Source: Nymphaea colorata (lineage: Eukaryota; Streptophyta; Magnoliopsida; Nymphaeales; Nymphaeaceae). From it: a stretch of DNA of 64,000 bases. Under the pieces are notes generated by a model. The model was not told the DNA's origin. It ran no database searches and worked only from the letters and a program-made list of their open reading frames with translations. The DNA lies in contig NC_045148.1 of the NCBI RefSeq assembly GCF_008831285.2, positions 15,292,802 to 15,356,801 of the forward strand, given 5' to 3'. Shown here in pieces: positions 1-64,000 of this stretch. The position numbers and the translations under genes were made by a program. Numbering within the stretch: the stretch's first letter is position 1; every line of letters starts with the position of its first letter.

Positions 1-1580
1 GTTTGTCTGTATGATCAAAAGAAAGAATATAGGCCGACAATTAAATGAGTAGCAAAAGGCTACGAGCCCATAAAATTGCATACCAAAGGTCCAATACTAC
101 TGAAAACTGTAGTGGAAGTTAATGGTGGTAATAGAGAAGAACTATGGATGTGAAAAGAGATTGAAGAAAAGTAGTTCACAGTGTTGTCCCTGAAGTCATA
201 CAGGGTCTCGGCATGGCCGGATTTTCATGAATCTCACTGCTTGCATAGCTATCATTGTCCAGAATGGTTACTTCGGTTAGATCTGGTATCTTCCCTATTA
301 ATTGTAAATGGGAATAGAGTAGTATGTACGTGAGCTAATAAAATACTGCAGGGCCTACAAGTAGCTAGAACCTGCACATTTATGATTAAGGAGGGGGGGA
401 TGTATTGGACGCTTGGTTTTATTAGTCAGTTCTTCTACTAGAGTTTTCTCATCTCATGGTCAGGATTCTTCTTGAAACATATAACAAATATCGTAAATAA
501 GATGCTTTCTGCAGGTAATACGGTAGAGAGAGATCAGGAAATAAGAGATGGTATGGTCCAAGTGGAAACGTATAATCTACAGAGAAGGCTTTCTTAATTT
601 GAATGCCACGGCTTGCGGCATTCTACAGGATGTTATGACGATCACTACGTTCAGATGGGGTGTTCAAAGGCTTTATAATATTTGATTTTTATATGCTTCT
701 GTTTCTCTTGCTCATCTGCAACTATGGTGAATTGGCTGAAGCAACTAGTAGCTGATCTCTCTCTCTCTCTCTCCCTTCTGTCTAAAATCGACTAAGGAAT
801 CGTCCCACCTTTGCTTTCACAGGCCATTAATCAATGGAAACTTCTTCCTTCCATCAATTTGGCTTGTCTGTGCGTGGAGGAGTGGTGTTGACAAGTCTTC
901 GGTCTGGTCTTCGACGTTCTTGACGAGTCGATCCATTAATGCATTTTGATGGCGTGATCCACAGGGTAGAACTGCTTATTTATGTTCCTCCCAAGTCGTT
1001 GTTTCCCCCCCAGACTAGAGGCAACGCAGGCGTGGAGACCACCATGTTCCATCTGCATTTAACAAAACCTCCCCACTGGGGTCATCTCATTCAATAAGCA
1101 CGCGCAATTCGCAATAGTTACTGCGAGAAGACAGTCTCGATTGAGGTGAAAGAACATATTTCCCATCATTACGAATCACAAAAATGTTATAATATAAATA
1201 ATACAAGCTATAAATCAGTCATAATAGAAATCTTTTCCTAATATGGAATGCAAAAACTTACAGAACCACCCAGAAAATCTATCACTTACAGCGCCAACCA
1301 GAAAATCTATCTCCTAAAATTTCTGTAGTAAAACAAGGACGCCTTGTGTTGATGTACTGACCTTCTTGCCATACGCGTGGACTTGTATCCTGCGTGTCTT
1401 TTGGGATCATGGGCCACAGAGGCTTTTTAAATGGTGGGCTTCTTTGAAGGTATAAATGCAGAAAAAGAAAATCATCGTTTAGAAGAAAAACAGAAAAGCC
1501 TATGATCACAAGGATGCCTTGTGACCGGATCCAACCTCATCTGTGCGAAGATACGGTGTAGGTTCTTTTGGCCAGGGCAG
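1..1580. other. Intergenic region, no supported gene
   Basis: I see no convincing exon here. There is a short CT run near 755-773, and a purine-rich stretch followed by TGTATTGG near 390-405 that vaguely resembles a retrotransposon polypurine tract and LTR start, but no partner LTR is visible. The right end is the target site of the Copia element. Confidence 0.5.
1576..1580. repeat. Target-site duplication of Copia element, left copy
   Basis: GGCAG lies immediately before the 5' LTR and is repeated at 6871-6875 immediately after the 3' LTR. Five bp is the usual Copia target duplication. Confidence 0.93.
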
Positions 1581-2067
1581 TGAAACGGATAATCACCAAT
1601 TGGCAAGAGAAACGGATGAGGATAAACACCAATTGGCAAGATTGCAGATTGCGTCGGTTACAACAAAGGCCAAATCAGCCAGGCCACAAATTGCATTGGA
1701 TATTAATGGGATTGCGTTGGATATTAATGCAAGAGATAATAAAGGCAAGATAGCTATGGATATTCATGATGATTTGGGGAAGATTCATCCAAGGAAGAGT
1801 AAGTCGGTTAAGGAAGATGGCGATCCAGAGATGCAACAGCCCAACAAAGCAAGTCAATCTAAAACCGACAATCATATTAAAGATTCTTGTACAGCTCATA
1901 AGAGCAATCATGATAAGGATGTAATCTCTCCTAAGATCAAGGAGAAGTCTAACGTGTAAAGCATTATAAATAGTGGAAAACCTCTCCACCAAAAGTGTGG
2001 AAGGACCCCCTCTCGTGGACGTAGGTGAATTTACACCGAACCACGTAAAATCTTCTTCTTTCTCACA
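1581..2067 (+). repeat. 5' LTR of Copia element
   Basis: 487-bp LTR with TG...CA ends. The U3 part has two internal direct repeats: CACCAATTGGCAAGA occurs twice near its start, and a GGATATTAATG-containing unit occurs twice about 120 bp in. A TATA box (TATAAATA, 1965-1972) places the U3/R boundary about 25-30 bp further on, leaving a short R-U5 of roughly 70 bp. It differs from the 3' LTR at four positions. Confidence 0.95.
1965..1972 (+). promoter_or_regulatory. TATA box of the Copia 5' LTR
   Basis: TATAAATA lies about 100 bp before the LTR end. The same motif recurs at 6768-6775 in the 3' LTR. Its position suits the Pol II promoter that would drive the genomic RNA. Confidence 0.65.
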
Positions 2068-2080
2068 TGGTATCAGAGCA
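2068..2080 (+). other. Primer binding site (initiator tRNA-Met type)
   Basis: TGGTATCAGAGCA begins directly after the 5' LTR. It is the standard Copia PBS, complementary to the 3' end of plant initiator tRNA-Met. Confidence 0.93.
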
Positions 2081-2127
2081 ATAGGGTCTTGGGCCGTGAG
2101 TCTCTTCAAGCTTTTTGTATTTTCTCA

Positions 2128-2853
2128 ATGGCTTCTATTGTGACCCCTTCTTACCCATACCCTTACAACTTAAACGTCACAAATTTTGTGACCATTAAGT
2201 TGAACCAAACCAATTTTTTGATATGGAAAACTCAGCTGCTTGGACTTATTGAAAGCCAAGATATGACTGAGTTTATTGAAGGAGAGACGGCTGCACCTGA
2301 ACCCACAATCAAGCGTACCAAGGAAGATGGTACGGTGGAGGAACGAGTGAATCCAATCTATCAAGCATGGCGAAAATCAGATCGACTATTGCGTGGATGG
2401 ATCACCGGCACTCTCGCAGAAGAGGTCATGGGCACGATTATTGGCCTTCAGACGTCTAAAGAGGTATGGCACACTCTCATGACACATTTCTCTCATAAAT
2501 GTCAAGAGAGGGAACACTTGCTTATGCAAAAACTTCAGACTTATAAGAAAAGAAGTTTATCTATTGCTGATTACATCTGTGGGTTCAAGAAAATTTGTGA
2601 CGAGCTTGCAGCCATAGGCAAGCCTATAGAGGATCATTCCAAAGTCTTTTGGCTTCTCAATGGATTGGGACAGGAATACGAGTCCTTTACCACCACTATG
2701 ATGAAACCCCCAACGCCATCTTACATGGACGTAGTAGCTTTACTTCAAAGTCATGAAACTATGCGAAGCATGTATCATGAAGAAACCAGCAAGCAGGTTG
2801 CGTTTTACAGCAAAAAGTATTCAAACTCCAAGTTTAGAACAAACAAGAATTAG
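2128..2853 (+). CDS. Copia gag (N-terminal part of polyprotein, ends at TAG)
   Basis: Capsid-like gag of a Copia element (UBN2/retrotransposon gag type), which packages the RNA into virus-like particles. I chose the ATG at 2128 (MASIVTPS) because it is the first ATG in this frame after the PBS. Visible are the N-terminal LNQTNFLIWK block and a central region ending LLQSHETM. The frame stops at TAG 2851-2853. Beyond it the same frame continues through a Gly/Gln/Asn-rich linker to a zinc knuckle of the C-x2-C-x4-H-x4-C kind at about 2995-3036. The gag is therefore cut by a single in-frame stop rather than a frameshift. Confidence 0.85.
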   Translation: MASIVTPSYPYPYNLNVTNFVTIKLNQTNFLIWKTQLLGLIESQDMTEFIEGETAAPEPTIKRTKEDGTVEERVNPIYQAWRKSDRLLRGWITGTLAEEVMGTIIGLQTSKEVWHTLMTHFSHKCQEREHLLMQKLQTYKKRSLSIADYICGFKKICDELAAIGKPIEDHSKVFWLLNGLGQEYESFTTTMMKPPTPSYMDVVALLQSHETMRSMYHEETSKQVAFYSKKYSNSKFRTNKN

Positions 2854-4242
2854 TTTTTTAACTCAAAAGGGCGAGAGTTCATACAGGCAGCCCAAGGTGG
2901 AGGACAAGCAGTCCAAGGTGGTGGACGGTTTCAGTCAAACCAAAACAGAAATGGAGGGCAAGGAGAGAACCAAAGTAAGGACAAAGGTGTTCGTTGCCAA
3001 ATCTGCCACAAATTGAATCACAATGCTGCGAATTGCTGGCACCGATTCAATCACGCCTTTCAAGCGCAAGAAGTTCAACACGCCTTGGCAGCAATGAAGG
3101 TAGCCGACGGTCAAGATAACAAGTGGTTTCCCGATACAGGCGCATCCACACATATAACATCTGATCCAGGTAACCTTACAAACTTTACTCAGTATCATGG
3201 TAATGATCAAATTATGGTAGGAAATGGTGAAAAGTTGAATGTTACTCATATTGGAAATACTGATATTCAAAATGGGGAAAGACGTCTTATTCTCAACAAC
3301 GTGCTAGTTGTGCCTCAAATTAAGAAGAATTTAGTCTCAGTCAGCCAGTTAACATCTGAATATCCATATGTTTTTCAATTCTCTGCTGATGGGTTTTTTG
3401 TTAAGGACAAGAGGAACAACCGACTGATAGCATCGGGCAGTAGAGCTGGAGATCTTTATGCGTTCCAAGAGACACCCAAGGATCAACAACATGCAGTTTT
3501 CTTTTCCAGTAGATTTCAATCAGCAAATAAAGAGACATGGCATCAACGTTTGGGCCATCCTCATCGTCAGATAGTTGATTTTCTTGTTAGCAAAAATAAC
3601 ATTGAGGTGAGTGGACCTCAATCAAGAATGGACATTTGTTCTAGTTGTCAAATCGCCAAGATGTGTCAGTTGCCATTCCTTCCAGTAGAAGATCATTCTC
3701 AAATTTTTCTTGAACGTGTTCATTGTGATTTATGGGGACCAACCCCTATCATGTCTTCACAAAAATTTCAATTTTATGCTATATTTGTTGACGAGGCTAC
3801 AAGATTTGTTTGGTTATATCCTCTCCGGCACAAATCTGAACTTTGTCAAGTGTTTATGGATTTCCATAAATTAGTTGAACGACAATTTGAGACAAAGTTA
3901 AAAATTTTTCAGACTGACGAAGGGGGTGAATTTAATAGCCGTATCTTAGCAATTTATTTGCGAAATAATGGCATTCAACATATTAAGTCATGCCCCAAAA
4001 CGCCACCACAAAATGGGTTGGCTGAACGGCGTCACCGGTCCATCGTTGAATTAGGCCTCACCATGATGTTTCACTCTCACGTACCCATGAAATATTGGGT
4101 CGATGCCTTCCTAACGGCTGCGTGGTTGATCAATCGGCTTCCTACTCCCACCTTGCATATGAAATCATCTTTTGAGTGTGTGTTTGGGAAGAAACCAGAT
4201 TATTCTTGTCTTCGTATATTTGGGAGTCGTTGTTTTCCTTAG
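2854..4242 (+). pseudogene. Copia gag C-terminus, protease and integrase (second segment of polyprotein)
   Basis: Same reading frame as the gag segment, lying between two in-frame TAG codons (2851-2853 and 4240-4242). In order: the nucleocapsid zinc knuckle (about 2995-3036), the aspartic protease with DTGA at about 3133, the pre-integrase HHCC zinc finger (WHQRLGHPH to CSSCQIAK, about 3540-3660), and the DDE integrase core with Asp in HCDLWGP, Asp in QTDEGGE and Glu in NGLAERRHR. The second TAG falls just after the GSRCFP motif that normally runs straight on into the rest of pol. No frameshift is needed anywhere. Confidence 0.88.
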
Positions 4243-6762
4243 TTGAGAGATTATGCCAAACATAAATTTGAGCCAAGATCATTACCATGTGTCTTTTTGG
4301 GGTATAGTTCTATTCATAAAGGATATCGATGTTTATATCCTCCTACTGGTCGAGTATATATCTCTCGACATGTAGTATTTGATGAAGCTTATTTCTCTTA
4401 TCACAAGCCTGGAATATTATTCTCAAAGGTTGAACAACAGCTACATCCTGCCACCTTCAATGATTGGACAGAGCCTCCTCATGATGTTACTAACTTGCCT
4501 GGTACGCAACACATTGACTCTTATGATACTTCTGCTCGTATGCATCATGAAGAGATTCCAACTCAAGAAGCATCAACAACTAGTTTGGCTATCTCGGACG
4601 TTCATGCATCCTCCATGCATCAACCAACTGCAGGAGAATTGACGTCTTCGTGTGATGAGCCCTTACATCAAGACAGTCAAATTCTCACACCAGCTGAGTT
4701 ATCTCCAAATGCTGATACAACAGGGGAAGCACATGACGAGTCCATTCATACTTCATCAAATTCTCATGCTATGGTTACTCGAGCAAAGGCTGGTGTTACC
4801 AAGCCCAATCCTCGATATTTTCTCACTGTGAGTATTCCATTAGAACCCAAAACGGTGAAAGATGCCTTAATGCATGATGGTTGGGTGGCAGCTATGAAAG
4901 AAGAACTAAATGCCCTCCACCACTGTAAGACTTGGACTCTCGTTCCTCGGCAGCCAAACATGAATGTGGTAAGTACACGCTGGGTTTTCAAAACAAAATT
5001 AAAAAGCAATGGTACTTTGGAACGCTTGAAGGCCAGACTCGTCGCTCGCGGGTTCACTCAAATTCCCGGCATTGATTTTATGGAAACATTCTCTCCTGTT
5101 ATCAAACCGGCTACGATTCGCATTGTCCTCACCATTGCATTAACCAACAATTGGGACATCCAGCAGCTAGACGTCAAAAATGCATTCCTCCATGGCAACT
5201 TAGATCAAACAGTTTTTATTGAACAGCCTCCAGGGTTCGTTGATACATCCAAACCAACACATGTTTGTCGCCTTCATCGAGCACTTTATGGACTTCGCCA
5301 GGCCCCTCGAGCTTGGTATGATCGCTTTGGTTCATTCTTATTGACAAAAGGGTTTTATACAAGCATCTCCGATTCCTCTCTGTTCGTCTATCGAGAAGCC
5401 CAAGGTACTATATTTCTCCTCCTCTATGTTGATGACATCATATTAACAGGGAGCAACAACATCCTTCTTCAACAGTTTGTCAATGAGCTTAGTATTGAAT
5501 TTGCCATGAAAGATCTTGGATACCTTCATCATTTTTTGGGTATAGAAGTTGTTCAAACCCATTCTGGACTCTTCTTAAATCAAAAGCGATACGCCTTTAG
5601 TCTACTTGAACGTGCAAAACTGCTCGGCTGCAAACATGTCATCACTCCTTTGATTCAACACTATCAACCTCCTAGTGATGATAAACTCTTTCCGGATCCA
5701 ACTTTATTTCGGAGTCTAGTTGGAGGACTACAATACTTGACGTTCACTCGACCTGACATATCGTTCAGTGTTAATTATGTCAGCCAGTATATGCAGACAC
5801 CAAAGAATAGTCATTTACAACTTGTGAAGCGTATACTTCGCTACATTCATGGCACCATTTCTGATGGCTATATTCTTTCCCCTCAGAAGGATTTTTGGCT
5901 TCATGCTTTCTCTGATTCTGACTGGGCAGGATGTCTAGACACTCGACGCTCTACTACCGGTTATTGCACTTTCATCGGAACAAATTGCATCTCCTGGACT
6001 GCTAAGAAACAACCTACTGTTGCTCGATCGACGACTGAAGCCGAGTATCGATCTATGGCATCTGCCGCCGCTGAACTTATGTGGATTACATATATTTTGA
6101 AAGATCTTGGAATATACTTGGCCTCTGCACCTACCTTATATTGTGATAATATGTCTGCACTACAGGTTTCTATTAAGCCAGTTTTTCACTCTCGAATGAA
6201 ACATGTCGAATTAGATTATCACTTCCTTCGTGAAAAGGTTGCACTTGGTCAGCTTACTACGCATTTTGTGCCTTCCTCCCAACAACTTGCTGATATATTT
6301 ACCAAGGCACTGTCAAGCCATTCTTTCAATACACTTCGCACCAAACTGGGCCTCACTAAAGCCCCGCCCAGTTTGAGGGGGGATGAAACGGATAATCACC
6401 AATTGGCAAGAGAAACAGATGAGGATAAACACCAATTGGCAAGATCGCAGATTGCGTCGGTTACAACAAAGGCCAAATCAGCCAGGCCACAGATTGCATT
6501 GGATATTAATGGGATTGCGTTGGATATTAATGCAAGAGATAATAAAGGCAAGATAGCTATGGATATTCATGATGATTTGGGGAAGATTCATCCAAGGAAG
6601 AGTAAGTCGGTTAAGGAAGATGGCGATCCAGAGATGCAACAGCCCAACAAAGCAAGTCAATCTAAAACCGACAATCATATTAAAGATTCTTGTACAGCTC
6701 ATAAGAGCAATCATGATAAGGATGTAATCTCTCCTAAGATCAAGGAGAAGTCTAACGTGTAA
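4243..6762 (+). pseudogene. Copia reverse transcriptase and RNase H (third segment, runs into 3' LTR)
   Basis: Continues the same frame after TAG 4240-4242. It has the integrase C-terminal block (CVFLGYSSIHKGYRC), then RT from about 4860 (WVAAMKEE, then RWVFKTK, QLDVKNAFLHG, and catalytic YVDD at 5425-5436), then RNase H with DSDWAGC, STTEAEY and the CDN motif (about 5910-6160), and the ADIFTKALS tail. There is no stop before the polypurine tract, so the frame crosses it and reads about 125 codons of 3' LTR before ending at 6762. The LTR-encoded tail is polar and repetitive (HQLAR and IALDIN each twice) and matches no domain I know. Confidence 0.88.
6372..6383 (+). other. Polypurine tract of Copia element
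   Basis: TTTGAGGGGGGA sits directly against the first base of the 3' LTR, where plus-strand DNA synthesis is primed. Confidence 0.88.
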
Positions 6763-6870
6763 AGCATTATAAATAGTGGAAAACCTCTCCACCAAAAGTG
6801 TGGAAGGACCCCCTCTCGTGGATGTAGGTGAATTTACACCGAACCACGTAAAATCTTCTTCTTTCTCACA
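6384..6870 (+). repeat. 3' LTR of Copia element
   Basis: 487 bp, matching 1581-2067 except at four positions. It carries the same TATA box at 6768-6775. Confidence 0.95.
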
Positions 6871-6875
6871 GGCAG
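6871..6875. repeat. Target-site duplication of Copia element, right copy
   Basis: GGCAG immediately after the 3' LTR, identical to 1576-1580. Confidence 0.93.
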
Positions 6876-9602
6876 AGCCTCGGCAAAAACCGAATCGCTA
6901 CAGTTTTCTCCGTGGCATCAATGAGCGCGTTATTCCCAGAGCTGCTTGCCATAAAGAGAGATATGGTGTAGATGTAGACTAGTAGATTCTATGTAATTAT
7001 AGTCATCCCGATTCGTGGAAGAACTCATGGGGATCCACCGGATCTCCCGCTGTCACAATCTCAAGTGGTCATAGGACACAAGCCTTCCTAAAGTGAAACT
7101 CTCTGATCTGGGCATCTGATTTAGCGGATTCTTATATCCACATATTTCGTTTCAGTTTTCTCTCTGAATGAGTGAGAAGTGGTACATAAGCTCTTGGATT
7201 TCAAGGTTGTCCACTTACAACTCGTTTGAGTTTGTACCCAAAGGAAGCATGTCCAGAAAATTGATGGTACAAGAACAGACAAGTAAAGGCCTTTGCACTT
7301 CAATTCAGGACTATTTTCAAGTCTGTCCATACTAAAATTTCATCACGTTATTGGGCGCACTGCAACTAATGTATGCATGGTTCAATTTTAGTTTAAACAA
7401 TTGTCAGGTGACATAAGTTCATGTGTCATGTCCGGGGCCGTGGCTTTGGTGGATGCCGGTGCACTCTATTGCTGGTGATGAGATACATAGATAATCAAAA
7501 ACTTGATTAACGCATTGAGTGATCCTTAAATGCTAATTATACTCGTCCATGTTGGCTTTTCACTATAAAATATGATTAAGCACATCTATGTTCATTTTCC
7601 AATAGGTCAGCTCTGTAACTTGCAGAACCTTTTAGGTGTTCCGCAGGATAATCACAAGAGTGCAAGCTGTAGCATCCATTTTATTCGATTTCTGCATTAT
7701 TAACAAAAACGTCCTGATGTCCAAGCAACAGTACAAAGAGTACTTTTTTTTAAAAAAATCCTGTTTATGTGACAGACGACATATTTAGTATCAAAAGACT
7801 TCATGTAATTCCTAGTTTTATGCCATTAGCAATTTTTTACTTTTATCAGAAATGAATTAAAGGAATTGACATAGCATCAAGGGGCATCATCTAGCTGGTC
7901 AGATTACATGTGAAAAGATAAACCTCTAGTTTGATTTCCGTGAGCGGTATGCCTACGAACAATGAAACTTGATGAGGTGGATGCTGCCATCATAGTTGCT
8001 GATGCAGCTCATGACCCTAGAGGCAGGGGGATCAAGGGCTTGCCAATGTCTTTTGTGGACAGTGGGTTGTTAATTTCAAAAAAAAAAACTACGGTAAAAA
8101 AACAAGAAGAATAAGATCATTAATCATATTTCATTTTTTGATGTATCCATATATATAAGCTTGTACCTCTCTCTCTCCCCTTCTACCAGGGAAACAGTAT
8201 GCATTTTCTTATGCAGAACCAAGGGTTCCAGTCCAAATAGGTAAAACAGCCCCTCCAATTTGACATTATGAATAAATTTGATATATGTGACCGATATTAT
8301 TCATGATAGTGCCAAAATATTGGCATGCAGAGCTGCTTTACCTATTTGAACAGGAACCTCTGACTGGTTTCTGCTGAAAAGTGGGGACGGTGGGCCGCCT
8401 TCATAAGTTATGCATCAGCTAGCAAAATGCTTCTTCCATTTAGAACAAGGAGATGGCATTTTCGTACCGGAACGATGGCTATTTCTCGGTAGCATAGAGA
8501 GGTGCGCCCCTTTTAAGGATTGTATATCTTGTTATGCCTAGACGTGCTTAATTAGTTTAGTTCAAAGTTTTTCTGATATTACCTACCGATATACTCGAAA
8601 TATACTGGATTCCATGAGGAAACTTTAGCAGGGTGCTGTCTTCTGGAGAAAAACGAGGTTGATGCTCGTGGCAACCTTTTTTCATTTGTTTACGCACATT
8701 TCGTAGGAAAAGGTTGTGTTTCTTACAACGTCAAGGTGGGGGGGGGGGATGCTTACTCCAAATACTGCGGCCCCTGCTGTAACACAGTTTCAATAAGAAA
8801 TCACTATATGATGGGCATATCCCATGTTATTTGAAAGGCTCTTCCATGTGGATTATTCTCTAAGTCTCAGAAATAGATTTCCATAGGGCTTTTGAAAGAT
8901 TTTGTACTATATAATTTCAGATTGACGGGAAAGGCGCAAAAAGGTTGCATTAGCATCCGTTAAATGCAAGCAAATTTAATCTGCAGATTCAAGGATCATA
9001 TACAGGCGTGTCGATCTCGACCACACACAAAATTGCAAGTAAATTGGGTCTGAGTGTGAATACGCAGGCTCACTTCAGGGATTAAGTTGAATTTTTGGGA
9101 TAAGAAATCAAATCCATTTGCCAGGAGACCATGTGCCTTGTCTGCTTCTGCTGATTGGAATTTTGATCTACGAGATCCTTCGTTTTTATTATTTTTCACC
9201 TATTGATAAAGACAAGCCAATGCTGGAGATCATTCAACGTCAGCTTTTGGTTTTGTTCTGAAGACATGGTTACTTGCCACCACCATCGTGGATTCGTGAA
9301 GTACTTGAATTCATGACACGGTCCAAATCACACTACAGGGGTCACTTATCTGTCAGCTCCAGTTTTGAAGAATGCCCTCCAAAATCTCCGTCGTGTTCCT
9401 CGAAAATTCATTACCATCTATGAACCTTCTCAGCTCCTCTTTATTTTTCTTATTACTGTCATTGCATTCACCGCCCAAGAGCCTGAAAGGAAAAGAAAAT
9501 TCACGCATTTTAGGCTCATCTTGAATTTGTATTTGTTACCAGTTGTACTACTGATTCCTAATTGCCCCACCATTGTTTTTCTTTTACGTGGAGAAATCAA
9601 AC
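6876..9602. other. Intergenic region, no supported gene
   Basis: AT-rich sequence with short homopolymers (a G run near 8738-8748) and no open frame resembling a known family. It separates the Copia element from the 3' end of the minus-strand MsrA-like gene. I see no LTR, TIR or RNA gene in it. Confidence 0.5.
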
Positions 9603-10665
9603 TTAGAACACAAGCCTGGCCAAACCGGCAGTCAGATGACCGCAGTTAGCGTCACCACTCATTAGGCTTTGACAGTCCACCGGCGCCATCAAGCAAAACA
9701 AGAAGAAAAAAAATGAAATTTCAATCAAGGATAGTTACCCATTGAGTTTGCAGGCAGCATGTGAAGCTGCAAACTGTTCTGTGCTTCTTAGGTTGAGAGA
9801 CTCACAAAGCCAAATGTGGTTCTTCTGCAAGTAATATTTCTGATGGCAATTTTCTGCAAGAAAGAATTCTGAAGTGTAACTGGGAAGGATCACAGTAACT
9901 ATCCTCCTGTTGAGTTTCATCTGTCGTCTGACCTTCGATCTCAGGGCTTCCCTCCTCTGCTCTTGATTCACGTAAAAGATGGTAGACCTCAGATGGGTTT
10001 TCACGCCAAATTGCTGGCACCAAGTTCATTTTAGGTCGAAGGAATGGTGAATGACCATCTAAATCTTCATTTGCAGGAGAAGGAAAAAGAAGTACCAGAA
10101 ATTCCTTATCTGTGGGGTCATGGGTGTCCCAGAAGACCTCACAGAGAGATGTGAACGAGACAATTCGCTTATCATAGACCACCTTGACAGCTTCCGTGTG
10201 GCCTGTCATTACGTTAGAGACCTGCAAATATTTAAGCCGAAAAAGAGAGGGGAAGGATGATATTTGTGTTAATTTTCTCTTTGATCTTCCATGCTATTTT
10301 CTGACTATAAGTGAACTTACATTTTGCACTTCTCTGTGGGTAGGCTTCCTCAGGTTGCCTCCATAATAACCAGTTGATGTCTTGGCAACTCCCTTCACGC
10401 GGCCAAATGCTGCCTCAACTCCCCAAAAGCTTCCTGTGAAAAGCATAACAATATGAATAATGATCAATGAATTTAGCCTAATTTCTTTTGTCTATTTTTT
10501 TCTTTCCGCAGAGAAAAACCAATTTTAGCCGATACCAAAAGAAATATCTCCTGCAAATATTGCTTCTTCCAGATACTCCGGTGGGATGCACAGAGAAGAG
10601 CAACTGGTCTTCTTTTGATCAAGATTTGCTTTCTCATTTTTCTGATGAGACAGCAGCACATACAT
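9603..10665 (-). CDS. MSRA: Peptide methionine sulfoxide reductase A-like protein (five exons)
   Basis: The MsrA family reduces methionine-S-sulfoxide in proteins. My exon model in transcript order is 10665-10536, 10433-10321, 10221-10096, 10013-9739 and 9666-9603. Every intron is GT-AG and the frame holds across every junction. Visible family blocks are IPPEYLEEAIFAG, SFWGVEAAFGRVKGV, TSTGYYGG, TGHTEAVKVVYD, EVFWDTHDPT, RSTIFYV, a region with the HQKYYLQKN motif (exon 4) and CKLNG. The position that is the nucleophilic Cys in typical MsrA (GCFWG) is Ser here (GSFWG). The start ATG at 10665-10663 is the first in frame after an upstream stop, but a further 5' exon is possible. The last exon (after a 72-bp intron) is the least certain; otherwise the frame stops at 9735-9737. 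No clear transit or signal peptide is visible. Confidence 0.75.
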
Positions 10666-12502
10666 AATCTGGAAGCTACGAAAGATTCTGAATCTTTTGT
10701 GGGTGCTTGCATTTCCTTTTTAATCTTCAGGGGAGGCAGTCTCAGATTGGCATGAGACGCCTTCAGTTTGTTTTTATAGAGAAGGGTTATGCTGTATGTA
10801 CGTGTCTGCCGACTTTAGAGGACGTGCCGGTTTTCGAGGATGCTGGGAGGGGAAAGACCCGTTTTTGACATGGAAAGGCGGCCAGGGGCCCGATTTGGTC
10901 AAACACAGAGAGTTTATTCGGAGCCTACGCTACTCAACCGTCTCTGTCTGTGTGTGAAAGCAAAGAAGCAAGTCGGAAGTCATGGTGGCACACTCAAACG
11001 ACTCTGCTATCCTCTGGTTACAGGAAATGAAAGCGAAGTCCAGCGTGCGATGGGAGCACACGGAAATTAACGAGAGTGACAGATCTTGCCCTCAGAAATT
11101 TCTCAATGAGGGTCACTTATTATGGTCGCCCTGATTCTCATTTTCCTGGAAATTTTACGTGAAAAACATTAAAGTTTTGTAGACCAATGTGCAGCATTTG
11201 ACGCTCATTCAATTACAGTCAAAGGCATCTGAATTCTGAGAAAGGAGTTCTGATCCTGGAAGAAGGCAGCAATCGAAAGGTTTCTTTCAAGATTCAAGGG
11301 CCGGAAACTTCGTTGAACGAATGTTGGTCATAGGCTTCAACTTACAAAGAGGGGTTGAAGATTGCTATAGAAGATAATAAGAAACAAGCAAATAACGATA
11401 GACATACCCACCGACAGTTTATTATTGTGGGACATGAAACTAGAACATGCTAACTGAGATTTGGATTGCCTGCGTTTTTGTTCCGACCTACAGGCGCATT
11501 AGCAAATAGCAACTATACCAAGTGTAGCAATTAGTGCCAACGGCTACAAAGAATGTCACAAAGCATCAAATTTTAAATATTTGTAGGTCTTTAGCCGAAT
11601 CCTGTATATCTGCACACATTCTGTTTCTGCAAGTCTGGTTCTTGGAGAGTTCCTCACGGTAAACTTTTTTTTTTAAAAAGGGAGGAGTTGCTTGTAAATC
11701 TTCCACAGATCAGTGGATTTCCGAATATCATACAAAAATCATGTAAATGCTTTTGCCTTTCGAAATTAACATAACATTGGATGGGTCAATCTCTAGATGC
11801 ACTTTTGCATTTTAAATGGAGCAGACAGGACCAGTTTTCTTAACTGTTTGAGACTAAGATCCACTCTCTAGTGGAAAACTTAACTTATATTGAAAAGGTA
11901 TCTGGTTAGTCATTAAATCCTATTTTCCATACCAAATTTGTTGAAAAGGAATCCTTAATTAAGTGGAATCCATTGACTTTCTTTGCTTAGGCTGTGCTTG
12001 ACAGCCTTAGGGCTGCTTTAAGAGGATCTGAGGATCTTAAAAGCCAAGGTTTTTTTTTTTTTAAAAAAACTCTCTTTCTCTCTCTCCACCTTTTTACTAC
12101 TTACCATTTTCTGACCGTTCTTGCCTCTGCATGGCTTTCCCTTGTTGGCAGCCTTTCCCTGGGGGCGAGTCTGGAGGTTGTAGCTCATTTTCTCTTGGTA
12201 GGACATTTGGAAAGAACACAACAACAAGGTCTTCAATGACACCTTCTCATCACCGGATATTGTGGCTCGTCTGGTGCAGGGGAATGTCCATTTTACTCTT
12301 CGGTTACGGTGCCGTTCTCCGTCTGCAGCTGCAGCTGGGTGATTGTGTTGCTCCATCTATCAACTCTCTCTCCACCTCTTCTTATTTTCATTTTGCTGTG
12401 TGATTGTCTTGTAAATTCGTCTTTTCTTTTTGTTTTTGCGGTTTGTTCTTGTACTTAGGGGACTTCTTATCTCCAAATTTTGCTATGAATTCTCATTTTA
12501 TC

Positions 12503-12543
<41 letters not shown>

Positions 12544-15504
12544 CCCACCATGGCTGCCACTGCTGCCGGTCCTTCTCCTTTTTTTGGTGAATGGTGATGA
12601 CGACGGCGGCCACAACTTCGGAGATAACAACGATGGTGATGACGACAATGACGGCGCCACTACCGCGACAATTCATACTTGAAAATTGAAATCAAATATA
12701 CATCTAACAAGAGCAAGATCCAACTTTTATGTACAATTGATCCTAAGGCATTTACCACATATATTTTGGATTCAATTCAGGTTCAAATCCTTTTGTAGTT
12801 ATCGGATCCTATTAAATGGGTCCAATTTGAGATCCACAATCGGATGGCCTACCTTTCCAGTGGCAAGACTAATGATAAATGCACAGTGAAATGATTGCAT
12901 TTCAAATGGCATAGGTATGGGACTTTATTTTGTAACTTGATATGTAGAAAACTGATATAAAGATCAAAAGCCTCTTGGCACAAAAAATAGCTTTATGAAC
13001 TAACTGGTCTATAAGATATATCTATATAGTGCAGCACTTAAGAAAGAAAAGAAGGATAAAGAAAAATAGAAAGAACGCTTCAGCTTAGAAATCTAACTCT
13101 GCTCTCATTGAGAAAAAATATAGGATCTGGAAGGACATAGAATGTCAACAGAACCATTTCCTCCACTAAAAAGACAACGCTTTATGTGAATTAAGATGAA
13201 TAATGGTTGAACAAGAAAAAAGAAGGATCGAAATGTGACCAACAGACAACCACTTTCTCCACAAGCTTTCTGCATTTAACTAACAGACAACAATTTCCTT
13301 CACTCGTGTTGAAAATCAGATCATCCCAACTTTCTATAGCCAAATTAAACAGCCTGGACTTTCATGGACAATCAACAAGGCTCAAAAATTTGCCCTTAGT
13401 AACTAAAATCTCCTCTAACATTGTAACAAATCTGGAGCCAGCCCATAGTCGGGTAGTACCAAAAGAATTGCTAATAAATGATATCAGAAAAAAAAATTAT
13501 AATCCTACGACATGAAAATAACATAGAAGAATCATGCATTTCAAATTTACTCCAAGCAATTTAAAAAAGCAAGTGAAAGCATGTGTAGTGCAATAAAACC
13601 AAAGTTGAAATAAAACAACAAAGAAATACCAACATTTCAATAAAAACTCAAGTTGAATAATCAACAAAGAACTAGCGATTCATTTAAGTATGTGCAGTTT
13701 TTACCTAAAAGAGGGTCGTCACTAGAGTACTCTCGGAAGGGATCCCCACGAGTTCAGCGTTCATCAAGCTTCAATAAGAGGACAACATTAGCAGCAACCA
13801 ATAAAAAGCCATTTATCAGTAACACATGTAAAAGGAAGAACTAACACAATGGACAAGCAATGCATTCAAGAGGCACTGTGTCATGTCCAGGGGCAGATGC
13901 TCATCTGCAATGCCATGAAAGCAAAATTATATCTATGTACTCTTTTGGCAATCCTGATGGCAAAAACCTCCTTAAAGAGTGAAATTCTCATTAATTAATG
14001 TGAAAGTTCAGCATTCGAGAAAGCAGCTTAAACCAACAATTCGTCGGGGCTTCATTCTTCGTGTGCCAAACAAAACCCCCAACTAGGAACGCAAGAATCC
14101 TTAATCAGATGCCTTCAAGCGGTCTGAAACCAGCATAGGAAGTTCGAGATTCCGTCTCAAGAGGAACCGCAAGGACGGCTGGTGCCACCGATTTGTGTAT
14201 TCCTTGACAGGTCTCTTGGGTGTTTCTTTTCTCTTCAACCGTTGAACAAATTCCTTTCCAGTTTTGGCTATCTTTGACATGAGGTATGGCATGCAGGATG
14301 TCTATGCTTACTCGGCGTTGTTCATTTACTTCTTTTTAGTGTTTCGAATTTGATTTCTAGATTGATGTGTGGTTCTTGGGTTGGACTTTTTTTCTCATCC
14401 GAAGTTGTTTTGCCAAAATGGGGATTTTTGATCTGGATATATGCGGGCTGATTTATCACTAGGAGAACCAACAGTTATATTTCTCTGCAATTGTTTCTTG
14501 GCTTTATTAGATGCAATTCTCTTTTTCATGAGGACAACGGTAAAACTGAGTAAGTGGTGAAATGCATCAAGTGAAGCTCGAGCGTAGTGTCGGAAAGAAT
14601 AAGAAGTGAACCACTATCACAGCTTTGCAGTTCGCTGTAGTGGATACAGAATTAGGAGTTAACCGGAAACTAAACATGCTTCCTTTTAGGACGTTGCACT
14701 ATTGACAGGAATATGTGCTTCATCTAGGAGCAAAGTGCCCAAAGCTATCGCTAGGATGCTGTTCTGATGGATTCTTCTGACTGAAAATAGTGGCCAGAAG
14801 CTTCTCTATTGTCAAGTAGACATGATGCACGTGATCTTGTAGCTTGACAACAGAAAGGATCCTCTTGCAATAAACGTTGGGCTGATTGAGGCCTCTATAC
14901 ATGAGGCTTGCAGTACGTGTTTTTTGGTTGGTTTACTTTTGGCTCTTCTTGATTTTCCCCATAGACTTACAGGACCTTTAAATACGTGGCCAATCTTGAA
15001 AACTTGAAAAAACCTTTAATGTGAGAAGATTAATAAGCATCTTCTATCGAAACTTTTCAGTTAATATGTAATTCTGTATCATAAAACGCAAATCATGAAA
15101 ATGGCAGATACTTTCTGTTGCATTACTTGGAATTCCTGCTTTTCTGACTAATAGTTTTGGCATAATAAATTTAAACATGCTTTCCAAACTTAGCTCTTGA
15201 GAAGAGACTAAATTTTACGTTTTGCCTCTGGCTGTGATATATTATGATTTTCTGGTCCTTCCCTTTTTTAGAATTTCTAGTAGGTTTGGGACCAAGAACA
15301 GGAGGAGCGGTCTAACAGATCATGAACAACACCTCTATCAGTTTTTTCTGAAATAACATACATGTTGGCAGAAAAATGCTCTAAAAGAGTTTTATCCAAT
15401 ATTTGGTCATTTCAAAAATATGTTACACAGATACAGTGACTCACATGCTGCACTGTTGTGAGAGGATGAGGATTCTTCTTCTTGTATTGAAATTTTTACG
15501 AAAT
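10666..15504. other. Intergenic region, no supported gene
   Basis: The short open frames show no recognisable domain. There is a (CT)n microsatellite at 12505-12539 followed by a GAC/GAT-rich stretch (about 12595-12660) that makes low-complexity frames on both strands. The 5' end of the MsrA-like gene probably extends into 10666-10900. A minus-strand 63-codon frame at 14101-14292 is conceivable as a terminal exon, but I do not recognise it. Confidence 0.45.
12505..12539. repeat. (CT)n microsatellite
   Basis: About 17 uninterrupted CT dinucleotides. Confidence 0.95.
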
Positions 15505-15509
15505 CCGAG
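15505..15509. repeat. Target-site duplication of Gypsy element, left copy
   Basis: CCGAG immediately precedes TGTTTGCATCCC, the left LTR end. It matches CCGAG at 45075-45079, just past the right LTR of version B, and approximately the base calls after 31112. Confidence 0.85.
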
Positions 15510-18500
15510 TGTTTGCATCCCAAAATTTTCATTGGTTTTGGAGTGCTCCAGAAAAATAAGGTTTTTGTTTTGAAAGAGGAAAGAAAGGGACTCGCCCGTC
15601 GGTACGAGGATCGACCATTCCCGGCGCCTTTACCGGGGGTAATCAACCCAAGGACTATGTTTATCATTGATGCATTTCGTTTTAACTTAAACATCTTTTT
15701 GATTCTATATGCGGTGTAGAAAATATTGAAAGTTTGGAGTTTCAAACTTTTGAAAAGGTTCTTGAAGAATTGCTTGAAAAAGTGAAATGTTTTGAGGAAA
15801 AAGTGAAACTAGTAAATATCATCTGAAAAACTTGTGAAAACATTTTGAAATCACTTTAGTGTTCTCTTAAGACTTTAAGTAGGTTTGAGATTTTGCTCTA
15901 ATTCGGTTACCACCTAGCTAGAGCTCCATCCCTTCTTGCTTAAGTTCTTTTAGAGAGGTGCTTGTGATCATAAGTGAAATAAAGTGGGTGAGAATGCATG
16001 AATGCATTTACCCTATATGATTGAAAAAAAGTAAAACATTCCTACCACAACATTCATCTAATATCATTCCTACTACAACATACATCTAAGATTTCGTTGT
16101 TATAATTATTATATATAAGAAGGAAAAGTTTTTGAAAATGGATAGAGATTGTAGACCATCAAGCATGATTCCAATATTGGGTCATTACTTGATTTGTGGT
16201 CTTATTGAAGTTGGTAAATAGAAAGTTCATGAGATGAGAATGTTAAGAAGAATACAAGAGATAAAACACTCTTATGAAAGGAAAGAGAGAGATATAGAGA
16301 AAGACATGCATATTTGTGTACATATCATCACATATAAAGAGAAAAAGATGTATTGATTCGAAGAGAAAGATAGATTTTAGAGGAAAAGAAAAATATCGTA
16401 CGCATATATGGGTATGAGAAATGTTATAAGAGAAGATATTTGTCTTGAAAAGAGGAATAAATATTTGAAAGAGAGGAGATGGAACACATGTACATACGTA
16501 TTCATGCACAATAGAAAGTGAAAGCATAGAGAGAGAAAGATGGGGGTCATCATGTTGGCATAAATGTATATAACATGTGTATACATCCATACCTTCACAA
16601 GATTAAAAAAAATCAAGGAACAACTTAAAATTACCAACTTCAAATTTAATGTGGGCCGGAGGGGAGCTTGGACTCATGCAAGAGTCTAATCTAAGTCCCT
16701 AAGGCCATATTAAAAGGTTCTTTTTGAAAATGTTTTGGAAAATATGATTTATATAAGTATAGAATGTTATTATTTAGTTTGTTGTAAGGGCTATATTTCT
16801 TCCACCGTTGGGTATGAAAGAAAACAAGCAACATAACGAAGCACTCGTTAGGGTTCCTAATGTGATGATTAAGAAAGAATCTAGCGCAAAATGTCATGAA
16901 AATGCATATTAATATGTACATTTTCGTGAGGGTTTATCCCGGGTTGGACAAGTCCCAACCTCAAAAATTAATATGAAAATAAAGAGTCCCCAAACCACAC
17001 TCTCATTCCCGACATGCATTCACATGTAAGTAAAGAACCAAACAACTATGCATGCATAATATATAGATAACTTTCAAGGAAGGAAAGAAAGAAAGAGGAT
17101 AATGAAAAAAAGCAAAGTTCAATTAGAAGGGAAGACATGATGTAACTATGAATTGATATACCACCTCATCTTCTCATGTTCCCGGTGCACTTGAGTATAG
17201 CCACTTGAATCTAAAATAAAGATTGAGAGCTATCTCTTTTGGCCATGGAGAAATGAGGAAGAGAGGAAAATAAGAGGAAACAAAAAAAAAAACAATAAGA
17301 ATGTATTCATGAAAAGAAAGAACATGATTAAAATGAAAGATCATCTCATCTTTCTATGCTCCCGGTGCACTTTGAGTATAGCCTCTTGTCTCTAAAAAGA
17401 GATTGAGAGCTACCTTTTTTAGCCGTGGGGAGATGAAGATGAGAAGAAAATGTAGAAAGAGATACAATAACGAAGAAATGAAATAACAAGAATAAGACTA
17501 TATTGAAGAAATGAAATAACAATAACAACAAAAATATATTCATTAAGGAAAAGAATAACAACAACAAGAATATATATTGAAGAGAAGAAAGAGCAAGAAG
17601 ATATTGATAAAGAGAAAGAACAAGAACAACAAGAATACTTGAAAGAGCATGATTTAATCATAAAATAAAATATCATCTCATCTTCTCATGCTCCCGGTGC
17701 ATTTGAGCATAGCCTCTTGTCTCTAAAAAGAGGTTGAGTGCTATCTCCTTTGGCCATGGGGAGATGAAGATGTGAAGAGAAAATGAAAACAACAACAAGA
17801 CTATATTTAAGAAAAAGAAATAACATAATAATAAAAATATTAATGAAAAGAAAGAAGAGAGAAATGAGAGGGATGAAGATTACATACCTCTAATGGGAAA
17901 TGACCTAAGAAAGATGAACACCTTCACTTGAAGATCCCCTTTTGAATGAAGCTCCAAGAGTGCTTGCTCTAAGTTGGAGAAGGAAATGGAAAGAGGGAGA
18001 GGGAGAGAGAGAGAGAGAGAGCTCAAGAGAAACTCTAAGTCTTCAAGTGAGAATACACTAGAGTTTCTCTCAAGGACCAATCTTGCCCAAGAGGGAGGAT
18101 ATAGGGGGGTATTTATAGAGGATTTTGAAGCCAAAACCCAAAATTTGATTTTTTTTGACCTAAAAAGACTAAAATCACCCTCCAAAAGGAGATTTTTTTG
18201 GCCAAAAGGAAGGGCAAATCGGTCTTGTCCACCCAAAAAGACTAAAATTACCCTCTAAAAGGATGTTTTTTGGTCAAAAGGAGGGGTAAATTGGTCTTGT
18301 TTACCAAAAAGACTAAAATCACCCTCTAAAAGGAGGTTTTTTGGTCAAAAGGAGGGGCAAATCGGTCTTGTTTAAAAAAGACTAAAATCACCCTCTAAAA
18401 GGAGGTTTTTTGATCAAAAGGAGGGGCAAATCGGTCTTGTTTAAAAAAAGACTAAAATCACCCTCTAAAAGGAGGTTTTTTGATCAAAAGGAGGGGCAAA

Positions 18501-18758
18501 TCGGTCTTGTTTAAAAAAAGACTAAAATCACCCTCTAAAAGGAGGTTTTTGGTCAAAAGAAAGGGCAAATTAGTCTTAAATAATTGATTTGGATCTGAAC
18601 TTGGGTTTTGGATCTAAAATTAGTATTTTGGATCTGAGAGTAGTATTTTGGATTTAATTTGGATCTGAAAGTTGTATTTTGAAAATCTTGTGCCTAAATT
18701 TGAATTTCGCACTTGGATAAAACATCATAGTCCTTTAGAAAAATTTGGGGTGATTACA
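15510..18758 (-). repeat. 3' LTR of Gypsy element (version A, left end)
   Basis: 3249-bp LTR. On the + strand it runs from TGTTTGCATCCC to GGGGTGATTACA, so on the element's own strand it starts TGTAATCACC and ends GCAAACA. It contains three imperfect ~100-bp repeats carrying CTCCCGGTGCA and TCTAAAAAGAG (about 17161-17265, 17341-17444 and 17671-17778), GA-rich simple sequence near 17975-18020, and a minisatellite at 18164-18576. The open frames in it are low-complexity and not credible genes. Confidence 0.93.
18164..18576. repeat. Minisatellite inside the Gypsy LTR (~66-72-bp unit)
   Basis: About six tandem units, each containing AAAGACTAAAATCACCCTC and GGGGCAAATCGGTCTTG. The same array occurs in the other LTR copies at about 30586-30920, 32104-32518 and 44464-44882. 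It lies near the transcription-initiating side of the LTR on the element's strand. Confidence 0.9.
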
Positions 18759-18773
18759 GATGCCCCTCTTTGT
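18759..18773 (-). other. Polypurine tract of Gypsy element (version A)
   Basis: On the minus strand AACAAAGAGGGGCATC abuts the LTR start TGTAATCACC, as expected for the plus-strand primer. Confidence 0.7.
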
Positions 18774-18851
18774 TAATAAGCCGGTGTTAGCCGTGCTTAG
18801 TGACAAAGATAAACGCCACAAATTTTTCAAACAAGACATTTTCATAGAGAT

Positions 18852-19146
18852 GTTTCAGGCTTTACCCCTTACCTGAATGGGTTGTTTGAGCTTAAATTGC
18901 AGGTTTAACCCCTTACCTGCATGGGTTTGCCGATTTCAAATTCAGGATTAACCCCCCTGAATGGGTTGTCTTGACTTGCATCACAAGTTGAACCCTTTAA
19001 CTGTGTGGGTTGCTTTGGCTTGTAGCACAGGTTTAACCCCTTTGCCTGCATGGGTTGCTTTGGCTAGCATTGCATGTTTAACCCCTTGCCTGCATGGGTT
19101 GCCCTCATATTGCGGGTTTAACCCTTTACCTGCACGGGTTGCTCTC
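18852..19146. repeat. ~50-bp tandem repeat in the 3' non-coding part of Gypsy element
   Basis: Five or six degenerate units built around GGTTTAACCCCTT and CCTGCATGGGTTG, between the end of integrase and the polypurine tract. The same array is present in version B at about 32792-33085. No open frame uses it. Confidence 0.85.
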
Positions 19147-19277
19147 AAGCTCTGAGCGATAAAAATAAAAATGCCCCAGTGTAATTGTCATGTTTTACAA
19201 CTGGGAAGAATCTAGATTGAATAGTCGATGTGGAAACACAAATGATTGACATTGATTGGAAAATGAATACAAGAGAA

Positions 19278-21281
19278 CTAGACATAAAATTTCTTGAGGT
19301 GAAGGGCATTAACAGGATCGGCAAATTCCACCCCATCAGCATCAATTAGTCGGTATGAATTGTGGGGCAAAACTTCCTTAATGACATATGGGCCTTCCCA
19401 ATTTGGTGCCCACTTGCCTCGTGGTCGTCCTCTCAGGTACACTGAAGATCGTAGGACCGAGTCATTCACTTTGAACTGTCTCTCGATAACTGACTTGGCA
19501 AATTGTCTGGCTACCCTTTGGCGATAAGCTTCAGCATGTTCAGCCGCTTTTAGCCTCTTTTCATCTAGCAAATCGAGTTGCATTAGCCTTTTTTGTTGAT
19601 ATTGAGTAAGAGGGAGCTCTATGAGAGAAGCGAACTTCAAAGCAGGTTTCAACACATGTAATGGTAGAACCACTTCTGTTCCATAGACTAGCTCTGCTGG
19701 AGTGGCATTTGTTGGAGTTCTCATAGTGGTGCGATATGCCCATAGAGCGTTGTGCATCTTTTCATGCCAATCTCTTCCTGTTTCTACTGTCCGTTCCAAG
19801 ATGCGGATCAGGATCTTGTTGGTAGCCTCTGCTTGTCCATTGCCTTGGGGGTAATAAGGAGCTGAAAAATGGTGCGTGATGTGGTATTTGCTGCACAACT
19901 GTCTCATCTTTTCATTCTTGAAATGAGTTCCATTGTCTGATACTATATCATGAGGGACTCCAAATCTGCAAAGAAGATTTTTGTGAATGAAGGACACTAC
20001 ATGACGTCCTTCCACCGTTCTAAGTGTGACGACTTCTACCCACTTGGTAAAATAATCTGTTGCAGCAAGAAAATACTTATGGCCGTTAGAAGCTGCAGGG
20101 GATATCGGTCCGACTACGTCAAAGGCCCACATTGAAAACGGCCAAGGAGATGTCACAGAATGCAAGTGAGATGCTGGGGCATGAATTACTGGAGCATGCA
20201 GTTGACATTCTTTGCATCTTTTGACAAATTGGTGACAATCTTTTTGCATGGTAGGCCAATAATACCCTGCTCGAATTATTTGTTTGGTGAGGGTTTGGTA
20301 ACCAACATGGCCTCCACAATCTCCTCGATGTGATTCTTCGATTACTTTCTTTGCCTCATCTTCATCAAGGCACCGAGAGTATTCAGTGCTAAATCCACGT
20401 CTGTATAATACCCCTGCTAGGATAAAGTACCTTGCTGACATACGTTGTATTGCTTTTTGTTCATTTTTAGACATTTCAGTCGGGAATTCTCCGCTTTCAA
20501 TATACCTTTTGATGTCATGGTACCAAGGCGTATCCCCGCCTTGGATATGATGAACATGCGCCATCGTTTCAAAAGCAGGGTGTTCTAATCTTCCAATCTC
20601 AAAAGAGCGGATTGCTTCATTGGTTCGAAAAGTGATGGTTGATCCTAAGCTCGCGAGGCCATCCGCAATAGGGTTACCTTCTCTCTTTACGTGAGCCAAT
20701 TGTACTTCTTCGAATTGACAGATTAAGGAGGTAGCAATTTCTTGATATGGCACCAACTTTTCATCTTTGACTTGCCATTCTCCATTCACTTGGTTTATAA
20801 TAAGCTGAGAGTCGCCGAAGGCATGCACTCTTTTTACTTGAAAACTCAATAAAGAACGAAGTCCTTGTATGAGGGCTTCATATTCAGCCATGTTATGGGT
20901 ACATGGAAAATCAAGTTTCAAAGAGTACGGGATCATTTCGCATTCTGGAGTGATGAGTAAGATGCCTATGCCTGCTCCCATCACATTTCTGGACCCGTCA
21001 AAGTACATCTTCCATGTCGAAACCGTTTCCAATCTTAGTACATGTTCATCTGGAAACTCATCATTTGTTCTGATTTCTTCGTACTGAGGGAAGTCTGCTA
21101 ACTGATCCGCAATTGTTTGTCCTTTGATTGACTTTTGAGACACATATTCAAGATCATATTGCATCAACAGAACTTGCCATTTTGCGATACGCCCATTAAG
21201 GAATGGTTGTTCCAAGATGTACTTGAGAGGATTTAGTTTGGAGAGTATCTTGACCTCACAAGCCAATAAGTAATGTCTCAA
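19278..21281 (-). CDS. Gypsy pol: RNase H, archaeal-type RNase H and integrase (version A)
   Basis: A 667-codon open frame. Residues 1-75 are the C-terminal part of the Ty3-type RNase H/connection (RHYLLACEVKILSK, then KWQVLLMQYDLEY). About residues 90-215 form a second, archaeal-type RNase H with catalytic-type acids in YFDGSRN, MAEYEALIQ, FGDSQLI and IADGLASLG. The integrase follows with an HHCC zinc finger (HVGYQTL to CKECQLH), the DDE core (FDVVGP, DNGTHF, and YPQGNGQAEA with Glu), and a C-terminal GKWAPNWEGPYVI block ending ALHLKKFYV. The segment is preceded in the same frame by one TAG (21285-21287), so it is a downstream part of pol and not an independent gene. The dual RNase H is characteristic of Tat/Ogre elements. 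Confidence 0.9.
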   Translation of the reverse strand: MRHYLLACEVKILSKLNPLKYILEQPFLNGRIAKWQVLLMQYDLEYVSQKSIKGQTIADQLADFPQYEEIRTNDEFPDEHVLRLETVSTWKMYFDGSRNVMGAGIGILLITPECEMIPYSLKLDFPCTHNMAEYEALIQGLRSLLSFQVKRVHAFGDSQLIINQVNGEWQVKDEKLVPYQEIATSLICQFEEVQLAHVKREGNPIADGLASLGSTITFRTNEAIRSFEIGRLEHPAFETMAHVHHIQGGDTPWYHDIKRYIESGEFPTEMSKNEQKAIQRMSARYFILAGVLYRRGFSTEYSRCLDEDEAKKVIEESHRGDCGGHVGYQTLTKQIIRAGYYWPTMQKDCHQFVKRCKECQLHAPVIHAPASHLHSVTSPWPFSMWAFDVVGPISPAASNGHKYFLAATDYFTKWVEVVTLRTVEGRHVVSFIHKNLLCRFGVPHDIVSDNGTHFKNEKMRQLCSKYHITHHFSAPYYPQGNGQAEATNKILIRILERTVETGRDWHEKMHNALWAYRTTMRTPTNATPAELVYGTEVVLPLHVLKPALKFASLIELPLTQYQQKRLMQLDLLDEKRLKAAEHAEAYRQRVARQFAKSVIERQFKVNDSVLRSSVYLRGRPRGKWAPNWEGPYVIKEVLPHNSYRLIDADGVEFADPVNALHLKKFYV

Positions 21282-21284
21282 CTT

Positions 21285-21740
21285 CTAACACATCCAAACC
21301 AATGCCAGACAAGTTTTCTCTATTGGAGAATACTTCTTTTCGTACTGAACAAAAGTCTTGCTAATGTAATAGATTGCATATTCGATGCGACTTCCTTCCT
21401 CATATTGTGCCAAAAAGCCGCCACATGCTGACTCATTCACTGTGATGTAAAGCAGCAGTGGTCTTCCCAACGTTGGTGGTTTTAGAATTGGTGGATTTAG
21501 AAGGTATTTCTTGATCCTTTCGAATGACTGTTGGCATTCAAAACCCCATTCAAACTTGACACCTTTCCTCAGTAGCTGGTTGAATGGCTCGCATCTCATG
21601 GCCAGATTGGAAATGAATCGTCTGATGGATTGGATTCGTCCTTGCAAGCTTCGCAACTCCTTGATATTGGTAGGTGGTGGCATATCGATTATTGCCTTGG
21701 CTTTTGTAAGATCCATTTCAATTCCCTTCTTACTGACCAT
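21285..21740 (-). pseudogene. Gypsy pol: RT thumb/RNase H segment (version A)
   Basis: Continues RT after a frame change near 21740-21760 and ends at TAG 21285-21287. It has the RT C-terminal block MVSKKGIEMDLTKAKAI and the Ty3 RNase H start (LLLYITVNESACGGFL, then YSPIEKTCLALVW). The shift relative to the upstream RT frame and the TAG are both present at the equivalent places in version B, unlike the many other indels, so they are probably real lesions of this element. Confidence 0.85.
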
Positions 21741-22765
21741 GAAACCAACAGTTTGCCTGACTCAACCCCAAACACACATTTTTGAGGATTCAGGCGAAGC
21801 TTGTACTGTAAAAGCCTCTCGAATACTTGGGCAAGAGTTTCAATGTGATCTTCTCTTGTCTTGGATTTGATCAATATGTCATCGATATATGCATCCATGA
21901 TTTTATGCATCTGGTCATGGAAGATGGCGGCCATGGCTCTTTGATAGGTTGCTCCAGCATTCTTCAACCCAAATGGCATTACCGTGTAACAAAAAGTACC
22001 CCATGGTGTAGTAAAAGCGGTCTTAGGTTGATCTTTGACTGCTAATTTGATTTGATTATATCCCGAATATCCATCCATGAAAGAAAACATTGCATGGCCT
22101 GCAGTACTGTCTACCAATAGATCAATGTTTGGAAGAGGATAATCATCCTTCGGTGTGGCTTTGTTCAAGTCTCGAAAGTCGATGCACAACCTAACTTTGC
22201 CATTTTTCTTGGGGACCACCACGATGTTCGCCAACCATTCGGGGTAATCGATGGCACGAATGAATTTTGCCTTTAGCAAGTCCTCTAGTCCTTCTTTTAC
22301 AGGGCCTTCTAGTCGAGGGTCAAGCTTGCGCAATTTTTGCTTAATCGGCTTGCAATTAGGATTTAAGGGCAAACGATGTTCAACCAATTGGGGGTCTAAG
22401 CCTGGCATATCTTCATAAGTCCAAGCAAAAGCTTCTTGGTTACTTATAAGAAAGTCCACCAATCTTTTCTTCTCATTCGCTGACAAACTGGTGCCAATTT
22501 GAAGAATTTTAGGATCTTCACTGGTTCCAATATTAATTTCTTCAATTGGATCATTCACAAAAGATGAGGGATGCTCTTGTTTCTGAATCTGAGTGAATTC
22601 TGGTAATTCTGACTCGGGTATTGCCATAGGTTCCATTTCACCGGCTGCTTGTTTGATAAATGCTTTCTGGGGGGACTTTCGTGGAAAAAGAATAAACTGA
22701 GACATATTGAGTTCCGACATCCTGTAAAGAGGATAAAGGAAAGAGTTGGACGAAATTGACAACAA
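21689..22765 (-). CDS. Gypsy reverse transcriptase (version A)
   Basis: RT palm and fingers: WLANIVVVPKKNGKVRLC, DFRDLNKATPKDDYPLP, SFMDGYSGYNQI, MPFGLKNAGATYQRAM and catalytic YIDD, ending CVFGVESGKLL just before the frame change. The likely first codon of this part is ATG 22720-22718, which immediately follows a pyrimidine-rich stretch ending CAG. This reads like a 3' splice site, as in Ogre elements where an intron separates protease and RT. The frame differs from that of the upstream gag-protease, consistent with splicing or separate translation. Confidence 0.88.
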   Translation of the reverse strand: MLSISSNSFLYPLYRMSELNMSQFILFPRKSPQKAFIKQAAGEMEPMAIPESELPEFTQIQKQEHPSSFVNDPIEEINIGTSEDPKILQIGTSLSANEKKRLVDFLISNQEAFAWTYEDMPGLDPQLVEHRLPLNPNCKPIKQKLRKLDPRLEGPVKEGLEDLLKAKFIRAIDYPEWLANIVVVPKKNGKVRLCIDFRDLNKATPKDDYPLPNIDLLVDSTAGHAMFSFMDGYSGYNQIKLAVKDQPKTAFTTPWGTFCYTVMPFGLKNAGATYQRAMAAIFHDQMHKIMDAYIDDILIKSKTREDHIETLAQVFERLLQYKLRLNPQKCVFGVESGKLLVSWSVRRELKWILQKPRQ

Positions 22766-22918
22766 AAAATTACTTGCATTTGCATATATATAAAAAAAAA
22801 GTTCTTAGTTCATAGAATGGGTTCTCTCATGAGACAAGACAAAAAGATGTTCAAAATTACAAAATTCATGGGAGGATTTTGAAACAAAAGTGAATACTAT
22901 TAGCCCCCAAGATCTTCT

Positions 22919-24430
22919 TCAAATTCCTTCATGATATCCCAGTTCTCTCATGTTCATCTGAAAAGATATGCTAATTGGTTGCAAGATGCCATCTTCATTT
23001 TTCCCAAGGCCAGTGAATGGACGGTAGCCACCTCTCAGAAGCAACTGAAAACCCTTGGGGTTTTTCATGAAATGAACGTACAATAGGTGTTCTTGGTAAC
23101 TTGCACAATTGCTTGAAATAGCATAAGCATTCCCGAATGGTTCATCTATCTCCATGTTCTGCATCCATTCTTCCAAAGGTCTGTCCTTTGTTGTTCTTAA
23201 GCTCGGTACATCTACCGGATCAATTGGCCTAGGGAGCATAGGTTGCATCAACCTCTTGACCGGATCCTCAGCACGGACAGTGATGACTGATGGACCAAAA
23301 TTCCATTTTAGGCATTGATGAAGAGTGGATGAGATCGCTCGTACTTGATGGATCCAAGGTCGTCCCAAAAGCAGGTTGTATGATGGTGGTACGTCTACCA
23401 CATGAAATACAATGCAATGGCTAGTATTTTCAATGATCACATTCATGTCGAGGGTACCTTTGCTGTTCATGCATCGGCCATCGTATCCGTAGATCTTGGT
23501 ATTATCAGAACGATATCCGTTTTCACGAAACCCCAATGTTTTAGCCGTGAGATCAGGACAAATATTCAAACCACTTCCTCCATCAATCAAAACATGTGGC
23601 ACCGTCATCCCATTGACCTGAACAACGATGTAAAGAGCATCTTCATGGAAATATCCCCATTTTGAGAGGTCTTTTTCTGAGAAGGTAATTGACTGATTTT
23701 TAGAAGCTTGAATCGAGTCTCCCTCATCCATATGCTCTTCCAAGGGGAGAACGTCCAAATAGCATGGATCTTCATCTGAGGAGTCATTTGATGATTCGTC
23801 GCCTTGTAAGATAAAAGTCTTTGGAATCATAGGAAGTTTCTTGGGCAAACTTTCTATCCTGCCTTTCATCATAGCAATGAAATCTAGAGGTTCCTTACCT
23901 TGGTCTACCACCATGATTTTGTATGAGCTGCTCCCAATATAAGGTCGAATGTGCTCTTGTGGATGGTACGGAAGTGGAGTGACTGTAGTGATCATGGCTA
24001 CTACCGCCTTTCCGTGGTCAGGGAATGGATTCCTTAGTATTTCAGGGGTACTATCATCACAAATCTTGAGATCTTTGTTGATGAAGTCTTGAATAATATT
24101 TTTGAGAACAAAACAATCCTCAGTGTCATGACCAGGGGTACGATGAAACTTGCACAGTTTTTCTTTATTTCCTCCCATCATTTTCGGAGGCTCTGACACT
24201 TTTGGCAAGACGATAGTTCCTTTGGCGAGAAGGTATTCCAGGATCTTCTCCCGAGACTGGCTCAGAGGAGTGAATTTTCGGTCGTAGCTCCAACCTGGGT
24301 GTTTGTTCTTCCTTTCATCGTCGCCTTTGAGAAACTGTGTGTTCTTCTTGAAACTGAGTCCCTTGTCATGCTTGTAGTTATTATCATGGTCCTTTCTAAT
24401 GCCAGCATTGGCTATGAATTGTGCAGGCAA
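22919..24430 (-). CDS. Gypsy gag C-terminus and protease (version A)
   Basis: Contains a CHHC zinc knuckle (CKFHRTPGHDTEDC) and an aspartic protease with the D-G-G-S-G active-site loop (VLIDGGSGLNI) and the LLLGRPWIH block. It ends with a glycine-rich, G-patch-like segment and the stop after HEGI. In version B this frame is continuous with more upstream gag (36850-38808), so the 24412-24430 break here is a one-base call difference. Confidence 0.88.
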   Translation of the reverse strand: MPAQFIANAGIRKDHDNNYKHDKGLSFKKNTQFLKGDDERKNKHPGWSYDRKFTPLSQSREKILEYLLAKGTIVLPKVSEPPKMMGGNKEKLCKFHRTPGHDTEDCFVLKNIIQDFINKDLKICDDSTPEILRNPFPDHGKAVVAMITTVTPLPYHPQEHIRPYIGSSSYKIMVVDQGKEPLDFIAMMKGRIESLPKKLPMIPKTFILQGDESSNDSSDEDPCYLDVLPLEEHMDEGDSIQASKNQSITFSEKDLSKWGYFHEDALYIVVQVNGMTVPHVLIDGGSGLNICPDLTAKTLGFRENGYRSDNTKIYGYDGRCMNSKGTLDMNVIIENTSHCIVFHVVDVPPSYNLLLGRPWIHQVRAISSTLHQCLKWNFGPSVITVRAEDPVKRLMQPMLPRPIDPVDVPSLRTTKDRPLEEWMQNMEIDEPFGNAYAISSNCASYQEHLLYVHFMKNPKGFQLLLRGGYRPFTGLGKNEDGILQPISISFQMNMRELGYHEGI

Positions 24431-25691
24431 TTGTGTCCTTCCTCCTTTCTTTCCATTTCTTTGTACTTAGGAGCAATAATTCCATCAAAATCTCCTTCAT
24501 CAATCCCTTCTTCTATCGAGTTTGCTTGTTCAATTAACTCAGCAAAGGTTTTGATCGGGGCATTGCGGATGAGACTTTTCAAGGGTTGGGCAAGATTTTT
24601 CCTAATGAGTGATAAGGCTTGTGTCTCAGAAATGGGCTCCTTCATCTTATTGCATTGCATTCTCCATTTTTGGATGAATTCTCGAGCCTTTTCTCCCTGT
24701 TTCTGACGAAGACTGCAAATGGTACTGAGGGTTGGAGCCATGGGAGCATTTTGTTCAAATCTTTCAACAAACATGTTAATCAACTTGTCAAACTCCTTCA
24801 GCTCGATTGGATTGATATTTTCTTTATACCATTGTGTGGCAATGCCTTCAAGACTTCTTGGAAAATATCGGAACAAAGCTCTGTTATTTGTCCGAATTTT
24901 GTAGCAATCATTGAAAAAGGTTGAAAGATGAACGTGTGGACAGGTGGTTCCATCATATCTGATGAATTCTCTGGGCAAGCCTTTCACGTCTTCGTCTCCT
25001 TCAATGCCAAGGTAGTAGTCCTCACATGAGTATGAACGTTTCCCCTTCCCCCTAAGCTCAAGATTGTTCATTCTTTTCTCCATTTCGTAGAATCTGCGCT
25101 TAGTCGGACTTTCATCATCACTTGATTCGACCAATTCTGGTTTGGTCTTTTTCTTTTTGCCCTTGATCTCCTTTACTTTTTCTTCAGAACTCTCACTGTC
25201 TGAGCTGCTGCTAGTGATGTATTTCTTTGTCTTTTTTACTTTCTTGGTAGGTTTTCTCTTCCTTTTGGGTTTCTCTTCCGAACTTTCAGTGGTGATAGGA
25301 CTGGGTGAGCTGTTTTCTATCATAACATCTTTTCTCTTTTTATTTTTCTTTGTTGTCTTTTTCTTTTGAGAGAAGACAGTTCGGGTTTTTCTTCCTTACT
25401 AGTTGTCGAATCTGAACTCAAATGGCCTTCATCCTCAACAAAAGACTTGTTTTTCTTCTTTCTTTTCTGCTTGGCAGTCTTTTCATTATCCGTCTCTGGA
25501 GTAACCATCAAAGCCTTTTGCTCTTCTTGCTCCTTCATAAATCGCTCCATGAACAAACGGAACATATAGTAAGCTTCTGGCTCGATTGCTGGGAGGCCAA
25601 GTGTTTCTGGACGGAGTTCAGAGGATGAAGCCTCGTTTTGAGGAGTCTGCTTAGCTTGCGATCTAGTTTCAACCATCTTGTTGGCTTTCAA
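24412..25691 (-). pseudogene. Gypsy gag N-terminal and capsid region, frameshifted (version A)
   Basis: Two open pieces, 25320-25691 and 24412-25323, carry MVETRSQAKQ at the start, a highly charged Lys/Glu/Ser-rich stretch, then the retrotransposon capsid block (WYKENINPIELKEFDKL, FIQKWRMQCNKMKEP). The break near 25370 is one T short of version B, while version B has its own break near 39160 that version A lacks. The complementary pattern suggests base-call errors rather than true mutations. Confidence 0.8.
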
Positions 25692-25843
25692 GTATTCACC
25701 TTATGACATAAGAAAATAGAGTTATTGGATAGAAATGATGACAAAATGAAGGTTCATATTGCATTACAAGTTTAAAAGTTACATCCATAGCACTAATAAA
25801 ATGACAACGACAGAAGGAATACAAAGTTGACAACATAAAACTT

Positions 25844-27054
25844 TTAGGGAAGGATGGATGGTGGTCGGTTGGCATCCCACCACTCAGCATATTCCTTCTT
25901 CACCACTGGGCCTATGAACCAAGTGTATGATATTTGTGTCTTCCATTCTTGTCGAGCTACTGCAAACAATGCCGTCCATTGAGGAGAACTAAGGTCAAAT
26001 TCAGGAATAGCTCCAATTGGTGCATGCACAGAGACCATCTTCTGCCTTTGAGAGAACTGTCTCATACATCTATCAGCACAATAATCAACTATGAAGTAAG
26101 GGCCCAAGAGTGTGGTACGCCCATGATGATGGTGAGTGTATCGAGGTAGGCTCTGCCGACGATCACAATAATCCCAAATGATCTCTCCTTCATTCAATTG
26201 CTCGATCAAACGACGGTATTGCTCCAAGGTTGTTAATGATCCATCAGTGTTTCTGAATAGACTGGCTTGGGTCCCGCATGCTTGAGGAACCACAATTGTA
26301 AAGCATATGTGCATCCTTCTATGAAGTCGATATCTCCAATGGTAAAGCGGGTGAGTCTCGGTAAAGGAAGGCTAAGCTGTCATTGCTACTGACAAGTGTC
26401 GGGTCCCTCTATGCCCCATACTCGAAAAAGTTGGGCAATACGGACATCTAAAAGTCACTTCCATTGGTAAAAAGGGTCACTCCTACTGTGCAGAGTCATC
26501 ATACAATGTTTAATTCTCCCTATGGCTTTTCGAGGTAGGGTAGAAGGTTCAACATAGGTTCCAAATTCTTCATACAAATTTTTCATGTTGATGCTTTGAT
26601 TTTCATGGTTTTCTACTAAAGGCCAAGTTTTCCGTCCAGTAAAGTGAGCAATGAGGTCATTTGCATTGACCTTGGTTGGTTCATAAGGAATTGTTTTTTC
26701 CAATAGATCATTTGGGTCACAAGTTGGGGTAGGGAGGTCTAGTATTTCGGCAAATTCATCTAGTAATATTGTCATTTTCCCATGGAAACCAAAAAGAGGA
26801 GGTCCTTGGGTTCCAACGCTCGGCGATTGCATGTACAAATTTCCATCAACTGACTGCATTCCTCAGCTGCCACTTGTCTCTAGCCCACATTCTTCAAAGT
26901 AAGAAGGAAACATCCGAGAGAAGGTGGGATGCAAGTCCGATACCATTCGGGAGCCAAGGTTGAGACTCAAGAGAAATGTAGGTGGACCGTTTGGGACCTT
27001 CCCAAAGAGGATGTGATCATAAGGGAATGTGACACCACGTTGGAAAGAATACAT
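25844..27054 (-). pseudogene. Gypsy ORF1, plant mobile domain-like, frameshifted (version A)
   Basis: Equivalent of the intact 406-codon ORF1 of version B (39777-40997), broken here into pieces at 25844-26314, 26455-26859 and 26863-27054 by several single-base losses. The start would be ATG 27054-27052 (MYSFQRGV). See the version B entry for domain content. Confidence 0.8.
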
Positions 27055-27818
27055 TTGAATGATGACTCTAAAAGATAAAAATGAATTAATGGAAAACATG
27101 ACTAGTTACAAAGACAATATGAGGTAGATGTGTGGAATGAGGTTGCAAATATCACATAAGGTTTCCGCACATAAACATCTATCATGATTTTTTTTTTTTT
27201 TTTTTTTTTTAGAAAATTGGTATAGGAACTAATTGAGATAATTTGTATCACGATAATCCGATATCAAGTTATGCTTATATACCTTACCAAATGGCTTAGT
27301 AGAGCATAGATTCTTCCTTAGGCAACTAAGGGTATAGCTCATCAACTTCTTCTTGATCACTCGTCGATATACCATAAATTACCACTCCATGGTACTAACG
27401 AGGGGGCGTTCCCGCCCAAGGTGTGGTCTAGTTGTAAGCTTAGTCTTGTGCTACCGCCAAAGACCAAGCCCGGCAACATGATGACCGGGGACAAATAGGT
27501 ATGAGGAATTTGAAATATAGAAATATATAAATTGAGTTGTCTCTAATGCAATGTTGCCTAAGTTTGAAGATTAAAATAGAAGAGCAACATGGCTTTCAAA
27601 CAACTCCTAATTGAGAAGGGTGGTATGTGATCATAATATGTGTGAACATGATTGATCCTTCTCAATTAGTCTATGTGCAAGAAAACATCACAATCATCCA
27701 AACAATGCAATGAAATGCCAATGGGGTCGAGGCCAAAAGAGGGACATGCTTTATCATTGGCATAATGAGATGTTCAAATTATGAAAATGATCAATAATCA
27801 TAGCCAAACGATAACGGG

Positions 27819-27835
27819 TCCCATCACGGTCGCCA
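27819..27835 (-). other. Primer binding site of Gypsy element (version A)
   Basis: On the minus strand TGGCGACCGTGATGGGA begins two bases after the 5' LTR end (27838). TGGCGACC fits the 3' end of a tRNA-Arg. The exact isoacceptor is not determined. Confidence 0.7.
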
Positions 27836-27837
27836 TC

Positions 27838-30800
27838 TGTTTGCATCCCAAATTTCATTGTTTTGGAGTGCTCCAGAAAAATAAGGTTTTTGTTTGAAGA
27901 GGAAAGAAAGGGACTGCCCGTCGGTAGAGGATCGACCTCCCGGCGCCTTTACCGGGGGTAATCACCCAAGGACTATGTTTATCATTGATGCATTTGTTTT
28001 AACTTAAACATCTTTTTGATTCTATATGCGGTGTATAAAATATTGAAAGTTTGAGTTTCAAACTTTTGAAAAGGTTCTTGAAGAATTGCTTGAAAATGAA
28101 ATGTTTTGAGGAAAAAGTGAAACTAGTAATATCATTGAAAAACTTGTGAAAACATTTTGAAATCACTTTAGTGTTCTCTTAAGACTTTAAGTAGGTTGAG
28201 ATTTTGCTCTAATTCGGTTACCACCTAGCTAGAGCTCCATCCTTCTGCTTAAGTTCTTTTAGAGAGGTGCTGTGATATAAGTGAAATAAGTGGGTGAAAT
28301 GCATGAATGATTTACCCTATATATTGAAAAAAAGTAACATTCTACCACAACATTCATCTAATATCATTCTACCACAACATACATCTAAGATTTCGTTGTT
28401 ATAATTATTATATATAAGAAGGAAAAGTTTTTGAAATGGATAGAGATTGTAGCCATCAAGCATGATTCCAATATTGGGTCATTACTTGATTTGTGGTCTT
28501 ATTGAAGTTGGTAAATAGAAAGTTCATGAGATGAGAAATGTTAAGAAGAATACAAGAGATAAAACACTCTTATGAAAGGAAAGAGAGAGATATAGAGAAA
28601 GACATGCATACTGTGTACATATCATCACATATAAAGAGAAAAAGATGTATTGATTCGAAGAGAAAGAGAGATTTTAGAGGAAAAGAAAAATATCATACGC
28701 ATATATGGGTATGAGAAATGTTATAAGAGAAGATATTTGTCTTGAAAAGAGGAATAAATATTTGAAAGAGAGGAGATGGAACACATGTACATACGTATTC
28801 ATGCACATATGAAAATTTATAAAATAGTGAAAGCATAGAGAGAGAAAGATGGGGGTCATCATGTTGGCATAAATGTATATAACATGTGTATACATCCATA
28901 CCTTCACAAGATTAAAAAATCAAGGAACAACTTAAAATTACCAACTTCAAATTTAATGTGGGCCGGAGGGGAGCTTGGACTCATGCAAGAGTCTAAGCTA
29001 AGTCCCTAAGGCCATGTTAGAAGGTTCTTTTTGAAAATGTTTTGGAAAATATGATTTATATAAGTATAGAATGTTATTATTTAGTTTGTTGTAAGGGATA
29101 TATTTCTTCCACCGTTGGGTATGAAAGAAAACAAGCAACATAACGAAGCACTCGTTAGGGTTCCTAATGTGATGATTAAGAAAGAATCTAGCGCAAAATG
29201 TCATGAAAATGCATATTAACATGTACATTTTCGTGAGGGTTTATCCCGGGTTGGACAAGTCCCAACCTCAAAAATTAATATGAAAATAAAGAGTCCCAAA
29301 CCACACTCTCATTCCCGCATACATTCACATGTAAGTAAAGAACCAAGCAATCATGCATGCATAATTTATAGATAACATTCAAGGAATGAAAGAAAGAAAG
29401 AGAATGATGGAAAAAGCAAAGTTCAATTAGGAGGGAAGACATGATGTAACTATGAATTGATATACCACTCATCTTCTCATGTTCCCGGTGCACTTGAGTA
29501 TAGCCTCTTGACTCTAAAATAGAGATTGAGAGCTATCTCTTTTGGCCATGGAGAAATGAGGAAGAGAGGAAAATAAGAGGAAACAAAAAAAAACAATAAG
29601 AATGTATTCATGAAAAGAAAGAACATGATTAAAATGAAAGATCATCTCATCTTTCCATGCTCCCGGTGCACTTTGAGTATAGCCTCTTGTCTCTAAAAAG
29701 AGATTGAGAGCTACCTTTTTTAGCCGTGGGGAGATGAAGATGAGAAGAAAATATAGAAAGAGATAGAAAGAGAAAACAATTCAATCATGAAACGAAAGAT
29801 CTTCTCATCTTTTCACACTCCCAATGCACTTGAGCATAGCCTCTTGTCTCTAAAAAGAGATTGAGGGCTATCTCCTTTGGTCATGGAAGAGGAAGAAGAA
29901 AGAAAAAAAAAAAATAACAAGGACAAGACTATTGAAGAAATGAAATAACAATAACAACAAAAATATATTCATTAAGGAAAAGAATAACAACAACAAGATA
30001 TATTATTGAAGAGAAGAAAGAGCAATAAGATATTAATATAGAGAAAGAACAAGAACAACAAGAATACTTGAAAGAACATGATTTAATCATAAAATAAATA
30101 TCATCTCATCTTCTCATGCTCCCGGTGCATTTGAGCATAGCCTCTTGTCTCTAAAAAGAGGTTGAGTGCTATCTCCTTTGGCCATGGGGAGATGAAGATG
30201 AGAAGAGAAAATGAAAACAACAACAACACTATGTTTAAGAGAAAGAAATAACATAATAATAAGAACATTAATGAAAAGAAAGAAGAGAGAAATGAGAGAG
30301 ATGAAGATTACATACCTCTAATAGGAAATGACTTAAGGAAGATGAACACCTTCACTTGAAGATCCCTTTTGAATGAAGCTCCAAAAGTGCTTGCTCTAAG
30401 TTGGAGAAGGAAATGAAAAGAGGAAGAGGGAGAGAGAGAGAGAGCTCAAGAGAAACTCTAAGTCTTCAAGTGAGAATACACTAGAGTTTCTCCCAAGGAC
30501 CAATCTTGCCCAAGAGGGGGATATGGGGGGTATTTATAGAGGATTTTGGAGCCAAAACCCAAAATTTGAATTTTTTTGACCTAAAAAGACTAAAATCACC
30601 CTCCAAAAAGATTTTTTGGCCAAAAGGAAGGGCAAATGAGTCTTGTCCACCCAAAAAGACTAAAATCACCCTCTAAAAGGTTTTTTTGGTCAAAAGGAGG
30701 GGCAAATCGGTCTTGTTTACCAAAAAGACTAAAATCACCCTCTAAAAGAAGGTTTTTTGGTCAAAAGGAGGGGCAAATCGGTCTTGTTTAAAAAAGACTA

Positions 30801-31112
30801 AAATCACCCTCTAAAAGAGGTTTTTTGGTCAAAAGGAGGGGCAAATCGGTCTTGTTTGAAAAAGACTAAAATCACCTCTAAAAGAAGGTTTTTTGGTCAA
30901 AAGGAGGGGCAAATCGGTCTTGAAATGATTTGGATTTCTGAATCTGAACTTGGGTTTTGGATCTAAAGTAGTATTTTGGATTTAATTTGGATCTGAGAGT
31001 TATTTTGGATTTAATTTGGATCTGAGTAGTATTTTGGAAATCTTGTGCCTAAATTTGAATTTCGCACTTGGATAAAACATCATAGTCCTTTAAAAAATTT
31101 GGGGTGATTACA
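27838..31112 (-). repeat. 5' LTR of Gypsy element (version A, right end)
   Basis: 3275 bp and homologous to the other LTRs, but with many single-base losses. It also has an extra ~130-bp segment carrying a fourth copy of the ~100-bp repeat (about 29770-29900) that is absent from 15510-18758 and 41816-45074. Confidence 0.9.
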
Positions 31113-31368
31113 ACCGATTTCAATATATTTGGTCACTTAGTATCGTGATTGAAAGTCTTGCGGCCTTGTAGGTCTAATAAGATTATCAAATTCTTTTCAG
31201 TCTTCTCTGTGGGCCGTAAACATTTTAATCATACATCCTTTTACTATTTTAAGGCTATGATGCTTTGTTATTTGACATTCTGACAACGTAAAATTTGCCC
31301 ATTATGTAATGTGCCACTAGCTTGTAGAATCGCAAGTCCTTTTTGGTGCCAGAATGGGAGGTGTCGAA
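31113..31368. repeat. Right flank of Gypsy insertion, first assembly (matches 45075-45329)
   Basis: This 256-bp non-element sequence is the same as 45075-45329, differing only by a few single-base indels at homopolymers and at the LTR boundary. It ends abruptly at the N gap. Confidence 0.93.
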
Positions 31369-31468
31369 NNNNNNNNNNNNNNNNNNNNNNNNNNNNNNNN
31401 NNNNNNNNNNNNNNNNNNNNNNNNNNNNNNNNNNNNNNNNNNNNNNNNNNNNNNNNNNNNNNNNNNNN
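31369..31468. other. Assembly gap of 100 N
   Basis: Exactly 100 N, the conventional placeholder for a gap of unknown size. It joins two contigs whose ends overlap in content. Confidence 0.99.
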
Positions 31469-32698
31469 ATACAATAACAACAAAAATATATTCATTAAGG
31501 AAAAGAATAACAACAACAAGAATATATTATTGAAGAGAAGAAAGAGCAATAAGATATTAATAAAGAGAAAGAACAAGAACAACAAGAATACTTGAAAGAG
31601 CATGATTTAATCATAAAATAAAATATCATCTCATCTTCTCATGCTCCCGGTGCATTTGAGCATAGCCTCTTGTCTCTAAAAAGAGGTTGAGTGCTATCTC
31701 CTTTGGCCATGGGGAGATGAAGATGTGAAGAGAAAATGAAAACAACAACAAGACTATATTTAAGAAAAGAAATAACATAATAATAAAATATTAATGAAAA
31801 GAAAGAAGAGAGAAATGAGAGGGATGAAGATTACATACCTCTAATGGAAATGACCTAAGGAAGATGAACACCTTCACTTGAAGATCCCCTTTTGAATGAA
31901 GCTCCAAGAGTGCTTGCTCTAAGTTGGAGAAGGAAATGGAAAGAGGAGAGAGGAGAGAGAGAGAGAGCTCAAGAGAAACTCTAAGTCTTCAAGTGAGAAT
32001 ACACTAGAGTTTCTCCCAAGGACCAATCTTGCCCAAGAGGGAGGATATGGGGGTATTTATAGAGGATTTTGGAGCCAAAACCCAAAATTTGAATTTTTTT
32101 TGACCTAAAAAGACTAAAATCACCCTCCAAAAGGAGATTTTTTTGGCCAAAAGGAAGGGCAAATCGGTCTTGTCCACCCAAAAAGACTAAAATTACCCTC
32201 TAAAAGGATGTTTTTTGGTCAAAAGGAGGGGTAAATTGGTCTTGTTTACCAAAAAGACTAAAATCACCCTCTAAAAGGAGGTTTTTTGGTCAAAAGGAGG
32301 GGCAAATCGGTCTTGTTTAAAAAAGACTAAAATCACCCTCTAAAAGGAGGTTTTTTGGTCAAAAGGAGGGGCAAATCGGTCTTGTTTAAAAAAGACTAAA
32401 ATCACCCTCTAAAAGGAGGTTTTTTGTCAAAAGAGGGGCAAATCGGTCTTGTTTAAAAAAGACTAAAATCACCCTCTAAAAGGAGGTTTTTGGTCAAAAG
32501 AAAGGGCAAATTAGTCTTAAATGATTGATTTGGATCTGAACTTGGGTTTTGGATCTAAAATTAGTATTTTGGATCTGAGAGTAGTATTTTGGATTTAATT
32601 TGGATCTGAAAGTTGTATTTTGAAATCTTGTGCCTAAATTTGAATTTCGCACTTGGATAAAACATCATAGTCCTTTAGAAAAATTTGGGGTGATTACA
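31469..32698 (-). repeat. Partial 3' LTR of Gypsy element (version B)
   Basis: Right-hand 1.2 kb of the LTR, ending GGGGTGATTACA directly before the polypurine tract equivalent. It includes the minisatellite at 32104-32518. Confidence 0.92.
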
Positions 32699-33213
32699 GA
32701 TGCCCCTCTTTGTTAATAAGCCGGTGTTAGCCGTGCTTAGTGACAAAGATAAACGCCACAAATTTTTCAAACAAGACATTTTCATAGAGATGTTTCAGGC
32801 TTTACCCCTTACCTGAATGGGTTGTTTGAGCTTAAATTGCAGGTTTAACCCCTTACCTGCATGGGTTTGCCGATTTCAAATTCAGGTTTAACCCCCTGAA
32901 TGGGTTGCCTTGACTTGCATCACAAGTTGAACCCTTTAACTGTGGGTTGCTTTGGCTTGTAGCACAGGTTTAACCCCTTTGCCTGCATGGGTTGCTTTGG
33001 CTAGCATTGCAGGTTTAACCCCTTGCCTGCATGGGTTGCCCTCATATTGCAGGTTTAACCCTTTACCTGCACGGGTTGCTCTCAAGCCCTGAGCGATAAA
33101 AAAAAAATGCCCCAGTGTAATTGTCATGTTTTACAACTGGGAAGAATCTAGATTGAATAGTCGATGTGGAAACACAAATGTTTGACATTGATTGGAAAAT
33201 GAATACAAGAGAA

Positions 33214-35213
33214 CTAGGCATAAAATTTCTTGAGGTGAAGGGCATTAACAGGATCGGCAAATTCCACCCCATCAGCATCAATTAGTCGGTATGAATTGTG
33301 GGGCAAAACTTCCTTAATGACATATGGGCCTTCCCAATTTGGTGCCCACTTGCCTCGTGGTCGTCCTCTCAGGTACACTGCAGATCGTAGGACCGAATCA
33401 TTCACTTTGAACTGTCTCTCGATAACTGACTTGGCAAATTGTCTGGCTACCCTTTGGCGATAAGCTTCAGCATGTTCAGCCGCTTTTAGCCTCTTTTCAT
33501 CTAGCAAATCGAGTTGCATTAGCCTTTTTTGTTGAATTGAGTAAGAGGGAGCTCTATGAGAGAAGCGAACTTCAAAGCAGGTTTCAACACATTGTAATGG
33601 TAGAACCACTTCTGTTCCATAGACTAGCTCTGCTGGAGTGGCATTTGTTGGAGTTCTCATAGTGGTGCGATATGCCCATAGAGCGTTGTTGCATCTTTTC
33701 ATGCCAATCTCTTCCTGTTTCTACTGTCCGTTCCAAGATGCGGATCAGGATCTTGTTGGTAGCCTCTGCTTGTCCATTGCCTTGGGGGTAATAAGGAGCT
33801 GAAAAATGGTGCGTGATGTGGTATTTGCTGCACAACTGTCTCATCTTTTCATTCTTGAAATGAGTTCCATTGTCTGATACTATATCATGAGGGACTCCAA
33901 ATCTGCAAAGAAGATTTTTGTGAATGAAGGACACTACATGACGTCCTTCCACCGTTCTAAGTGTGACGACTTCTACCCACTTGGTAAAATAATCTGTTGC
34001 AGCAAGAAAATACTTATGGCCGTTAGAAGCTGCAGGGGATATCGGTCCGACTACGTCAAAGGCCCACATTGAAAACGGCCAAGGAGATGTCACAGAATGC
34101 AAGTGAGATGCTGGGGCATGAATTACTGGAGCATGCAGTTGACATTCTTTGCATCTTTTGACAAATTGGTGACAATCTTTTTGCATGGTAGGCCAATAAT
34201 ACCCTGCTCGATTATTTGTTTGGTGAGGGTTTGGTAACCAACATGGCCTCCACAATCTCCTCGATGTGATTCTTCGATTACTTTCTTTGCCTCATCTTCA
34301 TCAAGCACCGAGAGTATTCAGTGCTAAATCCACGTCTGTATAATACCCCTGCTAGGATAAGTACCTTGCTGACATACGTTGTATTGCTTTTTGTTCATTT
34401 TTAGACATTTCAGTCGGGAATTCTCCGCTTTCAATATACCTTTTGATGTCATGGTACCAAGGCGTATCCCCGCCTTGGATATGATGAACATGCGCCATCG
34501 TTCAAAAGCAGGGTGTTCTAATCTTCCAATCTCAAAAGAGCGGATTGCTTCATTGGTTCGAAAAGTGATGGTTGATCCTAAGCTCGCGAGGCCATCCGCA
34601 ATAGGGTTACCTTCTCTCTTTACGTGAGCCAATTGTACTTCTTCGAATTGACAGATTAAGGAGGTAGCAATTTCTTGATATGGCACCAACTTTTCATCTT
34701 TGACTTGCCATTCTCCATTCACTTGGTTTATAATAAGCTGAGAGTCGCCGAAGGCATGCACTCTTTTTACTTGAAAACTCAATAAAGAACGAAGTCCTTG
34801 TATGAGGGCTTCATATTCAGCCATGTTATGGGTACATGGAAAATCAAGTTTCAAAGAGTACGGGATCATTTCGCATTCTGGAGTGATGAGTAAGATGCCT
34901 ATGCCTGCTCCCATCACATTTCTGGACCCGTCAAAGTACATCTTCCATGTCGAAACCGTTTCCAATCTTAGTACATGTTCATCTGGAAACTCATCATTTG
35001 TTCTGATTTCTTCGTACTGAGGGAAGTCTGCTAACTGATCCGCAATGTTTGTCCTTTGATTGACTTTTGAGACACATATTCAAGATCATATTGCATCAAC
35101 AGAACTTGCCATTTTGCGATACGCCCATTAAGGAATGGTTGTTCCAAGATGTACTTGAGAGGATTTAGTTTGGAGAGTATCTTGACCTCACAAGCCAATA
35201 AGTAATGTCTCAA
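33214..35213 (-). pseudogene. Gypsy pol: RNase H domains and integrase, frameshifted (version B)
   Basis: Equivalent of 19278-21281, broken by at least seven single-base indels into pieces (33214-33702, 33584-34255, 34123-34308, 34324-34965, 35031-35213). Every one of these indels is absent from version A, where the frame is open over 667 codons. The breaks are therefore best read as uncorrected base-call errors near the contig end. Domain content is as described for version A. Confidence 0.85.
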
Positions 35214-35216
35214 CTT

Positions 35217-35671
35217 CTAACACATCCAAACCAATGCCAGACAAGTTTTCTCTATTGGAGAATACTTCTTTTCGTACTGAACAAAAGTCTTGCTAATGTA
35301 ATAGATTGCATATTCGATGCGACTTCCTTCCTCATATTGTGCCAAAAAGCCGCCACATGCTGACTCATTCACTGTGATGTAAAGCAGCAGTGGTCTTCCC
35401 AACGTTGGTGGTTTTAGAATTGGTGGATTTAGAAGGTATTTCTTGATCCTTTCGAATGACTGTTGGCATTCAAAACCCCATTCAAACTTGACACCTTTCC
35501 TCAGTAGCTGGTTGAATGGCTCGCATCTCATGGCCAGATTGGAAATGAATCGTCTGATGGATGGATTCGTCCTTGCAAGCTTCGCAACTCCTTGATATTG
35601 GTAGGTGGTGGCATATCGATTATTGCCTTGGCTTTTGTAAGATCCATTTCAATTCCCTTCTTACTGACCAT
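35217..35671 (-). pseudogene. Gypsy pol: RT thumb/RNase H segment (version B)
   Basis: Equivalent of 21285-21740. It ends at the same TAG (35217-35219) as version A and has one further base loss near 35562 that version A lacks. The shared TAG and the shared frame change at its upstream end support these two lesions being genuine. Confidence 0.8.
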
Positions 35672-36696
35672 GAAACCAACAGTTTGCCTGACTCAACCCC
35701 AAACACACATTTTTGAGGATTCAGGCGAAGCTTGTACTGTAAAAGCCTCTCGAATACTTGGGCAAGAGTTTCAATGTGATCTTCTCTTGTCTTGGATTTG
35801 ATCAATATGTCATCGATATATGCATCCATGATTTTATGCATCTGGTCATGGAAGATGGCGGCCATGGCTCTTTGATAGGTTGCTCCAGCATTCTTCAACC
35901 CAAATGGCATTACCGTGTAACAAAAAGTACCCCATGGTGTAGTAAAAGCGGTCTTAGGTTGATCTTTGACTGCTAATTTGATTTGATTATATCCCGAATA
36001 TCCATCCATGAAAGAAAACATTGCATGGCCTGCAGTACTGTCTACCAATAGATCAATGTTTGGAAGAGGATAATCATCCTTCGGTGTGGCTTTGTTCAAG
36101 TCTCGAAAGTCGATGCACAACCTAACTTTGCCATTTTTCTTGGGGACCACCACGATGTTCGCCAACCATTCGGGGTAATCGATGGCACGAATGAATTTTG
36201 CCTTTAGCAAGTCCTCTAGTCCTTCTTTTACAGGGCCTTCTAGTCGAGGGTCAAGCTTGCGCAATTTTTGCTTAATCGGCTTGCAATTAGGATTTAAGGG
36301 CAAACGATGTTCAACCAATTGGGGGTCTAAGCCTGGCATATCTTCATAAGTCCAAGCAAAAGCTTCTTGGTTACTTATAAGAAAGTCCACCAATCTTTTC
36401 TTCTCATTCGCTGACAAACTGGTGCCAATTTGAAGAATTTTAGGATCTTCACTGGTTCCAATATTAATTTCTTCAATTGGATCATTCACAAAAGATGAGG
36501 GATGCTCTTGTTTCTGAATCTGAGTGAATTCTGGTAATTCTGACTCGGGTATTGCCATAGGTTCCATTTCACCGGCTGCTTGTTTGATAAATGCTTTCTG
36601 GGGGGACTTTCGTGGAAAAAGAATAAACTGAGACATATTGAGTTCCGACATCCTGTAAAGAGGATAAAGGAAAGAGTTGGACGAAATTGACAACAA
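35620..36696 (-). CDS. Gypsy reverse transcriptase (version B)
   Basis: 358-codon frame identical in translation to 21689-22765, including YIDD. It has the same candidate splice acceptor just upstream of the MSELN start, and the same frame change after VESGKLL. Confidence 0.88.
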   Translation of the reverse strand: MLSISSNSFLYPLYRMSELNMSQFILFPRKSPQKAFIKQAAGEMEPMAIPESELPEFTQIQKQEHPSSFVNDPIEEINIGTSEDPKILQIGTSLSANEKKRLVDFLISNQEAFAWTYEDMPGLDPQLVEHRLPLNPNCKPIKQKLRKLDPRLEGPVKEGLEDLLKAKFIRAIDYPEWLANIVVVPKKNGKVRLCIDFRDLNKATPKDDYPLPNIDLLVDSTAGHAMFSFMDGYSGYNQIKLAVKDQPKTAFTTPWGTFCYTVMPFGLKNAGATYQRAMAAIFHDQMHKIMDAYIDDILIKSKTREDHIETLAQVFERLLQYKLRLNPQKCVFGVESGKLLVSWSVRRELKWILQKPRQ

Positions 36697-36849
36697 AAAA
36701 TTACTTGCATTTGCATATATATAAAAAAAAAGTTCTTAGTTCATAGAATGGGTTCTCTCATGAGACAAGACAAAAAGATGTTCAAAATTACAAAATTCAT
36801 GGGAGGATTTTGAAACAAAAGTGAATACTATTAGCCCCCAAGATCTTCT

Positions 36850-38808
36850 TCAAATTCCTTCATGATATCCCAGTTCTCTCATGTTCATCTGAAAAGATAT
36901 GCTAATTGGTTGCAAGATGCCATCTTCATTTTTCCCAAGGCCAGTGAATGGACGGTAGCCACCTCTCAGAAGCAACTGAAAACCCTTGGGGTTTTTCATG
37001 AAATGAACGTACAATAGGTGTTCTTGGTAACTTGCACAATTGCTTGAAATAGCATAAGCATTCCCGAATGGTTCATCTATCTCCATGTTCTGCATCCATT
37101 CTTCCAAAGGTCTGTCCTTTGTTGTTCTTAAGCTCGGTACATCTACCGGATCAATTGGCCTAGGGAGCATAGGTTGCATCAACCTCTTGACCGGATCCTC
37201 AGCACGGACAGTGATGACTGATGGACCAAAATTCCATTTTAGGCATTGATGAAGAGTGGATGAGATCGCTCGTACTTGATGGATCCAAGGTCGTCCCAAA
37301 AGCAGGTTGTATGATGGTGGTACGTCTACCACATGAAATACAATGCAATGGCTAGTATTTTCAATGATCACATTCATGTCGAGGGTACCTTTGCTGTTCA
37401 TGCATCGGCCATCGTATCCGTAGATCTTGGTATTATCAGAACGATATCCGTTTTCACGAAACCCCAATGTTTTAGCCGTGAGATCAGGACAAATATTCAA
37501 ACCACTTCCTCCATCAATCAAAACATGTGGCACCGTCATCCCATTGACCTGAACAACGATGTAAAGAGCATCTTCATGGAAATATCCCCATTTTGAGAGG
37601 TCTTTTTCTGAGAAGGTAATTGACTGATTTTTAGAAGCTTGAATCGAGTCTCCCTCATCCATATGCTCTTCCAAGGGGAGAACGTCCAAATAGCATGGAT
37701 CTTCATCTGAGGAGTCATTTGATGATTCGTCGCCTTGTAAGATAAAAGTCTTTGGAATCATAGGAAGTTTCTTGGGCAAACTTTCTATCCTGCCTTTCAT
37801 CATAGCAATGAAATCTAGAGGTTCCTTACCTTGGTCTACCACCATGATTTTGTATGAGCTGCTCCCAATATAAGGTCGAATGTGCTCTTGTGGATGGTAC
37901 GGAAGTGGAGTGACTGTAGTGATCATGGCTACTACCGCCTTTCCGTGGTCAGGGAATGGATTCCTTAGTATTTCAGGGGTACTATCATCACAAATCTTGA
38001 GATCTTTGTTGATGAAGTCTTGAATAATATTTTTGAGAACAAAACAATCCTCAGTGTCATGACCAGGGGTACGATGAAACTTGCACAGTTTTTCTTTATT
38101 TCCTCCCATCATTTTCGGAGGCTCTGACACTTTTGGCAAGACGATAGTTCCTTTGGCGAGAAGGTATTCCAGGATCTTCTCCCGAGACTGGCTCAGAGGA
38201 GTGAATTTTCGGTCGTAGCTCCAACCTGGGTGTTTGTTCTTCCTTTCATCGTCGCCTTTGAGAAACTGTGTGTTCTTCTTGAAACTGAGTCCCTTGTCAT
38301 GCTTGTAGTTATTATCATGGTCCTTTCTAATGCCAGCATTGGCTATGAATTGTGCAGGCAATTGTGTCCTTCCTCCTTTCTTTCCATTTTCTTTGTACTT
38401 AGGAGCAATAATTCCATCAAAATCTCCTTCATCAATCCCTTCTTCTATCGAGTTTGCTTGTTCAATTAACTCAGCAAAGGTTTTGATCGGGGCATTGCGG
38501 ATGAGACTTTTCAAGGGTTGGGCAAGATTTTTCCTAATGAGTGATAAGGCTTGTGTCTCAGAAATGGGCTCCTTCATCTTATTGCATTGCATTCTCCATT
38601 TTTGGATGAATTCTCGAGCCTTTTCTCCCTGTTTCTGACGAAGACTGCAAATGGTACTGAGGGTTGGAGCCATGGGAGCATTTTGTTCAAATCTTTCAAC
38701 AAACATGTTAATCAACTTGTCAAACTCCTTCAGCTCGATTGGATTGATATTTTCTTTATACCATTGTGTGGCAATGCCTTCAAGACTTCTTGGAAAATAT
38801 CGGAACAA
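36850..38808 (-). CDS. Gypsy gag and protease (version B)
   Basis: A 652-codon continuous frame covering capsid (WYKENINPIELKEF, FIQKWRMQC), the CHHC zinc knuckle (CKFHRTPGHDTEDC), the aspartic protease loop (IDGGSG) and the C-terminal glycine-rich segment. It is the best single representation of the element's gag-protease. Its upstream end at 38808 is set by a one-base loss near 38848 (four A where version A has five). True gag starts further upstream, probably at ATG 39607-39605. Confidence 0.9.
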   Translation of the reverse strand: MFRYFPRSLEGIATQWYKENINPIELKEFDKLINMFVERFEQNAPMAPTLSTICSLRQKQGEKAREFIQKWRMQCNKMKEPISETQALSLIRKNLAQPLKSLIRNAPIKTFAELIEQANSIEEGIDEGDFDGIIAPKYKENGKKGGRTQLPAQFIANAGIRKDHDNNYKHDKGLSFKKNTQFLKGDDERKNKHPGWSYDRKFTPLSQSREKILEYLLAKGTIVLPKVSEPPKMMGGNKEKLCKFHRTPGHDTEDCFVLKNIIQDFINKDLKICDDSTPEILRNPFPDHGKAVVAMITTVTPLPYHPQEHIRPYIGSSSYKIMVVDQGKEPLDFIAMMKGRIESLPKKLPMIPKTFILQGDESSNDSSDEDPCYLDVLPLEEHMDEGDSIQASKNQSITFSEKDLSKWGYFHEDALYIVVQVNGMTVPHVLIDGGSGLNICPDLTAKTLGFRENGYRSDNTKIYGYDGRCMNSKGTLDMNVIIENTSHCIVFHVVDVPPSYNLLLGRPWIHQVRAISSTLHQCLKWNFGPSVITVRAEDPVKRLMQPMLPRPIDPVDVPSLRTTKDRPLEEWMQNMEIDEPFGNAYAISSNCASYQEHLLYVHFMKNPKGFQLLLRGGYRPFTGLGKNEDGILQPISISFQMNMRELGYHEGI

Positions 38809-38810
38809 AG

Positions 38811-39607
38811 CTCTGTTATTTGTCCGAATTTTGTAGCAATCATTGAAAAGGTTGAAAGATGAACGTGTGGACAGGTGGTTCCATCATATCTGATGAATTC
38901 TCTGGGCAAGCCTTTCACGTCTTCGTCTCCTTCAATGCCAAGGTAGTAGTCCTCACATGAGTATGAACGTTTCCCCTTCCCCCTAAGCTCAAGATTGTTC
39001 ATTCTTTTCTCCATTTCGTAGAATCTGCGCTTAGTCGGACTTTCATCATCACTTGATTCGACCAATTCTGGTTTGGTCTTTTTCTTTTTGCCCTTGATCT
39101 CCTTTACTTTTTCTTCAGAACTCTCACTGTCTGAGCTGCTGCTAGTGATGTATTTCTTGTCTTTTTTACTTTCTTGGTAGGTTTTCTCTTCCTTTTGGGT
39201 TTCTCTTCCGAACTTTCAGTGGTGATAGGACTGGGTGAGCTGTTTTCTATCATAACATCTTTTCTCTTTTTATTTTTCTTTGTTGTCTTTTTCTTTTTGA
39301 GAGAAGACAGTTCGGGTTTTTCTTCCTTACTAGTTGTCGAATCTGAACTCAAATGGCCTTCATCCTCAACAAAAGACTTGTTTTTCTTCTTTCTTTTCTG
39401 CTTGGCAGTCTTTTCATTATCCGTCTCTGGAGTAACCATCAAAGCCTTTTGCTCTTCTTGCTCCTTCATAAATCGCTCCATGAACAAACGGAACATATAG
39501 TAAGCTTCTGGCTCGATTGCTGGGAGGCCAAGTGTTTCTGGACGGAGTTCAGAGGATGAAGCCTCGTTTTGAGGAGTCTGCTTAGCTTGCGATCTAGTTT
39601 CAACCAT
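38811..39607 (-). pseudogene. Gypsy gag N-terminal part, frameshifted (version B)
   Basis: MVETRSQAKQ start at 39607, the charged Lys/Glu-rich low-complexity stretch, and the YYLGIEGDEDVKGLPREF block. It is broken near 39160 and 38848 by single-base losses that version A does not have. The charged stretch is probably intrinsically disordered. Confidence 0.78.
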
Positions 39608-39776
39608 CTTGTTGGCTTTCAAGTATTCACCTTATGACATAAGAAAATAGAGTTATTGGATAGAAATGATGACAAAATGAAGGTTCATATTGCATTACAA
39701 GTTTTAAAAGTTACATCCATAGACACTAATAAAATGACAACGACAGAAGGAATACAAAGTTGACAACATAAAACTT

Positions 39777-40997
39777 TTAGGGAAGGATGGATGGTGGTCG
39801 GTTGGCATCCCACCACTCAGCATATTCCTTCTTCACCACTGGGCCTATGAACCAAGTGTATGATATTTGTGTCTTCCATTCTTGTCGAGCTACTGCAAAC
39901 AATGCCGTCCATTGAGGAGAACTAAGGTCAAATTCAGGAATAGCTCCAATTGGTGCATGCACAGAGACCATCTTCTGCCTTTGAGAGAACTGTCTCATAC
40001 ATCTATCAGCACAATAATCAACTATGAAGTAAGGGCCCAAGAGTGTGGTACGCCCATGATGATGGTGAGTGTATCGAGGTAGGCTCTGCCGACGATCACA
40101 ATAATCCCAAATGATCTCTCCTTCATTCAATTGCTCGATCAAACGACGGTATTGCTCCAAGGTTGTTAATGATCCATCAGTGTTTCTGAATAGACTGGCT
40201 TGGGGTCCCGCATGCTTGAGGAACCACAATTGTAAAGCATATGTGCATCCTTCTATGAAGTCGATATCTCCAATGGTAAAGCGAGTGAGTCCTCGGTAAA
40301 GGAAGGCTAAAGCTGTCATTGCTACTGACAAGTGTCGGGTCCCTCTATGCCCCCATACTCGAAAAAGTTGGGCAATACGGACATCTAAAAGGTCACTTCC
40401 ATTGGTAAAAAGGGTCACTCCTACTGTGCAGAGTATCATACAATGTTTAATTCTCCCTATGGCTTTTCGAGGTAGGGTAGAAGGTTCAACATAGGTTCCA
40501 AATTCTTCATACAAATTTTTCATGTTGATGCTTTGATTTTCATGGTTTTCTACTAAAGGCCAAGTTTTCCGTCCAGTAAAGTGAGCAATGAGGTCATTTG
40601 CATTGACCTTGGTTGGGTTCATAAGGAATTGTTTTTCCAATAGATCATTTGGGTCACAAGTTGGGGTAGGGAGGTCTAGTATTTCGGCAAATTTATCTAG
40701 TAATATTGTCATTTTTCCCCATGGAAACAAAAAAGAGGAGGTCCTTGGGTTCCAAGGCTCGGCGATTGCATGTACCAAATTTCCATCAACTGACTGCATT
40801 CCTCCAGCTGCCACTGTCTCTAGCCCACATTCTTCAAAGTAAGAAGGAAACATCCGAGAGAAGGTGGGATGCCAAGTCCGATACCATTCGGGAGCCAAAG
40901 GTTGAGACTCAAGAGAAATGTAGGTGGACCGTTTGGGACCTTCCCCAAAGAGGATGTGATCATAAGGGAATGTGACACCACGTTGGAAAGAATACAT
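39777..40997 (-). CDS. Gypsy ORF1: plant mobile domain-like protein
   Basis: Intact 406-codon frame upstream of gag on the element's strand, about 170 bp before the gag ATG. The N-terminal half has a WNPRTSSFLFPWGKMTILL block followed by FAEILDLPTP, resembling the W-x-P-x-T-x-x-F-x-x-P-x-G-E-M-T-x-T-L signature of plant mobile domain (aminotransferase-like, MAIN/MAIL) proteins and related retroelement-borne domains. The C-terminal half contains RRLIEQLNEGEIIWDYC and ends WDANRPPSILP. No transmembrane segment or known catalytic motif is evident. An ORF1 before gag is a feature of Ogre elements, whose ORF1 function is unknown. The family assignment is by eye and uncertain; the gene itself is well supported. 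Confidence 0.8.
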   Translation of the reverse strand: MYSFQRGVTFPYDHILFGEGPKRSTYISLESQPLAPEWYRTWHPTFSRMFPSYFEECGLETVAAGGMQSVDGNLVHAIAEPWNPRTSSFLFPWGKMTILLDKFAEILDLPTPTCDPNDLLEKQFLMNPTKVNANDLIAHFTGRKTWPLVENHENQSINMKNLYEEFGTYVEPSTLPRKAIGRIKHCMILCTVGVTLFTNGSDLLDVRIAQLFRVWGHRGTRHLSVAMTALAFLYRGLTRFTIGDIDFIEGCTYALQLWFLKHAGPQASLFRNTDGSLTTLEQYRRLIEQLNEGEIIWDYCDRRQSLPRYTHHHHGRTTLLGPYFIVDYCADRCMRQFSQRQKMVSVHAPIGAIPEFDLSSPQWTALFAVARQEWKTQISYTWFIGPVVKKEYAEWWDANRPPSILP

Positions 40998-41796
40998 CTT
41001 GAATGATGACTCTAAAAGATAAAGATGGAATTAATGGAAAACATTGACTATGTTGACAAAGACAATATGAGGTAGATGTGCGGAATGAGGTTGCAAATCA
41101 TCACATAAGGTTTCACGCACATAAACATCTATCATGATTTTTTTTTTTTTTTTTTTTTTTTTTAGAAAATTGGGTATAGGAACCTAATTGAGATAATTTT
41201 ATATCACGATAATCCGATATCAAGTTATGCTTATATACCTTACCCAAATGGCTTAGTATGAGCATAGATTCTTCCTTAGGCAACTAAAGGTATAGCTCAT
41301 CAACTTCTTCTTGATCACTCGTCGATATACCATAAATTACCACTCATGGTACTAACGAGGGGGCGTTCCCGCCCAAGGTGTGGTCTAGTTGTAAGGCTTA
41401 GTCTTGTGCTACCGCCAAAGACCAAGCCCGGCAACATGATGACCGGGACAAATAGGTATGAGGAATTTTGAAATATAAGAAATCATATAAAATGAGTTGT
41501 CTCTAATGCAATGTTGCCTAAGTTTGAAGATTAAAATAGAAGAGCAAACATGGTTTTCAAACAACTCCTAAATTGAGAAGGGTGGTATGTGATCATAGAT
41601 ATGTGTGAACATGATTGATCCTTCTCAATTAGTCTTATGTGCAAGAAAACAATCACAATCACAATCACCAAACAATACAATGAAATGCCAATGGGGTCGA
41701 GGCCAAAAGAGGGGACATGCTTTATCATTGGCAATGTATGAGATGTTCAAATTATTGAAAATGTATCAATTATAATCATAGCCAAACGATAACGGG
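40998..41796 (-). other. 5' leader of Gypsy element (version B)
   Basis: About 0.8 kb of non-coding sequence between the PBS and ORF1, including a long T run (about 41139-41163 on the + strand) and no credible ORF. The equivalent in version A is 27055-27818. Confidence 0.7.
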
Positions 41797-41813
41797 TCCC
41801 ATCACGGTCGCCA
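41797..41813 (-). other. Primer binding site of Gypsy element (version B)
   Basis: Minus-strand TGGCGACCGTGATGGGA, two bases after the LTR end at 41816, identical to version A. TGGCGACC suggests a tRNA-Arg primer. Confidence 0.72.
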
Positions 41814-41815
41814 TC

Positions 41816-44800
41816 TGTTTGCATCCCAAAATTTTCATTGGTTTTGGAGTGCTCCAGAAAAATAAGGTTTTTGTTTTGAAAGAGGAAAGAAAGGGACTCG
41901 CCCGTCGGTATGAGGATCGACCATTCCCGGCGCCTTTACCGGGGGTAATCAACCCAAGGACTATGTTTATCATTGATGCATTTTGTTTTAACTTAAACAT
42001 CTTTTTGATTCTATATGCGGTGTATAAAATATTGAAAGTTTGGAGTTTCAAACTTTTGAAAAGGTTCTTGAAGAATTGCTTGAAAAAATGAAATGTTTTG
42101 AGGAAAAAGTGAAACTAGTAAATATCATCTGAAAAACTTGTGAAAACATTTTGAAATCACTTTAGTGTTCTCTTAAGACTTTAAGTAGGTTTGAGATTTT
42201 GCTCTAATTCGGTTACCACCTAGCTAGAGCTCCATCCCTTCTTGCTTAAGTTCTTTTAGAGAGGTGCTTGTGATCATAAGTGAAATAAAGTGGGTGAGAA
42301 TGCATGAATGCATTTACCCTATATGATTGAAAAAAAGTAAAACATTCCTACCACAACATTCATCTAATATCATTCCTACCACAACATACATCTAAGATTT
42401 CGTTGTTATAATTATTATATATAAAAAGGAAAAGTTTTTGAAAATGGATAGAGATTGTAGACCATCAAGCATGATTCCAATATTGGGTCATTACTTGATT
42501 TGTGGTCTTATTGAAGTTGGTAAATAGAAAGTTCATGAGATGAGAATGTTAAGAAGAATACAAGAGATAAAACACTCTTATGAAAGGAAAGAGAGAGATA
42601 TAGAGAAAGACATGCATATTTGTGTACATATCATCACATATAAAGAGAAAAAGATGTATTGATTCGAAGAGAAAGAGAGATTTTAAAGGAAAAGAAAAAT
42701 ATCGTACGCATATATGGGTATGAGAAATGTTATAAGAGAAGATATTTGTCTTGAAAAAAGGAATAAATATTTGAAAGAGAGGAGATGGAACACATGTACA
42801 TACGTATTCATGCACAATAGAAAGTGAAAGCATAGAGAGAGAAAGATGGGGGTCATCATATTGGCATAAATGTATATAACATGTGTATACATCCATACCT
42901 TCACAAGATTAAAAAAAATCAAGGAACAACTTAAAATTACCAACTTCAAATTTAATGTGGGCCGGAGGGGAGCTTGGACTCATGCAAGAGTCTAATCTAA
43001 GTCCCTAAGGCCATATTAGAAGGTTCTTTTTGAAAATGTTTTGGAAAATATGATTTATATAAGTATAGAATGTTATTATTTAGTTTGTTGTAAGGGCTAT
43101 ATTTCTTCCACCGTTGGGTATGAAAGAAAACAAGCAACATAACGAAGCACTCGTTAGGGTTCCTAATGTGATGATTAAGAAAGAATCTAGCGCAAAATGT
43201 CATGAAAATGCATATTAATATGTACATTTTCGTGAGGGTTTATCCCGGGTTGGACAAGTCCCAACCTCAAAAATTAATATGAAAATAAAGAGTCCCCAAA
43301 CCACACTCTCATTCCCGACATGCATTCACATGTAAGTAAAGAACCAAACAACTATGCATGCATAATATATAGATAACTTTCAAGGAAGGAAAGAAAGAAA
43401 GAGGATAATGAAAAAAAGCAAAGTTCAATTAGAAGGGAAGACATGATGTAACTATGAATTGATATACCACCTCATCTTCTCATGTTCCCGGTGCACTTGA
43501 GTATAGCCACTTGAATCTAAAATAAAGATTGAGAGCTATCTCTTTTGGCCATGGAGAAATGAGGAAGAGAGGAAAATAAGAGGAAACAAAAAAAAAAACA
43601 ATAAGAATGTATTCATGAAAAGAAAGAACATGATTAAAATGAAAGATCATCTCATCTTTCTATGCTCCCGGTGCACTTTGAGTATAGCCTCTTGTCTCTA
43701 AAAAGAGATTGAGAGCTACCTTTTTTAGCCGTGGGGAGATGAAGATGAGAAGAAAATGTAGAAAGAGATACAATAACGAAGAAATGAAATAACAAGAATA
43801 AGACTATATTGAAGAAATGAAATAACAATAACAACAAAAATATATTCATTAAGGAAAAGAATAACAACAACAAGAATATATATTGAAGAGAAGAAAGAGC
43901 AAGAAGATATTGATAAAGAGAAAGAACAAGAACAACAAGAATACTTGAAAGAGCATGATTTAATCATAAAATAAAATATCATCTCATCTTCTCATGCTCC
44001 CGGTGCATTTGAGCATAGCCTCTTGTCTCTAAAAAGAGGTTGAGTGCTATCTCCTTTGGCCATGGGGAGATGAAGATGTGAAGAGAAAATGAAAACAACA
44101 ACAAGACTATATTTAAGAAAAAGAAATAACATAATAATAAGAATATTAATGAAAAGAAAGAAGAGAGAAATGAGAGGGATGAAGATTACATACCTCTAAT
44201 GAGAAATGACCTAAGAAAGATGAACACCTCCACTTGAAGATCCCCTTTTGAATGAAGCTCCAAGAGTGCTTGCTCTAAGTTGGAGAAGGAAATGGAAAGA
44301 GGGAGAGGGAGAGAGAGAGAGAGAGAGCTCAAGAGAAACTCTAAGTCTTCAAGTGAGAATACACTAGAGTTTCTCTCAAGGACCAATCTTGCCCAAGAGG
44401 GAGGATATAGGGGGTATTTATAGAGGATTTTGGAGCCAAAACCCAAAATTTGATTTTTTTTGACCTAAAAAGACTAAAATCATCCTCCAAAAGGAGATTT
44501 TTTTGGCCAAAAGGAATGGCAAATCGGTCTTGTCCACCCAAAAAGACTAAAATTACCCTCTAAAAGGATGTTTTTTGGTCAAAAGGAGGGGTAAATTGGT
44601 CTTGTTTACCAAAAAGACTAAAATCACCCTCTAAAAGGAGGTTTTTTGGTCAAAAGGAGGGGCAAATCGGTTTTGTTTAAAAAAGACTAAAATCACCCTC
44701 TAAAAGGAGGTTTTTTGATCAAAAGGAGGGGCAAATCGGTCTTGTTTAAAAAAAGACTAAAATCACCCTCTAAAAGGAGGTTTTTTGATCAAAAGGAGGG

Positions 44801-45074
44801 GCAAATCGGTCTTGTTTAAAAAAAGACTAAAATCACCCTCTAAAAGGAGGTTTTTGGTCAAAAGAAAGGGCAAATTAGTCTTAAATGATTGATTTGGATC
44901 TGAACTTGGGTTTTAGATCTAAAATTAGTATTTTGGATTTAATTTGGATTTGAGAGTAGTATTTTGGATTTAATTTGGATCTGAAAGTTGTATTTTGAAA
45001 ATCTTGTGCCTAAATTTGAATTTCGCACTTGGATAAAACATCATAGTCCTTTAGAAAAATTTGGGGTGATTACA
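41816..45074 (-). repeat. 5' LTR of Gypsy element (version B, right end)
   Basis: 3259 bp. Very similar to 15510-18758, with about a dozen substitutions noticed by eye in the first 1.6 kb. It contains three ~100-bp repeats and the minisatellite (44464-44882). It is followed by the TSD CCGAG at 45075-45079. Confidence 0.93.
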
Positions 45075-45329
45075 CCGAGTTTCAATATATTTGGTCACTT
45101 AGTATCGTGATTGAAAGTCTTGCGGCCTTGTAGGTCTAATAAGATTATCAAATTCTTTTCAGTCTTCTCTGTGGGCCGTAAACATTTTATCATACATCCT
45201 TTTACTATTTTAGGCTATGATGCTTTGTTATTTGACATTCTGACAACGTAAAATTTGCCCATTATGTAATGTGCCACTAGCTTGTAGAATCGCAAGTCCT
45301 TTTTTGGTGCCAGAATGGGAGGTGTCGAA
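45075..45329. repeat. Right flank of Gypsy insertion, second assembly (matches 31113-31368)
   Basis: Starts with TSD CCGAG and matches 31113-31368 to the base where that contig stops. The sequence then continues into unique DNA. Confidence 0.92.
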
Positions 45330-46403
45330 CTATAATACCAGCGAATGAAAAGAGAAATCACCTTTCTATAAATGTTGTCAGCAGCTTTCATCAAGATACA
45401 TAGAAGGTCAGCCTTACATGCGATCAGACTGAAGTAATGAACTATTCAAATTCCTTACTGGTAGATAAATTATGCATGTGTGCAAAGCACCAAGACAGTT
45501 ATGTGCGTGTGAAAAAAAGTCTCAAATTAGTATAATATATAGTTGGATGTATTATGTCAATAAACGTGTTGAAATGACAGAACATGGTTCTCAAGTTTTT
45601 ATTGGTGACGCTTTCTTGATTGTTAATTAGAAGGCTTGTATTTCTGGGGAAAATTTCAGGGATTTAAAAAATTTTAAATTGCATAGGAAGTAGCTTACAA
45701 ATTTTCTTACAAAAACACTATGTCACAACAGGTGCAGGGTGTGGGTGCTGTACTTTCGAAAAAAAAAAAATTGGTGCAGGTGCCGTGGGGGTGTATATGT
45801 ATATATATTAACTAATAGTAAACGGTATATGTAAATGTATAAACAGTAACTTATGCTTACAGTTTTAACCGATTAACAAAATTGAGAAAGCATATGTATA
45901 AACACTAAACAGCAAAAAGTCCACAATGAATCAATGATGTGCCTTATGCAGACCATGCAATTGTAGTACTATAAACATTAAATATTTATCTGTAGCAATC
46001 ACACACTAGCCCTGTCCATGCATATTTATCTGTGCCAATCACACACAAGTAAGAAAATTTGGGTAGGTGATTTCTGTTTGTCGATTTTGATCCATGGATT
46101 TCTACCCATGGATCTTTGTCTGTGGCCGTCGAACCCCCTCGTAGAAATATGAGCTTGTTAAAGATGTCCAGCAGATGATACCCCTTTCTCTGCACCGTAT
46201 CTTGATCAGCTTCTGTCCTCACTGGCCTTCTTTTTCTATTGCAGAAAGCAGAGTGGGGCTATTCGATGGCTTTGCAAGTTTCAATTCAATGAAATAAAGA
46301 AAGTCCCTTTCCCGAATAAGCGGGTAGCGTACAGGGGTTTTCTCTCTCCCTCCCTCTCCCTCTCTTGTCGGGGCGAACTCGATCGTAGTTCGAAGAATCG
46401 AAG
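45330..46403. other. Intergenic region upstream of plastid membrane protein gene
   Basis: AT-rich. About 45731-45810 has a GGTGCAGGGTGTGGGTGC ... poly-A ... GGTGCAGGTGCCGTGGGGGTG pattern resembling the left end of the insertion at 57759-59093. CT-rich sequence at about 46341-46370, just before the ATG at 46404, is probably 5' UTR. I see no other gene. Confidence 0.5.
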
Positions 46404-46871
46404 ATGGTAGTGGGGAGTTTCTCGGTTCGCCTCCCCTCGAGAATCATTCTCCCGGCAAACACCTACCGATCTTTTCCTTTACCTTGTGGCCGCACGCCCT
46501 TCGCCTTTTTCTTCCTCCTCTCTCAGAAGTATCCAAGTCTCCGTCCTCAGCGAAACCGGAGAAAATTTCGAGTTTTCTGCTCTCAGGGGAACGACATAAA
46601 CAAGGGCACATCTCAGAACGGAAACAACGGAAGCAACGCCCAAGAAGAGCCCGCCGGAAACCAACGGCCGGCATTTCTGTTCAGGTGGGCGGATCTCCTA
46701 AACCCGGATCCCCAGAACATTCTGGCCGTTGGATTAACCGGTTTGTTGACGTGGGCAAGCGTCCAGGTCCTCTGGCAAATTTTGTTCATCTCCGTTGCCA
46801 TCGTCGTGGCAGCTCTCAAGTACTCCCTCGTTGCTGCTATTCTTCTCTTCATTGTTATTGCCCTTCTTTGA
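46404..46871 (+). CDS. Small plastid-targeted membrane protein, unknown function
   Basis: A 155-residue single-exon frame. Residues 1-60 are rich in Ser, Arg and Pro with few acids (RLPSRIILPANTYRSF, then RPQRNRRKFRVFCSQG), typical of a chloroplast transit peptide with possible cleavage near the FCS motif. A short polar Asn/Gly-rich linker follows. From about residue 88 come FLFRWADLLNPDPQNILAVG and two hydrophobic segments (LAVGLTGLLTWASVQVLW and FISVAIVVAALKYSLVAAI), consistent with two membrane spans near the C-terminus. I do not recognise a named family. The start is the first ATG after a CT-rich leader, and the stop is TGA 46869-46871. Confidence 0.8.
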   Translation: MVVGSFSVRLPSRIILPANTYRSFPLPCGRTPFAFFFLLSQKYPSLRPQRNRRKFRVFCSQGNDINKGTSQNGNNGSNAQEEPAGNQRPAFLFRWADLLNPDPQNILAVGLTGLLTWASVQVLWQILFISVAIVVAALKYSLVAAILLFIVIALL

Positions 46872-49800
46872 TGTTTTTTACTTTCTTTTTCTCTCTCTCT
46901 CCCCACCCCACAACCACACCCCCCACCCCAGTGTATGTAACATGCCCATTTTGATTGTGTAACCATCAAAATTTGTCCATTATGAGAAGGAATTGGGTGC
47001 AAATGAAGCAAAATTTGTTTCTCGTTGGCGGTTGATTGATTGGGTTACGAGCGGGTAGATGCTATCAGTTTAAGCTTTCTCTTATGGTGGTAAAAGTACT
47101 GATGTGTGTTTTAGTTATTCATTTGGATGATTCTTCAATTGATGTGCTTGATGCATTCTAGAGGCTTCGTAGTCTTCATCTAGATAACTTATTATCTTTG
47201 CCCAGGCAGAGATTTAACTTCCCTTTGTCTTGGTGAATAAACGGAGAAGATGACTTCACTTCGTGGATTAACGAATTATTCGTAGCGGATTCGTACAAAA
47301 GAAAATGAAGAGAATATGTGATCGGGACTGCGGCTTGTTGGTTGACGAGTTGTTACCCCATAATCGCCCAAAGTAATCTCTAGTAATTTGAAGTGTATCT
47401 TAGCTATTCCTAAGGCTGATCTAGATGGTGAGCATACTACTAATTTGTTAATTGAGTTTCTACGGTCAGAATTATCTCCTTTTCACAGAGAGATCCTACG
47501 CAGAAGTAGTGTACTGTTGACAGAATGTGGAAACAGTTTGTTTGTTTTTCACCCCTATGTATCAAATTTTTGTGATATATCGACAAATCTCTAATCATAT
47601 TTCCGAATCCCCAGCCCGGTTGGGATCTTTCCTTTGCTATTATTATTGAGTCAGTGCCAGAACTGTATCCTAGATCCTAAGATGTTAGTCAAACAGCCAT
47701 CTTCCCTTGGACTAAATGTACCACAATGACGCGAGAAGCCACCATCTTCCCTTGGGCAAGTCAAGTGACTGCGCTATTTGTACTAAACTTTCATCATTAA
47801 GTTCCTTAGGGGGCACAAGTATTCCTTAGTTATAGTCCAGCTGACCACATCCTCTTCATTGGTATGCATCCCTTAACTGGTGTTTGTGTAAAGGTTTCCA
47901 CTCAATTTCTTCCAGAGTATATTGTGAGAGCATGAACTGCTGCATGCTGCTCCTGCTCTTGAATGGTAAAAGCAGTTCTATGACTGTCCTCTTACAATGG
48001 CTGTCAATATTTCTTCATGAGGCCTTTTTCACTAGATCAAGCCTTGAATCTTTGAAAAATAAATAGCTGCTTCGTCCAATTCAGATGTTCTATATGATCT
48101 ATTTATTAGTCACTTTTGATATCCATCAAAATTTTCTAATATCCGACTGATAGTGCTAAGAAGGGTTCGGTCGGATGTAGTTTTGTCTATTATGTTGTCA
48201 GATATGAATTCCTTTTCTTTGCTATCTCTAAGTTATGTGCCTTAATATTCCCAGTTTGGTTTGGTAGAGGAACTTTTGGTTGTGCATAAGCATCAGCATC
48301 TGTCAGTTTTCTGTCAAGGATGCGTCCCTCTTGTTATCCTCACTTGCCTGGGAAAGGCCGAGGCTATCTGTGCTAACTTGCTAAGTTTTCTGTTAAGGAT
48401 GTCTGCCAGGTTACCAAGAGGACCACGAGGAAGTAGTTCCAGGAAAGATTTCTTCCTATGTCCATTCCAACTGCGAAGAAGTGAAAATTTCTTAGTTTTA
48501 GCATTTATTCTTCCTAAAGAAACCTTAATGAGTGCCAACCTGGGAATTAAGTAGTACTTGCTGCCTACTGCATATTAAATCTTGTTCGGCATAAAAAGAT
48601 CAGCTGAACTTTTGGACTCGAAAGCATTTTGTTTGCCCTTGATGGTGCTCCATAAACTAGTAGCGATAAATTTGATTATGGCAGATGTCCTGGAATTCAT
48701 GTCATCTCCTTGTTTTGCTCTACGATCCTTGGTTCCACCTGTTTAGTATCAGTAAAAAAGACTTGCCTCGGCATGCCATGCTTGCTGATTCCCATTGGTT
48801 CTTGGTTTCATTAGCATCCTTGGCTTTGTCTTGGCTTGCAGGATTAAGTAGCAACTTGTGAACATGTAAAACATTCACATCTTTCACTAATTAGTTGTAC
48901 ACGTTGGTTGTTATTATTTATTAACTTGTCAATTATTTACATGATTCTCTTCTGATCAGACTCCGCTTTTGAGCAAAGCGTTGTCTGAACTGTGTTGGTG
49001 AAGGGTGCATCTCTTTCTGAGAGGGCTTTGGTGTTGCTTCAATTTGGCTTCTAGTTTCATGATCCTGGCTTAGATGAGCCACACAGAAGAGCGTCGGGAT
49101 GCTATATATACCCGGAATTGTTCAATTTTCTATTTCGTTAGATGCATGATTTTAGTACTTACTAAGTCAAATCCATCAGGTCCATAGTTCTGTTAATCAG
49201 CCCATAAACGTGGAGTCAACTCTTTGATATAAATTGTACTCTGACTTGCTCATCCAATTAGGAAGCTAAGAAAATTCTCTCGTGGCATATCTTTTCAAAG
49301 GCAGAAAGACATGATACATGTGTCTCATAAAGCAGGTCAGCTGCTGTGTGAGCTGGAACTGCCGAAGTATTTGCCACAATTCAGGGTGCATATATTTTCT
49401 GTCAAATGCAGGAATTACTGTGGAGGAGCGATTACGCAGAATCTTGCCAACCTATATCATGTGCTTAGAGAAAGGAGGTTTCCTTACATTCTTAAGGAGA
49501 AATTCCTGATGAAGGGAATGTGCTAGCTCATGATGACCCTGTTCGCAGCTCTTTGAAGAATTGTGTGAATTCTAAGTATGAAGGAGTCCGATGTTCTTAA
49601 AGTTCCTAAAATCCTGTTTCTTGGGTCTGTAATATCATTTGATTTGCTATCTACATGTTTTATTATTTGTTTATTCATATTTTTTTATGAGGGTATTACG
49701 CACATGTTTAAAAATGTTTTCTGGGCATCATGAATAGTGAAAGTCATTGAGATGAGCCAGGAAGTTAGCGTCCCTAGCAAGCGAATCAGATCTGGACAAG

Positions 49801-50447
49801 AATCTAATATATAATATTTTCAAGAGCAAATACAAACCCGCATAAGATCTAATTAGGTAGCCATCATAAAATATGTTTTGTAATTCACCAAAAACATGCT
49901 CTTGATATGTAAACATTGCATTTGGGTTGGATTTGATGAAAGACATCAACTAAATCTGCGTTGAAATCATGAAAGGGGGATCTGACCATTGTGTGATTGA
50001 ACCTATTCTATTGTGCCTCTGGCCTCAGCTCAGCTGACGATAGCTAAGTTCTGGATCCAGTTCTCTTTCTCTCTCGCTGTGGCTTCGTTTGAGGTGGGAA
50101 TATTCATCGTCTATTTGACGACGCCACTCGTGTTAGAACCTGCGTCAAAACAAGTTCTAAAAAATTCGGTCTAATTTTTTAACGTGGTTTGAAGTTTGTC
50201 CGCGGAGGAAGTTAAACCCGAGCCCCAACATTTCCTGGCAACAGTTCTTCTTGTGTTGCAGATGGACAGAGCTCTGATTTCATCCAGGATCTTAGTTGAA
50301 CAGATCCGTCAGGATTAAACGTCAGATGGGTTCAGCTGGAAAGAGGAATAAACAAACACATGGAGAAAATTAAAATCAAACTACTCTATTGATTGTCGGT
50401 TTTAACATCATCTATGGATCCAACCGATCAGCACGAACTGAGGACGA
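46872..50447. other. Intergenic region, no supported gene
   Basis: The 3' UTR of the upstream gene and the promoter of the PPR gene must lie here. Several short frames (e.g. 48261-48554, 49311-49526) show no domain I know and no codon pattern that convinces me. No LTRs or TIRs are evident. Confidence 0.45.
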
Positions 50448-51854
50448 ATGTCGAATAAAATCTTGCGATGGACAGAACCGAACCACCGGCAGACCATTTT
50501 CAGACTGCTGCAAAGAAACTGTAAGGGTCGTCTGGACGGAGTGATAAAGCAGTTACATTGCAGATTGGTCGTGGAAGGAGAAGATGCCTTTTGTTTTCCC
50601 CATTGGAACGCTCTTCTTAGGTTGTATTCGCAAGGCCAATGCCCACATGAATCCTTCGCCGTCTTCAGGGAGATCCGCGATAAGGGTGCAAACGGGGACA
50701 GCTTCACTTATGCCTTTCTTCTCAAGGCGTGCGCCGATGCCGAAGCGGCCGACGGAGGGATGCAGGTCCACGGCCACACCATTCGGTTAGGGTTCGAGTC
50801 GCATTTGTACGTGCAGACCACGCTCGTCAACATGTACGCTTCTTGTAGCGTCGGATGTTCCCTGTACTACGCCCGGCAAGTGTTCGACGAAATGTCGATC
50901 AGAAGTGTGGTCACCTGGAACGCCTTAATCGCGGGCTTAACGAAGTGGGGAGAGGTTGATGCTGCTCGCTTGTTGTTTGACGAGATGCCGGAGCGCAATG
51001 TCGTGTCGTGGACGAGCATGATCGATGGGTATACCCGGAGAAATCAACTCCGGGAGGCGTTGCTCCTCTTCAGGAGAATGCTAATGCAGTGCATCAAGCC
51101 TACGGAGATAACCGTGCTGACCATTCTTCCCGCCATTGCTGGTTTGGGAGCCCTAGAATTGGAGCGACAGGTCCATGCAAGCGGCAAAAAGCAGGGCTTC
51201 ACCACGGATGTTCGGGTCAGCAACGCGCTGCTGGATGCATACTCGAAATGTGGGAGTATAGTCGATGCACTCCATATGTTCGAGGAAATGACTGAAAAAA
51301 ATCTGGTCTCGTATACGTCTATGATCTCGGCATTTGCGGCGCATGGCCTGGCTGAGAAGGCATTGGAGCAATTTAATGACATGCAACAGAAGGGTGTGAA
51401 ACCAAACGACGTCACTTTTCTTAGCGTCTTGAACGCTTGCAGCCACGGGGGTTTGCTGGAAGAGGGGCGTCTCTTCTTTGCTTCAATGGTTTATGAACAC
51501 GGGATAGCACCAGGGATGAAGCATTACAGTTGCATGATCGATTTGCTTGGAAGAGCAGGGTTATTGGAGGAGGCCGAAAAGCTTATACTTGACATGCCCA
51601 TGGAGGCCAACGCCATAGTTTGGAGAACCCTGCTCGGTGCCTGTAACGTGCATGGGAATGTTGAGTTGGGTCGGCGAGTATTGTGCCGTATCTTAGAGCT
51701 AGAAAAGGAGTATGGAGGTGATTATGTTCTGCTTTCTAATATATATTCTGCAGCAGGAAGATGGGATGATGCCTGGAGTGTGAGGAGTTTGCTGGATGAG
51801 AGAAGAGCATTCAAAACGCCTGGGAGAAGCTTCTTTGATGAGATGATCAGTTAA
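50448..51854 (+). CDS. Pentatricopeptide repeat protein, PLS class with E domain
   Basis: A 468-residue single-exon protein. About ten PPR motifs of P, L and S type run from residue ~50, for example SVVTWNALIAGLTKWGEVDA, NVVSWTSMIDGY, DVRVSNALLDAYSKCGSIVDA, NLVSYTSMISAFAAHGLAEKA, NDVTFLSVLNACSHGG and HYSCMIDLLGRAGLLEEAEK. The C-terminal E region follows (VWRTLLGACNVHGNVELG, then YVLLSNIYSAAGRWDDAW, ending GRSFFDEMIS). There is no DYW deaminase domain. E-class PLS proteins act in mitochondria or plastids, usually in site-specific C-to-U RNA editing, binding RNA through the repeats and recruiting a deaminase in trans. The basic N-terminus (ILRWTEPNHRQTIFRLLQR) could be an organelle presequence. 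The lack of introns is usual for the family. Confidence 0.93.
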   Translation: MSNKILRWTEPNHRQTIFRLLQRNCKGRLDGVIKQLHCRLVVEGEDAFCFPHWNALLRLYSQGQCPHESFAVFREIRDKGANGDSFTYAFLLKACADAEAADGGMQVHGHTIRLGFESHLYVQTTLVNMYASCSVGCSLYYARQVFDEMSIRSVVTWNALIAGLTKWGEVDAARLLFDEMPERNVVSWTSMIDGYTRRNQLREALLLFRRMLMQCIKPTEITVLTILPAIAGLGALELERQVHASGKKQGFTTDVRVSNALLDAYSKCGSIVDALHMFEEMTEKNLVSYTSMISAFAAHGLAEKALEQFNDMQQKGVKPNDVTFLSVLNACSHGGLLEEGRLFFASMVYEHGIAPGMKHYSCMIDLLGRAGLLEEAEKLILDMPMEANAIVWRTLLGACNVHGNVELGRRVLCRILELEKEYGGDYVLLSNIYSAAGRWDDAWSVRSLLDERRAFKTPGRSFFDEMIS

Positions 51855-52976
51855 ACCGAGCGCCCCTTTCCCCTCGTTCGCGACCCTCTGCTCAGTGCCA
51901 ATTAAACGCCATCCATGATGAAGATGGTCACGCACTCACAAGGATCGGTAGCTGCTGTAGCTCAGCAAACAATCTCCAGTGAATACAAGTTTCTTGGAAA
52001 ATGTTGGATACCTCTTTGGGTGTAAGAAAAGCTTAAAAAATTGCGAAACAGTAGACATACAAATTGTACGAATATAAACATCTTGATATAGTAAAAGGCA
52101 TCTTTGTAACGTATAAGAAATGGAGTAAGCAAAAAGCCTGACTGACGATTATCACAATTTTGTCATGAAATGATTGTGATGAGATTGCAAACAAGGGACT
52201 TCAGTAAAATGTCTGCTAAAAAGGTGACTTTAATAGAACCGTTACATTTTGCTCATTTATATGCCGTTTCGCGAAAACTAGCTTTAAAATCACGATACCT
52301 TCGACACACCGCCTCTGTCATCGACAGCAATTGCGGAAGGACTTCTCGCCCCTTCGGTTAACGGTTAGCATGTCGAAGTGAGGTTCAGATGGTCGTCTTC
52401 CGATGACATCTTCTTACTATATATAACAAACCGTGCTCAACCAACATGAAGGACGAAGCACTCCACCCTCCAAATTCATGCTGTTGGAAACTTGGAAGTG
52501 AGAGGGGCCGGCAAACTTCGGGAAAGAGCGTGCTTGCACGTTCATGGCGTTGGCATTCCGCCGGCTATCCTTAGGCTTTCGAGGTTAGTAACTGTCGTAG
52601 AGGCAAATAAATAAACAGAAGTAGTCGCAGTCTCCGTCCCCGGCTTTAAAAAACACGCAAAAGAAAGGCCCAAAAAAAAAAAAAGTTATGATCACACTCT
52701 GCTTGTGCTTGTCGTCTTTCTTCCCAGGCCCTCTGCTCTTCTCCCTTCGAATCTCCTAGGGTAAGTGTAGCGACAGGTGCGCACCACCGCTCTCTTTCTG
52801 TCTTTAGAAGATTTCCCTCGGCCCCGGGCCCTGAGCCATGTGATGCATTTTTGTGGGAGACCGGATTGTGATTCGATTTGGCGTCTGAAAAATCATTCAT
52901 AGTGGAGAAGCAAGCCCTAATTTTATAGTGCGGGCGGGTAGAACCGGGAGTTCTATCCCTCGAGAAGAGCTGAAAG
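51855..52976. other. Intergenic region between PPR gene and NDT2-like gene
   Basis: Includes the PPR 3' UTR and the promoter/5' UTR of the NAD+ carrier gene. A TATATATAA-like run occurs at about 52419-52427. No coding sequence is supported. Confidence 0.5.
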
Positions 52977-63789
<10,813 letters not shown>

Positions 63790-64000
63790 GTAAAACATCG
63801 GTCATCAATGCAACACAGAACTATGCCTCATTTGTTTGAAGTTTGTTATTTTAGTCATATCTACTCTGGAGGTATATCCCTGAATTTGAAAATTGGAGCA
63901 ATTGTACATTTCAGGAAGAGTCCCTATCTCAGTTGAAATGATGACCTGCCTCATTTTTAGGGTCGACACCTCATCTCGTCTCTGTTTTTCTCAAATTAAT

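Follow-up and report, generated by a model that had tools for sequence, protein, structure and literature searches.

The 64,000-nt window, by which we mean the whole stretch of DNA analysed here, contains about 13.86 kb of sequence that appears on both sides of an assembly gap. Judging from the sequence, it is highly probable that this is one insertion printed twice from unmerged contig ends, and that the second copy is an assembly error (a homotype false duplication) and not biology. The overlap runs nearly from end to end, it has a single left junction and a doubled right flank, and the differences between its two versions are loaded towards the contig ends and biased in direction.

The gap, the sole one in the window, consists of exactly 100 N at 31369-31468. 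Version A (17517-31368), the 13,852 bp that lead up to the gap and close contig A, matches version B (31469-45329), the 13,861 bp with which contig B opens beyond it. This match is far beyond chance; it extends to the last base of contig A and to within 2 bases of the first base of contig B, as the BLAST local match in a self-comparison of the window begins at 17519/31471 and leaves the first two bases of version B outside. Global alignment of the two versions gives 87 mismatches and 158 gap events. Contig A terminates in the right flank of the element at ...GTGTCGAA, while contig B starts inside an LTR, later passes through the same right flank, and continues past 45329, beyond the equivalent of GTGTCGAA. 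The original prediction had described a stretch of about 13.86 kb present twice around the gap and a contig A that stops where the same sequence runs on in contig B, and both descriptions are borne out. The layout of the locus, apart from its LTRs, is as follows.

15505..15509, no strand: left target site duplication (TSD) CCGAG, read from the sequence
18759..27837, minus strand: internal region of version A, with a remnant of the plant mobile domain (PMD) eORF, gag, G-patch, RT, RNase H, second RNase H and integrase
31113..31368, no strand: right flank in version A (the false copy), with a damaged TSD, forming the end of contig A (flank alignment)
31369..31468, no strand: assembly gap of 100 N, read from the sequence
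32699..41815, minus strand: internal region of version B, delimited by ORFs and domains
45075..45079, no strand: right TSD CCGAG, read from the sequence
45080..45329, no strand: right flank of contig B, the counterpart of the sequence that closes contig A (flank alignment)

The left junction is seen once, outside the overlap, where CCGAG at 15505-15509 is followed by a complete LTR at 15510-18758 (called A5). The right CCGAG at 45075-45079 lies directly after the LTR at 41816-45074 (B3). Both TSDs had been predicted at these positions and are present there. The two flanks, 31113-31368 (256 bp) and 45075-45329 (255 bp), align over 253 bases with no mismatch and with 5 single-base gaps. An intact right TSD is found only in contig B, because two of the five flank gaps fall in the TSD beside the right LTR of contig A. 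Together, the global alignment and the mismatch-free flank agree with the earlier claim that the two versions carry the same part of one Gypsy insertion along with its right flank. The further claim that nothing but single-base indels separates the flanks is right as stated, but it does not extend to the LTR: between the right LTR of contig A (A3) and B3 there are 60 mismatches and 74 gap events.

An overlap is preferred to a second copy because a real tandem pair, to judge from the layout, would need the gap to fall exactly at the junction between the copies, so that this junction would coincide with both gap edges. The reading in question is that a 13.86-kb unit made up of a partial LTR, the internal region, an LTR and the flank was truly and recently duplicated in tandem, and that the gap happens to interrupt the pair. 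A very recent duplication would likewise give an identical middle part, and such a middle is indeed present: there is no difference event of any kind relative to version B in 21630-24455 of version A (2,825 bp), no mismatch in 19461-26350 (6,889 bp), and no event in the two 1-kb bins from 7000 to 9000 bp before the end of contig A. True divergence, however, would not climb towards the contig ends, nor would it strip bases from whichever copy lies near its own end, and we regard this reading as very improbable.

The differences between the versions are mostly gaps and are concentrated at both contig ends, with each version worst near the end of its own contig. The positions of all 245 difference events are uneven along the overlap (KS p = 2e-42), and 59 of the 87 mismatches fall in 28501-31368 of version A. 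Among gaps of up to 3 bp, the stretch corresponding to the start of contig B (17517-22000 of version A) has 20 cases of bases missing from B and 5 of bases missing from A, while the stretch at the end of contig A (25501-31368) has 96 such cases in A and 18 in B. When the overlap is split at 24400, the counts of such gaps in B and in A are 20/6 against 20/98 (Fisher p = 7.5e-9), with loss favouring the version nearer its own contig end. Many of the single-base losses lie in runs of at least two identical bases, namely 41 of 59 in 25501-28500 of version A (baseline 51%) and 15 of 18 in the first part of version B (baseline 52%). Homopolymer error as the only cause was nevertheless rejected, as 18 of the 59 losses in A fall outside any run and A shows no clear enrichment for runs of at least four bases (p = 0.14). 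Between A5 and B3, the pair of LTRs remote from the gap, only 21 mismatches and 2 gaps occur in 3,248 aligned bases, which is the usual look of age. A clean middle with noisy ends and direction-biased losses would not be expected of a real older duplication, and this end-loaded profile therefore offers support, independent of reads, for the overlap of one insertion.

The open reading frames of the two versions also speak for an overlap, with the exception of those for gag and G-patch, which weigh against it. The ORF with the second RNase H and integrase, near the start of contig B, is 668 aa long in A and split into three in B. The PMD ORF, near the end of contig A, is 417 aa long in B, whereas no more than 175 aa of it are left in one frame in A. 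The RT ORF has 371 aa and the same Pfam score in both versions. The gag and G-patch frames are mixed: one 677-aa ORF in B equals two ORFs in A, and the gag ORF of A extends further upstream than that of B. Ogre elements are characterised by two polyprotein ORFs with an intron-like stretch between them; here the gag/G-patch and RT domains lie in separate ORFs, and frames are broken elsewhere in the element.

The LTRs are less simple. Four readings of them are present in the window, two of each side of the element:

15510..18758, minus strand: A5, left LTR (3' LTR in the coding sense), complete and far from the contig end (alignment)
27838..31112, minus strand: A3, right LTR of contig A, error-rich, with some variants absent from B3 (alignment)
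31469..32698, minus strand: B5, partial left LTR that opens contig B, equivalent of 17517-18758 (alignment)
41816..45074, minus strand: B3, right LTR (5' LTR in the coding sense) of contig B, clean (alignment)
29766..29947, no strand: segment of A3 opposite the 52-bp stretch 17465-17516 of A5, coherent and about 81% like the neighbouring LTR stretch 17652-17840
18162-18577, 30583-30922, 32107-32518 and 44467-44882: 70-bp tandem array in the LTRs, 5.9 copies in three readings and 4.9 in A3

An 11-bp stretch is found in both right LTRs (A3 and B3) and in neither left one (A5 and B5), a distribution that fits each LTR being given twice. Because of the segment at 29766-29947, A3 also carries about 130 bp extra (net). 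Among the 21 sites at which A5 and B3 differ, 16 are readable in A3 by both alignment routes; A3 agrees with B3 at 6 of them and with A5 at 10, and along these 16 sites it switches between the two states 7 times. In B5, 8 such sites are readable, 6 as in A5 and 2 as in B3. Where A3 agrees with A5, a C-to-T, G-to-A or G-to-T change is seen in B3 at 9 of the 10 sites; where A3 agrees with B3, A5 has G-to-A or C-to-T at 4 of the 6. A3 looks as if it were free of the mutations proper to either LTR, the direction of change being judged from these LTRs rather than from an outside copy. Plain random error as a full account of A3 was rejected, given that the B3 state is present at only 6 of 16 sites and that the extra segment is coherent.

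A second pattern connects the two LTR parts that face the gap. At 1,135 sites that are readable in all four LTRs and at which A5 and B3 agree, B5 differs at 5 and A3 at 26. All five B5 variants recur with identical state in A3, against 0.04 expected if the changes were independent, as do both of the two that lie outside the tandem repeats (0.015 expected); the expected values assume changes with no context preference. Such sharing would be natural if A3 and B5 were one middle LTR of a three-LTR recombinant (LTR-internal-LTR-internal-LTR) formed by unequal crossing over, with the flank at 31113-31368 as a false extension; the five variants, missing from A5 and B3, are what this arrangement predicts. 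A single crossover, however, would give one change from the B3 to the A5 state and not seven over 16 sites, the 11-bp stretch is present in A3 and not in B5, so that the two are not one LTR, and an older event would leave mismatches in the internal region, of which there are none in 6.9 kb. The probability of such a recombinant is in our view close to negligible.

A second reading of the same LTR should match B3, and A3 does so at 6 of 16 sites; therefore, either foreign reads or another haplotype must be assumed. The latter would make the locus a heterotype false duplication, with one haplotype at the end of contig A, the other at the start of contig B, and both alleles of the insertion retained. 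Separate haplotypes would allow A3 to share the 11-bp stretch and the flank with B3 and yet have the A5 state at 10 of 16 sites, at 9 of which the mutation seems to have arisen in B3 and not in A3 (again with the direction deduced). Two haplotypes would hardly be expected, however, to show no mismatch in a middle part of 6,889 bp or in the 253 aligned flank bases, and they do not predict the diagonal sharing of all five B5 variants between the right LTR of contig A and the left LTR of contig B. A heterotype origin is thus given a small probability. A smaller one still is assigned to the possibility that A3 is a real allele, part of whose LTR was overwritten on one haplotype by gene conversion from another copy of the family, in which case the pair would be partly truly heterozygous.

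The preferred reading, one insertion printed twice, would proceed as follows. A single Ogre-type LTR retrotransposon would occupy the locus, entered by one contig from the left and by another from the right, with some 13.86 kb common to both. Merging would have failed because the consensus is of low quality over the final 5-6 kb of contig A and the initial 3-4 kb of contig B. The LTR parts of both contig ends were probably blended with reads of other family copies. In the scaffolding step, the contigs would then have been set side by side with a 100-N spacer, and the overlap thereby printed twice. A plain overlap of one sequence would leave the state of A3 and the variants common to A3 and B5 unexplained, and reads from other copies of the family have probably entered a thin consensus at both edges of the gap. 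The statement in the original prediction that a single insertion explains everything can therefore be kept for the layout, for the one left and one right junction and for the profile of differences, though not for these two features of the LTRs.

Homotype false duplications, in the part of the VGP report (PMC8081667) that deals with them, are placed near contig boundaries or attributed to sequence left under-collapsed through sequencing errors, and they are about as long as a read. The section of Ko et al. (PMC9516828) on the marks of false duplication names a gap that separates the copies, very low depth in the homotype class and no heterozygous k-mers, and the description of purge_dups in PMC7203741 concerns haplotigs and heterozygous overlaps. 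The present case resembles the homotype class as presented in those parts of PMC8081667 and PMC9516828, for the copies meet at a contig boundary and are separated by a gap, consensus quality is unequal between them, and the middle has no mismatch; its 13.9 kb are within the range of long-read lengths (compare the same part of PMC8081667). Differences of the error-like kind are present, though not in pure form in the A3 LTR, and the LTR edges differ from that class in also holding variants that resemble other family copies. On features visible at sequence level, the likeness to the homotype class appears to hold. A literature search on contig-end overlaps with retrotransposons yielded no report on that subject.

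The element is coded on the minus strand and, read in that direction, consists of the 5' LTR, a PBS-like stretch, the PMD ORF, gag, G-patch, RT, RNase H, a second RNase H (RVT_3) and integrase. The order of Pfam domains is RVT_1, RT_RNaseH_2/RT_RNaseH, RVT_3/RNase_H and then Integrase_H2C2 and rve. The plant mobile domain (PF10536, E 1.2e-19) lies in the ORF at 39777-41030 (minus) between the 5' LTR and gag, and the G-patch domain in the gag-side ORF at 36850-38883. The putative PBS, TGGCGACC..., follows the 5' LTR. A tRNA scan found no tRNA. In angiosperms, Ogre and Retand alike are recognised by an additional RNase H placed between the first one and integrase, and an ORF with a plant mobile domain is found in 57% of Ogre elements (PMC6317226). 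The part of PMC9289625 on these domains reports G-patch and PMD in plant Gypsy elements, with G-patch in Gypsy elements of some dicots. As in the Ogre lineage of Ty3/gypsy (Tat clade, PMC6317226), the second RNase H is placed here between RT-RNase H and integrase, and there is an extra ORF with the plant mobile domain; LTRs of about 3.25 kb with tandem repeats, a 5-bp TSD and a total of 15.6 kb in version A are alike as well. Because its second RNase H, PMD and G-patch match features reported for Ogre and Gypsy elements, it can be classed, by domain content, as an ordinary Ogre-type plant LTR retrotransposon, and no feature distinguishing it from that lineage was found.

Without correction, an annotation would list two elements at a locus that most likely has one, which supports the earlier warning against counting two, and it would pair A5 with the corrupted A3. 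Dating the insertion from the LTR pair of contig A itself would be wrong: A5 and A3 differ by 56 mismatches in 3,116 aligned bases, as compared with 21 in 3,248 for A5 and B3, and the insertion would therefore look about 2.8 times older than it is. A profile with a clean middle, noisy ends and a directional bias is a useful sign of such overlaps when reads are not used.

Several other features were observed in the window. A Copia-type element at 1581-6870 has 487-bp LTRs that are 99.2% identical, the TSD GGCAG on both sides and three long consecutive ORFs separated by single stops (gag, integrase and RVT_2 domains), and it looks young. The minus-strand ORF at 9802-10293 gives a partial match to peptide methionine sulfoxide reductase (PF01625). 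An unbroken PPR ORF with an E motif (PF01535, PF20431), 470 aa from stop to stop, is located at 50442-51854; together with the plant mobile domain and the type of the element, it indicates plant DNA. At 53819-54194, a 187-bp unit is tandemly duplicated (two copies, 98%), and about 266 bp at 61908-62173 match their own reverse complement at 98%, forming a large palindrome that is possibly a foldback or MITE-like element.
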